From: Methylibium petroleiphilum PM1
Lineage (GTDB): Bacteria > Pseudomonadota > Gammaproteobacteria > Burkholderiales > Burkholderiaceae_C
Direction of reading: 5' to 3'
Length of the DNA stretch: 64,000 bases
Assembly (NCBI RefSeq): GCF_000015725.1
Contig: NC_008825.1
Location: 2,170,001 to 2,234,000 of the forward strand
Part shown: positions 1 to 64,000 of the stretch, piece by piece
How the letters are laid out: the number at the start of each line of letters is the position of its first letter
Position numbering within the stretch: position 1 is the first letter of the stretch
Notes under the pieces: model-generated
What the model was told of the DNA's origin: nothing
Database searches by the model: none
The model's input: the letters and a program-made list of their open reading frames with translations, nothing else
Made by a program: the position numbers and the translations under genes

Positions 1-444
1 GAGCAGTGTTCCTTCGGACGTTCGCCAGCGCTTCTGGATGGCCGCTGACTTGTCCAGCGCGTATGCCATGAAGGCAACAAGACTGACGAACACGTAGATG
101 GCCGCGACGACCGGCTTGACCGGCCAGTGACTCGCCACAACGTAGTAGATCGCGACGAATGCGGGAATAGCGAGTAGTCGGGGGAGCGTCCAGTCAGCCG
201 GGGCTTCGGAGCGCAGCGGCTTGCGGGATCGACCACGCACCGGGTACTGCACCGAGCGCGCGCGCTTCTTTCCGTTGGGGCCGAGTTCTACCTCGAAAGT
301 TACGGCCTGCCCGACGGTAGGTCGACCGGTTCCTGAAGGAAAGGCCTTGATGTGGACGAAGATATCCTGCCCACCATGAACCGGATCGATGAAGCCGAAA
401 CCGCGCTCATCGTTCCAGGATTTGAGTTTGCCGTCGAGACGCAT
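1..444 (-). CDS. Cold-shock domain / DUF1294 membrane protein (C-terminus off the window)
   Basis: I translated this by hand from an ATG at 442-444; the frame is open to the window edge, so at least 148 residues are present. The N-terminus is a cold-shock fold with both nucleic-acid motifs (GFGFI and DIFVHI) at about residues 14-30. A basic linker follows, then hydrophobic helices and an ALDK motif typical of DUF1294. Such fusions are common in proteobacteria and presumably tether an RNA/DNA-binding domain to the inner membrane; their role is not established. The rest of the C-terminus lies outside the window. Confidence 0.85.
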   Translation of the reverse strand, partial: MRLDGKLKSWNDERGFGFIDPVHGGQDIFVHIKAFPSGTGRPTVGQAVTFEVELGPNGKKRARSVQYPVRGRSRKPLRSEAPADWTLPRLLAIPAFVAIYYVVASHWPVKPVVAAIYVFVSLVAFMAYALDKSAAIQKRWRTSEGTLL

Positions 445-488
445 GCGAAGACAACAGACAGTGGCGGAACTCGCACCGAACTGAGCCG

Positions 489-1145
489 TCAGACGGCCTG
501 CGCCTTGCCCTCGCCGCGGCTGGCGCGCCAGGCGCCGAACAGCGCCACCACGCCGGGGATGATGATCATGGCCCAGATGATCTTGCTGAGGTTCTGCTGC
601 ACCCACGGGATGTTGCCGAACCAGTAGCCGGCGAGCACCAGGCCGCAGACCCACAGCACCGCCCCCAGCACGTTGTAGGCGGTGAACTTGCCGCGGCTCA
701 TCGCGGCCACGCCGGCCACGAAGGGCGCGAAGGTGCGGATGAACGGCATGAAGCGCGCCAGCACGATGGTGATGCCGCCGTAGCGCTCGTAGAAGGCGTG
801 GGCCTGGTCGAAGGCGCGCTTGTTGAAGAAGCGCGAACTCTCCCACTGGAACACCTTCGGTCCGAAATAGCGCCCGATCGAGTAGTTGGTCTGATCGCCC
901 AGCACCGCGGCCACCAGCAGCAGCCCCATCGCCAGCGGCAGGCTCATCAGCCCGGCGCCGCACAGCGTGCCCACCACGAACAGCAGCGAGTCGCCGGGCA
1001 GGAAGGGCATCACCACCACGCCGGTCTCGACGAACACGATCAGGAACAGCAGCGCGTAGACCCAGGCGCCGTAGGCCTGCACGAAGGCCGCGAGGTGCAC
1101 GTCGACGCGCAGGATGAAGTCGATCAGGTAGGCAATGATTTCCAT
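489..1145 (-). CDS. DedA family (SNARE-associated/VTT) inner-membrane protein
   Basis: This 218-residue protein has the length and hydrophobic profile of DedA proteins. It shows the conserved ETGVVVMPFLPGDSLLF segment near residue 40 and the ARFMPFIRTFAPFVAG re-entrant loop, with the arginines and proline expected of the family, near residue 130. DedA proteins are inner-membrane proteins implicated in lipid flipping and membrane homeostasis; the substrate cannot be read here. It lies 41 bp downstream of the Kef-type antiporter on the same strand and may be cotranscribed with it. The last residues are basic and cytoplasmic. Confidence 0.92.
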   Translation of the reverse strand: MEIIAYLIDFILRVDVHLAAFVQAYGAWVYALLFLIVFVETGVVVMPFLPGDSLLFVVGTLCGAGLMSLPLAMGLLLVAAVLGDQTNYSIGRYFGPKVFQWESSRFFNKRAFDQAHAFYERYGGITIVLARFMPFIRTFAPFVAGVAAMSRGKFTAYNVLGAVLWVCGLVLAGYWFGNIPWVQQNLSKIIWAMIIIPGVVALFGAWRASRGEGKAQAV

Positions 1146-1186
1146 GGGACGCGATTATCCGGGGCGACCGTGACGGCGACGGCGGC

Positions 1187-2821
1187 TCACAGCCGCGCGC
1201 GGATGGCGCGGGTGATCTGCTCGGTCTGCTCGTCCAGCGCATCGACCACGAACTCGGCGCCGAAGTCGCGCAGCCAGGCGGCCTCGGCATCGTTCATCGC
1301 CGCGCCGACGATCTCCACGCGCGGGTTGAGCTGGCGCGCCGCGCGACAGACCTGCATCTTCTCCACCAGCGGCATGTCGGCCACCACCAGCATGTGCGCC
1401 TGGCCCAGTCCGGCGGCGGCCAGCACATCGGGGCGTCCGGGGTCGCCGTAGATCTGGGCCACGCCGGGCGGCAGGCCCTCCAGCGCCTCGATCGCCTCGT
1501 GTTGCACCACGCACAGCGGGATGCCGGCGGCGGCGCAGCGCTGCACCACGCGCCGACCGAGCGAGCGGTAGCCGGCCAGCACCACCGCGGCGCCCGGCGC
1601 GTCCGGCGCATAGGTGGAGGCGAGCGGCACCTCTTCCTCGGGCGCGCTGCCGTGCTCCTTCGGCAGCCAGCGCTCGACCAGGCGGAACAGCACCGGGTTG
1701 AGCGCGATCGAGACGATGGCCGCCACCACCAGCACGTCCAGCGCCTCCTTGGGGATCACACCCAGGCTCAACCCCAGGCTCGCCAGGATGAAGGAGAACT
1801 CGCCGATCTGCGCCAGCCCCACGCCCACCGTCGCGGCGGTGCGCCAGTCGGAGCGCAGCAGCAGCACGATCACCACCGCCACCAGCGGCTTGAGCAGCAG
1901 CACGACGCCCAGCGCGGTGAGCACCAGCGCGGGCTGCTGCACCACCAGGTTCGGGTTGAACAGCATGCCCACCGACACGAAGAACAGCGCGGTGAAGACG
2001 TCGCGGAACGGCGCCATGTCGGCCGCCGCCTGCGGCCCGAAGCGCGACTGCCCGACCACCAGCCCGGCGAAGAAGGCCCCGAGCGCCACCGACACATGGA
2101 ACAGCTCCGACGCCAGCACCGCCACGCCCAGCGCCACCACGAACACCGTGAGCGTGAACAGCTCGGCCGAGCGCGCGCCCGCCACGCGCTCCAGCAGCCG
2201 GCCCACCACACGGGTGCCGACCAGCATGACGATCGCCACGAAGGCCGCGACCTTGCCCATCGCCAGCAGCAGCGCGCTGCCCAGGCTCTGCGCATCGGAG
2301 GAGTCACTCGCCAGCACCGGCAGCACCACCAGCGCCGCGACGGTGAACAGGTCCTCGACGATCAGCCAGCCCACCGCCACATGGCCGTCGCGCGAGCTCA
2401 GGCGGTCGCGCTCCACCAGCATGCGCATCAGCACCACGGTGCTCGCCACCGCCAGAGACATGCCGAACACCGCACCGGCCGCATGCGACCAGCCGAAGGC
2501 GCGCGCCGCGGCCCAGCCGGCCACGCCGGCCACCAGGCTCTGCGCCACCGCGCCGGGCACCGCGAGACGCCACACGCGCAGCAGCTCCTGCGGATGGAAG
2601 TGCTGCCCCACGCCGAACATCAGCAGGATCACGCCGATCTCCGACAGCTGCGAGGCCAGCGACTGATCGGCCACGAAGCCCGGCGTGTTGGGGCCGACCA
2701 CGATGCCGGCCAGCATGTAGCCCACCAGCGTCGACAGGCCGAGCCGACGCGTCAGCGTGCCCAGCAGCAGGGCAAAGGCCAGCCCGCCGGCCAGCGTGAC
2801 GATCAGCGTGAGGTCGTGCAT
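1187..2821 (-). CDS. Kef-type monovalent cation:proton antiporter (YbaL-like) with TrkA-N domain
   Basis: The 544-residue protein begins at the ATG 2819-2821. The frame stays open far upstream, but that is antisense to mutL and not coding. Residues 1 to about 390 form a CPA2-type Na+/H+ exchanger domain with about a dozen membrane segments and the family features GYMLAGIVVGP and GVGQHFHPQELL. The last 130 residues form a Rossmann RCK/TrkA-N domain whose nucleotide loop is degenerate (AGYRSLGRRV). By family it exports K+ or Na+ in exchange for protons, gated by a cytoplasmic ligand. It is divergent from mutL, 87 bp away. YbaL is a better match than KefB/KefC because of the loop, but specificity is uncertain. 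Confidence 0.88.
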   Translation of the reverse strand: MHDLTLIVTLAGGLAFALLLGTLTRRLGLSTLVGYMLAGIVVGPNTPGFVADQSLASQLSEIGVILLMFGVGQHFHPQELLRVWRLAVPGAVAQSLVAGVAGWAAARAFGWSHAAGAVFGMSLAVASTVVLMRMLVERDRLSSRDGHVAVGWLIVEDLFTVAALVVLPVLASDSSDAQSLGSALLLAMGKVAAFVAIVMLVGTRVVGRLLERVAGARSAELFTLTVFVVALGVAVLASELFHVSVALGAFFAGLVVGQSRFGPQAAADMAPFRDVFTALFFVSVGMLFNPNLVVQQPALVLTALGVVLLLKPLVAVVIVLLLRSDWRTAATVGVGLAQIGEFSFILASLGLSLGVIPKEALDVLVVAAIVSIALNPVLFRLVERWLPKEHGSAPEEEVPLASTYAPDAPGAAVVLAGYRSLGRRVVQRCAAAGIPLCVVQHEAIEALEGLPPGVAQIYGDPGRPDVLAAAGLGQAHMLVVADMPLVEKMQVCRAARQLNPRVEIVGAAMNDAEAAWLRDFGAEFVVDALDEQTEQITRAIRARL

Positions 2822-2895
2822 GCGTGAGAGGAAGTCGAGGGTCGATCGAGGCGGTGCCCGTGACCATAACAGGCCGACGCCCGATTTCGCGCTCC

Positions 2896-2909
2896 TACAA
2901 TCTTCTCGA
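2896..2909 (+). promoter_or_regulatory. -10 element placing the mutL transcript start at its ATG
   Basis: TACAAT at 2896-2901 is a good sigma-70 -10 hexamer, and the mutL ATG begins only 7 nt later. Transcription would start at or one base before the start codon, giving a leaderless mRNA. No Shine-Dalgarno sequence and no convincing -35 hexamer are present, which fits this reading. Confidence 0.5.
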
Positions 2910-4723
2910 TGAATGCCGTGTTGTCCCCGGCCGGCCCGCGCCGGCAGATCCGTGAGCTGCCCGACGAGCTGGTGAGCCAGATCGCCGCCGGCGAAGTGGT
3001 CGAGCGGCCGGCCTCGGTGGTGCGAGAGCTGGTCGACAACGCCCTCGACGCCGGCGCCCGCGAGATCGTCGTCAAGCTGATGGCCGGCGGCGTGCGCGCC
3101 ATCCTGGTGGAGGACGACGGTGCCGGCATCCCCGCCAGCGAGCTGCCGCTGGCGCTCAAGCGCCACGCGACCAGCAAGATCGCCTCGCTCGACGAGCTGG
3201 AGAACGTGTCGACGATGGGCTTTCGCGGCGAGGCGCTGGCCGCCATCGCCGCGGTGTCGGAGCTGTCGATCGCCAGCCGCCACGCCGACGCCCCCCACGC
3301 GCAGCGCCTCGACGCCCGCTCCGGTGAGCTGGTGCCCGCCGCGCGCGGCGTGGGCACCAGCGTGGAGGTGCGCGAGCTGTTCTTCAGCACGCCCGCACGC
3401 CGCAAGTTCCTGAAGACCGACGCCACCGAGCTGGCCCACTGCCTGGAGGCGGTGCGCCGCCACGCGCTGGCGCGGCCCGACGTGGGCTTCGCGGTCTGGC
3501 ACGAGGGCAAGCTGCTGGCGCAGTGGCGCCGCGCGCCGCTCGAGCAGCGCATCCGCGACGCGCTGGGCGAAGACTTCATGGCCCACAGCCGCGAGGTCAC
3601 GGCCCAGCCCACCGGCCTGCGCATCAGCGGCCGCATCGGCCTGCCCGATGCCGCGCGTGCCCGGGCCGACGAGCAGTACGTCTACGTCAACGGCCGCCAC
3701 GTGCGCGACCGGCTCATCTCCCACGGCCTGCGCACCGCCTACGCCGACGTGCTGCACGGCGGGCGCCAGCCGAGCTACGTGCTGTTCATCGAGATCGCCC
3801 CCTCGCGGGTCGACGTGAACGTGCACCCGACCAAGATCGAGGTGCGCTTCCGCGACGGCCGCGAGGTGCACCAGGCGGTGCGACACGCCGCCGAGGACGC
3901 GCTGGCGCTGCCGCGTGCCGACGAGACCCGGCCCGCGCTGTTCGAGCCCACCCGGCCGGCCGTGTGGAGCCCGCTGGCCGAGCAGGCCGGGCTGGGCCTG
4001 GGGGCAGGCGTCAGCGAGCGCCGGCCGGCCTGGCCCGCACCGAGCGGCGAATCGGTCGACCTGCTGCTGCACCTCGATGCGGCGCCGGACGGTGGCGCTC
4101 CGTCCCCGTTCCTGCCGCTGACCCTTCAGAGCGGTGACGACTGGCCGCTGGGCCGCGCGCTGGCGCAGTTGGGCGGCGTGTACATCCTGGCCGAGAACCG
4201 CGACGGCCTGGTCATCGTCGACATGCACGCCGCGCACGAGCGCGTGGTCTACGAGCGGCTCAAGGCCGGCCTGGCCGGCGCACGCATCGAATCGCAGCCG
4301 CTGCTGATCCCCGCCATCTTCCCGGCCACCGCCGCCGAGGTGGCTACCGCCGAGGCGCAGGTGGAGACGCTGGCGCGGCTCGGCCTCGACCTCACGGTGC
4401 TGTCGTCCAACGTGCTGGCGCTGCGCTCGCACCCGGCCGCGCTGGCCGGCGGCGACATGGTGGCGCTGGCGCGGTCGGTGCTCGCCGAACTGGCACGCTA
4501 CGACGCCAGCCACGCGATCGAGCGTGCGCAGCACGAGCTGCTGTCCAGCATGGCCTGCCACGGCGCGGTGCGCGCCAACCGGCGCCTCAGCGTCGAAGAG
4601 ATGAACGCGCTGCTGCGCGACATGGAGCGCACCGAGCGCGCCGACCAATGCAACCACGGCCGCCCCACCTGGCGCCAGCTCACGCTGAAGGAGCTGGACC
4701 AGCGCTTCCTGCGCGGCCGCTGA
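2909..4723 (+). CDS. mutL: DNA mismatch repair protein MutL with a putative endonuclease motif
   Basis: The 604-residue protein starts at the ATG at 2909. The N-terminal GHKL ATPase domain shows ELVDNALDAGA, VEDDGAGIP, KRHATSKI and FRGEALAAI. A proline/alanine-rich linker of about 80 residues follows. The C-terminal dimerisation domain carries DMHAAHERVVYE, which fits the D-x-H-A-x2-E-x4-E metal-binding endonuclease motif with Met replacing Gln, and also CNHGRP. This suggests the nicking form of MutL, unlike E. coli MutL. It links MutS mismatch recognition to strand removal. A lipoprotein hydrolase, rluF and miaA follow on the same strand. Confidence 0.97.
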   Translation: MNAVLSPAGPRRQIRELPDELVSQIAAGEVVERPASVVRELVDNALDAGAREIVVKLMAGGVRAILVEDDGAGIPASELPLALKRHATSKIASLDELENVSTMGFRGEALAAIAAVSELSIASRHADAPHAQRLDARSGELVPAARGVGTSVEVRELFFSTPARRKFLKTDATELAHCLEAVRRHALARPDVGFAVWHEGKLLAQWRRAPLEQRIRDALGEDFMAHSREVTAQPTGLRISGRIGLPDAARARADEQYVYVNGRHVRDRLISHGLRTAYADVLHGGRQPSYVLFIEIAPSRVDVNVHPTKIEVRFRDGREVHQAVRHAAEDALALPRADETRPALFEPTRPAVWSPLAEQAGLGLGAGVSERRPAWPAPSGESVDLLLHLDAAPDGGAPSPFLPLTLQSGDDWPLGRALAQLGGVYILAENRDGLVIVDMHAAHERVVYERLKAGLAGARIESQPLLIPAIFPATAAEVATAEAQVETLARLGLDLTVLSSNVLALRSHPAALAGGDMVALARSVLAELARYDASHAIERAQHELLSSMACHGAVRANRRLSVEEMNALLRDMERTERADQCNHGRPTWRQLTLKELDQRFLRGR

Positions 4724-4753
4724 ACTTCTGCGCGGCGCGGTGCTCTGTCGCCC

Positions 4754-5638
4754 ATGCCCGCACCGCCCCGCTCCGCACGCCGCCCCGGCATCGCACCCGC
4801 CCTCGTCGCCCTGCTGCTCGGCCTCGTGCTGCTGACGGCCGGCTGCGCCTCGCTCGACACCCAGCAGCGCCGTTGGATCTTCCAGCCCGCCGCGTCGCCC
4901 TGGGCCGGCGGAGTGACCGCCGCCGAGGGCATGGACGACGTGTGGATCGACTTCGACTCCACCGCGACCGGCCGGCCGGCGCGGCTGCACGGCCTGTGGC
5001 ATCCGCGCCCCGACGGCACGCAGGCCGGAGCGCCGGTGCTGCTCTACCTGCACGGTGCGCGCTGGGACGTGACCGGCAGCGCCCGCCGCGTGCGGCGCAT
5101 GCAGGAACTGGGCTTCAACGTGCTGGCGATCGACTACCGCGGCTTCGGCCGCAGCGCCCCGGGCGAGCTGCCGTCGGAGCAGATGGCCTACGAGGACGCC
5201 CGCGCCGCCTGGGATTGGCTTGCCGTGCAGCACCCGGGCGCGCCGCGCTACATCTTCGGCCACTCGCTGGGCGGCGCGATCGCGATCGACCTCGCCGCGC
5301 AGGTGCCCGACGAGGCCGGGCTGATCGTCGAGGGCAGCTTCACCTCGGTGCGCGACGTGTTCTCGCAGATGCGCTGGGGCTGGCTGCCGCTGGGCCCACT
5401 GATCACGCAGCGCTTCGACGCACAGGAGAAGGTGGCCCGGGTCGGCTCGCCGCTGCTGGTGGTGCACGGCAGCGAGGACCGGCTGATCCCGCCCGCGCTC
5501 GGCAAGGCGCTGTACGAGCGCGCCGCGTCGCCCAAGCGTTGGCTGCTGGTGGAAGGTGGCTCGCACCACAACACCAACGCCGTCGGCCAGGGCGCCTACC
5601 GCGAGGCACTGCGCGAGCTGTTCGGGCTGGCGTCCTGA
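4754..5638 (+). CDS. Alpha/beta-hydrolase family lipoprotein
   Basis: The 294-residue protein has an N-terminal signal ending in a lipobox (LLTAGC, Cys about residue 32), so it is probably a membrane-anchored periplasmic lipoprotein. The alpha/beta-hydrolase core shows LLYLHGARW (oxyanion side), the nucleophile elbow GHSLGG, VVHGSEDRLIP (acid) and a final GGSHHN histidine. It resembles the YqkD/BEM46-type serine hydrolases; the substrate is unknown. It begins 30 bp after mutL and precedes the pseudouridine synthase gene. Substitution at the catalytic positions is not apparent. Confidence 0.85.
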   Translation: MPAPPRSARRPGIAPALVALLLGLVLLTAGCASLDTQQRRWIFQPAASPWAGGVTAAEGMDDVWIDFDSTATGRPARLHGLWHPRPDGTQAGAPVLLYLHGARWDVTGSARRVRRMQELGFNVLAIDYRGFGRSAPGELPSEQMAYEDARAAWDWLAVQHPGAPRYIFGHSLGGAIAIDLAAQVPDEAGLIVEGSFTSVRDVFSQMRWGWLPLGPLITQRFDAQEKVARVGSPLLVVHGSEDRLIPPALGKALYERAASPKRWLLVEGGSHHNTNAVGQGAYREALRELFGLAS

Positions 5639-5686
5639 GTGGCCAGCCCGGCGCCCGCGGCGCGCCATGATCCAATCGGCACCGAC

Positions 5687-6952
5687 ATGGCCACCCTCAA
5701 GCTCAAGAAGCCGGCGCCCGGCGCGCCCTCCTCACCCGCGACCGTCCGCCGCGCGCCACTGCGCAGCGGCGGCGTGAAGCCCGCGCGGCCGACCCTGGCG
5801 CAGGCCGAGGCCGAGCGCGCCCGGCAGCGCGCGGAAAGCACGCCCCCACCGCGGCCCGAGCGGGCCGACGCCCCGCCTCGCGCCGGCCGCGCGGCACCCG
5901 CCGCGCCCGGCCGTCAGCGCAGCGACGCACCACGCCCCTCATCCCGCACGGAGGCCGGCCAGCCCCCGCGCGGCCCCGGTCGGCCCGGTGCCGAACGCTC
6001 GCCGCGTGACCCGAACCGCACCTCCGAGCGCCCCACCTTGCGCGATCCGGCCCGCGAGCCGAGCTCAGACCGCCGCCCACCGCGTACAAACGACAGCGGT
6101 GCGCCGCGCCCCTCGGCCCGGCCCTCGCAGCGCCCACCGCCCCGCCCTGCCCAGGCCCGCACCACCGGCGGCGCGCCGCCCGAGGAGCTCAACCCGCGCC
6201 TCTCCAAGCGCATGAGCGAACTCGGCCTCGCCTCGCGTCGCGAGGCCGACGAGTGGATCGAGCAAGGCTACGTGCGCGTCGACGGCGAGGTGGTCGACCA
6301 GCTCGGCGCCCGCGTGCGGCCCGAGCAGCAGATCACCATCGACCCGCAGGCCAGGCTGGAGCAGGCGCAGCGCGTGACCATCCTGCTGCACAAGCCGCTC
6401 GGCTACGTGAGCGGCCAGGCCGAGGACGGCCACGCGCCGGCCTTCACGCTGGTCACCGCCGCCAACCGCTGGGCGACCGACGGCAGCAAGCAGCGCTTCA
6501 ACGCCAGCCAGCTCAAGCACCTGGTGCCGGCCGGCCGCCTGGACCTCGACTCCACCGGCCTGCTGGTGCTGACCCAGGACGGCCGCGTCGCCAAGCTGCT
6601 GATCGGCGAGGACAGCCCGGTCGAGAAGGAGTACGTGGTGCGCGTGCAGTGGACCGCGCGGCCCGAGCTCACCGACCTGAAGCAGCACTTCCCGCCCGAG
6701 GCCCTGGCGCGGCTGCGCCACGGGCTCGCGCTCGACGGCGAGAAGCTCAAGCCCGCCAAGGTGTCGTGGCAGAACGAGCAGCACCTGCGCTTCGTGCTGC
6801 GCGAGGGCAAGAAGCGCCAGATCCGCCGCATGTGCGAGCTGGTCGGCCTGAAGGTCGAGTCGCTCAAGCGCATCCGTATCGGCCGCGTCGGCCTGGGCGA
6901 GCTGCCGCCGGGGCAGTGGCGCTACCTCGGGCCGTTCGAGAACTTCCTGTGA
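5687..6952 (+). CDS. rluF: RluF-type 23S rRNA pseudouridine synthase with a long basic N-terminal tail
   Basis: The start chosen is the ATG at 5687, giving 421 residues. Residues 1 to about 165 are a low-complexity tail rich in Pro, Arg and Ala. An S4 RNA-binding domain follows ([20 protein letters not shown], about 170-215), then the RsuA/RluB/E/F catalytic domain with [11 protein letters not shown], in which Asp286 is the expected nucleophile, and [13 protein letters not shown]. The RluF family isomerises U2604 of 23S rRNA; RluB/RluE cannot be fully excluded. The stop codon overlaps the miaA start, indicating an operon. Confidence 0.85.
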
Positions 6953-7928
6953 GCGTGGCCTCGCCCGCCGCCGCCGGGCTGGACACGCTGTGCCTGGCCG
7001 GGCCCACCGCCTCCGGCAAGACCGCGGCCGCGCTGGCGCTCGCGCAGGTGCTGCCGGTCGAGGTGGTCAGCGTCGACTCGGCGCTGGTCTACCGCGGCAT
7101 GGACATCGGCACCGCCAAGCCCAGCGCCGCCGAGCGCGCGCTCGTGCCGCACCACCTGATCGACCTGATCGAACCCTGCGCCGCGTACTCGGCCGCGCAG
7201 TTCGTGGCCGACGCGCGGCGTGCGATGGCGGAGATCCGCGCCCGCGGCCGGCTGCCGCTGCTGGTGGGCGGCACGATGCTGTACTTCAAGGCGCTGTTCG
7301 ACGGCATCGACGCGCTGCCGCCGGCCGACCCGGCCCTCCGCGCCGCGCTCGACGCCGAGGCACGCACGCGCGGCTGGCCGGCGCTGCACGCCGAGCTGGC
7401 CACGGTGGACCCGGTCACCGCCGCGCGGCTGGCGCCGAACGATGCGCAGCGCGTGCAGCGCGCGCTGGAGGTGTGGCGCGCCACCGGCCAGCCGCTGTCG
7501 AGCTTTCACAGCGGCCGCTTCGACGTAGCCTCCGCCGCGCCGCCCCGCACGGCGCTGATCTCGCTGGAGCCCACCGACCGCGGCTGGCTGCACGCCCGCA
7601 TCGGCGAGCGCTTCGCGGCCATGCTGCAGGCCGGCCTGGTGGACGAGGTGCGCCGCCTGCGCGCGCGCGGCGATCTGCACGCCGACCTGCCCGCCATGCG
7701 CTGCGTGGGCTACCGCCAGGCCTGGGCCGCGCTGGACGCCGGCGACCCGCCCGACCTCGCCCGCCTGCAGGCCGAAGGCGCCGCCGCCACGCGCCAGCTC
7801 GCCAAGCGCCAGCTCACCTGGCTGCGGGGCATGCCGTGGCGCCGGACGGTGGCCTGCGACGCGCCCGACGCCAGCGCACAGGTGGTGGCGCTGGCGCGGC
7901 AACTGGTCGACGAGCGCGAGGCCGCGGC

Positions 7929-7932
<4 letters not shown>
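6949..7932 (+). CDS. miaA: tRNA dimethylallyltransferase
   Basis: This 327-residue protein transfers a dimethylallyl group to N6 of A37 in tRNAs reading UNN codons. The P-loop GPTASGKT is near residue 20, followed by the family landmarks [32 protein letters not shown] and CVGYRQAW. The likely start is the GTG at 6949, which overlaps the upstream stop as GTGA; an in-frame GTG two codons later is possible. The 3' end overlaps the ABC ATPase start by 4 nt, so rluF-miaA-ATPase should be translationally coupled. Confidence 0.96.
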
Positions 7933-8588
<656 letters not shown>

Positions 8589-8610
8589 AGGCGCGGCCGG
8601 GCCTCGCGGT

Positions 8611-8737
8611 TCAGCCGCAGAGGTTCTCGGCCACGGCCTTCTGCGGGTCGGCCGCGAACTCGTTGAAGGCGCCGATCGAACGGCCGGTGTAGGTGATCGT
8701 GGCGGGGGCGGCCGGCGTGGTGTGGGCGGTGCGCTGA
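8611..8737 (-). pseudogene. C-terminal fragment of an unidentified protein
   Basis: A minus-strand frame ends at the TGA 8611-8613 and codes for a protein-like tail containing ITYTGRSIGAFNEFAADP and ending NLCG. Upstream, near 8737, the coding character is lost and the sequence becomes low-information DNA. I do not recognise the family. It is best read as the surviving 3' end of a gene cut by the event that also truncated azlC. Confidence 0.4.
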
Positions 8738-8970
8738 CGAACTCTTTGTGGACACCTTGCGGACAGGCCGCATGGGGATCGGTGACCCGCCTCTGCATGC
8801 GGTGCTGCTCGCCACGGGAACTTCACGGGGTGATGACCGCTTTCGCTCCTCATCAGCCAGACATTGACGCGTGCTGAGCGGCACTTTGGCAGCGTAAGCG
8901 GCCATCCGAGCTCGCAAGCCGAACAGCAGATCAGAGCCAGCTTGCCGAAGTTCGCGACGTCGCTGAGCGG
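8738..8970. other. Scar segment between two truncated genes
   Basis: This segment of about 230 bp separates the tail of a minus-strand gene from a 5'-truncated azlC. It contains stops in all plausible frames and visibly more A/T than its neighbours. I see no transposase motif, terminal inverted repeat or tRNA end. A deletion junction or the worn remnant of an inserted element would both fit. Confidence 0.4.
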
Positions 8971-9468
8971 GTGCCGGTGCTGCCGCTGGTGCTGACGGTG
9001 TTCGCCATCAACGCCCGCCACCTGCTGATGGGCGCCACGCTCTACCGCTGGCTGCGCCCGCTGCCGGCGCGCCGGCGCTACGGCGTGATGGTGCTGGCCT
9101 CGGACGCCAACTGGGCCATGACCCTGCAGGCCTTCGGGCGCGGCCAGCCGGGCCTCGGCCAGCTGCTGGGCGGTGGCCTGGCGCTGTGGCTGTTCTGGGT
9201 CGTCGGCACCTGGCTGGGCACGCAGGTGGGCGACCTGATCGCCGATGCGCGGCGGTGGGGGCTGGACATGGTGATGGGTTGTTTCCTGCTGGCCATGGCG
9301 GTCGGCGGACAAACGAAGAACCTGCGCCTGCTCGCCATCTGGGCGGTGGCGGCCGGCGCCTCGCTCGCCGCCTGGCGCTGGCTGCCCGAGAACAGCCATG
9401 TGGTGGTGGGCGCCCTGGCCGGCGGCCTGCTGGGCACGGCCTGGAAGGAGCCGCGCGATGAGCCTTGA
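8971..9468 (+). pseudogene. azlC: 5'-truncated azlC (branched-chain amino-acid exporter, large subunit)
   Basis: The readable part matches the C-terminal two thirds of AzlC: a TVFAINARHLLMGATLY segment corresponding to the family's NLRH/LLMG motif, then several membrane helices, 165 residues from a GTG at 8971. Complete AzlC proteins have roughly 230-240 residues, so about 70 N-terminal residues (two to three helices) are missing. The frame upstream meets a TGA at 8875-8877 and carries no AzlC-like sequence. The product is therefore probably non-functional. The 3' end overlaps azlD by 11 bp, the normal arrangement. Confidence 0.7.
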
Positions 9469-9766
9469 TTCGCTGGGCTGGGGCACGCTGCTGATCGTGG
9501 CCGTGATGGCGCTGGTCACGCTGGCCACGCGCTGGGGCGGCGTGTTCGTCATGTCCTTCGTGCCCATCGGCCCGCGGGTGCGGCGCTTCATCGAGGCCAT
9601 GTCGGGCTCGGTGCTGATGGCACTGCTGGCGCCGCTGGCCGTGCAGGGCGACGGCGGCGCGCGGCTGGCGCTGGCGACCACCGCGGTGGTGATGCTCGTT
9701 CTGAAGAAGCCCCTGCCCGCCATCGCCGCCGGCATCGTGGCGGCGGCGGTGTTCAGGCAGTTCTGA
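9458..9766 (+). CDS. azlD: AzlD family branched-chain amino-acid exporter subunit
   Basis: The 102-residue protein has three to four hydrophobic helices and the AzlD pattern TLATRWGGVFVM and RFIEAMSGSVLMALLAP. With AzlC it forms a two-subunit exporter of branched-chain amino acids or related compounds (the BrnFE/YgaZH family). The gene appears intact, but its partner azlC is 5'-truncated and the upstream promoter has been replaced by scar sequence. It may therefore be silent or functionless. Confidence 0.85.
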   Translation: MSLDSLGWGTLLIVAVMALVTLATRWGGVFVMSFVPIGPRVRRFIEAMSGSVLMALLAPLAVQGDGGARLALATTAVVMLVLKKPLPAIAAGIVAAAVFRQF

Positions 9767-9798
9767 CGGCGAGCACCCTCTGGCAACATCGCCGGACC

Positions 9799-10605
9799 AT
9801 GCCGCCCGCCGCCTTCTCCGACGCCGCCCAGTTGCTCTGGCGTTGCCGCCAGTCGGGCACCGTCATCGACGCCCTGCCCGCCGCGCTGCGCCCCGCCGAT
9901 GCCGCGGCCGGCCATGCGATCCAGGCCGCGCTGGCCGACGTAGCCGGCAGCCCGGTGGTCGGCTGGAAGATCGCCGCCACCAGCGCGGCCGGTCAGGCGC
10001 ACATCCAGGTCGACGGCCCGCTGCCGGGGCGCATCCTGAGCAGCTTCGTTCATCCGATGGGCGCGACGCTGTCACTCGCGGGCAACCACATGCGCGTGGT
10101 CGAGCCCGAGTTCGCGTTCCGCATGGGCTCCGCGCTGCCGCCGCGCGCCACGCCCTACGCCGTCGACGACGTGATGGCGGCCGTCGCGTCGCTGCACCCG
10201 GCCTTCGAGCTGCCCGATTCGCGCTTCGCCGATTTCGCCCGCGCCGGCCAGGCGCAGCTGATCGCCGACAACGCCTGCTGCGGCCGCTTCGCGTTCGGGC
10301 CGGCGGTGGCGCCAGCGGCGTGGCGCGGGGCCGACTTGGCGGCGCAGGCCGTGCACGCCACCGTGCGGTCCGCAGACGGCAGCGTGCGCTGCACGCGCCG
10401 CGGCGAAGGGCGCGCGCTGCTCGGCGATCCGCGCACCGCGCTCACCTGGCTGGCCAACGAGCTGTCCTCGCTGGGCGTCGGCCTGCGCGCCGGCGACTGG
10501 GCCTCGTGCGGGACCTGCATGGTGCCGCTGGAGGTGCAACCGGGCGACCGTGTCGAGGCCGACTACGGCAGCTTCGGCGCCATCCAGATCGGCGTGTCCC
10601 GCTAG
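9799..10605 (+). CDS. 2-keto-4-pentenoate hydratase / fumarylacetoacetase-fold enzyme
   Basis: This 268-residue protein resembles the MhpD/XylJ hydratases of aromatic meta-cleavage pathways. The family core is visible: GWKIAATSAAGQAHI near residue 55, the metal-site stretch VVEPEFAFRMG near residue 100 with its two glutamates, and a C-terminal SCGTCMVPLEVQPGDRV. The usual reaction is divalent-metal-dependent hydration of 2-hydroxypenta-2,4-dienoate. No other ring-cleavage gene is nearby, so the physiological substrate is uncertain. It begins 32 bp after azlD and may stand alone. Confidence 0.85.
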   Translation: MPPAAFSDAAQLLWRCRQSGTVIDALPAALRPADAAAGHAIQAALADVAGSPVVGWKIAATSAAGQAHIQVDGPLPGRILSSFVHPMGATLSLAGNHMRVVEPEFAFRMGSALPPRATPYAVDDVMAAVASLHPAFELPDSRFADFARAGQAQLIADNACCGRFAFGPAVAPAAWRGADLAAQAVHATVRSADGSVRCTRRGEGRALLGDPRTALTWLANELSSLGVGLRAGDWASCGTCMVPLEVQPGDRVEADYGSFGAIQIGVSR

Positions 10606-10624
10606 CGCCGCCTGCGGCTGCAGC

Positions 10625-11257
10625 TCACGCGGGCGGACCGGCGGCTCGCATCGCCTCGCCGAGCTCGCTGTCGCCCTGGCCGATCAGCGCCTGCGCCGCG
10701 CTCAGGCGGTCGCGCGCCTCGCGGTTCTGGCTGAGCTTGTACTTGCCCACCAGGCGCTCCACCGCGATCTCCAGCCCGACGATGGACTTGAGCATGGTGT
10801 CGATGTACTCCGGCGGCGCATCGCCCATCTTCCACGGGCGAGGCTGGTCGGCCTCGTGCCGGCGCGTGAGGCGCGCCACCAGGCCGCGCACGTGGCGTTC
10901 GTCGTCGTGCACGGTGATGCGGCCGTGGGCATGCACCACGCGGTAGTTCCACGTGGGCACCTGCTTGTGCGCCTCGTGCTTGCTGGGGTACCAGTTGGGC
11001 GAGATGTAGGCGTCCTGGGCGCGGAACACCACCAGCACCTCGTCGCCCTGGGCCACGTTCTGCCACAGCGGGTTGTTGCGCGCCACGTGGGCGCGCAGCA
11101 CACCGTGCGGGCCCTCGCCGGCATCCAGCTCGAACGGCACATGGTTCGCGTCGAGGCCGTCGCTGCCGTGGGTGACCAGCATGCCCAGCGGGTGCTTGTC
11201 GATCAGGTCGTGCAGGGCCTCGGGCCGCTGCTCCTCGAAATGGCGGGGTAGGTACAT
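10625..11257 (-). CDS. PaiB-type FMN-binding negative transcriptional regulator
   Basis: The 210-residue protein begins MYLPRHFEE, the hallmark opening of PaiB proteins. It continues with LGMLVTHGSDGLDANHVPFEL and ISPNWYPSKHEAHKQVPTWNY, the split-barrel flavin-binding fold. PaiB of Bacillus represses sporulation and protease genes; in proteobacteria the role is undefined, and related proteins bind FMN or haem. It lies 39 bp downstream of the DJ-1/PfpI gene on the same strand, so the two could be cotranscribed. Confidence 0.9.
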   Translation of the reverse strand: MYLPRHFEEQRPEALHDLIDKHPLGMLVTHGSDGLDANHVPFELDAGEGPHGVLRAHVARNNPLWQNVAQGDEVLVVFRAQDAYISPNWYPSKHEAHKQVPTWNYRVVHAHGRITVHDDERHVRGLVARLTRRHEADQPRPWKMGDAPPEYIDTMLKSIVGLEIAVERLVGKYKLSQNREARDRLSAAQALIGQGDSELGEAMRAAGPPA

Positions 11258-11296
11258 CGTGGCTCCGCGTGTTCCGGGCTCGCTCGCGGTCGATTC

Positions 11297-11920
11297 TCAG
11301 GCCGCCGATCGCTCGGCACCCGGGAGATACGGCCCGATGTTGCGCATCGCCTGCGCCACATAGGCGTCCTTCTCGCCCACCGGCGCCACGTAGTGCAGCG
11401 CGCTCTCGGCCGCGGCCACGCCCTGCAGCCGGGCGATGACCCACGCCGCGAGGTAGGCCGACGCCAGGCAACCGCCCGCGGTGGCGATGTTGCCCTTGGC
11501 GAAGAAGGGCTGGTTCAGCACATCGACGCCGGCCTCCTGGACCCAGGGCTTGGTGATCAGGTCGGTGCAGGCGGGCACGCGGTCCAGCAGGCCCAGCCGG
11601 GCCAGCACCAGCGTGCCGGAGCACTGGGCGCCCAGCAGCTGCCGGGTCGGGTCGAGCGGCTTCAGTTGTTGCATCAACGCGGCATCGGCGATCACCTCGC
11701 GTGTCTGCATGCCGCTGCCCACGATCACGGCGTCGGCCGCCACGGCGTCCTGCAGCGAGGCCTGGGCCTCGATGACCACGCCGTTCATCGAACGGACCTT
11801 GGCGCTCGGGCTGGCGATCGACACGCGCCAGCCGGGCTGCTTGACGCGGTTGAGAATGCCGAGGGCGATCAACGAATCGAGCTCGTTGTAGCCCTCGAAG
11901 GTGAGGATGGCGATGTGCAT
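11297..11920 (-). CDS. DJ-1/PfpI family protein
   Basis: I take the ATG at 11918-11920 as the start (207 residues, MHIAILTFEGYNELDS). The DJ-1/PfpI fold is shown by the opening strand, VIVGSGMQTREV, and the nucleophile elbow LLGAQCSGTLVLA, whose Cys is the reactive residue. Members act as amidases, isonitrile hydratase-like enzymes, glyoxalases or regulator sensor domains; there is no AraC-type DNA-binding domain here. It is divergent from a MocR-type regulator across 64 bp, which makes it the prime candidate target of that regulator. Confidence 0.88.
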   Translation of the reverse strand: MHIAILTFEGYNELDSLIALGILNRVKQPGWRVSIASPSAKVRSMNGVVIEAQASLQDAVAADAVIVGSGMQTREVIADAALMQQLKPLDPTRQLLGAQCSGTLVLARLGLLDRVPACTDLITKPWVQEAGVDVLNQPFFAKGNIATAGGCLASAYLAAWVIARLQGVAAAESALHYVAPVGEKDAYVAQAMRNIGPYLPGAERSAA

Positions 11921-11948
11921 GGGTTCGATGCTAGATGCGCCAATCAAT

Positions 11949-11964
11949 ACAATCAAATAATTGT
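11949..11964. promoter_or_regulatory. Operator-like repeats in the PfpI/MocR divergent promoter region
   Basis: The 64-bp gap between the divergent genes is strikingly AT-rich for this genome. It holds the inverted repeat ACAAT-N6-ATTGT (11949-11964) overlapping direct repeats AATCAATA/AATCAAATA, and a second TTGT...ACAA dyad just downstream. MocR/PdxR regulators typically bind repeated half-sites in such divergent regions. Assignment to this regulator is inference. Confidence 0.5.
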
Positions 11965-11984
11965 CATGCATACAACATCGCCCC

Positions 11985-13319
11985 ATGGCCCAGACCCGGT
12001 ACAAGCAGGTCGTCGACCGGTTCGCCGCTGAGATCACGGGCGGCCGCCTGCCCCCCGGCACGCGCCTGCCCACGCACCGGCAGCTCGCCGCCGACGAGGG
12101 CCTGGCGCTGGTGACGGCCAGCCGCGTCTATGCCGAGCTGGCGGCCATGGGCCTGGTGAGCGGCGAGACCGGCCGCGGTACCTTCGTCAAGGAAACGGCG
12201 GTTCCGCGCGGCCAGGGCGTGGACCAGCACGCGGTGGCGGCCAACATGCTCGACCTGAACTTCAACTACCCGTCGCTGCCGGGCCAGGCCGAACTGTTGC
12301 GGAACGCGCTGCGCCAGCTGGCCGCGGCCGGTGACCTGGAGGCGCTGCTGCGCTACCAGCCCCATGGCGGGCGCCCGCACGAGCGCGCCTCGGTGGCGCG
12401 GCATCTGGCGCGCCGCGGGCTCACGCTGCCGGGCGAGCAGGTGATGCTGGTCGACGGCGCGCAGCACGGCCTGGCCACCACCGTGATGGCGCTGCTGCAG
12501 CCCGGCGACGTGGTGGCGGTCGACGCCCTCACCTACCCCGGCTTCAAGCTGCTCGCCGAGGCGCACCGCCTGGAGCTGGTGGCGGTGCCCGCCGGCACCG
12601 ACGGCCCCGACCCGGACGCGCTGGCTGCGCTGTGCCAGCGCCGCCGGGTCAAGGCCCTGTACGCCATGCCGACCATGCACAACCCGCTGGGCTGGGTGAT
12701 GAGCGCCAGCCACCGCCGTGCCCTGGTGGCGGTGGCGCGGCGACACGGGCTGCTCGTCATCGAGGACGCCGCCTACGCCTTCCTCGTGGAGAAGGCGCCG
12801 CCGCCGCTGGCGGCGCTGGCACCGGAGCGCACGGTCTACGTGTCGGGCTTCTCCAAGAGCGTGGCCACCGGCCTGCGCGTGGGCTGCGTGGCCGCGCCGC
12901 CGCAGTGGGTGGGCGCGATCGAGCGCGCGATCCGCGCCACCACCTGGAACACGCCGGGCGTGATGACCGCCATCACCTGCGGCTGGATCGACGACGGCAC
13001 GGTGGACCGGCTGGAAGCCGGCAAGCGCCGGGACGCACGCGCGCGCCAGCAACTCGCCGCGCAGGTGCTGGGCGCGCTGCAGCGCGTGAGCCACCCGGCG
13101 TCCTACTTCGTCTGGCTGCCGCTCGCCGAAGAGGTGCGCGCCGACCAGGTGGCCGCGGCGCTGATGCGCGAGCGCATCTCGGTGTCCACAGCCGAACCCT
13201 TCGCCACGTCGGCCCGGGTGCCGCACGCGATCCGGCTGGCGCTGGGCTCGGTGGACTTCGACACGCTGCGCGAGGCGCTGGAGAAGGTGGCGGCGGTGAT
13301 TGCCGCGCGCACGTACTGA
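11985..13319 (+). CDS. MocR family transcriptional regulator (GntR wHTH + PLP aminotransferase domain)
   Basis: The ATG at 11985 gives 444 residues. Residues 1-75 form a GntR winged helix (FAAEITGGRLPPGTRLPTHR, LVTASRVYAELAAMGLV). The remainder is a fold-type I aminotransferase domain with YAMPTMHNPLGWVM and the PLP lysine motif SGFSKSVATGLRVG (Lys291). MocR proteins use PLP or an amino-acid adduct as effector to switch a divergent gene, here the DJ-1/PfpI protein. The enzyme domain looks complete; whether it is catalytic is unknown. Confidence 0.93.
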   Translation: MAQTRYKQVVDRFAAEITGGRLPPGTRLPTHRQLAADEGLALVTASRVYAELAAMGLVSGETGRGTFVKETAVPRGQGVDQHAVAANMLDLNFNYPSLPGQAELLRNALRQLAAAGDLEALLRYQPHGGRPHERASVARHLARRGLTLPGEQVMLVDGAQHGLATTVMALLQPGDVVAVDALTYPGFKLLAEAHRLELVAVPAGTDGPDPDALAALCQRRRVKALYAMPTMHNPLGWVMSASHRRALVAVARRHGLLVIEDAAYAFLVEKAPPPLAALAPERTVYVSGFSKSVATGLRVGCVAAPPQWVGAIERAIRATTWNTPGVMTAITCGWIDDGTVDRLEAGKRRDARARQQLAAQVLGALQRVSHPASYFVWLPLAEEVRADQVAAALMRERISVSTAEPFATSARVPHAIRLALGSVDFDTLREALEKVAAVIAARTY

Positions 13320-13400
13320 TCGGCATCGATCCTTCGCACGCTGTCGAAGGCTGTCGTCTCGGCGTTGCGCCCGGCCTGCGCATGGCCGCTTTTCCGACCT

Positions 13401-13428
13401 CTTGAAACCGCTGCGCCGGCCCCTACTT
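13401..13428 (+). promoter_or_regulatory. Sigma-32 (RpoH) heat-shock promoter for the hsp20 pair
   Basis: CTTGAAA (13401-13407), a 13-bp spacer and CCCTACTT (13421-13428) fit the RpoH consensus CTTGAAA-N11-16-CCCCATNT with few deviations. Transcription would begin near 13435, leaving a leader of about 60 nt before the first hsp20. The position directly upstream of two small heat-shock genes supports the assignment. Confidence 0.75.
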
Positions 13429-13493
13429 CGAGAACCGAGCCGGCGGGTCTGGTCTCCTGCCGGTGTCGACCCATGAATCGGAGGACACACACC

Positions 13494-13946
13494 ATGTACG
13501 AATCGATCCTGAATCACCCGTACAGCCTGTTTGGCCAGTTCGAGCGCCTGCGTCGTGAACTCGACGACGTGTTCGGCGTTTCCGGGTTGCCCAACAGCAT
13601 CCGCTCGGTCGCGGCGGGCACGACCCCTGCGATCAACATCGGCCGCACCGCCAGCAGCGTGGAGATCTACGCCTTCGCGCCCGGCCTGGACGCGTCGAAG
13701 ATCGAGGTCACGCTCGACCGCGGCGTGCTGCGCATCTCGGGCGAGCGCGCGCCGGGCATCCCGAGCGGCGACCCCAAGGTGCAGGTCTATGCCCGCGAAC
13801 GCGGCACCGGCCGCTTCGCCCGGGCGATCTCGCTCCCCGACGACGTGGACGCCGCTCACGTGAACGCGAGCTACCGCGACGGCGTGCTGCAGGTCAGCGT
13901 GGCGCGCCGCGAATCGGCCCGACCCCAGCGCATCACCGTGCAGTGA
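13494..13946 (+). CDS. Hsp20/alpha-crystallin family small heat-shock protein (first of a pair)
   Basis: The 150-residue protein starts at the ATG 13494, preceded by GGAGG at good spacing. It begins MYESILNHPYSLFGQFERLRRELDD..., the typical amphipathic N-terminus, followed by an alpha-crystallin domain (about residues 45-145) with VEIYAFAPGLD and DGVLQVSVARR. Small heat-shock proteins hold unfolding clients for later refolding by DnaK/ClpB. It is followed 32 bp later by a second hsp20, and both should be driven by the sigma-32 promoter at 13401. Confidence 0.94.
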   Translation: MYESILNHPYSLFGQFERLRRELDDVFGVSGLPNSIRSVAAGTTPAINIGRTASSVEIYAFAPGLDASKIEVTLDRGVLRISGERAPGIPSGDPKVQVYARERGTGRFARAISLPDDVDAAHVNASYRDGVLQVSVARRESARPQRITVQ

Positions 13947-13978
13947 CGCGCAAGCAGGACACGAAAGGAGAGCCCATC

Positions 13979-14362
13979 ATGAGCGACAGGAAGCAAGTGA
14001 CCGCCCGCGCCGCCGCCGACACCGAACAGCAACGCGCCGTGTCGCCCGCGGTCGATGTGTTCGAGGACGCCTCCGGCATCACGCTGCTGGCCGACATGCC
14101 CGGCGTTCCCAGGGATCAGCTGGATCTGAAGATCGAGGGTGACGCGCTGCTGATCGAAGGCGCGGTGCAGCAACCCACGCCCGATGGCCTGGAGGCGGTG
14201 TATGCCGAAGTGCGGGTGCCGCGGTACCGACGCAGCTTCACGCTGAGCCGGGAGCTCGACACGGCGCGCATCGAGGCCAACCTGAAGGACGGCGTGCTGA
14301 CCGTGCGGATCCCCAAGCAGGCGCACGCGCAGCCGCGGCGCATTGCCGTGACTTCGGGCTGA
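13979..14362 (+). CDS. Hsp20/alpha-crystallin family small heat-shock protein (second of a pair)
   Basis: The 127-residue protein starts at the ATG 13979 with AAAGGAG upstream. After a short polar N-terminus the alpha-crystallin domain covers residues 20-120 (ADMPGVPRDQLDLKIEGDALLIEG, read here as two adjoining motifs, and LKDGVLTVRIPKQ). The C-terminal IxI anchor is weak, represented by an RRIAV tail. Paired sHsps of unequal length often co-oligomerise, so a two-component holdase is plausible. Confidence 0.92.
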   Translation: MSDRKQVTARAAADTEQQRAVSPAVDVFEDASGITLLADMPGVPRDQLDLKIEGDALLIEGAVQQPTPDGLEAVYAEVRVPRYRRSFTLSRELDTARIEANLKDGVLTVRIPKQAHAQPRRIAVTSG

Positions 14363-14455
14363 AGCGTCGGGCCGCCGTCGGCATGCGGCGCCCTCGAAGC
14401 ACGCGGGGGCGCCCAAGTCCACGCGCCGGGCGCCCATGGCTCGGGGTGATGACCG

Positions 14456-14866
14456 CTACATCGCGTAGTCGCCGCTCGCCTCGGGCTGGAACAGCAGGGC
14501 AACCACCTCGGCGGACCGCGCCTCGCCCGAGGGCGTGGACCAGCGCGCCACGGCGCCGACCGTCAGCCCCAGCAGGCTGCAGCCCACCGGCGACAGCACC
14601 GACACGAAACCTGCCGCGGGCTCCGCGTCGGCCGGGTAGCAGAGCGTGAGCCGGCTGCGCAGGCCGCTGGCCAGGTCCTGCAGCAGCACCTGCGAATACA
14701 TGGTCACCACGTCGGGCCGGACCTGGCGCGAGGGCACGACGGTGCACGCGTCGAGCAGCGGCTCGATCGCCGCGGCAGCGACGCCGGGCCGCTGGCGGCG
14801 CGCGAGGCTCAGCAGACGAACATGGTCGAGCTCAGTGAGCGTGCGCTCGAGTGTCAAGACTTCCAC
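14456..14866 (-). CDS. rnk: Regulator of nucleoside diphosphate kinase (Rnk/GreA-type C-terminal domain)
   Basis: The 136-residue length equals that of Rnk proteins. The start is a GTG at 14866 with AAGGA 7 nt upstream. The N-terminus is a short coiled coil and the C-terminus a GreA/GreB-like FKBP domain (LTLCYPADAEPAAGFVSVLSP, LLGLTVGAVARW). Rnk-type proteins bind RNA polymerase without anti-pausing cleavage activity and influence nucleotide pools. The gene is convergent with the hsp20 pair, 93 bp away, and has a long 5' region containing an inverted repeat. Confidence 0.85.
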   Translation of the reverse strand: MEVLTLERTLTELDHVRLLSLARRQRPGVAAAAIEPLLDACTVVPSRQVRPDVVTMYSQVLLQDLASGLRSRLTLCYPADAEPAAGFVSVLSPVGCSLLGLTVGAVARWSTPSGEARSAEVVALLFQPEASGDYAM

Positions 14867-15194
14867 GGGGCATTCCTTCGATCAGGGGCGCCGTGCCGGG
14901 CCATCGCCGGCACACGCCATCGCGCGGACTGGAGGCCCGGCGATCGGAGGTTTGCGCAGTGTGGGTGGAGGTGATCGCCGGGCCTAGGGGTGTGCGGCCG
15001 GCAGACGGGTGCGCGTGCCCGCCCCGGCCCGCAAGGCGGGTCCGCGCAGCGCGGTGGTGCGAAGGGGCGAACACATGCAGGCACTCTAGGCGGCTGCCCG
15101 GATCGACGCAACGGACGGCCGGCAAGTCGCACTGCGGCGTGGGCGTATTGCGTCGGCGGAGACCGGCGGGCCGCTCCCGCAGACTGCGGCGCAC
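14867..15194. repeat. Intergenic region with a perfect 13-bp inverted repeat
   Basis: No gene is visible in these 328 bp between rnk and pssA (both minus strand). AGGCCCGGCGATC at 14933-14945 is exactly complementary to 14973-14985, with a 27-nt spacer, and no T-tract follows on either strand. It could form an mRNA leader structure upstream of rnk or be a protein-binding dyad. Confidence 0.45.
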
Positions 15195-15845
15195 TCAGAT
15201 CTTCGGGATCCGCAGCGTCTTGCTGATCATCAAGGTGCCCGACAGCGCGAACATCAGCACCAGCGGGTGCAGCGTCCAGCCGGCGAGGGACCAGGCGCCG
15301 CCGGGCAGCGGCGCCGTGAGGCCGCCCTGCTGCCACGCGATGGCCGCGAGCACCGCGGTCAGCACCACGCTGGTGGGAATGGGCGTGCCCTCGAAGTAAG
15401 GCACCTTGGCGGCGCCGGCCGACAGGCTCTCGGCAGTGACGTTGTAGCGCGCCAGCCGGCTGACGCCGCAGCACACGAAGTAGATCAGCACCACCACGTC
15501 CCAGCCGCCGCGCAGACCCGCGGCGAAGGCCAGCGCGGCCGGCGCCACGCCGAAGGAGATCACGTCGGCCAGCGAATCGAGTTCGCGGCCCAGCGCCGAG
15601 AGCTGCTGCCGCCAGCGCGCCACGCGGCCGTCGAGCCAGTCGAACGCGAAGGCCAGTGGCGCCATCGCGGCGGCCCACAGGAAGTCGGCCAGCTCGCCGC
15701 TGCCCATGTACAGCATCGCCAGGAACACACCCGCGGTGCCGCAGGCGGCGTTGCCCAGCGTCACGAAGTCCGCGAGATGGAAGCCGCGGATCATCGACAG
15801 GTGGCGAGGCGGCGGGGGCGGCGGGGATGGCGTGTGGTGGGACAT
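15195..15845 (-). CDS. pssA: CDP-diacylglycerol--serine O-phosphatidyltransferase
   Basis: The ATG at 15845 has a strong AGGAGGT four nucleotides upstream, so I prefer it to an in-frame ATG 21 bp earlier; this gives 216 residues. A Pro-rich cytoplasmic start is followed by a multi-spanning CDP-alcohol phosphotransferase domain with the signature DWLDGRVAR...LGRELDSLADVISFG (D-G-A-R-G-D-D pattern) near residues 70-100. It makes phosphatidylserine, the precursor of phosphatidylethanolamine, at the inner membrane. A flavin reductase gene lies 21 bp upstream. Confidence 0.93.
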   Translation of the reverse strand: MSHHTPSPPPPPPRHLSMIRGFHLADFVTLGNAACGTAGVFLAMLYMGSGELADFLWAAAMAPLAFAFDWLDGRVARWRQQLSALGRELDSLADVISFGVAPAALAFAAGLRGGWDVVVLIYFVCCGVSRLARYNVTAESLSAGAAKVPYFEGTPIPTSVVLTAVLAAIAWQQGGLTAPLPGGAWSLAGWTLHPLVLMFALSGTLMISKTLRIPKI

Positions 15846-15866
15846 GCAGACCTCCTGGATGTGCAT

Positions 15867-16451
15867 TCAGCGGTTGCCGCCGAGCGGCCGGGCCCGGACG
15901 GTGCGCGAGGGCACGGCGAAGGTGCCGCCGCCCAGGTGGTGCAGCGTGTGCAGCTCGGCGTTGTCGTCGCGGAACGACCAGCGCCCGTCGGCGAACACGC
16001 GCGGGTCGGCCTGCGCCGAGACCACCTCGCCGAACACGGTGTCGTAGGCTGCCTCGGTGTGCGGCTCCGGGATGCGGCGCAGTTCCAGCCAGGCCACGCA
16101 GCCCTCGATCAGCGGCAGGCCCAGCACCGGCCCCGGTGTGGCGCGGAGGCCGAAGCGGGTGAACTTGTCGACCTCGCGCCCGCTCTCGCTGCCCACCGCG
16201 TAGGTCAGGTCGGCCAGTGCCGCGCAAGGCAGCCCGATCGCGAAATGGCCACTGGCCTCGAGCAGCTCGCGCGTGAGGGTCTTCTTGTCGACCACGATGG
16301 CAATGCGCGGCGGCGTGAACTCCACCGGCATCGACCAGGCCGCGGCCATCACATTGCGGCGGCCCTGGTGTTCGGTGGTGATCAGCACCGTGGGGCCGTG
16401 GTTGACCAGGCGGCTGGCGTGGTCGAGGGTGACGGGGTGCATCGGCATCAT
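15867..16451 (-). CDS. Flavin reductase-like (split-barrel FMN-binding) protein
   Basis: The 194-residue protein has the flavin-reductase split-barrel pattern: GPTVLITTEHQGRRNVMAAA near residue 20, PPRIAIVVDKKTLTRELLEA near residue 50 and HLGGGTFAVPSRTV at the end. Members bind FMN and reduce it with NAD(P)H for partner monooxygenases, or have lost that activity. No partner oxygenase is adjacent; the neighbour is pssA downstream in a probable operon. Two alternative ATG starts lie within three codons. Confidence 0.85.
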   Translation of the reverse strand: MMPMHPVTLDHASRLVNHGPTVLITTEHQGRRNVMAAAWSMPVEFTPPRIAIVVDKKTLTRELLEASGHFAIGLPCAALADLTYAVGSESGREVDKFTRFGLRATPGPVLGLPLIEGCVAWLELRRIPEPHTEAAYDTVFGEVVSAQADPRVFADGRWSFRDDNAELHTLHHLGGGTFAVPSRTVRARPLGGNR

Positions 16452-16569
16452 GCGGGCAGTCTACGGGGGCGGCAGCGTTAGCATCGGCGCCGTCATGAAG
16501 CGCACCGTGCCCCCGCAGCCCCACGGACGCCTTCTCGTCGGCGTGGCGGCGGCGCGCTGAGCGAGCGCG

Positions 16570-19104
16570 ATGAGCCTGGCCACCCTGCTGCGCCACCTTT
16601 CGTGGCCCGAGCTGCGGCACCACGCCGCACGCCACGCCATCGCCGTGCTGGCGGTGATGCTCGGCGTGGCGCTGGCGTTCTCGGTGCACCTGATCAACGC
16701 CTCGGCGCTGTCGGAGTTCGGCGCGGCGGTGCGCAGCGTCAACGGCGAACCCGACCTGAGCCTCCGCGCCGTGAGCGGCGGCGGTTTCGACGAGGCACTG
16801 TATGGCCGCGTGGCCACGCACCCGCAGGTGGCGCTGGCATCGCCGGTGGTCGAGGTGGACACCTACGCGCTCGACGCGCAGGGCCGGCGCGTGGCACTGC
16901 GCGTGCTGGGGCTCGACGCGCTGGTGGCGCCGGCGCTCTCGCCTTCGCTGTTGCCGGAGCCGGCCGCCGATGCCGGCCGCCTGGCGATGCTGGACCCCGG
17001 CGCGGTGTTCCTGAACCCGGCCGCCCGCGCGGCGCTGGCACCGAGCGGCGGCGATGCGCTGCGCGTGCAGAGCGGCCTGCGCCTCGTGTCGCTGCGCATC
17101 GCTGGCGGCAGCAGCGCGCCGGGTGCGCCGCTGGCGTTGATGGACCTGGCCGGTGCGCAGCAGGCCTTCGACCGGCTGGGGCGGCTGAGCCGCATCGACC
17201 TGCGCCTCGCCGCCGGCGCCGACCCGCAGCGCGTGCTGCGCGAACTGGCGCTGCCGACCGACGTGCGGGCTGCCACGCCGGGTGAATCGGCGCAGCGGCT
17301 CAGCAACGTGTCGCGCGCCTACCGCGTGAACCTCACGGTGCTGGCGCTGGTGGCGTTGTTCACCGGGGCCTTCCTGGTGTTCTCGGTACTGTCGCTGTCG
17401 GTGGCGAAGCGGCAGCCGCAGTTCGCGCTGCTGGGCGTGCTGGGACTTGGCGCGCGCGAGCGGCTGCACTGGGTGCTGGCCGAGTCGGCGCTGCTGGGGC
17501 TGGCGGGCAGCGCGCTGGGCATCGCGCTCGGCACGGCGCTCGCGCTGGGCGCGCTGCGCTGGCTGGGCGGCGATCTCGGCGGCGGCTACTTCTCAGGCGT
17601 GGCGCCGCGGCTGCAGTTCGGGCCGCTCGCAGCGCTCGTCTACGGCGGACTGGGCGTGGTGGCGGCGCTGGTGGGCGGCTGGCTGCCCGCGCGCGCGGCG
17701 CAGCGCATCGCACCGGCCCAGGCCTTGAAGGGCCTGGGCGAGGCCGGCGCGCGCACGCGGCGGCCGTGGCTCGGGCCGCTGCTGATGCTGGCCGGCGCCC
17801 TGCTGGCGCTGGCACCGCCGATCGCCGGCCTGCCGATCGCCGCCTACGTGGCGGTGGCGGTGCTTCTGGTCGGCGGCATCGCCTGCGTCCCGGCCGGCGT
17901 GGGCCTGCTGCTGCGCGCGGTGCGTGCCCCGACCTCGAGCGCTGCCTGGCTGCTGGCCACGCAGCGCGCGCGGCACCTGCGTTCCAGCGCGACGGTGGCG
18001 GTCGCCGGCGTGGTGGCGAGCCTGGCGCTGGCGGTGGCGCTGACGGTCATGGTGGCGAGCTTCCGCGACGCGGTGACGCGCTGGCTCGACACGGTGCTGC
18101 CGGCCGACCTGTACGTGCGCACCGCGACCGTGAGCGCCAGCAACGACACGGCCTGGCTGCCGCCGGATTTCGTGGCGCGTGCCGGCGCCCTGCCCGGCGT
18201 GCGCCGCCTCGAGACGCTGCGCGCCCTGCCGCTGTCTCTCGACCCGGCGCGGCCGTCGCCGGTGCTGATCGCACGGCCGCTGGCCGACGCGCAGCGCACG
18301 CTGCCGATGACGGGCGAGTTGCTGCCTGCCGCGCCCGGCGGCGAACCCGGCGTGTACGTGAGCGAGGCGATGGTGGCGCTGTACGGCGCCGCGCCGGGCA
18401 CGCGCCTCCTGCTGCCGCTGACGCACCGCGACGGCCACGCGCTGCCCACGCGCTTCTTCGTGCGCGGCGTGTGGCGCGATTACGCACGGCAGCAAGGCGC
18501 GCTGGTGGTCGACGCGCAGGATTTCGTGGCGCTCACCGGCGACACGCGCGTGAACGACCTCGCGCTCACGCTCGCGCCCGGCGCCGACCCGGCCGCGCTG
18601 CAGCAGGCGTTGCGCGCACTGGCGCCCGACCCGGCCTTGCTCGAGTTCGCGCAGGCGGGGGAGATCCGCGCGAGCTCGTTGCGCATCTTCGACCGCAGCT
18701 TCGCGGTCACCTACTGGCTGCAGGCGGTGGCGATCGCGATCGGGCTGTTCGGCATCGCGGCCAGCTTCTCGGCCCAGGTGCTGGCACGGCGCAAGGAGTT
18801 CGGCCTGCTGGCGCACCTGGGCTTCACGCGCGGCCAGGTGCTGGCCATCGTGGCCGGCGAAGGCGTGGCGTGGACGGCGGCCGGTGCCCTGCTCGGCCTG
18901 GCGCTCGGGCTGGCCGTGAGCGTGGTGCTGGTGCACGTGGTCAACCCGCAGAGCTTCCACTGGACGATGGAACTGCTGGCGCCTTGGGGCCGGCTGGCCG
19001 CGCTGTGCGCCGCGGTGGTGGCCGCCGGCACGCTGACCGCGGCCGTCGCGGCGCGTCGCGCGGTCTCGCAGGACGCGGTGCTCGCGGTGAAGGAAGACTG
19101 GTGA
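16570..19104 (+). CDS. FtsX-fold ABC transporter permease
   Basis: The 844-residue protein has an N-terminal membrane segment at about 25-45, a large periplasmic region, a three-helix FtsX unit near 255-385, two further helices, a second periplasmic region and a final FtsX unit near 715-840. This is the duplicated layout of YbbP/LolC-like permeases. The opening HAARHAIAVLAVMLGVALAF is typical. Its stop overlaps the GTG of an AttH-like gene. Such permease/lipocalin pairs usually follow an ATPase gene, absent here; the LolD-like ATPase at 7929 is a candidate partner. Confidence 0.88.
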   Translation: MSLATLLRHLSWPELRHHAARHAIAVLAVMLGVALAFSVHLINASALSEFGAAVRSVNGEPDLSLRAVSGGGFDEALYGRVATHPQVALASPVVEVDTYALDAQGRRVALRVLGLDALVAPALSPSLLPEPAADAGRLAMLDPGAVFLNPAARAALAPSGGDALRVQSGLRLVSLRIAGGSSAPGAPLALMDLAGAQQAFDRLGRLSRIDLRLAAGADPQRVLRELALPTDVRAATPGESAQRLSNVSRAYRVNLTVLALVALFTGAFLVFSVLSLSVAKRQPQFALLGVLGLGARERLHWVLAESALLGLAGSALGIALGTALALGALRWLGGDLGGGYFSGVAPRLQFGPLAALVYGGLGVVAALVGGWLPARAAQRIAPAQALKGLGEAGARTRRPWLGPLLMLAGALLALAPPIAGLPIAAYVAVAVLLVGGIACVPAGVGLLLRAVRAPTSSAAWLLATQRARHLRSSATVAVAGVVASLALAVALTVMVASFRDAVTRWLDTVLPADLYVRTATVSASNDTAWLPPDFVARAGALPGVRRLETLRALPLSLDPARPSPVLIARPLADAQRTLPMTGELLPAAPGGEPGVYVSEAMVALYGAAPGTRLLLPLTHRDGHALPTRFFVRGVWRDYARQQGALVVDAQDFVALTGDTRVNDLALTLAPGADPAALQQALRALAPDPALLEFAQAGEIRASSLRIFDRSFAVTYWLQAVAIAIGLFGIAASFSAQVLARRKEFGLLAHLGFTRGQVLAIVAGEGVAWTAAGALLGLALGLAVSVVLVHVVNPQSFHWTMELLAPWGRLAALCAAVVAAGTLTAAVAARRAVSQDAVLAVKEDW

Positions 19105-20225
19105 ACGACAAGCCCCTGCCGCTGTCGCGCCGCGCGCTGCTGCTGGCGTGTGCGCCGGGTTTCGGGCTGGGCGTGGGCACCGCACGCGCGGCGCCGGTGG
19201 TGCGGGCCGGCACGCCCATCGTGCTGCCGCGCGACTTCGGCTCGCACCCCGAGTACCGCACCGAATGGTGGTATGTGACCGGCTGGCTCGAGGCCGCCGC
19301 AACGCCCGAACCCTTCGGCTTCCAGATCACCTTCTTCCGGTCGCGCACCGACGTGGCGGCCGCCGACCACCCGAGCCGCTTCGCCGCGCGGCAGTTGCTG
19401 TTCGCGCATGCCGCGCTCACCGATCCGCTGGCCGGCCGGCTGCGCCACGACCAACGCATCGCCCGCGCCGGCTTCGACATCGCCGAGGCCGCCACCACCG
19501 ACACCGACGTGCGGCTGCGCGGGTGGCAACTGGTACGCGACGGCAAATCCTCTCCGAGCGCGCACCACTACCGCGCCGTGGTCGATGCCGGCACGCAGGG
19601 CTTCTCCTTCGACCTGCGCCTCGACGCGACGCAGCCGGTGCTGCTGCAGGGCGACGCCGGCTATTCGCGCAAGGGCCCGGCGCCCGAACAGGCGAGCCAC
19701 TACCTCAGCGAGCCGCAGCTCGCCGTGGGCGGCACGCTGCGCGTCGAGGGCCGCGCGCTCGCGGTCAGCGGCCGCGCCTGGCTCGACCACGAATGGAGCG
19801 AGGCGCTGATGCACCCCGACGCCGTGGGCTGGGACTGGGTCGGCATGAACCTCGACGACGGCAGCGCCCTCACCGCCTTCCGGCTGCGCCGCGCCGACGG
19901 CTCGGCGCTGTGGGCCGGCGGCAGCTTCCGGCCGCGCGACGGCGCGGTGCGCGCGTTCGGGCCCGACGAGGTGCGCTTCACGCCACTGCGGCGCTGGCGC
20001 AGCCCGGCCACGCAGGCCGAGTACGCGGTGGCATGGCAGCTCGACACACCCGCCGGCACGCACCAGGTGCGCGCCCGCCTGGACGCGCAGGAACTCGACA
20101 GCCGCGGCTCGACCGGCTCGGTCTACTGGGAGGGCCTGAGCGACCTGCTCGACGCGCGCAGCGGCACGCGCATCGGCCGTGGCTACCTGGAAATGACCGG
20201 CTATGCGAGCCCGCTGAAGCTGTAG
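19101..20225 (+). CDS. AttH/CrtC-like lipocalin-fold secreted protein
   Basis: The GTG at 19101 overlaps the permease stop and gives 374 residues. The N-terminus has a twin-arginine-like signal (LSRRALLLACAPGFGLGVG). The mature part shows the family motifs EYRTEWWYVTGWLE near residue 55, SHYLSEPQLAVGG and WLDHEWSE near residue 230. AttH/CrtC proteins have two lipocalin-like barrels; CrtC members hydrate carotenoids, whereas members encoded with an FtsX permease are thought to handle lipids at the envelope. The operon context favours the second role. Confidence 0.86.
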   Translation: MNDKPLPLSRRALLLACAPGFGLGVGTARAAPVVRAGTPIVLPRDFGSHPEYRTEWWYVTGWLEAAATPEPFGFQITFFRSRTDVAAADHPSRFAARQLLFAHAALTDPLAGRLRHDQRIARAGFDIAEAATTDTDVRLRGWQLVRDGKSSPSAHHYRAVVDAGTQGFSFDLRLDATQPVLLQGDAGYSRKGPAPEQASHYLSEPQLAVGGTLRVEGRALAVSGRAWLDHEWSEALMHPDAVGWDWVGMNLDDGSALTAFRLRRADGSALWAGGSFRPRDGAVRAFGPDEVRFTPLRRWRSPATQAEYAVAWQLDTPAGTHQVRARLDAQELDSRGSTGSVYWEGLSDLLDARSGTRIGRGYLEMTGYASPLKL

Positions 20226-20290
20226 CCGCGCCGCGCGCAGGGCCGCAGCGTCAGGGCGCCACGGCGGGGGCTGCTTACACTGCTGGCCCC

Positions 20291-22141
20291 ATGGCCTCTT
20301 CCACTTCCACGATGTCCCAGGCCGTCACCGGCGGCGCCGCTGCCGGCGCCGGCGCCAAGGCGCGCTCGGTCCGCCCCTTGCGCGGCCTGCTGCCCTTCCT
20401 GAAACCCTACCGCGGCCGCATCGTGCTGGCCGGGTTGTTCCTGGTGGGGGCCGCGCTGACCACGCTGGTGTTCCCGGTGGCGCTGAAGGCGCTGATCGAC
20501 CAGGGCCTCGTCAGCAGCGACCCCGGCGAGCGCGTGCTGGCGCTGCGCGGCCACTTCTTCGCGCTGTTCGGCGTGGGTGCGGCGCTGGGCGTGTTCTCGG
20601 CACTGCGCTTCTACATGGTCACCTGGCTCGGCGAGCGCATCACGGCCGACCTGCGCAACGCGGTGTATGCGCATGTGGTGAAGCAGAGCCCGCAGTTCTT
20701 CGAGACCACGCAGACCGGCGAGGTGCTGTCGCGCCTGACCACCGACACGACGCTGGTGCAGACGGTGGTGGGCTCCAGCCTCAGCATGGGCCTGCGCAAC
20801 ACCGTGATGGGCCTGGGCGCGCTCGTCATGCTGGTGATCACGAACCCGGTGGTGATGGCGCAGGTGCTGGGCATCCTGGTGCTGGTGGTGCTGCCGGCGC
20901 TGTGGTTCGGCCGCAAGGTGCGCAGCCTGTCGCGCGCCAGCCAGGACCGCGTGGCCGATTCGAGTGCGATCGCCGCCGAGGTGCTGAACGCCGTGCCGGT
21001 GGTGCAGAGCTACACGCAGGAGGCGCGCGAGGCGCAACGTTTCGACGAGTCGACCGCACGCGCCTTCGCCACCGCGGTGCGGCGCACGCGCATGCGCGCC
21101 GGGCTGGTGGCCTTCATCATCACGGCCACTTTCGGGGCGCTGCTGTGGGGTCTGTACCAGGGCACGCAGGCGGTGATCCGCGGCGAGATCAGCGCAGGCC
21201 ACCTGGGCCAGACGGTGGTCTACGTGATCCTGCTGGTGAGCTCGGTGGCGGTGCTGGCCGAGGTGTGGGGCGACCTGCTGCGCGCCGCCGGCGCCAGCGA
21301 GCGGCTGATGGAACTGCTGGCCACGCGCTCGCCGATCGAGAGCCCCGCCCGGCCGCGCGCGCTGGCCGCAGCGCCGATCGGCTCGCGCGTGAGCCTGCGC
21401 GATGTGGTGTTCCGTTATCCGTCGCGCCCGCTGACGCCGGCACTGGACGGTGTGACGATCGACGTGGAGCCGGGCCAGACGGTGGCGCTGGTGGGCCCGA
21501 GCGGCGCCGGCAAGAGCACGGTGTTCCAGCTGCTGCTGCGCTACTACGACACCCAGGGCGGCACGGTGGCGATCGACGGCGTGCCGGTGCGCGAGGCCGA
21601 CCTCGGCGCGCTGCGCTCGCGCATCGGCCTGGTGCCGCAGGACAGCGTGATCTTCTCGACCAGCGCGATGGAGAACATCCGCTACGGCCGACCCGAGGCG
21701 AGCGACGACGAGGTGATCGCCGCCGCACGCGCCGCGCACGCGGACACCTTCATCCGCGCCCTGCCCGAGGGATATGCCAGCTTCCTGGGCGAGCGCGGCG
21801 TGCGGCTGTCGGGCGGGCAGCGCCAGCGCATCTCGATCGCCCGCGCGATCCTGAAGAACGCGCCGCTGCTGCTGCTGGACGAGGCCACCAGCGCGCTCGA
21901 CAGCGAAAGCGAGCGCGCGGTGCAGGCCGCGCTCGACGAGGCGATGCGGGGCCGCACCACCCTGGTCATCGCGCACCGGCTGGGCACGGTGATGCACGCC
22001 GACCGCATCGTGGTGCTCGACGCCGGGCGCGTGGTGGACAGCGGCACGCACACGGAACTGCTGGCGCGCAGCGGGCTCTACCAGCGGCTGGCGGCGTCGC
22101 AGTTCTCCGATGCGCAGGCGATGGCGGTCAACGACGCCTGA
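20291..22141 (+). CDS. MsbA-like ABC transporter, fused permease and ATPase
   Basis: The 616-residue half-transporter has a six-helix type 1 exporter domain (residues about 30-330; PYRGRIVLAGLFLVGAALTT, TGEVLSRLTTDTTLVQTVVG) and a nucleotide-binding domain with GPSGAGKST, LSGGQRQRISIARAIL, LLLLDEATSALD and IAHRLGTV. It should act as a homodimer exporting a lipid or drug. A Lys/Arg-poor Ala/Gly-rich stretch precedes the first helix. TACACT at 20276-20281 is a possible -10, leaving almost no leader. Specificity for lipid A is not implied. Confidence 0.9.
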   Translation: MASSTSTMSQAVTGGAAAGAGAKARSVRPLRGLLPFLKPYRGRIVLAGLFLVGAALTTLVFPVALKALIDQGLVSSDPGERVLALRGHFFALFGVGAALGVFSALRFYMVTWLGERITADLRNAVYAHVVKQSPQFFETTQTGEVLSRLTTDTTLVQTVVGSSLSMGLRNTVMGLGALVMLVITNPVVMAQVLGILVLVVLPALWFGRKVRSLSRASQDRVADSSAIAAEVLNAVPVVQSYTQEAREAQRFDESTARAFATAVRRTRMRAGLVAFIITATFGALLWGLYQGTQAVIRGEISAGHLGQTVVYVILLVSSVAVLAEVWGDLLRAAGASERLMELLATRSPIESPARPRALAAAPIGSRVSLRDVVFRYPSRPLTPALDGVTIDVEPGQTVALVGPSGAGKSTVFQLLLRYYDTQGGTVAIDGVPVREADLGALRSRIGLVPQDSVIFSTSAMENIRYGRPEASDDEVIAAARAAHADTFIRALPEGYASFLGERGVRLSGGQRQRISIARAILKNAPLLLLDEATSALDSESERAVQAALDEAMRGRTTLVIAHRLGTVMHADRIVVLDAGRVVDSGTHTELLARSGLYQRLAASQFSDAQAMAVNDA

Positions 22142-22223
22142 GGCGGGCGCGTTGTAACGAACGCTTGCAGCGCCCCCGGCGCCGCGCCGTACAAAGACGA
22201 TCCTGGACCTCGAAGGAATTGCC

Positions 22224-22931
22224 ATGACGATCACCTCCTCCCGCAAGTCGATCCCCACGCTCTCGATCGTCGCGCTCACCGCGGCCGCGTTGCTGGCCAG
22301 CGGCTGCGCGAACATGAACCAGGAACAGCAGGACACCGCCAAGGGCGCCGGCATCGGCGCGGCCGTCGGTGCGGTGGCCGGCGTGCTGATCGGCGACAGC
22401 AAGAAGGGCGCGGCCACCGGCGCGGCGATCGGCGCGCTGGGCGGCGCGGTGGCCGGCAACGTGTGGTCCAAGAAGATGGAAGAGAAGCGCCGTGCGATGG
22501 AGCAGTCCACGCAAGGCACCGGCGTCGACGTGACGCGCACCGCCGACAACCAGCTCAAGCTCAACGTGCCGAGCGACATCTCCTTCGACACCGGCAAGTC
22601 GGCCATCAAACCCGAGCTGCGCACCGTGCTCGACAGCTTCGCCAACGGCCTAGCCAACGACCCGGCGCTGCAGGTGCGCGTGATCGGCCACACCGACAGC
22701 ACCGGCAGCGACGCGATCAACAACCCGCTGTCGGTCGACCGCGCGCAGAGCGTGCGCGACTATCTCGCCGGCCGCGGCATCCTGCCGACACGCATCGAGA
22801 CCTCGGGCCGCGGCTCGCACGAGCCGATCGCCGACAACACCAGCGAGGCCGGCCGCGCGAAGAACCGCCGCGTGGAGATCCTCCTGCGCGAGCCGGAACA
22901 GGCCGGCGCACCGGCCGCCCCGAAGTCCTGA
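22224..22931 (+). CDS. OmpA-family lipoprotein with glycine-zipper domain (YiaD-like)
   Basis: The 235-residue protein starts at the ATG 22224 behind AAGGA. A lipobox (LLASGCA, Cys about residue 29) is followed by a glycine-zipper segment (GAGIGAAVGAVAGVLIGD and GAAIGALGGAVAGN, about 42-80). An OmpA C-terminal peptidoglycan-binding domain at about 110-225 shows VIGHTDSTGSDAINN and LSVDRAQSVRDYL. It should link the outer membrane to peptidoglycan. YiaD has the same architecture and length. Confidence 0.93.
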   Translation: MTITSSRKSIPTLSIVALTAAALLASGCANMNQEQQDTAKGAGIGAAVGAVAGVLIGDSKKGAATGAAIGALGGAVAGNVWSKKMEEKRRAMEQSTQGTGVDVTRTADNQLKLNVPSDISFDTGKSAIKPELRTVLDSFANGLANDPALQVRVIGHTDSTGSDAINNPLSVDRAQSVRDYLAGRGILPTRIETSGRGSHEPIADNTSEAGRAKNRRVEILLREPEQAGAPAAPKS

Positions 22932-22958
22932 CCCGGCGCGGCCGCGGGGCCCGCTGCC

Positions 22959-22971
22959 TACAATCTGCAGA
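22959..22971 (+). promoter_or_regulatory. -10 element placing the thyA transcript start at its ATG
   Basis: TACAAT at 22959-22964 is followed by the thyA ATG after only 6 nt, the same geometry as at mutL. There is no Shine-Dalgarno sequence, so a leaderless thyA mRNA is likely. The -35 region is not recognisable in the GC-rich DNA upstream. Confidence 0.5.
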
Positions 22972-23822
22972 TGTCAGCTCTTCCTTCCCCCTCGCCCCGC
23001 CCCGCCCGCTCCCAGTACGAGGACTTCCTGCGCCACGTGCGCGACCACGGTGTGGTCAAGGCCGACCGCACCGGCACCGGCACCACCAGCGTGTTCGGCC
23101 ACCAGATGCGCTTCGACCTGCGCGAGGGCTTTCCGCTGGTCACGACCAAGAAGGTCCATCTCAAGAGCATCGTCCTCGAACTGCTGTGGTTCCTGCGCGG
23201 CGACGGGAACGCCACCTGGCTGCAGGAACGCGGCGTGACGATCTGGGACGAGTGGGCCGCGCCCGACGGCGACCTCGGCCCGGTCTATGGTGTGCAGTGG
23301 CGCAGTTGGCCCACGCCGGACGGCGGCCACGTCGACCAGATCGCCGAGGTGGTGAAGCAGCTCAAGACCAACCCTGATTCGCGGCGCATCATCGTCAGCG
23401 CGTGGAACGTGGCCGACTTGCCGAAGATGGCACTGATGCCCTGCCACGCCTTCTTCCAGTTCTATGTGGCGCCCGGCGACTCGCCTTCGGCTCGGGGTCG
23501 GCTGTCGTGCCAGCTCTACCAGCGCAGCGCCGACATCTTCCTCGGCGTGCCCTTCAACATCGCCAGCTACGCGCTGCTGACGCACATGCTGGCGCAGCAG
23601 TGCGACCTGGAGGTGGGCGACTTCGTCTGGACCGGCGGCGACTGCCACATCTACAGCAACCACCGCGAGCAGGTCGAGCTGCAGCTCTCGCGCGCGCCGC
23701 GCCCCTACCCCACGCTGCAGATCAAGCGCCGGCCGCCGTCGATCTTCGACTACGCCTACGAGGACTTCGAGATCATCGGCTACGACCCGCACCCGGCCAT
23801 CAAGGCGCCGGTCGCGGTCTGA
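22971..23822 (+). CDS. thyA: Thymidylate synthase
   Basis: The 283-residue protein carries the ThyA landmarks: [20 protein letters not shown] near residue 30, the catalytic Cys158 in [32 protein letters not shown] and HIYSNH. It methylates dUMP using methylene-tetrahydrofolate and produces dihydrofolate. The dihydrofolate reductase gene follows after 9 bp, completing the folate cycle in one operon. An insertion near residue 165 (PGDSPSARG) is usual for the longer ThyA form. Confidence 0.97.
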
Positions 23823-23831
23823 GGCCTCCCG

Positions 23832-24329
23832 ATGGAACTCTGGCTGATCGCCGCGGTGGCGCGCGACGGCGCCATCGGCCGTGCCGGAACGATGCCGTGG
23901 CACCTGCCGCAGGACCTGGCTCACTTCAAGCGCACGACGCTGGGCTGTCCGGTGGTGATGGGCCGCAAGACCTGGGAGTCGTTGCCGCCGCGTTTCCGGC
24001 CTCTGCCGGGCCGCCGCAACGTGGTGGTGACGCGCAATGCCGCCTGGCAGGCCGACGGCGCCGAGGCCGCGCCCTCGCTCGACGCCGCGCTCGAGCGCCT
24101 GCGCGAAGCGGAGCGGGTGTTCGTCATCGGCGGCGGTGAGCTCTACGCCCAGGCGCTGCCGCGCGCCGACGGACTGGTGCTGACCGAGGTCGACACCGAC
24201 GTGCCGGACGCCGACACGCACTTCCCGGCCTGGGACCGCAGTGCCTTCTCCGAAGCCGCGCGCGAAAGCCACACCGACGGCGCGCCCTGGCCCTATCACT
24301 TCGTGCGCTACGAGCGCATCCGTCGCTGA
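23832..24329 (+). CDS. folA: Dihydrofolate reductase
   Basis: The 165-residue enzyme reduces dihydrofolate with NADPH, regenerating the cofactor used by the adjacent thymidylate synthase. Typical features are LIAAVARDGAIGRAGTMPWHLPQDL at the start (substrate site with the Met20-loop Trp), the adjacent VVMGRKTWESLPPRFRPLPG, and FVIGGGELYAQALP. It is the last housekeeping gene before the accessory segment. Confidence 0.97.
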   Translation: MELWLIAAVARDGAIGRAGTMPWHLPQDLAHFKRTTLGCPVVMGRKTWESLPPRFRPLPGRRNVVVTRNAAWQADGAEAAPSLDAALERLREAERVFVIGGGELYAQALPRADGLVLTEVDTDVPDADTHFPAWDRSAFSEAARESHTDGAPWPYHFVRYERIRR

Positions 24330-24384
24330 AGCCGCACATCAGGCAGCGACTATCATTTGGGCGTTCAACCAGAGGGTGCGAACC

Positions 24385-24753
24385 ATGACAACCTCTCCCC
24401 GAACTGCAGCGACCGCCTCGAAGCGGGCCAAGAAGCCGAAGTCCGGGAGCGGCGGCGCTCGCTCCAAGCCGGCCGCAGCCCAGCGCACGAAGAAGGCCGC
24501 GATCAACGAGGCCATTGCGACGGAGCTCGCGCCGGCTGTCGCCATCGCATTGCTCGACAAGACCGACCAGGCCCCAGGCGCCGCGACGCCGTCGCTGGAA
24601 TGTCTGGCTGCCGGAGCAGCACCTTCCGAGACCGAGGGCAAGGTCCGCGTCCAATTGCTGTTCGAGAACGGGGCGGTGCTGCCGGTCGAGATGAGCAACG
24701 CCGCAGGAGCTGCGCTGTCCAAGGGACTGGCTGAGGAACTTCCCAAGAAGTAG
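24385..24753 (+). CDS. Hypothetical protein with basic Lys/Ala-rich N-terminal tail
   Basis: I do not recognise this 122-residue protein. TATCAT at 24351-24356 is a plausible -10, and AGAGGGTGCG provides a ribosome site for the ATG at 24385. Residues 1-45 are rich in Lys, Ala, Ser and Thr with KRAKKPK and RTKKAA clusters, like histone-H1-type tails. Residues 80-122 look folded (KVRVQLLFENGAVLPVEMS). A nucleic-acid or granule-associated protein is conceivable, but nothing in the sequence proves it. Confidence 0.6.
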   Translation: MTTSPRTAATASKRAKKPKSGSGGARSKPAAAQRTKKAAINEAIATELAPAVAIALLDKTDQAPGAATPSLECLAAGAAPSETEGKVRVQLLFENGAVLPVEMSNAAGAALSKGLAEELPKK

Positions 24754-24892
24754 TTCGGCTTCGCAGTTCAGGCCGTCGACGGCGGCAAGCACAACGCTTG
24801 CGCAACGCCCCTGCTCCAGCTTCGACCGCCTCCGGATGGCATCCTTCGGAGCCCGCACAGTCGATTCGGAGTTCGGTTCGGGCTCGCCGCCA

Positions 24893-25060
24893 ATGACATC
24901 GTCCACCCCCGCATTCCGCGGCAACAAGGCCGCCCTGCCCAGCAAGCCTTGCGTGGCCTGCGGCCGGCCGATGAGCTGGCGCCGTCGCTGGGCGCGCACC
25001 TGGGATGAGGTGAAGTTCTGCTCCGACGCCTACCGGCGCGCCAAGGGAACTCGTGACTGA
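24893..25060 (+). CDS. DUF2256 family small cysteine protein
   Basis: From the ATG at 24893 this is 55 residues. The core KPCVACGRPMSWRRRWARTW followed by VKFCSDAYRR is the DUF2256 signature: a CxxC, WRRRWA-type basic stretch and a third Cys. The family is found next to cryptochrome/photolyase-like genes, exactly as here, where the stop overlaps the photolyase start by 8 nt. The third member often seen in this neighbourhood, a TIGR03643-type protein, is not visible. The function is unknown; a metal-binding accessory role is inferred. Confidence 0.85.
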   Translation: MTSSTPAFRGNKAALPSKPCVACGRPMSWRRRWARTWDEVKFCSDAYRRAKGTRD

Positions 25061-26594
25061 GATGCGCCACCTGGTCGTGGTGCTGGGCGATCAGCTGGAT
25101 CTGCACGCCGCCGCGTTCGACGGCTTCGACGCCGCACGCGATGCGGTGTGGATGGCCGAGGTGGCCGAGGAATCGGCGCATGTGTGGTCGAGCCAACCGC
25201 GCACGGTGATGTTCCTCGCCGCGATGCGCCACTTCGCGCTCGCCCTGCGTGCGGCTGGGCGAGCCTTGCATTACGCCGCGCTGGACGATCCCGCCACGCA
25301 CGGCAGCCTGCAGGCGCAGCTGCACGCCGACATCGAACGCCTGCGCCCCACCGGCCTCGTGATGACGGCCCCAGGCGACTGGCGCGTGCTGCAGGCGATC
25401 AAGTGCGTGGCGCAGGCGCAGGGCCTGCCGCTCGAGATCCGCGAGGACCGCCATTTCTACGGCAGCGTGCGCGAGTTCGCGGCCCACGCGCGCGGCCGCA
25501 AGGCGCTACGCATGGAGTACTTCTACCGCGAGATGCGCAAGCGCCACGGCGTGTTGATGCACGGAGACGAGCCCGAGGGCGGCCAGTGGAATTTCGATGC
25601 CGACAACCGCGAGGCCTTCGGTGCCGCCGGCCCGGGCGCCGTGCCGCCGCGTGCGGTGTTCGAGCCCGATGCGCTCACGCGCGAGGTGATCGCGCTGGTC
25701 GAGAAGCGCTTCGGCACCCATCCCGGCCGACTCGATGGCTTTGCCTGGCCGGTGACGCGTGCACAGGCACTCGTCGCGCTGCAGCGCTTCATCACCGAGC
25801 GCCTGCCGCTGTTCGGCCGCTACCAGGACGCCATGTGGCCCGGCGAACCCTGGCTGTACCACGCCCACCTGGCGGCCGCGCTGAACCTGAAGCTGCTGAA
25901 CCCGCGCGAGGTCGTGGACGCGGCCGTAGCGGCCTACCGCGGGGGCGCCGCGCCGCTGGCCGGCGTGGAAGGCTTCGTGCGCCAGATCCTCGGCTGGCGC
26001 GAGTACGTGCGCGGCATCTACTGGACCCGCATGCCGGGCTATGCCGAGCTCAATGCACTGGACGCCCGCGAAGACCTGCCCGCCTGGTACTGGACCGGCG
26101 ACACCGAGATGGCCTGCCTGCGCGACGCGATCACGCAGACGCTGCAGCACGGCTACGCGCACCACATCCAGCGCCTGATGGTCACCGGCCTGTACGCGCT
26201 GATGCTGGGCGTGCAGCCGCAGCAGGTGCACGCCTGGTACCTGGCGGTGTACGTGGATGCCGTCGAATGGGTGGAACTGCCCAACACCCTGGGCATGAGC
26301 CAGTACGCGGACGGCGGGCTGATGGGCAGCAAGCCCTACGTGGCGACCGGCAAGTACATCCAGCGCATGAGCCCGCACTGCCAGGGCTGCCGCTACGACC
26401 CCGCCCAGCGCACGGGCGAGAAGGCCTGCCCGTTCACCACGCTGTACTGGGATTTCCTGATGCGCCACGAGGAGACGCTGGCCGGCAATCCGCGCATGGC
26501 GCTGCAGGTGAAGAACGTGGCGCGTCTGGACGACGCGCAGAAGCAGGCGATCCGCGAGCGCGCAGTGGCTATCCGCAACGGCGCGGTCGCGTGA
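25053..26594 (+). CDS. Cryptochrome/photolyase family protein of the iron-sulphur (FeS-BCP, 6-4 photolyase-like) group
   Basis: The 513-residue protein starts at the GTG 25053 overlapping the DUF2256 stop; an ATG three codons later is possible. It opens LVVVLGDQLD, as in the prokaryotic (6-4) photolyases, and has the FAD-binding helical domain with GWREYVRGIYW and GYAHHIQRLMVTGLYALM. Four cysteines that could hold a 4Fe-4S cluster are visible: one in EMACLRD and three in CQGCRYDP...ACPF. It probably repairs (6-4) photoproducts in light. The start of a second, classical photolyase overlaps its stop but is wrecked. Confidence 0.92.
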   Translation: MTEMRHLVVVLGDQLDLHAAAFDGFDAARDAVWMAEVAEESAHVWSSQPRTVMFLAAMRHFALALRAAGRALHYAALDDPATHGSLQAQLHADIERLRPTGLVMTAPGDWRVLQAIKCVAQAQGLPLEIREDRHFYGSVREFAAHARGRKALRMEYFYREMRKRHGVLMHGDEPEGGQWNFDADNREAFGAAGPGAVPPRAVFEPDALTREVIALVEKRFGTHPGRLDGFAWPVTRAQALVALQRFITERLPLFGRYQDAMWPGEPWLYHAHLAAALNLKLLNPREVVDAAVAAYRGGAAPLAGVEGFVRQILGWREYVRGIYWTRMPGYAELNALDAREDLPAWYWTGDTEMACLRDAITQTLQHGYAHHIQRLMVTGLYALMLGVQPQQVHAWYLAVYVDAVEWVELPNTLGMSQYADGGLMGSKPYVATGKYIQRMSPHCQGCRYDPAQRTGEKACPFTTLYWDFLMRHEETLAGNPRMALQVKNVARLDDAQKQAIRERAVAIRNGAVA

Positions 26595-26870
26595 GCCGGG
26601 CCATTGTCTGGTTCAAACGACGACCTGCGCGTGGCAGACCACGCGACGCCGGCCGAGGCAGCGCGCGGCGACGCCGCGCTGGCGCTCTTCATCGTCGAAC
26701 CCGCTTGGCTGACCAGCCCCGAATCCCACCCGCGGCGCGAGGCCTGGTTGCTGAAATGCCGGGTGGCACTGCGCGACGCCCTCGCCGCGCGAGGCCTGCC
26801 GCTGCCGGTGCGCACCGGCGAGGCGGTGGATGGTCCTGGTCGGGGTTTCAGCGACGACCTCGACCGGTAG
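26591..26870 (+). pseudogene. N-terminal remnant of a classical photolyase with a frameshift
   Basis: A GTG at 26591 overlaps the previous stop and begins SRAIVWFKR, the standard start of CPD photolyases. One extra base near 26620 shifts the frame, and the protein resumes as DLRVADHATPAEAARGDAAL in the next frame. This frame runs through part of the antenna-binding Rossmann domain to a stop at 26870. The remaining roughly 400 residues, including the FAD domain, are missing, so it cannot be active. Confidence 0.75.
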
Positions 26871-27043
26871 CACGGCGACGAGGAGCCCGAGACACATGGC
26901 TGACAAGGCCCGCTTCCAGCATCCGGCGGCTGCAACGCGACGTCGAAGCCAACCTGCAAAGCGTGGCCGTGAGGAGAGACCTCCTCGACGAGGTCGATCG
27001 CCCACGTGCGGTCTTGCAACGCGCCGGGGTCATCACGCCCTGA
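26871..27043 (+). other. Remnant DNA with an unidentified coding tail
   Basis: After the photolyase fragment a different reading frame gives a protein-like tail (RRLQRDVEANLQSVAVRR ... AGVITP) ending at the TGA 27041-27043. It looks like the 3' end of another, unidentified gene joined at a deletion point near 26910. No start or promoter is visible. Confidence 0.3.
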
Positions 27044-27895
27044 TCAGTGCCCGCTGCCCTCTCGATCCACGACCACGAGCCAGCGTCCCGCCCAGGGCGT
27101 CATGAGTCGGTCGGAACGCAGGACCCAGAAGCTCTCGCCGCGGGCGACGGCCGCGTCGTAGTCGGCATCGAGCACGCCGTGACGATCGAGAAAGCGGTTC
27201 AGGCTGGCGGCGATGCGGATGCAGCCTTTGGACTGCTGCGTGCCCAGGCGCGGTTCGAGCCGCTGCGGATCGGTGGCGTGCACCTGCAGGCGCATCTGCC
27301 CCCATCCACCGCCGCCCCACCCGCGCCAGCCCTGCTGCCATCCAAAGTCGAAGACGCGCATGCCGCGCGCGCCGTAGCCGCAGATGCCCTGCGCATTGGG
27401 CGTGCCTTCGGCACGGAAGTCGGGATTGGCCAACGTGTGAGGGAAGACCCCCAGCGGCGTCTCGAAATGGTCGTACCCTGAGGCGCGTCCGGTGGACACG
27501 GGACTGGCGCCGACCACGCGCGCCGCGTCGAATCCACCCTGCGGCGGCAGCCACCACAGCACGGCGGCCTGTGCATGCGGCGCACGGTCGACCATGAGCA
27601 CGAACTGTCCGTCTGGCACAGCCACCCCGGCGACCGCGAAAGCCCGCTGCAGCAGGCCGCGCCATTCGATCACCTCTTGTGCGCCGGGCGCCAGGCGGCG
27701 GTCCACCTCGGCAACGAAGACGTCGGCCAACGGCGTCGAGGTCGGCGGGCCATCGTCGACCTCGACGCCCCCGGCCGCTGCGGCGCCGGACGCCATCGCC
27801 ATCGCCATCGCGAGCGAAAGGCCCCACACCGCCGTTTCGGTCAACCGCGGCAATGCCTTCGCGGCCGAGCCGAACGCGAGGTGCGGCTGTTTCAA
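27044..27895 (-). CDS. L,D-transpeptidase family protein
   Basis: The catalytic domain shows TPLGVFPHTLANPDFRAEG and the active-site motif SKGCIRIAAS, matching the YkuD pattern S/T-x-G-C-x-R with Cys as nucleophile. It probably cross-links or anchors peptidoglycan outside the inner membrane. The start is uncertain: a TTG at 27895 overlaps the stop of a 22-codon frame (TTGA) and gives 283 residues with a signal-like stretch (VWGLSLAMAMAMASGAAAA). GTG codons at 27958 and 27829 are alternatives. It lies downstream of hsp20 and may be cotranscribed. Confidence 0.8.
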   Translation of the reverse strand: MKQPHLAFGSAAKALPRLTETAVWGLSLAMAMAMASGAAAAGGVEVDDGPPTSTPLADVFVAEVDRRLAPGAQEVIEWRGLLQRAFAVAGVAVPDGQFVLMVDRAPHAQAAVLWWLPPQGGFDAARVVGASPVSTGRASGYDHFETPLGVFPHTLANPDFRAEGTPNAQGICGYGARGMRVFDFGWQQGWRGWGGGGWGQMRLQVHATDPQRLEPRLGTQQSKGCIRIAASLNRFLDRHGVLDADYDAAVARGESFWVLRSDRLMTPWAGRWLVVVDREGSGH

Positions 27896-27960
27896 AAGCC
27901 ACCGGACTCGCGCAGGCGACGCAGCAGTTCTTCGCTCGGAGGCACGTCGTCGAGGCACAT
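27892..27960 (-). CDS. Possible 22-codon leader ORF between hsp20 and the L,D-transpeptidase
   Basis: An ATG 12 bp after the hsp20 stop opens MCLDDVPPSEELLRRLRESG and ends GF-stop, the TGA overlapping a TTG start of the transpeptidase. The codon use and amphipathic composition look protein-like. It may couple translation of the transpeptidase to hsp20, or be a chance or relic frame. Confidence 0.3.
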   Translation of the reverse strand: MCLDDVPPSEELLRRLRESGGF

Positions 27961-27971
27961 GGTGACCTCGA

Positions 27972-28385
27972 CTACTGGATCGCGATGACGCGGGAGCCGG
28001 CACCGTCGCGCTTGGGCAGGGTCAGCTTCAGCACGCCATCTTCCAGCTTCGCGACGACCGCCTTGTCGTCGATCTCGTGCGCCAGCGAGAACCCGCGCGA
28101 TGCGCTGCCGTAGTAGGTTTCCTTCAGTAGCGAGCGGCCGGACTTCTCCTCCTTCTCCTTGCGCACTTCGGCGCTGATGGAAACGTAGTTGCCGTCGACC
28201 GAGACGCGGATGTCATCCTTCTTCGCGCCAGGAATCGATGCGCGAACGTGGTAGTCCTTGTCGTTCTCGGTGACGTCGACTTTGATCTCGGCCGGCATGT
28301 CGGCCGCCAACGAGGTGGGCACGGTGCGCGCGAAGCGGCGGAAGAACTCGGGGAAGAAATCGTCGAGGCGGGCGAGGTCATTCAT
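27972..28385 (-). CDS. Hsp20/alpha-crystallin family small heat-shock protein
   Basis: The 137-residue protein starts at the ATG 28383-28385, 8 nt after GGAG. A hydrophobic N-terminus (LDDFFPEFFRRFA) precedes an alpha-crystallin domain (about 40-137) with IKVDVTENDKDYHVRASIPG and KLEDGVLKLTLPKR. It differs clearly from the 13-14 kb pair. No sigma-32 promoter is visible; instead a CRP/FNR-like dyad and a -10-like hexamer lie upstream, suggesting redox or oxygen control rather than heat control. Confidence 0.93.
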   Translation of the reverse strand: MNDLARLDDFFPEFFRRFARTVPTSLAADMPAEIKVDVTENDKDYHVRASIPGAKKDDIRVSVDGNYVSISAEVRKEKEEKSGRSLLKETYYGSASRGFSLAHEIDDKAVVAKLEDGVLKLTLPKRDGAGSRVIAIQ

Positions 28386-28434
28386 GGTCAGCTCCATTCG
28401 GTTGAGTCGCTGCACGACACGCAGCGGCAAGGTC

Positions 28435-28475
28435 AGTCTAGGATTCGCTCCGGCGCACGGCTTGCGCCACGTCAA
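28435..28475 (-). promoter_or_regulatory. CRP/FNR-like box 1 with -10 hexamer, hsp20 promoter
   Basis: On the minus strand TTGACGTGGCGCAA (28462-28475) is followed by TAGACT (28435-28440), a -10-like hexamer centred 31 nt after the dyad centre. A class II CRP/FNR activator site at -41.5 requires about 32 nt. The transcript would begin near 28427 and read into hsp20. Confidence 0.6.
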
Positions 28476-28477
28476 GC

Positions 28478-28712
28478 CAACCGAACGAGCGGGCGGCAGC
28501 CGCGACCTGCCTGTCGTCGGCCATCCGGCCGGAGAGATCGCATCGCTGGTCGACAAGGAGCAGCCGGACCTGTTTGGGATGAGCTCGCACGGCCACGGCG
28601 TGTTCGCCGGGTTGGTGCTTGGCTCGGTCGGCACCGGCGTCCTGGACCGCTGCAAAACGGCAGCGTTGCTCTCGGTGGCCTCGCAACCGATGAACCTGCT
28701 GCTGGCCCGCCG
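28478..28712 (+). pseudogene. C-terminal remnant of a universal stress protein
   Basis: One frame on the plus strand encodes GEIASLVDKEQPDLFGMSSH followed directly by GHGVFAGLVLGSVGTGVLDR. This is the C-terminal half of a UspA domain, including the G-x2-G-x8-9-G-S/T nucleotide loop in worn form. No start, N-terminal half or proper stop exists; the frame runs on antisense to the P-type ATPase gene. It is a truncated, decayed gene downstream of FNR-like box 1. Confidence 0.65.
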
Positions 28713-28749
28713 CCCGCCTTGCGCTCCGGCTGGATGCCACGAGCCGCCA

Positions 28750-30547
28750 TCAACGCGAATCGGCCGCCGGGATGGGCAACGTGCGATCTTGCGGAAACGA
28801 GACGCGCTGGAACGCGCCCAGTGCATGCTTGGCCAGCTCGACTGCGGCCAGATAGGAAAGCGTCAGCGCGACGATCATCGCCAGCGCCGGCAACGGCAGT
28901 GGCACGAAGCCGAAGGCATCGGCCCAGGGGAGCCACGGCATCGCCACCGCCAGCGCCGTGATCGCGAGGCTGCTCGCCGCCAGCCAGGCAGAGGGCCGAT
29001 CGCGCCACGCGGCGTGCGGCGTGCGGATCAGGAAGATGACCAGGACCTGCGTGGCCATCGACTGCACGAACCACGCGCTCTGGAAGACGGCGGCCGGGAC
29101 GTGCAGAACGAGCACCATCAGCGCGAACGCGGCGAGGTCGAACACCGAGCTCAGCGTGCCGAAGCACAACATGAAGTTGCGGATCTCGGCGACATCCCAG
29201 CGCTGCGGCACGAACAGTTGGGCGTCGCTCACGCGGTCGGTCGGGATCGCGAGTTCCGACAGGTCGTAGAGGAAGTTGTTGAGCAGGATCTGCACCGGCC
29301 GCATCGGCAGGAACGGCAGGAACACCGCGGCGGCTGCCATGCTGACCATGTTGCCGAAGTTGGAACTGGTGGCCATCTTCACGTACTTGCCGACGTTGAC
29401 CACGGTGCGCCGGCCTTCACGCAAGCCGTCGCACAGCACCGCGAGGTCTTGCTCCAGGAGAACCAGATCGGCCGCCTGCTTGGCGACGTCGACTGCGCCG
29501 TCGACCGAGATGCCGACGTCGGCCGAGTGCAGCGGCGGCGCGTCGTTGATGCCGTCGCCGAGGTAGCCGACGACATGCCCGCCGGCCTGAAGCGCGCGCA
29601 CGATGCGGTTCTTCTGCTCCGGTGTCACGCGGCAGAACAAGGTGGCATCGGACGCCGCGGCGCGCAGCGCATGGTCGTCGAGTGCGGCGATCTGCGTGCC
29701 GGTCAACACGCCGCCAAGCGGCAGGGACAGCGCGCCGCACAGGTGCCGGGCCACGGCTTCGTGGTCGCCGGTGACGATCTTCACCGCCACGCCGTGCGCC
29801 CGCAGCGAGCGCAGCGCCTCGGCCGCAGACGCCTTGGGCGGATCGGTGAACGCAACGAAGCCGGCAAAGATGAAGTCGTGTTCGTCGCGCGCCGTGACAT
29901 CCGTCGTGGCGTTGTCGATACACCGCGTGGCCACGGCCAGCAGGCGCAGGCCCTGCTCGCCGCACTGCGCAAACAGGCGTTCGATGGAGATACGGCGCGC
30001 TGCGTCTAACGCCGCGATGCCCGAACCCTGCTCGACACCCACACACAGGCGCAAGATGTCTTCCGGCGCACCTTTGGCCACGAGCAGCCGGGAGCCCGCG
30101 CGCTCGACCAGCACCGAGACCCGGCGCCGCTCGAAGTCGAAGGGCACTTCATCGAGCTTGCGCCAGCCCTCTGCATCTAGCTGGCCGTGGGCAAGGATGG
30201 CGTCGTCCAGCGGGCTCTTCAGCCCGGTCTCGAAGTGGCTGTTGAGCCACGCCAGTTCGAGCACGCGCGGGCTCGGCTCGCCTTCGGCATCGAGCGCACG
30301 CTCGACGCGCAAGCGCGCCTCGGTCAGGGTCCCGGTCTTGTCGGTGCACAACACGTCCATCGCGCCGAGGTCCTGCACCGCGGCGAGCCGCTTGACGACA
30401 ACCTTGCGGCGCGCCAAGCGCGCGGCACCGCGGGCCAGTGTCACCGACACGATCATCGGCAGCAGCTCCGGCGTCAGGCCCACGGCCAGCGCGACCGCGA
30501 AGAGGAAGGATTCCAGCATCGGCCGCTGGTTCAGCAGGTTGACAAAA
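28750..30547 (-). pseudogene. mgtA: MgtA-like P-type Mg2+-ATPase, C-terminal part downstream of a frameshift
   Basis: About 600 residues continue the ATPase interrupted at the T4 tract 30544-30547. The order is the M4 segment with FAVALAVGLTPELLPMIVSV, phosphorylation motif DKTGTLT, nucleotide-binding KGAPE, TGDHEAVARHL, hinge GDGINDAPPL and six C-terminal helices containing the NNFLYDLSELAIPTD signature of Mg2+-importing P-type ATPases. All catalytic motifs are intact. One missing base joins the two frames perfectly: LVLAVV would run into FVNLLNQRP. A recent mutation, a sequencing error or recoding are all possible. Confidence 0.8.
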
Positions 30548-31331
30548 CGACGGCCAGTACCAGCGCCACCGTGGCACGCGTCAGCAGTAGACCGAAGCGA
30601 CGCGTCGCGCGTTCGAAGGCTGTCGGCGGCGGCGCCTGCGCGAGGCGATGCGCCAGCCGGCCCAGCTCTGTCTGCCGCCCGGTCGCGCACACCAGCACGC
30701 GGGCCGATCCGCTGACCACACTGCTGCCCATCAGGGCGGCGTGCGGGCAGCCGAGTGCGACCTGCTCGGTCCCGGCAGTAGCGCGCGGCCGCTTCTCGAC
30801 AGGGAACGCCTCGCCCGTCAGAGACGCCTCGTTGACGAAGAAGTCATTCGCCTCCAGCAACCGCCCATCGGCCGGCACCAGGTTACCGGCAGCCAGCATG
30901 ACGCAGTCGCCAGGAACCAGGCGTGACGCCGGCAGCTCGACCTCGCGCCCATCGCGCCAGGCCCGCACGCGCAAGGCCACCGAACGTTGCAGTGCCTCGA
31001 CGGCGCGTCCCGCGCGATGCTCCTGGAACAGGTCGAGGCAGATGCTCGCCAGCACCACCGCAGTGACAAGACCGAAGCTGATCGCATCGCCGGTCGCGGC
31101 GGCGATCCCCGAGGCCACCAGCAGCACCAAAGTCAGCGGTTCCAGCAGGCGCGTGGCGACGCGGCGGACGAACGATGACCCTTTGGCCTGCTCGAGCCGG
31201 TTCTCGCCATGGCGGCGCAGGCGCGCGGCTGCCTGGCGCTGCGTCAAGCCTCGCGGGGTCGTGTGCAGCGTCGCCAGCAGCCGGTCGAGCGGCAACAGCC
31301 ACCAAGTCGCGGGCGCCTTGTGCTGCACCAC
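30531..31331 (-). CDS. MgtA-like P-type Mg2+-ATPase, N-terminal part ending at a frameshift
   Basis: This frame starts at a GTG 7 bp after the phaC stop and codes 266 residues: the cation-ATPase N-terminal domain (LDRLLATLHTTPRGLTQRQA), helices M1-M2 (LEPLTLVLLVASGIAAATGD) and the actuator domain with VPADGRLLEANDFFVNEASL followed by TGEAFPVEK. Within helix M3 (ATVALVLAVV) it runs into a premature stop (STC-stop), because one base appears lost from a T tract. As drawn it yields only a truncated, inactive product unless the ribosome shifts. It is probably cotranscribed with phaC. Confidence 0.75.
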   Translation of the reverse strand: MVQHKAPATWWLLPLDRLLATLHTTPRGLTQRQAAARLRRHGENRLEQAKGSSFVRRVATRLLEPLTLVLLVASGIAAATGDAISFGLVTAVVLASICLDLFQEHRAGRAVEALQRSVALRVRAWRDGREVELPASRLVPGDCVMLAAGNLVPADGRLLEANDFFVNEASLTGEAFPVEKRPRATAGTEQVALGCPHAALMGSSVVSGSARVLVCATGRQTELGRLAHRLAQAPPPTAFERATRRFGLLLTRATVALVLAVVLSTC

Positions 31332-31338
31332 CGGAGAC

Positions 31339-33126
31339 TCAGCGCATCAGCACGTACTGCCCCGGCGCATCCGCCAGCACGGCATAGCCCTGCGCGGCCG
31401 CGCCGACGGCCGGTGGCGTGACCAGACGGCCGGAGCGGCTCGCCAGCCAGCGTTGCCACTCGGGCCACCAGGAGCCGGGCTTTGCCTCGGCCTGCGCGAG
31501 ATACAGGTCGGGGTCGATGTACTTGCCATCCGCGGCGCGGGTGCGCACGCGGTAGTGCCGGTGGGGATGGCCCGGCGGGCTGACGACGCCGACGTTGTGG
31601 CCGCCGCTGGTCAGCACGAAGGTCAGTTCGGTGTCGGTCAGCACGTGCAGCTTGTAGACCGAGCGCCACGGCGCGACATGGTCCGTCTCGGTGCCGAGGC
31701 AGAACACGGGCACGTGCACGTCGCCCAGCGCGACCGGCTTGCCGGCCACACGGAAGCGCGCAGCGGCCAGATCGTTGCGCAGGAAGAGGCGCTTCAGATA
31801 CTGAGCGTGCATGCGGTAGGGCATGCGGGTGGCGTCCTGGTTCCAGGCCATCAGGTCGGTCATGGGCGCGCGCTCACCCATCAGGTAGTCGCGCACACCG
31901 CGCGACCAGATCAGATCGTTGGAGCGCAGAATCTGGAAGGCGCCGGCCATCTGGTCGCTGGCGAGGTAGCCGCGATCGAACATGATGTCCTCGAGAAACG
32001 CCACCTCGCTGTCGTCGATGAAAAGGGCGATCTCGCCCGGCTCGGTGAAATCGGTCTGCGCGGCCAGCAGCGTCAGCGAGGCGAGGCGATCGTCGCCGTC
32101 GCGCGCCATCGCGGCGGCGCCGATCGCCAGCAGCGTGCCGCCCAGGCAGTAGCCGACGGCATGCACGCGGCGTTTCGGCACGATCGCGCCGACCGCGTCG
32201 AGCGCGTCGTACAAACCCATGCGCAGGTAGTCCTCCATGCCGTAGTCGCGCTCGGCTTCGCCCGGGTTCTTCCACGACACGCAGAACACCGTGTGGCCTT
32301 GATCGACGAGATACCGGATCAGCGAGTCGTGCGGCGACAGGTCGAGCACGTAGTACTTCATGATCCACGCGGGCACGATCAGGATCGGCTCGGGATGCAC
32401 CTTCGGCGTGGTCGGCGTGTACTGGATCAGCTCGACGAGCGAATTGCGCAGCACGACCTTCCCCGGCGTAGTGGCCAGGTTCCCACCGACGCCCCAAGCC
32501 TCGCTGCCCGCGCTCGGGCGGCCCGCCTTCAGGCGCTCCCAATCGTCCCACCAGTGCCCGGCGCCCTGCGCCAGGTTGGCGCCGAGGGTGGAGAGCGTGC
32601 GCTGCAGCACCAGCGGATTGGTGGCGACGAAATTGCTCGGCGAGCACAGGTCCAGCAGTTGGCGGGTGATGAAGGTCACCACCTCCTCATGGTGCTTCGA
32701 GACGCCGCGCACTCCGGTGGTGGCGTTGTGCCACCATTGTTGGGTGAGCAGGAAAGACTGCGAGATCAGGTTGAACGGCCACTGGTGCCAGGCCGGGTCG
32801 GCGAAGCGCCTGTCCTGCGGCAGCGGCTCGATGCAGCAGGGCGCTTCGGGGCTCGTTGCATGCGCGAGGTACAAGGCGAGCCGAAGCGCCTTGCGCCAGG
32901 CTTTGTGCACCAGCTCGGCCTGCTTGGCCGGCGACAGCGCCAGGTGCGACAACCAGTCGACATAGGCGAGCAGCAGCGCCGACGGCGAGACGCCGCGCGT
33001 GGCGTGCCCGAGTTGCGCGTGCAGCCAGCGATCGAACCCTTCGGTGGGCTCACCCACGGGAATGTCCAGCACCGGCGGCGCTCGAGCTGCGTCGACCTCG
33101 ATCTGCTGAGTCATGGTCCGTCCCAT
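31339..33126 (-). CDS. phaC: Class I-type polyhydroxyalkanoate synthase
   Basis: The 595-residue protein has the PhaC N-terminal domain (FDRWLHAQLGHATRGVSPSA, LLTQQWWHNATTGVRGVS) and the alpha/beta catalytic domain. Cys327 in the lipase-box-like GYCLGG is the nucleophile, the Asp lies in GTETDHVAPW and the His in SGGHNVGVVSPPG. It polymerises hydroxyacyl-CoA into storage polyester. An ATG 12 bp further in is an alternative start. No phaA, phaB or phasin is nearby, so it is an accessory synthase. The promoter shows an FNR-like dyad at -41.5 with TATAGT. Confidence 0.93.
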   Translation of the reverse strand: MGRTMTQQIEVDAARAPPVLDIPVGEPTEGFDRWLHAQLGHATRGVSPSALLLAYVDWLSHLALSPAKQAELVHKAWRKALRLALYLAHATSPEAPCCIEPLPQDRRFADPAWHQWPFNLISQSFLLTQQWWHNATTGVRGVSKHHEEVVTFITRQLLDLCSPSNFVATNPLVLQRTLSTLGANLAQGAGHWWDDWERLKAGRPSAGSEAWGVGGNLATTPGKVVLRNSLVELIQYTPTTPKVHPEPILIVPAWIMKYYVLDLSPHDSLIRYLVDQGHTVFCVSWKNPGEAERDYGMEDYLRMGLYDALDAVGAIVPKRRVHAVGYCLGGTLLAIGAAAMARDGDDRLASLTLLAAQTDFTEPGEIALFIDDSEVAFLEDIMFDRGYLASDQMAGAFQILRSNDLIWSRGVRDYLMGERAPMTDLMAWNQDATRMPYRMHAQYLKRLFLRNDLAAARFRVAGKPVALGDVHVPVFCLGTETDHVAPWRSVYKLHVLTDTELTFVLTSGGHNVGVVSPPGHPHRHYRVRTRAADGKYIDPDLYLAQAEAKPGSWWPEWQRWLASRSGRLVTPPAVGAAAQGYAVLADAPGQYVLMR

Positions 33127-33140
33127 CCATCCAGCACCTC

Positions 33141-33182
33141 ACTATAGGGACGGCCGGCGCGACCGCCATTGACGCAGCGCAA
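33141..33182. promoter_or_regulatory. CRP/FNR-like box 2 between divergent phaC and ftsH
   Basis: TTGACGCAGCGCAA (33169-33182, plus strand) lies between the divergent genes. On the minus strand the hexamer TATAGT (plus-strand ACTATA, 33141-33146) is centred exactly 32 nt from the dyad centre, ideal for a class II activator promoter of phaC starting near 33134. On the plus strand GAGACT sits at the same distance, but the start would then coincide with the ftsH GTG. The dyad may serve both genes. Confidence 0.6.
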
Positions 33183-33217
33183 GCGGACCCCCCTGGCGCG
33201 CGGCGAGACTGGCTGCC

Positions 33218-35071
33218 GTGAAGATCCCCTTCGATCGCTGGCTCGGCTGGCCCACGCTGCTCCTGCTGCTGCTCGGCCTCTGGTTGCTGGGAAGCAGCTT
33301 GCGCGACCAGCGCACCGTCGAGGCGGTGCCTTACAGCGTGTTCGAGCAGTACCTGCGCGACGGCCAGTTGACCGACGTGCAGGTCGGCGACCAGGTGATC
33401 AGCGCTAGGTTCACCTCGCCGCACGACGGCAAGGCGACCGTCGTCGCCGAGCTGGTCGAACCGGCGATGGCCGAGCGCATGTCGCACTATGGCGTGTCGT
33501 ACCGGCGCGTGCGCGAATCGAACTGGCTCTCCCAACTGTTGTCGTGGATGGCCGGGCCGCTGCTGTTGCTCGGATTCTGGTACTTCATGAGCCGCCGCAT
33601 CGACGGGCAACAGGGCGGCGCCGGCTTCCTGGGCATCGGCCGCAGCCATGCCAAGGTCTACATGGAGAAGTCCACCGGTGTTCGCTTCGACGACGTCGCC
33701 GGCGTCGACGAGGCCAAGGCCGAGCTGCAGGAGATCGTCGACTTTCTGAGGGACCCGAAGGCGCACGGGCGACTCGGCGCCCGCATGCCCAAGGGCGTGC
33801 TGCTGATGGGGCCGACCGGGACCGGCAAGACGCTGCTGGCGCGTGCGGTGGCTGGCGAGGCCGGGGTGCCGTTCTTCTCGATCAGCGGCTCCGAGTTCAT
33901 CGAAATGTTCGTCGGCGTCGGTGCGGCGCGCGTGCGCGATCTGTTCGAGCAGGCTCGTGCCGCGGCGCCGGCGATCATCTTCATCGATGAGTTGGACGCG
34001 CTCGGCAAGGCGCGCGGCATGGGCGCGCTGGTGGGCGGCCACGACGAGCGTGAGCAGACACTGAACCAGTTGCTGGTCGAGCTCGACGGCTTCGATCCGA
34101 GCGTCGGGGTGGTGCTGCTCGCGGCGACGAACCGGCCCGAGATCCTCGACCCGGCGCTGTTGCGCGCCGGCCGCTTCGACCGCCAGGTGCTCGTGGACCG
34201 GCCCGACAGGTCGGGTCGGCGCGCGATCCTGCGGGTGCACGCTGCGAAGGTCCGCCTCGCGCCCGATTGGGACCTCGATCAGGTGGCCGCGATCACGGTC
34301 GGATTCGCCGGCGCGGACCTGGCGAACCTCGTCAACGAGGCGGCCCTGGTCGCGACGCGCCGGCGGGCGGATGCCGTGACGCTGGCCGATTTCACCATCG
34401 CGATCGAGCGCATCGTGGCCGGCATCGAGAAGAAGCACGGCCTGCTCGGGGAGGACGAGAAGCGTCTCGTCGCCTACCACGAGCTGGGGCACGCACTGAC
34501 CGCACTCGCACTGCCAAGCACCGACCGAGTGCAGAAAGTGTCGATCGTGCCGCACGGCATCGGCGCGCTCGGCTACACGCTGCAGCGCCCGAGCGAGGAC
34601 CGTCACCTGCAGCGGCGCACAGAACTGATCGACCGGCTGACCGTGCTGCTTGGCGGCCGGGCGGCGGAGGAACTCGTCTTCGGAGAACCGTCGACCGGCG
34701 CCGCGGACGATCTGGCGCGCGCCACCGGGATGGCGCGCGACATGGTGCTGCGCTTCGGCATGGACGAGGGCCTCGGGCCGGTGGCCTACGCCGATGCGCC
34801 AGCGAGTCCCTTGGTCGGTCTGCCCGCCATGCCGACTCTGTCCGAGCGCGCCAGCCCGGCCACCGCCGAACGCATCGATGCGGCCGTGCAGGCGCTGCTC
34901 GGCCACGCCCGGCAACGCGCCACCGAGATCCTGCGCGACAACCGCGAGATGCTGGACCGCACGGCTGCAGCGCTGATGGCGCAGGAGACGCTCGACGAAG
35001 AGGCCCTGCTGGCGCTGACGGCAGGCCTGCGTGCGGCTGGGCGTCCAGCCGCAATCCGGCAGGTCGCCTGA
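33218..35071 (+). CDS. FtsH-type ATP-dependent zinc metalloprotease (second, divergent copy)
   Basis: The 617-residue protein has the FtsH layout: helix at 11-28, a small periplasmic domain, a helix at about 106-124, AAA+ ATPase with Walker A GPTGTGKT (198-205, Thr for the usual second Pro), Walker B IIFIDELD, pore motif MFVGVG and RAGRFDRQ arginine region, then the protease with HELGH (421-425, Leu for the usual Ala). It should extract and degrade membrane and soluble proteins. Sequence and context (stress island, not beside rlmE/folP) mark it as an accessory copy like those of stress-tolerance islands. A GTG start with no clear ribosome site is assumed. Confidence 0.93.
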
Positions 35072-35204
35072 AGGCGGATCGTCGCGGTCGATCACACAGT
35101 GTTGCGCAGCGATGCTGCGCGTTATCGGCGTCGTCGCGATGTGTTGTCGTCGCCCCTCCGTCCTGTTCCCATGGCGAGACCGCCAGAAACCGGAGGAGCA
35201 AGAG

Positions 35205-35441
35205 ATGAGCGCTGGTGCCATCGCCGCGGACCTGGGCTACCAGCTGCGCTTCCACTCGCTCTTCCACGAAGGCCGCGGCTGCGTTTCCCGTGCGACGCCG
35301 CCGGCAGGTCGACCTGGGAACCTTGAGCCCGCACGCGCTCAGCAACTACTTCTACGCCCGCAAGGTGATCGGCCGGGAACCCGCGATGCCCGCCATCGAG
35401 TCGACGATGCACCGACGCCGCCTGGGCGGCGGAATTCTTGA
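35205..35441 (+). pseudogene. Frameshifted small conserved protein
   Basis: A good ribosome site (GGAGGAGC) precedes the ATG at 35205. Translation gives MSAGAIAADLGYQLRFHSLF in one frame, then protein-like sequence moves to others (AFP near 35282, LSPHALSNYFYARKVIGREP near 35329). At least three small indels are needed to rebuild one chain of about 75 residues. I recall short Burkholderiales proteins of this pattern with GRGFAFPCDA...RVDL, of unknown function. As it stands the gene is broken. Confidence 0.5.
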
Positions 35442-35478
35442 CCGGGCGCAAGCCGGCCGCACGGCAGTTGCGAACAAT
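35438..35478 (+). promoter_or_regulatory. CRP/FNR-like box 3 with -10 hexamer, alcohol dehydrogenase promoter
   Basis: TTGACCGGGCGCAA (35438-35451) is followed by AACAAT (35473-35478), centred 31 nt after the dyad centre, the class II spacing. Transcription would start near 35486, 24 nt before the dehydrogenase ATG, leaving room for its GAGGAG ribosome site. Confidence 0.6.
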
Positions 35479-35509
35479 GCGAAGCACCGCCCACCTCGAG
35501 GAGTCAGCC

Positions 35510-36583
35510 ATGCCCAAGATGAAAGCCGCCGTCTTCGTCGAGCCGGGACGCATCGTCCTCGAGGACAAGCCGATTCCGGACATCGGTCCGCTCGATGCGC
35601 TGGTGCGCATCACCACCACGACCATCTGCGGCACCGACGTCCACATCCTGAAGGGCGAGTACCCGGTCGCCCGCGGCCTCACCGTCGGTCACGAACCCGT
35701 GGGGGTGATCGAGAAGCTCGGTTCGGCCGTCGAGGGCTACGAGGAAGGGCAGCGCGTCGTCGCGGGCGCCATCACGCCCAGCGGCTGGAGCAATGCCTGC
35801 CTCTGCGGTGCTTGCTCGCAGGACGGCGCGGGAACCGCGCACGGGTGGAAGCCGATGGGTGGCTGGCGCTTCGGCAACACCATCGACGGCTGCCAAGCCG
35901 AGTACGTGCGCGTGCCCGACGCCATGGCCAACCTGGCGCGGGTGCCCGACGGCCTCACCGACGAGCAGGTGCTGATGTGCCCCGACATCATGTCGACCGG
36001 CTTCGGCGGCGCCGAAAGTGCAGGCATCCGAATCGGTGACATTGTGGCGGTGTTTGCTCAAGGCCCGATCGGGCTTTGCGCAACAGCCGGCGCGAAGCTG
36101 TGCGGTGCCAGCGTCGTGATCGGCGTGGACCGGCTGCCCGAGCGTCTGGCGATGGCTCGGCGCATGGGGGCCGATCATGTCATCGATGCCTCGCGGGTCG
36201 ATCCGGTCGAGGAGATCGCACGGCTGACCGGTGGCCGCGGCGTCGACGTGGCGATCGAGGCGCTGGGGACACAGCAGACTTTCGAGTCGTGCTTGCGGGT
36301 TCTGCGTCCCGGTGGCACGCTGTCCAGTCTGGGCGTGTACTCCACCGACCTGAAGATTCCACTCGGCGCCTTTGCTGCGGGGTTGGGCGATCACAAGATC
36401 GTGACGACGCTGTGCCCGGGCGGCAAGGAACGCATGCGGCGGCTGATGTCGGTGATCGAGCGCGGGCGCATCGATCTGGGCGCCATGGTCACGCACCGCT
36501 ACCGGCTCGACGACATCGAGACCGCCTACGAGCTCTTCGGTCAGCAGCGCGATGGCGTGCTGAAGATCGCGATCACGCCGTGA
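35510..36583 (+). CDS. Zinc-dependent NAD(P) alcohol dehydrogenase
   Basis: The ATG at 35510 follows GAGGAG and gives 357 residues. The MDR fold is clear: the catalytic zinc ligands lie in TICGTDVHILKGEYP and GHEPVGVIE, and there is a Rossmann segment (AVFAQGPIGLCATAGAKLCGA). The structural-zinc lobe is atypical (NACLCGACSQDG), with fewer cysteines than horse-liver-type enzymes, as in bacterial secondary-alcohol or multifunctional dehydrogenases. It probably interconverts short alcohols and aldehydes or ketones with NAD(P)H, for example as a fermentative redox sink. The CoA ligase/GNAT gene follows after 16 bp. Confidence 0.92.
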   Translation: MPKMKAAVFVEPGRIVLEDKPIPDIGPLDALVRITTTTICGTDVHILKGEYPVARGLTVGHEPVGVIEKLGSAVEGYEEGQRVVAGAITPSGWSNACLCGACSQDGAGTAHGWKPMGGWRFGNTIDGCQAEYVRVPDAMANLARVPDGLTDEQVLMCPDIMSTGFGGAESAGIRIGDIVAVFAQGPIGLCATAGAKLCGASVVIGVDRLPERLAMARRMGADHVIDASRVDPVEEIARLTGGRGVDVAIEALGTQQTFESCLRVLRPGGTLSSLGVYSTDLKIPLGAFAAGLGDHKIVTTLCPGGKERMRRLMSVIERGRIDLGAMVTHRYRLDDIETAYELFGQQRDGVLKIAITP

Positions 36584-36599
36584 AGCACCGGGTTCGCGC

Positions 36600-39293
36600 G
36601 TGACCGTCCGCAACCTCGATGCCCTGCTGCGGCCTTCGTCGGTCGCCGTCATCGGAGCTTCCGATCGCATTGGCAGCGTCGGCGGTACCGTATGGCGGAA
36701 CCTGCGCGCGGGCGGTTTCCAGGGGCCGGTGCTGGCCGTGAACCCGCACCACGCGGTCCTGGACGGACAGCCCGTGGTCCCAAACATCGGGGCCCTCCTC
36801 GTGGTGCCGGATCTGGCCGTGCTCTGCACACCTCCGGAAACGCTGCCGCCACTCGTCGCCGAGCTCGGCGCACGCGGTACACGCGCCGCGATCGTGATGA
36901 CCGCGGGCCTCGATGCCATGCGGAAGCAGGCGCTGCTGGACGCCGCGCGGCCGCATCTGCTGCGCGTACTGGGGCCCAACTGCCTCGGTCTGCTCACACC
37001 CGCCATCGGGCTGAACGCGAGCTTCGCTCACGCCGACGCGCTGCCCGGAGACATCGCCTTCGTCTCGCAATCGGGCGCGCTCGTCACCGCCGTTCTGGAT
37101 TGGGCCCGATCGCGGCGCCTCGGCTTCTCGCATCTCGTCTCGCTCGGCGAACATGCCGACGTCGACTTCGGCGACCTGCTCGACTACCTGGCGAGCGACC
37201 CGCAGACGCGCTCCATCCTGCTCTACATCGAGAGCATCGAGTCACCGCGCAAGTTCATGTCCGCGGCGCGTGCGGCCGCGCGCAACAAGCCGGTCGTCGT
37301 CGTGAAGGCCGGGCGTGCCGGCAACGGCATCCATGCCGCCGCATCGCACACCGGGGCTTTGGCCGGCTCGGACGTCGTGTTCGATGCGGCGATCCGCCGC
37401 GCCGGCATGCTGCGCGTGGACACGCTGCAGGAACTCTTCACGGCCGCGGAGACGCTGGCGCGCTTTCGCGGCGGCCACGACGGTACCCTGACCATCGTGA
37501 CCAACGGCGGCGGCGCCGGCGTGATGGCCGCCGATGCGGCCTCGCTCGCCGGCATCCCGCTGCGCGAGCTCGGCCCCGAGCTGCTTAGCCGGCTCGACGC
37601 CGGGCTGCCGGCCACCTGGTCGCACGCCAATCCGATCGACATCATCGGCGACGCGCCCGTGCATCGTTACACCGACACATTGCGGGCGCTGCTCGCCGAT
37701 CGCGACACCGGCGCGGTGCTGTTCCTGCATGCGCCCACCGCGATCGTGCGCAGCGACGACATCGCGCGTGCCTGCGCGCCGATCGTGCGCCCCGATGCCG
37801 ATCGCGTGATGGCATGCTGGCTCGGGGACGCCGCCGTGACCGACGCGCGGCGCATCTTCGAGGAGGCCGGCGTGGCCGACTACGCGACCCCCGAAGAGGC
37901 CGTGCATGCGTTCGCCAGCGTCGTGACCTACCGCCGCAACCAGGCCCTTCTGACCGAGGCACCGACGGCCAGCGAGAACGGACCGCCCGCTGTCGACGTG
38001 GCCCGCACCGTCATTGCGCGCGCGCTCGACGCCGGCCGCGAGATGCTCGACGAGTCGGAGGCCAAGGCCGTGTTGGTCGCCTACGGCATTCCGGTGGTAA
38101 AGACATTGGCCGTCGACGCGTCGGCCGATGCCGCAGAGGATGCAGCGCGGACACTGGGCTATCCGGTGGCGCTGAAGATCCGCTCGCGCGACATCAGCCA
38201 CAAGTCGGATGTCGGCGGTGTCGCCCTCGACTTGTGCGACGGAGCGGCAGTGCGCGACGCCACCGACAGCATGCTCTCGCGCATCCGCGGGAGCCGGCCG
38301 CAGGCACGCATCGATGGCTTCACGGTCCAGGCGATGGGGAAGCGGCCGCTGGCGCAGGAGCTGATCGTCGGCGCCAGCATCGACCCGCTGTTCGGGCCGG
38401 TGATCCTGTTCGGCCAGGGCGGCACCGCGGTCGAGGTGCTCGCCGACCGCGCGGTGGCGCTGCCGCCGCTGAACCGCGTCCTAGCGCACGAGGCAATCGG
38501 GCGCACGCGGGTGGCCAAGCTGCTTGCCGGCTACCGCGACCATCCGCCGGCGAAGCTCGACGCGATCGCCGACGTGCTGGTCGCGGTCTCGCAGATGCTC
38601 GCCGACCTGCCGCAGATCGCCGAGCTCGACATCAATCCGCTGTGGGCCGACGCCGACGGCGTGCTGACGCTCGACGCACGGCTGCGCGTGAGCCGCAAGC
38701 AGTGCGCCGGCGCGCAGCGGTTCGCCATCGCGCCCTACCCTGCCGAGCTCGCCGAGACCGTGGCGTGGCGCGGCCGCGAGTTGCTGCTGCGCCCGATCAG
38801 GCCGGAAGACGAGGCGCGCCACCGCGCATTCTTCGAGCAAGTCGAGCCCCGCGACTTGCGCCTGCGCTTCTTCAGCAGCCGACGCGAGTTGCCGCGCAGC
38901 GAGTTGGCGCGCCTGGTCCAGATCGACTACGCACGCGAGATGGCCTTCATCGCACTGCTCGCGCCCGCCCGCGGCGGCGCGCCCGAGACCGTCGGTGTGG
39001 TGCGCGTCGTGTGCGACCCGGACAACGTCGAGGCCGAGCTCGCGATCCTCGTGCGCTCGGACCTGAAGCATCAGGGCCTGGGCCATCTGTTGCTGGACAA
39101 GGCGATCCGCCATCTGCGCGGGCACGGGACGCAGCGCGTCGTCGCCGACGTTCTGCACGAGAACGCCGCGATGCGCGAGCTGGCGCGCAGCCACGGCTTC
39201 ACGGCTGAACCGGGGCAGGATTCGACGGCGTCAATGCGCCTGGTGCGAGAACTGGCAGCCGACCGCGGCGCGCCGATCACGGTCCACCCATGA
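36600..39293 (+). CDS. ADP-forming acyl-CoA synthetase / GNAT acetyltransferase fusion (Pat-like)
   Basis: The 897-residue protein joins a CoA-binding domain (1-130, SSVAVIGASDRIGSVGG), succinyl-CoA-ligase-like domains with HTGALAGSD (the conserved catalytic His of ADP-forming ligases), an ATP-grasp domain (about 470-700, VALKIRSRDISHKSDVGGVA) and a C-terminal GNAT domain (about 720-890, LVRSDLKHQGLGHLLLDKAI). Salmonella Pat has this architecture and acetylates acetyl-CoA synthetase. Here the ligase part keeps the expected His, so acetate/acetyl-CoA interconversion is possible as well as lysine acetylation. A GTG start is used, and the stop overlaps the next gene (ATGA). Confidence 0.9.
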   Translation: MTVRNLDALLRPSSVAVIGASDRIGSVGGTVWRNLRAGGFQGPVLAVNPHHAVLDGQPVVPNIGALLVVPDLAVLCTPPETLPPLVAELGARGTRAAIVMTAGLDAMRKQALLDAARPHLLRVLGPNCLGLLTPAIGLNASFAHADALPGDIAFVSQSGALVTAVLDWARSRRLGFSHLVSLGEHADVDFGDLLDYLASDPQTRSILLYIESIESPRKFMSAARAAARNKPVVVVKAGRAGNGIHAAASHTGALAGSDVVFDAAIRRAGMLRVDTLQELFTAAETLARFRGGHDGTLTIVTNGGGAGVMAADAASLAGIPLRELGPELLSRLDAGLPATWSHANPIDIIGDAPVHRYTDTLRALLADRDTGAVLFLHAPTAIVRSDDIARACAPIVRPDADRVMACWLGDAAVTDARRIFEEAGVADYATPEEAVHAFASVVTYRRNQALLTEAPTASENGPPAVDVARTVIARALDAGREMLDESEAKAVLVAYGIPVVKTLAVDASADAAEDAARTLGYPVALKIRSRDISHKSDVGGVALDLCDGAAVRDATDSMLSRIRGSRPQARIDGFTVQAMGKRPLAQELIVGASIDPLFGPVILFGQGGTAVEVLADRAVALPPLNRVLAHEAIGRTRVAKLLAGYRDHPPAKLDAIADVLVAVSQMLADLPQIAELDINPLWADADGVLTLDARLRVSRKQCAGAQRFAIAPYPAELAETVAWRGRELLLRPIRPEDEARHRAFFEQVEPRDLRLRFFSSRRELPRSELARLVQIDYAREMAFIALLAPARGGAPETVGVVRVVCDPDNVEAELAILVRSDLKHQGLGHLLLDKAIRHLRGHGTQRVVADVLHENAAMRELARSHGFTAEPGQDSTASMRLVRELAADRGAPITVHP

Positions 39294-40834
39294 GACCCGA
39301 GGCGCTTTCGACCTTCGCCGCGGCAAAGACCGGGGCGCAAGCAGCGCCCTTCGCCGCCGGCGAACGCATCGTCGGCGCACTCCAGCGCAAGCTGGGCGCG
39401 CGCCTCGTCGAGACCCACATCTCGTGGGTGCTGCTCGGCGCCGGGCAAGTCTGGAAGATCAAGAAGCCGGTGACGCTGCCGTTCGTCGACTTCAGCACGC
39501 TGGAGGCGCGCCGGCGCATGTGCGCCGAGGAGTTGCAGCTGAATCGCCGCCTCGCGCCTTCGATCTACCAGGCCGTCGTCCCGGTGACCGGCGAGCCCGA
39601 CGACCCGGTGCTCGGCGGGTCCGGGCCTGCGATCGAGTGGGCGCTCGTGATGCGCCGCTTCGCCGATGGGGCGCTGTTCAGCGAGCGCCTGGCGGCCGGC
39701 ACGCTGACGCCAGCGCTCGTCGACAAGCTGGCGGAACGGCTGGCCACCTTCCATGCCGCGGCGCCTCGCGCCAGCGCGGGCACGGCCTACGGCAGCCCGA
39801 CTCGCATCGCGGCCGACACGTGTCACTTGCTCGAAGGTCTTGCCGCGCACGGCGTGCAGACGCAGGCGTTCGAAACCTGGGCCCGCTCGCAGGCGTCGGC
39901 ACTCGACGGCCACTGGCGGGCGCGCCAGCGCGAAGGCTGGGTGCGCGAAGGCCATGGCGACCTGCACCTGGCCAACCTGTTCGCCGAAGGCGACGAGGCA
40001 ACCGCCTTCGATGGCATCGAGTTCGACCCGGCGATGCGCTGGATCGACGTCCAGGCCGACATCGCCTTCACCGTGATGGACCTGACGGCTCACGGACGCA
40101 CTGACCTCGGATTCCGCTTCCTCGATCGTTGGCTCGCGGCCACCGGCGACCACGCCGGTCTGGCCGTGTTGCGCTACTACCTCGTCTACCGTGCCCTCGT
40201 GCGGGCGATGGTCGCGACGCTGCACTCACCGGTGACCGAGGCGCCCGACTACCTGGGCCTGGCACGGCACTGGATCGCGCCCGCGAGCGGGCGGCTGCTG
40301 CTGATGCATGGCGTGTCCGGCTCGGGCAAGAGCACCATCGCGGAGCGCCTGCTCGAACGCGCAGGCGCGGTGCGGTTGCGTTCTGACGTCGAGCGCAAGC
40401 GCCTGCATGGGCTGGCGGCGCTGGCGCGCAGCGGAGCAGGACTGGGCGACGGTCCCTACGATGCGGCGGGCACGGAGCAGACCTATGCGTACCTGCGTGA
40501 CGCTGCGCACCACGCGCTCGCGGCCGGCTGGCCGGTGATCGTCGACGCGACCTTCCTTTCCGAGGCGCCGCGGCGCATGTTCCGCGCGCTGGCCGACCAG
40601 ATGCGGGTGCCGTTCTCGATCCTGCACTGCGAGGCACCCCGGGACGTTCTTGCCGTGCGTCTGGCGCAGCGTGCCGCCGCCGCGAGCGACGCTTCGGAAG
40701 GCGGCACCGAGGTGCTGGAGCATCAGTTGCGCACACAGCAGCTGCTGGCCGAAGACGAGCTTGCCCACGTGCTGCCGCTGGCCGGTGACATCGATGCGCT
40801 GGCGGCGCACTGGCTCGCCGCCGACGCGCGCTGA
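39290..40834 (+). CDS. Aminoglycoside-phosphotransferase-fold / P-loop kinase fusion protein
   Basis: The 514-residue protein combines an APH-like kinase domain (about 1-325; HGDLHLANLF is the Brenner-type catalytic loop and FDGIEFDPAMRWIDVQAD holds the metal-binding Asp) with a C-terminal P-loop kinase domain (about 335-505; LLMHGVSGSGKSTIAERLLE). The substrate is unknown; neither antibiotic resistance nor gluconate/adenylyl-sulphate kinase activity can be assumed. Start and stop context (ATGA overlap with the CoA ligase/GNAT gene) place it in one operon with that gene and the dehydrogenase. Confidence 0.85.
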   Translation: MRPEALSTFAAAKTGAQAAPFAAGERIVGALQRKLGARLVETHISWVLLGAGQVWKIKKPVTLPFVDFSTLEARRRMCAEELQLNRRLAPSIYQAVVPVTGEPDDPVLGGSGPAIEWALVMRRFADGALFSERLAAGTLTPALVDKLAERLATFHAAAPRASAGTAYGSPTRIAADTCHLLEGLAAHGVQTQAFETWARSQASALDGHWRARQREGWVREGHGDLHLANLFAEGDEATAFDGIEFDPAMRWIDVQADIAFTVMDLTAHGRTDLGFRFLDRWLAATGDHAGLAVLRYYLVYRALVRAMVATLHSPVTEAPDYLGLARHWIAPASGRLLLMHGVSGSGKSTIAERLLERAGAVRLRSDVERKRLHGLAALARSGAGLGDGPYDAAGTEQTYAYLRDAAHHALAAGWPVIVDATFLSEAPRRMFRALADQMRVPFSILHCEAPRDVLAVRLAQRAAAASDASEGGTEVLEHQLRTQQLLAEDELAHVLPLAGDIDALAAHWLAADAR

Positions 40835-40847
40835 GCCGGGTCCTTCC

Positions 40848-41445
40848 GTGCGCCATCAGGGTCGGCAGCGTCATCGATTGCAGCAGCGTGCGCGTTGCGC
40901 CGCCGAACACCCGTTCGCGTGCGCGGCTGTGACCATAACAACCGCAGACCAGCAGATCGGCTTCAAGGTCGGCAGCGCGCGAAAGCAACAACTCGCCCAG
41001 CGCGTCGGGCTGCGCCCCGGCCGACACGTCCAGCCGGCCCTGGACATCGTGCCGCGCCAGCCAGTGCCGCACGCCCTCGGCGCTGGCTCCGGCATCCTCG
41101 CCCCAGCCGACGACAGTGATCGTTTGTGCCGGTCGCAGCAGCGGCAGCGCTGCGTGCAGCGCGCGGGCTGCCTCGCGCGTCGGCTTCCAGGCCACCATCG
41201 CCCGGTATCCCATTCCCTTGTAGGGCATGGCTTGCGGGACAAGCAGCGCCGGCATGCCGCTGTCGATGACCACCGCCTGAACGAAGTCGGCGCGCAGCTC
41301 GCTGGCCCGGCGCAACGCGGGCCTGCGCTGGCCCAGAACCACCAGGTCGTGCACGAGCGCTGCACGCGCCGTCTCGGCAACGGGCATGCCGTCGCGGCAC
41401 TCTCGCCAGTTCATCGGTACGTCGGACTCGGCCAGCCAACCCGCA
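40848..41445 (-). pseudogene. Truncated tandem-type universal stress protein
   Basis: The minus strand encodes most of a two-domain stress protein: [20 protein letters not shown], then GYRAMVAWKPTREAARALHA and, at the end, DLLVCGCYGHSRARERVFGG with the nucleotide-loop glycines and LLQSMTLPTLMAH. The first 70-90 residues are missing; the frame breaks where an AarF tail begins on the other strand. The normal stop is also lost, so the frame runs on antisense into the kinase-fusion gene until 40068. It is a cut and probably inactive gene. Confidence 0.65.
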
Positions 41446-41459
41446 GAGCCGTCGAGACG

Positions 41460-41774
41460 ATGGCCCGGCTGCCGCAGGACCTGGCGCGGCGGCTGCATCG
41501 GGCGCGGCGCGGCAATCTGAAGGTGAGCATCGAGATCGACGACCTTCACCACCACGGCGATCCGCTCGATCGTGCCGCGAGCCGGCTCTCGCTGGCGCTG
41601 GTGACCGCGGCGCTGATCATCGGCTCGTCGATCGTGATGACCATCCGCGGCGGCCCCCCGCTGCTGGGTCTGCCGGCGTTCGGGCTTGTCGGGTTCGCCG
41701 GCGCCGTGTTCAGCGCATTGCTGCCGCTGCGGGCGGTCGCAAACGGAAGACGGCGGCCCGACGAGGAAAGATGA
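41460..41774 (+). pseudogene. C-terminal fragment of an AarF/UbiB (ABC1) kinase-like protein
   Basis: About 104 residues ([20 protein letters not shown]..., [20 protein letters not shown], two C-terminal hydrophobic helices) match the tail of AarF/UbiB-type atypical kinases. The kinase core of roughly 400 residues is missing, because the upstream side joins a truncated universal stress protein gene on the opposite strand. The stop overlaps the following ABC ATPase start (ATGA), so the intact ancestor was probably the first gene of that operon. Confidence 0.65.
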
Positions 41775-42493
41775 AGATGCCGCTCGTCGACTCGCCTCTC
41801 TTCCGCGCCCGCGGTCTCGCAAAAACCTACCGCACCGGCGAGGTCGAGGTGCGCGCGCTGCGCGACGTCGACCTCGACATCGCGCGCGGCGAGTTCATCG
41901 TGCTGCTCGGACCTTCGGGCAGCGGCAAGTCGACGCTGCTGAACATCCTCGGTGGGCTCGACGTGCCGAGCGCCGGCACTCTTCAGTTTGGCCCGACGCG
42001 CCTGGACGGGGCGGGCGACGCCGCGCTCACCGCCTATCGACGCGAGCACGTGGGCTTCGTGTTTCAGTTCTACAACCTGATCCCGAGCCTGACCGTCCGG
42101 GAGAACGTCGCCCTCGTGACCGAGATCGCGCGCGACCCGATGCCGGCTGATGAGGCGGTGGCACAGGTGGGCCTGGCGCCGCGGCGCGACCATTTCCCGG
42201 CCCAGCTGTCAGGCGGCGAGCAGCAGCGCGTGGCGATCGCGCGCGCCATCGCCAAGCGGCCCGAGGTGCTGCTGTGCGACGAGCCGACCGGCGCGCTCGA
42301 CTTCCAGACCGGCAAGCTGGTGCTGGAAGTGATCGAGCGCGTCAACCGCGAGCTGGGCACGACCGCGATCGTGATCACGCACAACGCGGCAATCGCCGGG
42401 ATGGCCGATCGCGTGATCCATCTCGCCGACGGCCGCATCCAGCGCATCGAAGTGCCCGCGCGCAAGCTGACGCCGGCCGAACTGGCTTGGTGA
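41771..42493 (+). CDS. ABC transporter ATP-binding protein (MacB/LolD-type)
   Basis: The 240-residue ATPase shows Walker [11 protein letters not shown]-loop [14 protein letters not shown], signature [15 protein letters not shown], Walker [12 protein letters not shown] and H-loop IVITHN. It begins within the stop of the AarF fragment and is followed 6 bp later by its FtsX-fold permease and then an HlyD-type subunit. The three form a MacAB-like or DevBCA-like export machine. Having lost the upstream part of the operon, it may lack its original promoter. Confidence 0.93.
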
Positions 42494-42499
42494 CGGTTC

Positions 42500-44872
42500 A
42501 TGAAGGCCCTCGACCGCAAGCTGCTGCGCGACCTGCGCCTGATGTGGAGCCAGGCGCTGACGATCGCGCTGGTGGTCGCTGCCGGCATCGCCGGCTTCAT
42601 CGCCAGTCTGTCGGCAGTGGACTCGCTGGCCGCCGCGCGCGACGACTACTATGCCGCCGGCCGCTTCGCCGACGTGTTCGCGAACCTGAAGCGCGCGCCC
42701 GACTCGTTGCAGGTCACGCTGCGCGAGCAGCCCGGCGTGGCCGACCTGGAAGCCGGCGTCGAGACGATGGCGCGCATCACGTTGCCCGGCGTGCCAGATC
42801 CCATCATCGGTCAACTCGTCGGCCTGGACCTGGAACGCCCACAACGGCTCAACGTGGTGAGCGTCGCCGCCGGCGCGGCGCTGCAGCCCTTCGACGCCGA
42901 CGGGGGCGCACGCAGCATCCCGGTGCTGGTGTCGCGCGGCTTTGCGCAGGCGCGCGGGCTGAAACCCGGCGCCACGCTGCAGGCGCAGATCAACGGCCGC
43001 TTGCGCACCCTGCGCGTGAGCGGGCTGGCGCTGTCGCCGGAGTTCGTGTTTGCGGGCCTCTGGGGCATGCCGGACCAGCGCGGATACGGCATCTTCTGGG
43101 TCGACCGCCGCGTCCTCGCCGCCGCCATCGACATGGACGGCGCGTTCAACCGCCTCGCGGTGCGGCTGGCGCCGGGCGCCGACACCACCGCGACGATGGC
43201 TGCGCTGGCGCGCCGCCTGGCGCCCTACGGCGGCCGCGATGTGCACGGCCGCGCCGACCAGGCTTCGCACCAGATGCTGGACAACGAGATCAAGGCGCAG
43301 CACGTCATCGGCACCGTGGTGCCGGCGATCTTCCTCGGCGTCGCGGCCTTCCTGCTGCACGTGGTGATCTCGCGCCTGGTCGGCACACAGCGCGAACAGA
43401 TCGCGGCGTTGAAAGCGCTGGGCTATACCGACCGCGCGATCGGCATGCACTACCTGAAGCTGGTTCTGGCGATCGTGATCGTCGGTCTGGGCCTGGGTCT
43501 GCTGCTGGGCCGCTGGATGGGAACGATGCTCACGGGACTCTACGCCGAGCTGTTCCAGTTCCCGCGCTTCGAACACCGCCTCGCGCCCTGGCTGGCGGCG
43601 ACCAGCGCGGCGGTGGCGCTGCTCACCGCGGTGCTGGGCACGCTGAGCGCGGTGCTGGCCACGGTGCGCTTGCCGCCGGCCGAGGCGATGCGCCCGCCGG
43701 CGCCCGACCGCTACCGCCGCACCTTGCTGGAGCGGCTGGGCGTGCAGCACATGGCGCCGGCGCTGCGCATGGTCATCCGCAACATGGAGCGGCGGCCCCT
43801 GCGCACCGCCTCCAGCATCACCGGCATCGCCGCCGCGGTGGCCATCACGATCATGGGCAACTTCTTCCGCGACGCGATCGACGTCATCGTGCACACACAG
43901 TTCGAGCTCGGCCTGCGCGGCGACGTCACGGTCTGGGCTGTCGAGCCGGTCGATGACGCGGCGCGCCTCGAGCTGATGCGGCTGCCTGGCGTGCGCCAGG
44001 TCGAATCGACGCGCTTCGTGCCAGTGACGCTGGTGCACGGCCACCGCCACGAACGCGGCCTGATCCGCGGGTATGCCGCCCGGCCCGCGCTGTACCGCGT
44101 GGTCGATCTCGACGGGGCGGTCATACCGCTCGCCGGCGATGGCGTCGTGCTCTCCGACCGGCTGGCCGACAAGCTCGGGCTGCGGGTCGGCGACACCGTG
44201 CAGGCCGAACTGCTGACCGGCGAGCCGCGCACGCTGGCGCTGCGCGTCGATGCCACGGTGCGCGAGATGATGGGCCTCAACGCCTACATGGAGCGCGGTG
44301 CTCTCAACCGCGCGCTCGGCGACAGCGACGTCTCCACCGGCTGGGTGCTAGGCGTCGAGCCGGGCCGCGAGGCCGCGCTGCTGGAGGCCAGCAAAGCGCT
44401 GCCCCGCGCAGCCGGTGCCTTCAGCAAGGCGACGATGCTGCGCAACATGCAGGAGATCAGCGCGCGCAACGTGCGCATCACGAGCACGGTACTGACGCTG
44501 TTCGCCGCGATGATCTCGATCGGCGTGGTCTACAACAACGCGCGCATCGCGCTCGCCGAGCGCGGCTGGGAGCTGGCCTCGCTGCGCGTGCTCGGCTTCA
44601 CGCGCGCCGAGGTCTCGGCGCTGCTGCTGGGCGAGTTGGCGCTGGCGATTGCGCTTGCGCTGCCGCTCGGCATGGCGCTCGGCTGGGCACTGGTGCACGG
44701 CGTCAACGAGCTGCTTCGCTCGGACCAGTTCCTGTTCCCCGCCACGATCCGCCCGCGCACGTACGCCTGGGCCGCGTTGTGTGTCGCGGTTGCCGGAGTG
44801 GGCAGCGCGCTCGTGGTGCGCCGGCGCATCGACCGGCTCGACCTGGTGGCGGTGCTGAAGACGAGGGAGTGA
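42500..44872 (+). CDS. FtsX-fold ABC transporter permease
   Basis: This 790-residue permease has an N-terminal helix ([20 protein letters not shown]), a large extracytoplasmic domain, a central three-helix FtsX block (about residues 265-400), a second N-terminal-type helix near 445, another extracytoplasmic domain and a final FtsX block (about 650-780). The duplicated architecture allows it to work as a pseudo-dimer with the ATPase encoded just upstream. Substrates of such systems include lipids, heterocyst-type glycolipids and peptides; none is indicated here. The TGATG overlap couples it to the HlyD gene. Confidence 0.9.
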
Positions 44873-46086
44873 TGATTAAGAAGACCACCATGGCCTACAC
44901 CGCCGGTGCGCTGCTGGCAGCGGCTTTGCTGCTGACCTGGGCCTTCGCGCCGCGGCCGATGGACGTGCAGACGGCCCAGGCCAGGCTCGGCCGCTTCGAG
45001 GCCGCGATCGAGGAGGACGGGCGCACGCGGCTGCGCGAGCGCTACCTCGTCTCGGCGCCGCTGGCGGGCCGACTGCGGCGCATCGAGCTCCACGAGGGCG
45101 ACCGCGTGCAAGCCGGCGCGGTTCTCGCCATGCTCGACCCGGTGCTGCCGCCGATGCTGGACGAACGCACGCTGCGCGAACAGCAGTCGCAGCTCGAGAT
45201 CGCGCGAGCCAACGTGCAGCGCGCCGGCGCCCGCGCTGCGCGCGCCGCGGTCGCGCGGCTGCAGGCCGCGCACGACGCCAGCCGCAGCGCCGAGCTTGCG
45301 CAGCAGGGCTTCGTTGCCATGACGCGGCTGGAATCCGACCGCCTGGCGCTCGCCGCCGCCGAGCGCGAAGTCGATGCGGCCGAGAGCGAGCGGCTGGTTG
45401 CAGTGCATGGCGTCGAGCAAGCCCGCGCCGCGCTCGCCGCCGTGCGGCAGCCCACGCCCGGGCGCGCCTTCACGCTGCGGGCACCGGTGGCAGGCACGGT
45501 GCTGCGGGTCGCGCAGGAGAGCGAGGCCAGCGTCGCCACCGGCGCGCCACTGATGGAACTGGGCGACGTACGTGAACTGGAAATCGTGGCAGAGCTCTTG
45601 ACCGCCGACGCGCTGCAGGCCGCGCCCGGCAGCCGCGTGCTCATCGAGCGCTGGGGCGGCGAAGGCGTACTCGAAGGACGCGTGCGCCGCGTCGAGCCGG
45701 CCGCGTTCACCAAGGTCTCGGCGCTCGGCGTCGAGGAACAGCGCGTGCGCGTGCTGATCGATCTGGTTGCGCTCGAGCGAGCGCCGGCGCGCTGGCGCTT
45801 GCTCGGAGACGGCTTCCGTGTCGGCGTGCGCATCATCACGGTGTCCGAAGAACAGGCGGTCGTGGTTCCTGTCAGTGCGGTGTTCCCGTCGGTCGACGAT
45901 GGCGGCGCGGGCGCTGCCGTGATGGTGGTCGAAGACGGCCGTGCCCAACTGCGCCGCGTCGATCTGGGCGCACGCAATGGCAGCCAGGCCTGGCTCCGCG
46001 GGGGGCTGGCCGCAGGCGCCACGGTCATCGTCTACCCACCGCCAGCGCTGCAGCCGGGCCAGCGGGTACGCGGGAAGGCCGGCTGA
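44872..46086 (+). CDS. HlyD/MacA-family periplasmic adaptor subunit
   Basis: From the ATG at 44872 (overlapping the permease stop by one base) the protein has 404 residues. An N-terminal signal anchor (YTAGALLAAALLLTWAFAP) is followed by a barrel-sandwich hybrid domain split by an Ala/Arg/Glu-rich alpha-helical hairpin (about 95-200, coiled-coil-like), then a beta-barrel and membrane-proximal domain (EEQAVVVPVSAVFP). It should bridge the FtsX permease to an outer-membrane channel such as TolC, encoded elsewhere. The start overlap leaves little doubt about the operon. Confidence 0.9.
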   Translation: MIKKTTMAYTAGALLAAALLLTWAFAPRPMDVQTAQARLGRFEAAIEEDGRTRLRERYLVSAPLAGRLRRIELHEGDRVQAGAVLAMLDPVLPPMLDERTLREQQSQLEIARANVQRAGARAARAAVARLQAAHDASRSAELAQQGFVAMTRLESDRLALAAAEREVDAAESERLVAVHGVEQARAALAAVRQPTPGRAFTLRAPVAGTVLRVAQESEASVATGAPLMELGDVRELEIVAELLTADALQAAPGSRVLIERWGGEGVLEGRVRRVEPAAFTKVSALGVEEQRVRVLIDLVALERAPARWRLLGDGFRVGVRIITVSEEQAVVVPVSAVFPSVDDGGAGAAVMVVEDGRAQLRRVDLGARNGSQAWLRGGLAAGATVIVYPPPALQPGQRVRGKAG

Positions 46087-46117
46087 ACCCTGACAGCCCG
46101 GAAGGCGTGCGGCTCGC

Positions 46118-46131
46118 TTGACGGAGCGCAA
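46118..46131 (+). promoter_or_regulatory. CRP/FNR-like box 4
   Basis: TTGACGGAGCGCAA matches the other three dyads at all fixed positions. The corresponding -10 position holds only GATGCT (46146-46151), a weak hexamer. It lies immediately upstream of a truncated adenylate-forming enzyme gene, so its target may be dead. Confidence 0.5.
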
Positions 46132-46183
46132 CACCAATTCTCGCCTGCTGGAGATGCTTCAGCATGTGGAGCGATCTCGACCC

Positions 46184-46411
46184 ATGGCGGTTGACAAGTC
46201 GCCTCTGTACCGGCGCCGCCTCGGCGCACGGGCGGCTTCGATGCCGCCGGCCGAACTGCTGCCGGTGGGGAAGGCCGAACTCATGCGCGGATTCGACGAC
46301 TGGGCCACGGATCGGGACATCCACCTGGATGAGATCCACCGCTTCATCGCCGATCCGGGGAACAGCTTGCGCCGCTGTGGCCATTGGGCCGCGCTCCTCA
46401 TCGCCGCTTGA
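46184..46411 (+). pseudogene. N-terminal fragment of a phenylacetate-CoA-ligase-like adenylate-forming enzyme
   Basis: From the ATG at 46184 (or a TTG at 46118 within box 4) the frame reads SPLYRRRLGARAASMPPAEL, then LPVGKAELMRGFDDWATDRD and IHLDEIHRFIADP. This is the opening pattern of coenzyme F390 synthetase/PaaK-like proteins as I know them. After about 60 residues the similarity stops and the frame ends at 46411. The adenylation domain (normally 300-400 further residues) is missing. Family assignment rests on recall of the N-terminal pattern. Confidence 0.5.
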
Positions 46412-46648
46412 TCAGCGCAGGGCACTGGAGGAGCGGGTGACGCCGGCACCTCTGCCTGGGCCATGAGACGATGTGCTCGGCGTTTCCTCGTATCGGTCGA
46501 ACAACCGACTCGCCTGTGGCGGCAAGATCGTTCGTTCGCGACCGTGCAACGAGATCGGCAGGAGGAATGCGCATTCGTGTAGCTAAGTGCGTAGCTGATT
46601 CAGAATCGAATCAATTACTCTGTTGATGTGTATCGATTTTTTCCTCTT
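46412..46648. promoter_or_regulatory. Intergenic region upstream of xthA with an 18-bp dyad
   Basis: No gene is visible. The last 80 bp are strongly AT-rich for this genome and contain TGATTC-N6-GAATCA (46596-46613), a perfect 6-bp inverted repeat, about 36 bp before the xthA ATG. It may be an operator over the xthA promoter; a pyrimidine tract, not a Shine-Dalgarno sequence, precedes the start codon. This region also marks the right end of the accessory segment. Confidence 0.4.
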
Positions 46649-47419
46649 ATGAGACTTGCCACCTGGAACGTCAACTCGCTCGCCGTGCGCCTGCCTCAGG
46701 TGCTGGACTGGTTGACCGCGAACCCGGTCGACGCGCTGGTGCTGCAGGAAACCAAGCTCACCGACGACAAGTTCCCGCGCGCCGAAATCGAGGCCGCCGG
46801 TTACGCGGTGCAGTGGTTCGGGCAGAAGACCTACAACGGCGTGGCGCTGCTGTCGCGCGAGCCGGCGCATGACGTGACGAAGAACATCTTCGGCTTCGCC
46901 GACGAGCAGGCCCGCGTGATCGCCGGCACGGTGGACGGCGTGCGCGTGATCGGCGCCTACTTCCCGAACGGCCAGGCGCCGGACAGCGAGAAGTTCACCT
47001 ACAAGATGGCCTGGCTGCAGGCGCTGCGCGACTGGGTGCGCAGCGAGCTGGCCGCGCACCCGCGGCTGGTGCTGATGGGCGACTTCAACATCGCGCCGGA
47101 AGACCGTGATGTGCACGACCCGGTGCTGTGGGCCGGGCAGATCCATTGCACACCGCAGGAGCGTGAGCACTTCCGCGAGTTGATCGCGCTCGGCCTGGTC
47201 GATGCCTTCCGACTGTTCGAGCAGCCGCCCAAGAGCTGGAGCTGGTGGGACTACCGCAACCTGGCGTTCCGCAAGAACCAGGGTCTGCGCATCGACCACA
47301 TCCTGGTCAGCGAGGCGCTCCGACCCGCGGTGAGCGCCTGCATGATCGACAAGCTGCCCCGCAAGAACGAGCGTCCGAGCGACCACGCGCCGGTGGTCGT
47401 GGAGTTGTCGACCGCGTAG
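46649..47419 (+). CDS. xthA: Exodeoxyribonuclease III
   Basis: The ATG at 46649 begins MRLATWNVNSLAVRLPQVLD (256 residues), the standard start of the family; an upstream in-frame GTG is unlikely. Catalytic motifs are LVLQETKLTDD, the Tyr in GAYFPNG, GDFNIAPEDRDVHDP and SDHAPVVVEL. The enzyme cleaves apurinic sites and degrades 3' ends of duplex DNA during base-excision repair. It is the first housekeeping gene after the accessory segment and is convergent with the DUF3617 gene, 12 bp away. Confidence 0.96.
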   Translation: MRLATWNVNSLAVRLPQVLDWLTANPVDALVLQETKLTDDKFPRAEIEAAGYAVQWFGQKTYNGVALLSREPAHDVTKNIFGFADEQARVIAGTVDGVRVIGAYFPNGQAPDSEKFTYKMAWLQALRDWVRSELAAHPRLVLMGDFNIAPEDRDVHDPVLWAGQIHCTPQEREHFRELIALGLVDAFRLFEQPPKSWSWWDYRNLAFRKNQGLRIDHILVSEALRPAVSACMIDKLPRKNERPSDHAPVVVELSTA

Positions 47420-47431
47420 AAGGCGGCTTGC

Positions 47432-48004
47432 CTATTTGGCGGCGGCGGGCGGGCGCGGCAGCGGCTTGACGCTGCCGCAATCGGCGCCGAGCCACTGGCC
47501 CTCACCCTGCATCGCCATCTTCGTGCCCTTGGCGCCACCGGTGCCGCGCATCTTCATCGTGTAGCGCTCGGGGCCGAGCGTGGTGATCTCGATGTCACCC
47601 TGCGACGGCGGCTTGGTGCAGACGTACTTGATGTTCGTCGTCGCGCCGGAGCGGCTCTGGTCGTATTTGCAGTCCGGCCGCTGCTCCATCGGCACCGACT
47701 GGCGCGCCACGTCATCGGGCGTGACGCAGACCTTGCTGGTCGAGCCGCCGCCGGCGGCGGCGTCCATGCCGGCGCCGTTGCGGCCCATCATCTCTTCCAT
47801 CTGCTTGCGCTGCGCCGGCGGCATGGCGGCGATCTGCTTGCGCATCTGCTCCATCTGCGCCTGCTGGGCAGGATCAAGCTCCATCTGCTGCTTGATCTGC
47901 CACAGGCCCGGCTTCATGGCGGTCTGACTCTGCGCCGGCCCGACCATCCCCGACATCCCTACTGCGCACAGCAGCGCCGCGGTACGCGTTCCGAAGTGGC
48001 TCAC
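47432..48004 (-). CDS. DUF3617 family exported protein
   Basis: I choose the GTG at 48004 (GGAG 8 nt upstream) rather than a start nine codons earlier, giving 190 residues. A signal peptide (TAALLCAVGMSGMVGPAQSQ) is followed by KPGLWQIKQQMELDP, the DUF3617 opening, a Met/Gln-rich helix (about 45-85, MEQMRKQIAAMPPAQRKQME) and a Cys-containing beta domain with CVTPDDV and CKYD. The function is unknown; the family is periplasmic and frequent in Burkholderiales. It lies 51 bp downstream of ntrC on the same strand. Confidence 0.85.
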   Translation of the reverse strand: MSHFGTRTAALLCAVGMSGMVGPAQSQTAMKPGLWQIKQQMELDPAQQAQMEQMRKQIAAMPPAQRKQMEEMMGRNGAGMDAAAGGGSTSKVCVTPDDVARQSVPMEQRPDCKYDQSRSGATTNIKYVCTKPPSQGDIEITTLGPERYTMKMRGTGGAKGTKMAMQGEGQWLGADCGSVKPLPRPPAAAK

Positions 48005-48055
48005 GGTCGTCTCCTCGTCCAGCCCGGGCATCGACCCGCGCCGGCATGGCGCCGT

Positions 48056-49564
<1,509 letters not shown>

Positions 49565-49614
49565 GCGGCTCTGCGATCCCTGAGCGTCTTGCCAGCCGCA
49601 GCCCCGACAACGGG

Positions 49615-50736
49615 TCAGGGTAACGGCATCGTGATTTTGAACAGCGTCCTGCCCGGTTCACTCTCGCATTCGATCGTGCCCTGATGTTGCGCCACGAAGG
49701 TCTGTGCCAGTGTGAGCCCCAAGCCCGATCCGCCATCGCGCCCAGAAACCAGGGGGTAGAAGATGCGATCACGGATGGCCTCGGGAACGCCCGGACCGTT
49801 GTCCTCAATATGCAATTCCAGTGCCAAACGAAAGCGCTGCTTGCCGAGCGTGACCTGCCGGGCGATCCGCGTGCGCAGCACGATGCGGGCGTCACCGGCC
49901 ACCATGCGCTCGCCCAGCGCCTGGGCGGCGTTGTGGGCGATGTTCAGCACCGCCTGGATCAGCTGCTCGCGGTCGCCGCGGAAGTCGGGGATGGATGTGT
50001 CGTAGTCGCGTTCGATCCGGAGCCCGCGGGGAAACTCGGCCACGATCAGGGCGCGCACCCGCTCGCACACCTCGTGGATGTTGACGTCGCCCACCACGTG
50101 CGGGCGGCGGTGCGGCGCCAGCAGCCGGTCGACCAGCGCCTGCAGGCGGTCGGCCTCGTGGATGATGACCTGGGCGTATTCGCTCAGGCCCTTGGACTCG
50201 ACCTCCATCTGCAGCAGTTGCGCCGCGCCACGGATGCCGCCCAGCGGGTTCTTGATCTCGTGCGCCAGGTTGCGAATCAGCTCCTTGGTGGCGCGCACCT
50301 GGTCCAGCGCGCGCTCCTCGCGGTCCTGCCGGGTCTGCTGCTCGATCTCGATCAGCTCGACCAGCGTGACGTCGGACTGCTCCATCTGGTTGACGATCAC
50401 GTGCACGAGCAGCGGCTCACCGGGTGACACGAAGGGCCGCTTGAGCTGGGCGTCGAGGCGGCTGGTCGAGAACTCGTTGCAGGCCACCGCGGCGACGGTG
50501 TCCCGCAGCAGCGAGGGATCGACGAACCATTCGAACCAGTCGCGCCGCAGCACGTTGCGGCGCGACAGGCCCAGGACGTTCTCGAACGCCGCGTTGGCGA
50601 ACAGGCAGCGCCCGTCGGGCTGGACCACCGCCACCATGGTGGCGAGCAGGTCGAAGGCCTCGCTCCAGTGCGCCGCAGCCGGCAGTGTCGTGCTTGTCGT
50701 GCCGGCCGCGACGGCGATGCCGCGCCGCTCAGCCAC
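49615..50736 (-). CDS. ntrB: Nitrogen regulation sensor kinase NtrB
   Basis: The 373-residue kinase has a PAS domain (about 25-120), the dimerisation/phosphoacceptor H-box NLAHEIKNPLGGIRGAAQLL and an ATPase domain with N-box (NIAHNAAQAL), IEDNGPGVP and SGLGLTLAQ. It has no membrane segment, as expected for a cytoplasmic NtrB controlled by PII (GlnB). The GTG start overlaps the small upstream gene by 8 nt. Together with NtrC it controls glnA and other nitrogen genes. Confidence 0.96.
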   Translation of the reverse strand: MAERRGIAVAAGTTSTTLPAAAHWSEAFDLLATMVAVVQPDGRCLFANAAFENVLGLSRRNVLRRDWFEWFVDPSLLRDTVAAVACNEFSTSRLDAQLKRPFVSPGEPLLVHVIVNQMEQSDVTLVELIEIEQQTRQDREERALDQVRATKELIRNLAHEIKNPLGGIRGAAQLLQMEVESKGLSEYAQVIIHEADRLQALVDRLLAPHRRPHVVGDVNIHEVCERVRALIVAEFPRGLRIERDYDTSIPDFRGDREQLIQAVLNIAHNAAQALGERMVAGDARIVLRTRIARQVTLGKQRFRLALELHIEDNGPGVPEAIRDRIFYPLVSGRDGGSGLGLTLAQTFVAQHQGTIECESEPGRTLFKITMPLP

Positions 50737-51244
50737 CGCTGCCGCCGGTGACCTTGGAGAGCTCGCGCCGCAGGGCCGCCACGTCGGACTCGGAGCGCTC
50801 GATGCTGGCCTTCATCTCGGCCACGCGGTCGAGGTACTTCTGGTAGTTCTTCTCGTCGCCGCGTCGCTCGGGCTGGCCGTTGTTGTACTCCTGCTTCAGC
50901 GCCGTCAGGCGCTCCTCTTCGCGGCGCAGCTCGGTCTCGAGGATGCGGCGCTTGTCGGTGTCGCGCGCCCGCTGGTCGGCCGGGTCGACACGGCTGTCTG
51001 CGGGACGCGATTCGCCGCTCGGCGTGGCGGCCGGAGCGCGCCGCGCCGGCGCCTGGATCACCGTGATCGGCGCGCCCTCGAGCGTCTTGCAGCCCTTGGC
51101 GGCGGCCTCCTTCGGCGTGTAGGCGCTGGTGTACAGGTTGCCCGGGCACTTGTAGATGACGGGCTCCTGGGCCCCCGCGCCAGCGGCCGAGCTCACCAGC
51201 CCTGCCGCGACCAGCACGCGCAGTTCAACCGTCCATCGACTCAT
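50729..51244 (-). CDS. DUF4124-like periplasmic protein with C-terminal coiled coil
   Basis: From the ATG 51242-51244 (GGAG upstream) this is 171 residues. A signal peptide ends near AGAGAQ. A short domain with VIYKCPGNLYTSAYTPKEAA (two Cys, similar to DUF4124) comes next, then a Pro/Ala linker and a charged coiled coil (about 95-165, heavy in Glu, Arg and Leu). The gene sits between glnA and ntrB and overlaps ntrB, a position seen in other Burkholderiales genomes as I recall. Its function is unknown and a link to nitrogen control is not shown. Confidence 0.8.
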   Translation of the reverse strand: MSRWTVELRVLVAAGLVSSAAGAGAQEPVIYKCPGNLYTSAYTPKEAAAKGCKTLEGAPITVIQAPARRAPAATPSGESRPADSRVDPADQRARDTDKRRILETELRREEERLTALKQEYNNGQPERRGDEKNYQKYLDRVAEMKASIERSESDVAALRRELSKVTGGSGG

Positions 51245-51353
51245 CCCGACTCCTTCATCCTGACGATCCGCAACAGCGCGACGCCCTGCGACCGGAGTAT
51301 CCGGCATCCCGCATTCAACGCGCGGTGGGCGGCTGGAGCACACAGCGCCGCCA

Positions 51354-51382
51354 AGAAAAAGGGACGGCAGATGCCGTCCCTT
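51354..51382 (-). terminator. Rho-independent terminator after glnA
   Basis: On the minus strand AAGGGACGGCA pairs perfectly with TGCCGTCCCTT around a very small loop, followed by TTTTTC (51355-51360). The stem is GC-rich and the T-tract clear. It lies 54 bp beyond the glnA stop and separates glnA from the downstream small gene-ntrB-ntrC unit, allowing high glnA expression alone. Confidence 0.88.
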
Positions 51383-51435
51383 GCTCACACGCGACTTGCG
51401 CGCCGGTCGGCGGGCCCGCAGGCCCGCCTCGGCGA

Positions 51436-52854
51436 TCAGAGCGTGTAGTACATGTCGAACTCGACCGGATGGGTCGCCATGCGGAAGCGCGTGACTTCCT
51501 GCATCTTGAGGTCGATGTAGGCGTCGAGGTAGGAGTCGGTGAACACGCCCCCCTTGGTGAGGAAGGCACGGTCCTTCTCCAGGTACTCGAGCGCCTGCTC
51601 GAGGCTGGCGCAGACGGTCGGGATCTTCGCGTCCTCTTCCGGCGGCAGGTGGTACAGGTCCTTGGTGGCGGCTTCGCCCGGGTGGATCTTGTTCTCCACG
51701 CCGTCCAGGCCGGCCATCAGCAGCGCCGCGAAACCCAGGTAGGGGTTCATCAGGGGATCGGGGAAGCGCGCCTCGACACGACGGCCCTTCGGGTTCGCCA
51801 CGTAGGGGATGCGGATCGAGGCCGAGCGGTTCTTGGCCGAGTAGGCCAGCTTCACCGGGGCTTCGAAGCCGGGCACCAGGCGCTTGTAGCTGTTGGTGCC
51901 GGGGTTCGTGATCGCGTTCAGCGCACGGGCGTGCTTGATGATGCCGCCGATGTAGAACAGCGCGAACTCGCTCAGGCCGGCGTAGCCGTCACCGGCGAAC
52001 AGGTTCTTGCCGTCCTTCCAGACCGACTGGTGAACGTGCATGCCCGAGCCGTTGTCGCCGACGATGGGCTTGGGCATGAAGGTCGCGGTCTTGCCGTAGG
52101 CATGGGCCACGTTGTGGATCACGTACTTCTGCAGCTGCACCCAGTCGGCGCGCTGGATCAGCGTGCTGAACTTCGTGCCGATCTCCATCTGGCCGGCATT
52201 CGCCACCTCGTGGTGGTGCACCTCGACCGGGATGCCCAGGGATTCGAGGATCAGACACATCTCCGAACGCAGGTCCTGGCCCGAATCGACCGGCGGCACC
52301 GGGAAGTAGCCGCCCTTGACGGCCGGACGGAAGCCCGAGTTGCCATGCTCGTATTCCTTGCCGGTGTTCCAGGCGGCTTCCTCGCTCTCGATCTTGGCGA
52401 AGCAGCCCGACATGTCGTTGCTCCAGCGCACGCTGTCGAACACGAAGAACTCCGGCTCCGGGCCGAAGTAGGCGGCATCGCCCAGGCCCGAGGCCTTCAT
52501 GTAGGCCTCGGCGCGCTTGGCAAGCGAGCGCGGGTCGCGCTCGTAGGCCTTGCCGTCGGCCGGGTCGATGACGTCGCAGGTCAGGATCAGCGTCGGCTCT
52601 TCGAAGAACGGGTCGATGTTGGCCGTGTTCGGGTCGGGCATCAGCTGCATGTCGGAGGCTTCGATGCCCTTCCAGCCGGCGATCGAAGAGCCATCGAAGG
52701 CGTGGCCCGACGTGAACTTGTCTTCGTCGAAATGCGAGACGGGCACGGATACGTGCTGCTCTTTGCCGCGGGTGTCGGTGAAACGGAAATCAACGAACTT
52801 GATCTCGTTTTCCTTCACCATCTTCATCACGTCGGCGACGGTCTTGTTGGCCAT
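51436..52854 (-). CDS. glnA: Glutamine synthetase, type I
   Basis: The 472-residue enzyme matches GSI-beta in length. Landmarks are [19 protein letters not shown] at the start, [20 protein letters not shown], the ATP-site segment ([20 protein letters not shown]), [10 protein letters not shown], and the adenylylation loop [10 protein letters not shown] with its Tyr. It assembles as a dodecamer and makes glutamine from glutamate, ammonia and ATP, inhibited by GlnE adenylylation. A sigma-54 promoter is proposed 90 bp upstream, and a terminator follows. Confidence 0.97.
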
Positions 52855-52942
52855 CAGGTGCTCCTAGCGGGACGTTGTGTCGGTGTGGGGGAAATGGGGC
52901 TGAGAGGCCCCGGCAATGGCCGGAAAGGGCTCTTGGAAATTT

Positions 52943-52959
52943 AGCAGAAACCATGCCCA
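52943..52959 (-). promoter_or_regulatory. Sigma-54 promoter for glnA
   Basis: The minus strand reads TGGGCATGGTTTCTGCT, with GG and GC separated by exactly 10 nt, as in -24/-12 promoters (consensus TGGCACG-N4-TTGCA/T). Transcription would start near 52932, about 78 nt before glnA. Upstream DNA holds GCAC/GTGC half-sites (for example GCACCGTTCGTGC near 52970-52982), but their spacing is not the usual NtrC spacing. Confidence 0.6.
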
Positions 52960-53077
52960 GGACAGGAGCACGAACGGTGCACGCGTGCGCCTCGACGGCC
53001 CATGGACGGCAAGGCGGATCGATCAGGCACCAATTCAACGCGGATTACGCACCTTAACCGGGCGATTCCGGGCGTCG

Positions 53078-53887
53078 TCATCGCACCATTTCGGGGCCTA
53101 GCCTGGCTCCGTGGTTGGCCAGTCCCTCCAGCAGCACGGCGTAGGCGCGACCCAGCGAGAGCGCGTTGGCGCCCTTCACGCCGAGCTCGATGTGGCGCCC
53201 GTGCTCCGGGTGGTCGACGCTCGGGAGGCTGAACACCTTGACGTCGCCGAACTCGGCCTCGATGGCCTCCATCAGCGGCGTCAGCGTGGCCTCCATGGCG
53301 CCGTAGACGATCACCGAGCGCTCGGCCTGGCCGCCGCCGCGCAGGTGACCGTAGTGCGTGTCGAGCACCCAGGCCATCATCGGCCACGCCATCACCGGGA
53401 AGCCGGGGACGAAATGCACGGCACCGCCGGCCGGACCGTCGAGTGTGAAACCGGCGATCTTGTTGTACGGATTGGGGATGAGGCGCGCGCCTTCGGGGAA
53501 CACGCCCATGTTGAGCCGGTGGCGGTTGTCGTCGCGATCGGGTTCGTAGGGTAGGCCCTGCTCCGCCGCCACATCGCGCATGCGCTCGAGGATGAGGTCG
53601 CGCGCCTGCGGGTGCAACGCCAGCGGCACGCCGAGCGCCGCCGCCGCGCACTGGCGCGTGTGGTCGTCCGGCGTCGCGCCGATGCCGCCGCAGGAGAACA
53701 CCGCCGCACCGCTGGCGAAGGCGTCGCGCAGGTCCGCGGTGATGCGCGCGCGGTCATCGCCGGCGTAGCGCGCCCAGGCCAGCTGCAGGCCGCGTTCGGC
53801 CAGCAGTTCGATGGTCTTGGCGAGGTGCTTGTCCTGGCGCTTGCCCGACAGGATCTCGTCCCCGATGATCAGCAGTCCGAATTCCAT
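53078..53887 (-). CDS. CinA-like molybdopterin-binding domain protein
   Basis: The 269-residue protein begins MEFGLLIIGDEILSGKRQDK, the CinA/MoaB-type start, and shows the ligand-binding VFSCGGIGATPDDHTR and a GARLIPNPYNKIAGF segment. Only the N-terminal competence-damage domain is present; the C-terminal nicotinamide-mononucleotide amidase domain of full CinA (about 410 residues) is absent. These stand-alone proteins have been linked to nucleotide and NAD metabolism but have no firm role. The next gene on the strand, encoding the EI24 membrane protein, lies 23 bp upstream. Confidence 0.88.
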   Translation of the reverse strand: MEFGLLIIGDEILSGKRQDKHLAKTIELLAERGLQLAWARYAGDDRARITADLRDAFASGAAVFSCGGIGATPDDHTRQCAAAALGVPLALHPQARDLILERMRDVAAEQGLPYEPDRDDNRHRLNMGVFPEGARLIPNPYNKIAGFTLDGPAGGAVHFVPGFPVMAWPMMAWVLDTHYGHLRGGGQAERSVIVYGAMEATLTPLMEAIEAEFGDVKVFSLPSVDHPEHGRHIELGVKGANALSLGRAYAVLLEGLANHGARLGPEMVR

Positions 53888-53910
53888 GTTCGTTTTCCCT
53901 CGGCGGCCAC

Positions 53911-54786
53911 TCAGACCGGCGGCAGCGCCGGCGGCGCCGCCGGCACGGCATCGATCCCGATCGCATCAGGCCGCGGCGGCGTCAGCGCGGCACTGCGTTC
54001 GCGCAGCGCCTGCAGCTCGGCCAGGCAGTAGTGGCTGAACCACAGCGACGAGAACGCGAACACCAGCGTGTACAGCCACACCGACACCACGATCAGCACC
54101 GGCGCGAACACCAGCAGCGCGGCGCTCACCGCCCACACCAGCGCGGGCGCTGCACCCAGGTAGCCGGTGACGATGCCGATGCCCAGCAGCGGCAGGCGGT
54201 GCACGCGCATCAGTTCGCGCCGCTCGTCGCGCGTCGCGTGCTCGGCGAGCGCATCGAAACTCATCACGCGGTAGCTGAGCCAGCCCCAGATCAGCGGAGG
54301 CAGCAACAGCACCAGCGGCGGCACGAGCCACAGCGGCATCGAGATCACCAGCGCGCCCACCGCCAGCAAGGTCGCGCCCAGCGAGTACAGCACGCTGCGC
54401 CACACCGGCTCGCCATGCCGGCGTTCGAGCGCGGCGAAGCGCCGCTGCGCCACCAGGTCGACCAGCCTGGGCATCATGATCAGGGCCACCGCGAGCAGCG
54501 ACAGGATCACCAGCGCAGGCACCGCCAGCGCCAGCACGATCAGCGGCGCGACCAGGGTCCGCAGGCTGCCCGCGCCGACCGATTCGAGCCAGCCGAGCGC
54601 ACTGCCGGTCAGCGACCAGGCATCAAGCTGGGTGCGCACGGCGATCAGCGCACTCTCCCAGAAGAAGTAGCCCAGGACCGCGGCCAGCACGCCGGTCAGC
54701 AGCAGCGGCAGCACCGACAGCCAGATGACGCGCGGGTGCAGACAGTAGGCGGCGGCCCGCCAGAAGGAATCGACCAGTTGCTTCAT
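53911..54786 (-). CDS. EI24 domain (CysZ-like) multi-pass membrane protein
   Basis: The 291-residue protein has about six hydrophobic segments, starting FWRAAAYCLHPRVIWLSVLP. It carries the EI24/CysZ pattern of two long helical hairpins with RDERRELMRVHRLPLLGIG and LIWGWLSYRVMSFDALAEHA. CysZ members are sulphate channels; members like this outside cysteine operons have no assigned substrate. It lies between a CinA-like gene and a sterol-desaturase-type gene on the same strand, 39 bp from the latter. The C-terminus is Pro/Ala-rich. Confidence 0.85.
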   Translation of the reverse strand: MKQLVDSFWRAAAYCLHPRVIWLSVLPLLLTGVLAAVLGYFFWESALIAVRTQLDAWSLTGSALGWLESVGAGSLRTLVAPLIVLALAVPALVILSLLAVALIMMPRLVDLVAQRRFAALERRHGEPVWRSVLYSLGATLLAVGALVISMPLWLVPPLVLLLPPLIWGWLSYRVMSFDALAEHATRDERRELMRVHRLPLLGIGIVTGYLGAAPALVWAVSAALLVFAPVLIVVSVWLYTLVFAFSSLWFSHYCLAELQALRERSAALTPPRPDAIGIDAVPAAPPALPPV

Positions 54787-54825
54787 CCGATGAGCATACC
54801 CAAGGGCCGCCGGACGCGCCGTCGC

Positions 54826-55800
54826 TCAGGCACGCCCGAACAGGCGCTGCAACCCGCGCAATTGCTGGGCCCAGAAGCCGCGGCCGTAGTCGCGCGCGCC
54901 CTCGCCAGGCAGCTGGTCGCGCACGCCGGTCGGGTCGTAGCGGTTCTCGAAGTTCGCGGTGCCGAAGAGCACGTCCCACAGCGGGAACAGCACCGCGAAG
55001 TTGTGGCCGCCGAGCGTGCCCTGCCCGTTCGACTCGTGGCCCAGCCCGATGCTGTGGTGCAGGCGGTGGAAGCGCGGGCTGGTCAGCAGACGCTCGCCGA
55101 CGCGACCGAAGCTCAGGCGCAGGTTTGCGTGCTGCAGGTTCTCCAGCAGCTGGGTGACCGCGACGACCGCGATGAACTGGCCCGGCGGGACGCCGATCGC
55201 CCGCGCCAGCAGCACCAGCAGCGCGTCGCGCAGCAGGTCGTCGAGCAGGTGGTTGCGGCTGTCGCTCCACATCGTCATCTGGCGCTGGCTGTGGTGCAGC
55301 GCATGCAGCGCCCACCAGGCGTTCAGGCCGTGCTGGCCCCGGTGGATCCAGTAGTCGGCGAGGTCGAACACCAGCAGGTAGGCCACGAAAGCGAACAGCG
55401 CCGTGTCGCTGACGCCCGGCCACGCGGGAGCCATCCACTGATCGAGCTGCCAGCCGCCGTAGCCCCGCACGCTGAGCGCGCCGAACAGCGCGTCCCACAG
55501 CGGATCGACGGCGAAGAACAGCGCCACACGGAACAGGCCCAGGCGGTGCAGCAGCGTGTACAGCACGTCCACGCGCACGGCGCGCCGGTCCACCACCGGT
55601 TCCACCGGCCGCCAGCGCTCCAGCGGTGCAATGACCGCGAGCATCACCGTCAGCTGCAACAGGCCGACCAGCAGCCAGCCGGTGGCATCGAAGCCGTCCT
55701 CGAGCAGGTTGCCGAAGCCGAGCGAGAACAGCAAGGGCTGCACCACGGCCTCGAACAAGGCCTGTTGGGCCTGCGCGAACAGATCGGTCAGGGTATCCAT
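54826..55800 (-). CDS. Sterol desaturase / fatty-acid hydroxylase family protein
   Basis: The ATG 55798-55800 gives 324 residues. Histidine clusters for a di-iron site are all visible: DYWIHRGQHG, WALHALHHS and FHRLHHSIG, set between four hydrophobic helices. The family uses O2 to hydroxylate or desaturate lipids in the inner membrane. The substrate may be a hopanoid, ornithine lipid or fatty acid; nothing local decides this. The polysaccharide deacetylase gene lies 8 bp upstream on the same strand. Confidence 0.9.
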   Translation of the reverse strand: MDTLTDLFAQAQQALFEAVVQPLLFSLGFGNLLEDGFDATGWLLVGLLQLTVMLAVIAPLERWRPVEPVVDRRAVRVDVLYTLLHRLGLFRVALFFAVDPLWDALFGALSVRGYGGWQLDQWMAPAWPGVSDTALFAFVAYLLVFDLADYWIHRGQHGLNAWWALHALHHSQRQMTMWSDSRNHLLDDLLRDALLVLLARAIGVPPGQFIAVVAVTQLLENLQHANLRLSFGRVGERLLTSPRFHRLHHSIGLGHESNGQGTLGGHNFAVLFPLWDVLFGTANFENRYDPTGVRDQLPGEGARDYGRGFWAQQLRGLQRLFGRA

Positions 55801-55808
55801 CGGCGGAC

Positions 55809-56603
55809 TCAATGCAGCGGATGGGCCGAGATCCAGGCGCGGTAGTCGGGATGCTCGCGCAGGGTCGCGAAGCACAGCCCGCGGGCCTTCAGGCCCTCGA
55901 TCAGCGGCTCCAGCACCGCCGGCGCCCAGGCGTCCTGGCGCGACCAGATCCCCAGGTGGGCCAGGAGGATGTCACCCGCCCGGATGTCGCGCAGCGCCTT
56001 CGACAGCAGCTGCGCGTTCGGGTACTTGTCGCTCGGCAGCTCGTCGCCCAGGAAGCCGGCCGGCGACCACGGCACGTGCTTGTAGCCGCAGGTTTCGGCC
56101 GCTTTCAGCAAGGCCGGCGAGGTGCGTCCGGCCGGCGCGCGGAACAGCGGCAGCGCCGGCTGCCCGGTCATCTGCTCGAAGCGCTGCAGCGGCCGCTTCA
56201 GCGCCGCGCAGTACTCGGCCGCGGTGACCGAGAGCGTTCGCCCGCTGTCGGGGCCGGCGGTGGGCCGCACGCTGAAGCCCGCACCGCGGTCGGCGCGCCA
56301 CACCCAGTGGTCCCAGGTGTGAGAGCCGAAGGCATGGCCCTCGGCGGCACGCGCCTTCCACCACGGCGCCCACTGGTCGTCGAGGCTGCTGCCGCCGGTC
56401 AGGGTGCGCTCGTTGGCAAGGAAGAACGTGACCCGGACCTGCTGACGCTGCAGCACCTCGGCCACCAGAGGGGCCACGCCCATGTGCCCGGTGTCGAAGC
56501 TCAGATAGACCGGCTTGTCGCAGGCCGCGGCGAGCGCTGCGCCGCCGCACAACGCGGCCGCCACGGCGGCCAACGCACGTCGCAGCTCAGCGGCGAGACG
56601 CAT
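55809..56603 (-). CDS. Polysaccharide deacetylase (NodB-type) family protein
   Basis: I take the ATG 56601-56603 (264 residues); it overlaps the upstream gene by 17 bp. A signal peptide (ALAAVAAALCGGAALAA) precedes a carbohydrate-esterase-4 domain. Motif 1 is SFDTGH, with Thr where the metal-binding second Asp usually stands; motif 2 is the intact HTWDH (HxxxH); motif 3 is RAPAGRTSP. The altered motif 1 leaves metal binding uncertain. It is probably a periplasmic or cell-wall sugar deacetylase. Confidence 0.85.
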   Translation of the reverse strand: MRLAAELRRALAAVAAALCGGAALAAACDKPVYLSFDTGHMGVAPLVAEVLQRQQVRVTFFLANERTLTGGSSLDDQWAPWWKARAAEGHAFGSHTWDHWVWRADRGAGFSVRPTAGPDSGRTLSVTAAEYCAALKRPLQRFEQMTGQPALPLFRAPAGRTSPALLKAAETCGYKHVPWSPAGFLGDELPSDKYPNAQLLSKALRDIRAGDILLAHLGIWSRQDAWAPAVLEPLIEGLKARGLCFATLREHPDYRAWISAHPLH

Positions 56604-57933
56604 GGGCCAGGGTCCACACGCCATGCGGCGAGCGACCGACGGCGACCTGGCGCACCACCTGGCGCTTGACCGGGTCGATCACCGTGAGCTTGCGCGCCCA
56701 GCGCGAGGTGACCAGGATGGTCTTCGTGCCCTGCGCATCGACCATCACGTCGATGCAGTCCGGCCCGCCGGGCGCCGGATAGGTGTCGACCACGGCGAGC
56801 GTCTGCAGGTCGATGCGGCTGATGGTGTTGGCCACTCGGTTGCTCACGAGCACATGGCGTCCGTCGCCCCAGGCGCGAAAGGCATGCGCGCCGGCACCGG
56901 TCTTGATGCGCTTGACCAGCTTCGCGGTGGCGGAGGTCACGTCGTAGACCTCGACGAACTCGTCGCCGGTCAGGCCGACGAGCAACTGCTTGTCGTCCGG
57001 CGTCAGGTAGACGTCGGCCGGCAGCTTGCCGGTCGGCACCGTCCAGCGCGGCGCCTGCGTGGCGAGCTCGATCGCCATCAGCTGGTCGCTGTCCTGCAGC
57101 GAGGCGTAGACCACGCTGCTCCTGCTGTCGATGAACAGATGGCTCGGTGTCTTGGCGGCGGCCACCTTCTTCACCAGCTTGAAGTCGCCGCCGTCGGCGC
57201 CGGCGGTCCAGCGGTAGATCGCCACATGGTCGAGCCGGTTCGCCGCGGTGACGAACCACTTCATGTCGGGTGAGAAGCGCAGCTGGTAGGGATCGTCGAC
57301 GCCGGCGATCGTGCGTTGCACCAGCCCGGTCTTCGGATCGACCAGCGTCAGGGTGTCCGACATCGCATTCGCGACGAGCAGCGAACGCTCGTCGGGCGAC
57401 AGGTAGAGATGGTGCGGCTCCTTGCCGGTGGGCAGACGGCGCAGTTCGGTGAAACTCACGGGATCGATCACGCTGATCGTCGCGTCCAGCGAGTTGAGCA
57501 CGAAGATCGGCTGCGATGCGGTCACCACCCCGCCTGCACTCGCGGCAGCCACCGCCCGTGTTGGGGCCGGGGTCGAGACCGGCACCTGAACCGCCGGTGA
57601 AGCCGAAGCCCGCGCTGGGGTCGGCACTGGCACCGGCGTTGCAGGCCGTGTCCTGGCTGGCACCACGGCCTGTGCCGGAGCGGGCCGCGCTGCAGATGCG
57701 GGCGCAGGTGCAGGTTCCGCTGCGACGGCTGACGCCGCAGAGTGCGCCGGGGTCGACGCGACGGTCGGTTCCGGGGCAGGGATCGACACGGGAATGACAG
57801 CCGGCGCGGGTACCGAAGCGGCTGTTGGAGCGACTGCAGCTTCCGATGCGGCCGGGGCGGGCTGCGATCGAACCCCGAAGCCGGCTGCGCACAGCGTCGC
57901 CAGCACCACGGTCTGCAGAGCCCGACCCACCAT
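56587..57933 (-). CDS. YncE-like beta-propeller (YVTN repeat) exported protein
   Basis: The ATG at 57933 (448 residues) begins directly with a signal peptide (MVGRALQTVVLATLCAAGFG); a TTG 69 bp upstream is less likely. A Pro/Ala/Val/Thr-rich linker of about 120 residues follows, then a seven-bladed-type propeller with repeated VYDVTSATAKLVKRIKTG-, VANTISRIDL- and VNSLDATISVIDPVSFTEL-like strands. Such proteins sit in the periplasm and bind partners or cofactors of quinoprotein systems. It overlaps the deacetylase gene. Confidence 0.87.
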   Translation of the reverse strand: MVGRALQTVVLATLCAAGFGVRSQPAPAASEAAVAPTAASVPAPAVIPVSIPAPEPTVASTPAHSAASAVAAEPAPAPASAARPAPAQAVVPARTRPATPVPVPTPARASASPAVQVPVSTPAPTRAVAAASAGGVVTASQPIFVLNSLDATISVIDPVSFTELRRLPTGKEPHHLYLSPDERSLLVANAMSDTLTLVDPKTGLVQRTIAGVDDPYQLRFSPDMKWFVTAANRLDHVAIYRWTAGADGGDFKLVKKVAAAKTPSHLFIDSRSSVVYASLQDSDQLMAIELATQAPRWTVPTGKLPADVYLTPDDKQLLVGLTGDEFVEVYDVTSATAKLVKRIKTGAGAHAFRAWGDGRHVLVSNRVANTISRIDLQTLAVVDTYPAPGGPDCIDVMVDAQGTKTILVTSRWARKLTVIDPVKRQVVRQVAVGRSPHGVWTLAHASRR

Positions 57934-58057
57934 TCCGGGCCGGCACGGGCCGCGCCGCGCGCTCACTTCTTGATTCAATCGATTCCCCGACAGCAAACCC
58001 AAGATTCTACGGGCCGCCCCATGACGGCCCGGGCTTCACTACAGTGCAGTCAACGCG

Positions 58058-59014
58058 ATGACGGCCTTCGCGGCCGACCTACCGACCATGAGCCCCAGCC
58101 CCCTGCCCGCCCTCGGCATCGACCTCGGCGGCACCAAGATCGAAGCCATGCTGCTCGACGACACCGGCGCCACGCGCTGGCGCGAGCGCATCCCGACACC
58201 GCCCGACGATTACCGGGCCGCGCTGGCCGCCATCGGCGGCCTGGTCGAGCAGGCCCGTACGGCCGCCGGGAGCGCCATCAGCGTCGGCATCGGCACACCG
58301 GGCACGCGGCGCGCCGACGGCGCGATGAAGAATGCCAACTCCACCTGCCTCAACGGCCAGCCGCTGCAACGCGATCTGGAGGCGCTGCTGGGCCAGCCGA
58401 TCGCCCTGGCCAACGACGCCAACTGCCTGGCGCTGTCCGAAGCCACCGACGGGGCCGGCGCCGGCGCGGCGGTGGTGTTCGCGGTGATCCTCGGCACCGG
58501 TTGCGGCGGGGGCGTGGCGGTGCATGGCCGGGTCCTGCAGGGCCCGAACGGCCTGGCCGGGGAATGGGGCCACAACCCCCTGCCCTGGGCACGCGACGAC
58601 GAACGCCCCGGGCCGGCCTGCTACTGCGGCACCGCAGGGTGCATCGAGGCCTGGCTCAGCGGTCCGGCCGTGGCCGCCGACCACCGACGCCACGGTGGCG
58701 CGGCCATCGACGCCGTCGCGATTGCGCAAGGCGCCCTGGCCGGCGATGCGGCCTGCCAGGCCAGCCTCGACCGCCATGCGCTGCGCGTGGCGCGGGCGCT
58801 GGCGTCAGTGGTCAACCTGCTCGACCCGGACGTCATCGTGTTCGGTGGTGGCGCCTCGCGTCTGCCGGGACTCATCGAGCGCCTGCCGAGCCTGTGGACA
58901 CCCTGGGTGTTCGGCGCCCGCCACGACCCGCCGGTGCGGACGCGGCTCGCGCTCTCGCAGCATGGCGACGCCTCGGGCGTGCGCGGGGCGGCCTGGCTCG
59001 GACGCGCGCTGTGA
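58058..59014 (+). CDS. ROK family sugar kinase (fructokinase-like)
   Basis: The 318-residue protein shows the ATP phosphate loop GIDLGGTKIEAMLLDD, the ROK sugar motif EWGHNPLPW and the zinc-binding CYCGTAGCIEAWLSG. The length and HNP/CxCG pattern fit fructokinase (Mak) or N-acetylglucosamine kinase. TACAGT at 58040-58045 is a possible -10, which favours the ATG at 58058 over that at 58088. It phosphorylates a free hexose with ATP; the exact sugar is not determined. It is divergent from the propeller gene. Confidence 0.9.
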   Translation: MTAFAADLPTMSPSPLPALGIDLGGTKIEAMLLDDTGATRWRERIPTPPDDYRAALAAIGGLVEQARTAAGSAISVGIGTPGTRRADGAMKNANSTCLNGQPLQRDLEALLGQPIALANDANCLALSEATDGAGAGAAVVFAVILGTGCGGGVAVHGRVLQGPNGLAGEWGHNPLPWARDDERPGPACYCGTAGCIEAWLSGPAVAADHRRHGGAAIDAVAIAQGALAGDAACQASLDRHALRVARALASVVNLLDPDVIVFGGGASRLPGLIERLPSLWTPWVFGARHDPPVRTRLALSQHGDASGVRGAAWLGRAL

Positions 59015-59035
59015 GCGCCAGCGTCACCGCGCCGC

Positions 59036-61693
59036 TCAGGACGAAGCGCGCACCGGCCGCGCGCTGAGTGCCTGCAACAGAGTCTCGGCGCTGTCAGCCA
59101 GGTGGGCCCGCGCCTCGGCGCTGAGGCCCGGCCGACGGCGCGCCACCTCCATCTGCGCCAGCAGCGTGCGCGATTGCGCGCGCAGCAGGCTGCGGGCATC
59201 GGCCCGGCTGAGCGCGCCCGGCCGCAACAACAGCGCGGCGACGCGGTTCACATGCTCGCGCTGCAGTTCGCGACGCGGCGGCGCGATGTCGCCACCGGCG
59301 CGCAACTCACTCCACACGTCGCGCGTCAGGCGCTGGTAGAGCTCGGCGAGCGGCAAGGCATCGGCGGCGCTGCTGGCCTTGCCCTGGCTGTCGAGCAGGC
59401 GCGCGGCCACCGCGTCGCTCATCAGCTGGTTCAGCACATTGCGCTGCAGTTCGAGCACCGCGCCGACCAGCGAGTAATCGGTGGCGATCTGCGTCTCGCC
59501 GCTGAAGACCGCGTCGGTGCGCTCTGCGAAATCGGGCGCCAGCCGGCGCTGCAGGGTCGGCGAGAGGCGGATGCTGTCGGCCGCCAGCAGGCCGCGCGAC
59601 AGCGTGTCGAGCGCCAGGCGCTGCTGCGCGGCCGGCAGCGGCTGCAGCGGGTCTCGCCCGCTGCCCGGCGCATCACGCAGCGTCCGCACGCCGCCGATCT
59701 GGCGCGCCAGCACGGTCGCGGCACGGCCCAGATCGCGCAGCGCATAGCTGACCGAGCGCCGCAGCACCGGGTAGTCGCTGCCCGGAGGCAGCGCGCGCCG
59801 CTCCTGGCGCGCCAGCAGGTCGCGCGCGATCGCGAAGCGCTTGCTGGCGAAGGCCACCGGATCGTCGCCGAGGTCGAACTGCAGCGCCTCGGGGTCGATG
59901 CCCAGCGCGTTGTCCTCGTCGGTGCCGTAGGCCAGCTCGGGTTCGGCGCTGCGGGCGGCGATGCGCGACAGTTCGGCCGCCTCGTCGGCCGCGGAGAGCG
60001 GCTTGTAGCCGTACTCGATGGCCCAGTAGTCGTAGGGACCGAGCGTGGTCTGGAACGGCACGCCGCCGGCCTGGCCGGGCGCCGGCAGGTTGACGGCGGC
60101 GTACTCCATCACCGAGCCGGTCAGCGCATGGTCGGCGGTGAAGGCCGGGTCGGACAGCTGCGCCTCGCCGTAGACCCGGGAGGCACGGAAGTTGTGGCGC
60201 AGCCCCAGCGTGTGGCCGACCTCGTGCATCGTCACGTCCTTCAGGTAGGCCAGCACGTAGGCCTCGGTGTCGAGGCTGCCGGGGTCGAGTTCACCGCGCG
60301 CCTCGAGCACGTCGAGCGCGTAGCCGAGCTGCTCGGCGGCGCCATCGGCGTGAGTGCAGGCAGCGGCGTCATGCCCCGCATGCGTGTCCGGGCCCTGACC
60401 GATCGCGAGCACCTGGGCGCGCTCGGTGCGGCGGTTGCGCGAGGACAGGCTCTCGATGCCGATGTCGGCATCGACGATCTCGCCGCTGCGCGGATCGACG
60501 TGGCTCGGGCCGATGGCGCCGAAGGACGGTGCCGCGTTGGTCATCCAGCGCACCGAGGCGCGGTTCACGTCCAGCGTGTCGAAGTCGGCATCGTCGGGCT
60601 GCACCTCGACGCGGATCGCATCACGGAAACCGATGCGCTCGAAGGCCTTGTTCCACTCCAGGATGCCGGCGCTGATGGCGCCGCGGTACTTGTCCGGGAT
60701 GCTGCGGTCCAGCCAGTAGGTGATGGGCTTGACCGGCTCGGACAGCGCCGCCGCCGGGTCCTTTTTCTCCAGACGCCAGCGGTTGACGAAGCGCTGGCGC
60801 GGCGAGCGCGCGAGGTCGTCGCTGAAATCGCTGCGCACGCTCTGGAAGTAGCCGATGCGGGGATCGGAGGCACGCGGCGCCATCGGCTGCTCGGGCAACC
60901 GGGCCAGCGCGTAGTAGACGGTGACGAACAGGCTGCGGGCGTCGGGCACGGTGCCGGGCGTGCTCGGCACCACCGTCGCGCCCGGCTGGGCCTGGGCGAT
61001 GCGGGCGGTGGCGAAATGCCCCAGCACCTCGAAGCTCACCGCGTCGGGCAGCGCGCGCTCCTTGCCGATCGCGGAGTTGCGCGCCTCGAAGGCGTAGCCT
61101 TGGCGGTAGCTGCGGTCCAGCGTCGAGGCAATGCCCAGCAGGTCGCCGACGAACAGCGCATTGAGCTCGACCAGCACCGACTTGCGTTGCGGGTGCGGCT
61201 GGCTGGCCACCGGCGCGCTGGTGACGAGGCTCGGCGAGAACGCCGCCTGCACCGCACGGCCGGTCGGCGTGCCCGCGGCGGCGGTGTACGCGAGGTTCGG
61301 CGCGATCAACTGCACCTGATTGTTGAGCCGGCGGAACTCGACGATGCGCGGGCTGCTGGCCATCAGGCCGCCGAACAGCCCGGCCTCGCCGATGCCGGTG
61401 GCCAGCTTGGGCGAAAAGAAGTAAGGCCGGTTCAGATCCTCGGGCTTCAGCTCGAGCCAGAGCTTGTCGTCCTTGCGCCACAGCGTGAACAGGCCTTCGC
61501 TGGCCTTGGCGTCCTTCACCACTGTCGCGAAGGCCGGCGGCGCACCGGGTGCCGGTGCAGGCGCCGAAGCGGCCCCCGCGGCGGCCGGCGGCGCCGCCGC
61601 CGCACCGGCCTGTGCCGCCGTCCCCAGCGATGCGCAGCCGGACAGCAGCAGTGCACCCGCCAGCAACAGCACCGGAACGCGCAGGAACTTCAT
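59036..61693 (-). CDS. DUF5117/DUF4953-type zinc metalloprotease lipoprotein
   Basis: The 885-residue protein has a lipobox (LLLSGCASL, Cys about residue 20), an Ala/Pro linker, the DUF5117 domain (about 60-250), and a metzincin-type catalytic centre HEVGHTLGLRHNF near residue 460 with the extended HExxHxxGxxH zinc ligands. A C-terminal DUF4953 helical region runs to the end. It is presumed to be an outer-membrane-anchored periplasmic protease; substrates are unknown. Related proteins occur across Bacteroidetes and Proteobacteria. It is followed upstream by ettA on the same strand, 55 bp away. Confidence 0.9.
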   Translation of the reverse strand: MKFLRVPVLLLAGALLLSGCASLGTAAQAGAAAAPPAAAGAASAPAPAPGAPPAFATVVKDAKASEGLFTLWRKDDKLWLELKPEDLNRPYFFSPKLATGIGEAGLFGGLMASSPRIVEFRRLNNQVQLIAPNLAYTAAAGTPTGRAVQAAFSPSLVTSAPVASQPHPQRKSVLVELNALFVGDLLGIASTLDRSYRQGYAFEARNSAIGKERALPDAVSFEVLGHFATARIAQAQPGATVVPSTPGTVPDARSLFVTVYYALARLPEQPMAPRASDPRIGYFQSVRSDFSDDLARSPRQRFVNRWRLEKKDPAAALSEPVKPITYWLDRSIPDKYRGAISAGILEWNKAFERIGFRDAIRVEVQPDDADFDTLDVNRASVRWMTNAAPSFGAIGPSHVDPRSGEIVDADIGIESLSSRNRRTERAQVLAIGQGPDTHAGHDAAACTHADGAAEQLGYALDVLEARGELDPGSLDTEAYVLAYLKDVTMHEVGHTLGLRHNFRASRVYGEAQLSDPAFTADHALTGSVMEYAAVNLPAPGQAGGVPFQTTLGPYDYWAIEYGYKPLSAADEAAELSRIAARSAEPELAYGTDEDNALGIDPEALQFDLGDDPVAFASKRFAIARDLLARQERRALPPGSDYPVLRRSVSYALRDLGRAATVLARQIGGVRTLRDAPGSGRDPLQPLPAAQQRLALDTLSRGLLAADSIRLSPTLQRRLAPDFAERTDAVFSGETQIATDYSLVGAVLELQRNVLNQLMSDAVAARLLDSQGKASSAADALPLAELYQRLTRDVWSELRAGGDIAPPRRELQREHVNRVAALLLRPGALSRADARSLLRAQSRTLLAQMEVARRRPGLSAEARAHLADSAETLLQALSARPVRASS

Positions 61694-61748
61694 GCTCGAC
61701 GGGATTGCGGCGCCGCACCGCGCCCGTTGCGGGCGCGAGGCCTTCGCC

Positions 61749-63416
<1,668 letters not shown>

Positions 63417-63595
63417 GTTCGGAGCGCTCTTCCCGGTCAAATTCTGTAAGGCGCAGCGTTTGCCGCGCGACCACGGTATTGTCGCCGACGGCCCCTGCGG
63501 CGGCGGGGATCAGGGATCAAACCACTGACAAGCGCCGGTCCTGGGCGCATGATCCGACGATCGAACAGCCCTCGATGGCGCTCCTGGAGACACGC

Positions 63596-64000
63596 ATGAC
63601 GACCCTCACCCGAAGGATGCTCCTCGGCCTGGCGGCCCTGGGCCTGTACGCCGGCCCGGCCTCGTCGGCCGACGACAACGCGGACAACGAGCGCTGGCAG
63701 GCGGTGCGCAAGTCGCTGTTCGCGGACCGCCCGATCTCCGAGGACGCGCGCGGCATCGTCGAACTCGACACCCCGGTCCGGGCGGCCGACGCGGCAGTGG
63801 TGCCGATCGCCATCCGGACCCAGCTGGTGCAGAGCCCGGCGCGCTACATCCGCAAGCTCTGGCTGGTCATCGACGGCAACCCGTCGCCGGTCGGCGCGGT
63901 GTTCAGCTTCACGCCCGAGAGCGGGCGAGCCGATCTGGAAACCCGCGTGCGCATCGAGGAGTACACCCATGTCCGGGCCATCGCCGAGCTGAGCGACGGC
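63596..64000 (+). CDS. SoxYZ-like carrier protein (3' end beyond the window)
   Basis: I translated this by hand; at least 135 residues are present and the frame is open at the right edge. The ATG at 63596 follows GGAG; an in-frame ATG at 63575 is possible. A signal peptide (RRMLLGLAALGLYAGPASSA) precedes WQAVRKSLFADRPISEDARG, then VELDTPVRAADAAVVPIAIR and LWLVIDGNPSPVGAVFSF. These match the SoxY half of quinoprotein-dehydrogenase-associated SoxYZ fusions. The carrier Cys of the GGC(G) tail would lie off the window. Confidence 0.8.
   Translation, partial: MTTLTRRMLLGLAALGLYAGPASSADDNADNERWQAVRKSLFADRPISEDARGIVELDTPVRAADAAVVPIAIRTQLVQSPARYIRKLWLVIDGNPSPVGAVFSFTPESGRADLETRVRIEEYTHVRAIAELSDG

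Follow-up and report, generated by a model that had tools for sequence, protein, structure and literature searches.

Putative FNR/FixK-type operator boxes ahead of hsp20, phaC and alcohol dehydrogenase genes in Methylibium petroleiphilum PM1

Four 14-mers of the form TTGAC-N4-CGCAA lie in the 64-kb window, the whole stretch of Methylibium petroleiphilum PM1 DNA analysed here. Judged from their sequence and setting, they are very probably operator boxes of the FNR/FixK kind, at which the resident FNR would act at low oxygen, by class II activation at the hsp20 and phaC promoters. All four fit the 14-bp FNR/FixK operator dyad TTG(A/C)-N6-(T/G)CAA, with 5-bp half-sites 4 bp apart (consensus: PMC9104804). 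An earlier note on this DNA had proposed a low-oxygen regulon governed by one CRP/FNR-type factor with a TTGAC/CGCAA preference; a CRP/FNR regulon shared by the window genes is likely, whereas the special preference is not borne out.

Dyads and promoters in the window

An exact-pattern count returned four copies at the coordinates and on the strands given in the earlier note and, as its author had judged by eye, no fifth. Dinucleotide shuffling leads one to expect 0.07 copies in the window, and none of 100 shuffles held four or more. When up to two mismatches to TTGACNNRGCGCAA are allowed, the signal dissolves (19 window matches versus 10.4 expected). The whole 4.64-Mb genome carries 15 copies versus 10 of the pattern read backwards, which puts the bare motif close to chance away from the window cluster. 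The cluster itself comprises four sites versus 0.15–0.21 expected (Poisson P 2e-5 to 6e-5, for a motif picked after it had been seen). Among 5-4-5 dyads built from TTGAT, TTGAC, TTGAG and TTGCG halves, these four are the only ones in the window. The TTGCG/TTGCG class, which occurs at one published FixK2 target (PMC9104804), shows no clear enrichment (6 versus 3.0) and was excluded from the counts in the window, the organism's own genome, the homologous loci, family genome G064 and the PhaC orthologues.

Genes were called with a simple codon-usage caller of our own, which can misplace starts by tens of bases. The box TTGACGTGGCGCAA (28462–28475, minus strand) lies 64 bp ahead of hsp20 (27972–28397, minus; start from the caller), which encodes an alpha-crystallin small heat-shock protein (Pfam PF00011, 4.1e-19), and 21 bp upstream of the −10 hexamer TAGACT (28435–28440, minus). 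It is overlapped by a weak call of an 83-aa ORF (score 8.7), which is no credible gene; the other three sites are all intergenic. The second box (33169–33182, not assigned to a strand) is TTGCGCTGCGTCAA when read in the direction of phaC and TTGACGCAGCGCAA in that of ftsH. On the phaC side, the −10 hexamer TATAGT (33141–33146, minus) follows at 22 bp, ahead of the PHA synthase gene phaC (31339–33126, minus; PF07167, 4e-57), for which an in-frame ATG at 33114 (MTQQIE) is an alternative possible start. The N-terminal frame of a P-type cation ATPase (30531–31331, minus; PF00690, PF00122) begins 7 bp after phaC and probably belongs to its operon; the C-terminal part of this frameshifted gene lies in another frame (28750–30690, minus, from the ORF list; PF00689, PF00702). 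On the other side, ahead of the gene for an FtsH-like membrane protease of the peptidase M41 type (33218–35071, plus; PF01434, 1e-56), the box is followed at 22 bp by GAGACT, and a good −10 is absent at 21–22 bp.

The third box, TTGACCGGGCGCAA (35438–35451, plus), stands ahead of a zinc alcohol dehydrogenase gene, adh (35510–36583, plus, start from the caller; PF00107 and PF08240, run on 35495–36583), an acyl-CoA synthetase gene, acs, of the ATP-grasp/Succ_CoA_lig type fused to GNAT (36600–39293, plus; PF13549, PF13607, PF00583) and a gene for an AAA_33 kinase-like protein (39290–40834, plus; PF13671, 1.6e-37). Its −10-like element, AACAAT at 21 bp (35473–35478), is weak. The fourth and weakest dyad, TTGACGGAGCGCAA (46118–46131, plus), precedes a short ORF (46184–46411) and has a poor −10, GATGCT at 21 bp. 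TANNNT, which occurs in the window at 0.00045 per base, is absent at the right distance for adh, ftsH and the 46118 site.

Placed 21–22 bp ahead of the −10 hexamer, the hsp20 and phaC boxes have the geometry of class II activation: an FNR bound there would be centred near −41.5 and, as activator of hsp20 and phaC(-ATPase), would replace the −35 element. The adh-acs-kinase genes are probably driven likewise from a weaker −10. Pfam confirms Hsp20, the P-type ATPase, PhaC, FtsH, the alcohol dehydrogenase, the acyl-CoA synthetase-GNAT and the kinase-like protein, and the proposed low-oxygen and stress content of the segment is supported; of the Usp also named, there is only a remnant, between the kinase gene and ABC-transporter genes. 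The sites had been said to lie in front of genes or gene relics, which holds for hsp20, phaC/ftsH and adh-acs-kinase. The adenylate-forming relic proposed after 46118 was not confirmed: the ORF there has no Pfam match and no plasmid match, and among the 99 other genomes of the family two yield matches, both weak (E 3e-4, 7e-4). A gene that has since decayed may have left the 46118 site behind as an orphaned promoter.

The dyad in relatives and in the rest of the genome

In 80 homologous loci the N4 spacing, and with it the reading of the sites as 5-4-5 dyads, stands out clearly, with 153 dyads versus a mean of 18 (range 6–31) at 12 other spacings (0–3 and 5–12). Of these, 124 are intergenic; here and in the G064 and PhaC counts, a dyad was so classed unless its midpoint lay more than 30 bp within a called gene. 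Over 156 directed dyads, TANNNT was found 24 times at a gap of 21, 21 times at 22 and once at 23, with eight occurrences in total at gaps 25–49 and zero at 0–20. An intergenic dyad is present in only 47 of the 80 loci, a set that includes loci truncated at contig ends, where "no dyad" may mean missing sequence; upstream dyads were found for 15 of 46 operon-first ACS genes and for none of three PhaC genes. Across 100 family genomes, our own included, TTGAC-N4-CGCAA followed by a −10 occurs 52 times versus once for the reversed control, and TTGAT-N4-CGCAA 63 times versus twice. CGCAA is thus a normal half-site in the family, as judged from the 80 loci and 100 genomes.

PhaC orthologues were compared in five genomes picked partly for their many box matches, two weak matches (28% and 31% identity) being dropped. 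An intergenic dyad lies ahead of three of four close orthologues (52–61% identity) and of none of five distant matches (36–39%). One of the three dyads has TANNNT at 21–22 bp toward phaC, one faces a divergent neighbour and one has no TANNNT.

In the Methylibium genome we looked at 43 dyad places, leaving out two dyads without a locus; 16 of the 43 lie inside called genes, a count that includes the hsp20 site because of the weak 83-aa ORF. The four half-sites combine here too. FNR-type dyads adjoin genes for cytochrome oxidase subunit I (COX1 family), usp, hemerythrin and a PAS-chemoreceptor, TTGATCTGGGTCAA occupies the hemN-fnr gap, and further members of the TTGAC/CGCAA class stand ahead of nrdD (TTGACCGAACGCAA) and of a cytochrome c gene (TTGACGTGGCGCAA). 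The box TTGM-N6-KCAA followed by a −10 occurs ten times versus zero for the reversed control; the ten include the hsp20 and phaC promoters, and of the eight that were examined one falls within a called gene. The earlier note had named chance density of the motif as evidence against its regulon: the bare motif comes close to it, the box with a −10 does not. Shuffles, box-plus-−10 counts and cluster statistics together lead us to reject pure chance as the origin of the sites. A scan for the enteric TTGAT-N4-ATCAA returned four genome sites, all inside called genes.

Candidate regulators

A canonical FNR gene lies outside the window (G000:C1 2632238–2633047), in keeping with the expectation of a regulator encoded elsewhere. 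Its product has the four cysteines for a [4Fe-4S] cluster, three in CX2CX5C and a fourth, in VC-x-IP, that aligns with an FNR of known structure, and it matches an FNR regulator in the PDB (5cvr/5e44) at 1e-58. Five proteins in the genome pass the HTH_Crp_2 cut-off, and one of them has the FNR signature. An unusual recognition helix, which it had been suggested to look for, is not borne out: this protein has the canonical ETVSR, which fits E-x-x-S-R. As oxygen falls, the four-cysteine FNR would hold an iron-sulphur cluster, dimerise and bind the four boxes. The boxes, their spacing, the −10 elements, the canonical FNR and the swap of one half-site for another at an orthologous promoter are seen in the sequence; we infer that oxygen exerts the control, that FNR is the protein bound and that it activates and does not repress.

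DNR boxes resemble FNR boxes, and the genome also encodes a protein (G000:C1 1816100 region) that we read from its sequence as DNR-like; its helix ends in SR, and there is a TTGACGGCCCTCAA dyad 57 bp ahead of it. That this NO-sensing protein, and not FNR, binds the four boxes is nevertheless improbable: the genes concerned agree with those published as FNR/FixK targets, and a search that covered FNR alone found orthologues with an identity of 56% or more in 31 of 37 genomes, hand-picked from the 80 loci (34 with dyads). For the other six, whose genome completeness is not given, no such orthologue was found.

What a plain FNR does not predict is one half-site class at all four window sites, since TTGAC/CGCAA makes up 15 of the 124 intergenic dyads in the relatives' loci (naive P 2e-4). 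A distinct CRP/FNR-type factor preferring this class could run a private regulon, and the four-of-four count favours it; we consider it very unlikely, however, because TTGAT, TTGAC, TTGAG and TTGCG halves mix freely in the homologous loci as in the organism's own genome, TTGAT is exchanged for TTGAC at one orthologous promoter of a same-genus genome, the class recurs ahead of nrdD and the cytochrome c gene, and the helix is canonical in the one HTH_Crp_2 protein, out of five, that bears the FNR signature. CGCAA, moreover, fits the FixK2 box. With other half-site combinations present at homologous and orthologous promoters, no separate TTGAC/CGCAA-specific regulon emerged. An FNR/FixK-like regulator gene lies within 12 of the 80 homologous loci, and likewise in G064. 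Tentatively, and with rather more doubt than confidence, the segment could be a copy of a portable module for survival at low oxygen (Hsp20, Usp, P-type ATPase, PhaC, ADH, ACS-GNAT, kinase) that brings its own regulator in some relatives and has none here, the resident FNR having taken over and the boxes having converged on one half-site class that suits it. Finally, that the sites are sigma-70 −35 elements or chance matches without an activator is hardly credible, even though TTGAC resembles a −35 and adh, 46118 and the ftsH side lack a good −10 at 21–22 bp: the spacing is wrong, with −10 hexamers 21–22 bp past the 14-mer and not about 17 bp past a TTGAC hexamer, the half nearer the −10 at phaC is GTCAA and the outer half TTGCG, and the N4 spacing is strict in relatives.

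Parallels in known systems

As the earlier note had it, the gene set resembles the lxa locus of Burkholderia cenocepacia, with a probable overlap in hsp20, adh, acs and phaC. FixK2 is not known to carry the iron-sulphur cluster of FNR, and the likely ligand in Methylibium is the four-cysteine FNR, in contrast to FixK2 in Bradyrhizobium diazoefficiens. The FixK2 consensus, TTGA/C-N6-T/GCAA, covers all four window sites, CGCAA halves included, and putative boxes listed for FixK2-dependent genes in Table 2 of that work (TTGACCTCACGCAA, TTGACGTATCGCAA and TTGACCTAGCGCAA) belong to the TTGAC-N4-CGCAA class (PMC9104804). FixK2-dependent genes include hspC2, phaC2 and usp, whose boxes are of other classes than the window sites (PMC9104804), and microoxia lists name PhaC2, usp and an alcohol dehydrogenase (PMC6515984). 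In Herbaspirillum seropedicae, likewise a betaproteobacterium but with three FNR orthologues versus one FNR-signature protein in Methylibium, phaC1 and the dksA-phaC2 operon are under the direct control of Fnr1, which together with Fnr3 also activates uspA genes (PMC5934665). FnrL of Rhodobacter capsulatus, with usp, ccoN and dksA among its targets, uses a 14-bp box with invariant TG/CA cores and some CGCAA right halves, although its consensus, (T/C/A)TGA-N6-TCAA, differs (PMC4634722). The lxa locus comprises 50 low-oxygen-induced genes, six of them usp (PMC9733578); excerpts of a B. cenocepacia transcription-start study and of the H111 micro-oxia study name no comparable box. A literature search for Methylibium petroleiphilum and FNR returned no paper on the subject by title.

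What looked like an odd repeated motif would thus be a set of ordinary FNR boxes and no mark of a new regulator. In Methylibium, FNR is predicted to switch on hsp20 and phaC-ATPase, and probably adh-acs-kinase, at low oxygen.

TTGAC/CGCAA dyads in the window

The four TTGAC-N4-CGCAA 14-mers that the earlier note had placed at 28462 (hsp20), 33169 (phaC/ftsH), 35438 (adh-acs-kinase group) and 46118 were confirmed at these positions and strands, and they are exactly the four in the window, versus 0.07 expected from shuffles. With 15 matches in the M. petroleiphilum genome (4,044,195 + 599,444 bp) versus 10 for the reversed pattern, the bare motif occurs at about chance density genome-wide, yet it is strongly clustered in the window (Poisson probability 2e-5 to 6e-5). 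When TTGCG pairs are left out, these sites are also the window's only 5-4-5 dyads built from TTGAT, TTGAC, TTGAG or TTGCG halves (TTGCG reading CGCAA on the other strand), and all 4 of 4 belong to a single half-site class (naive P 2e-4).

Two of the promoters display class II geometry, with TAGACT 21 bp from the hsp20 box and TATAGT 22 bp from the phaC box. The hexamer of the adh-acs-kinase group (AACAAT, at 21 bp) is weaker, and those on the ftsH side of the phaC/ftsH box and at 46118 are poor. Genome-wide, 10 places combine the FixK2-type box TTGM-N6-KCAA with a TANNNT 21-22 bp downstream, versus 0 for the reversed control; the hsp20 and phaC promoters are 2 of the 10, and one of the eight places examined lies inside a called gene.

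The P-type ATPase gene starts 7 bp past phaC. This cation ATPase (28750-31331, minus strand) is split over two overlapping frames, with ORFs of 266 and 646 aa; either the gene is frameshifted or sequencing introduced an error. Between the kinase and ABC-transporter genes lies a universal stress protein C-terminal remnant (40872-41480, minus strand), which alone gives no Pfam match; 15 homologous loci encode 18 proteins that match it. Domain, plasmid and family-genome searches gave no identity for the short ORF after 46118 (46184-46411).

Dyads in homologous loci and family genomes

A search with the ACS-GNAT protein provided homologous loci, of which the best 80 of 506 relatives (1.45 Mb) were analyzed. 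Mixed dyads number 153 at N4, versus 6-31 at each of 12 other spacings tested, and 124 of the 153 are intergenic (midpoint at most 30 bp inside a gene called from simple codon usage) although 89% of the locus sequence is coding; any intergenic dyad is present in only 47 of the 80 loci. Downstream of 156 directed dyads, TANNNT occurs 24 times at 21 bp, 21 times at 22 bp and once at 23 bp, with 8 in total at 25-49 bp and none at 0-20 bp. Writing TTGAT, TTGAC, TTGAG and TTGCG as AT, AC, AG and CG, the 124 intergenic dyads comprise AT/CG 28, AC/AT 20, AT/AT 16, AC/CG 15, AC/AC 13, AG/CG 13, AG/AT 10, AC/AG 8 and AG/AG 1. CGCAA is thus an ordinary half-site and TTGAC/CGCAA one of nine classes; the regulon proposed earlier was right in kind, but a special factor preferring TTGAC/CGCAA is unsupported. 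In CGCAA-containing boxes of these loci, C precedes TTG in 57% and G trails CAA in 73%, unlike the A/T flanks of enteric FNR boxes.

Among operon-first genes of these loci, a dyad lies at most 250 bp upstream of Usp in 8/8 cases, kinase in 3/5, ACS in 15/46, the P-type ATPase C-part in 7/13 and N-part in 1/2, ADH in 3/4 (the ADHs being only about 30% identical), Hsp20 in 1/2, FtsH in 1/1 and PhaC in 0/3. FNR-type promoters also precede the gene of a protein with a carbamoyltransferase domain (PF02729 in the single member that was scanned) in seven loci (L057:21822-22592 and relatives in six others).

Across 100 family genomes, M. petroleiphilum included, rows added by hand total 52 TTGAC/CGCAA boxes with a -10 versus 1 reversed, and 63 versus 2 for TTGAT/CGCAA. 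The aligned promoter of a DksA/TraR-type zinc-finger gene reads TTGACCCAGCGCAA in G053, a genome of the same genus, and TTGATGCAGCGCAA in M. petroleiphilum, so the half-site has been exchanged at this one promoter. In five genomes hand-picked partly for their richness in box matches, an intergenic dyad lies upstream of 3 of 4 close PhaC orthologues (AC/AT, AC/AT, AC/CG) and of 0 of 5 more distant matches; of these three dyads, one has TANNNT at 22 bp on the phaC side, another has it on the side of the divergent neighbor, and the third has it on neither side. A close PhaC orthologue was not found in G053 (best 37%), which fits the segment being accessory.

Family genome G064 carries an island relative (contig 6, 1-55000; L198-L200) with 12 dyads, all intergenic and of mixed classes (AC/CG, 5). 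It holds P-type ATPase, kinase, Hsp20, PhaC, Usp and ADH relatives and, judged by eye, BON-like genes; no ACS or FtsH relative was labelled within these 55 kb. Its hsp20 box, TTGACACAGCGCAA, is 22 bp from TAGATT. A TTGAC-N4-CGCAA-class box, TTGACGTGCCGCAA, with TATGCT at 22 bp, precedes an FNR-like regulator gene by 275 bp.

Candidate regulators

Five M. petroleiphilum proteins pass the HTH_Crp_2 cut-off. One is a canonical FNR, with CX2CX5C, an aligned fourth Cys and an ETVSR helix, matching an FNR regulator of known structure at 1e-58; judged by their sequences, one of the other four looks DNR-like, one CRP-like, and two appear to have different helices. TTGATCTGGGTCAA lies within the intergenic region common to hemN and fnr. 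Other dyads of this genome adjoin an oxidase gene of the COX1 family that looks ccoN-like by eye, nrdD, a gene for a cytochrome c, usp (one assigned by Pfam, another by eye), hemerythrin, a ClpB-like gene and a PAS-chemoreceptor; 16 of the 43 dyad places examined are inside called genes.

A search of 37 homologous-island genomes, covering a hand-picked 37 of the 80 loci (34 of the 37 with dyads), found FNR orthologues of 56% identity or more in 31. Twelve of the 80 loci (L027, L029, L034, L041-L043, L045, L046, L062, L068, L069 and L073) themselves encode 15 FNR/FixK-like proteins, of which 10 are missing the N-terminal FNR cysteines and 14 keep E-x-x-S-R.

The consensus for Bradyrhizobium FixK2 is TTGA/C-N6-T/GCAA, and the putative boxes tabulated for FixK2-dependent genes include TTGACCTCACGCAA, TTGACGTATCGCAA and TTGACCTAGCGCAA, all of the TTGAC/CGCAA class; hspC2, usp and phaC2 are also FixK2-dependent, and their boxes are of other classes (PMC9104804). 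In Herbaspirillum, phaC genes are described as under direct Fnr1 control and usp genes as co-activated by Fnr1 with Fnr3 (PMC5934665), and CGCAA right halves are among the Rhodobacter FnrL sites reported (PMC4634722).

For M. petroleiphilum, we infer that the island is under oxygen control and that FNR binds its boxes.
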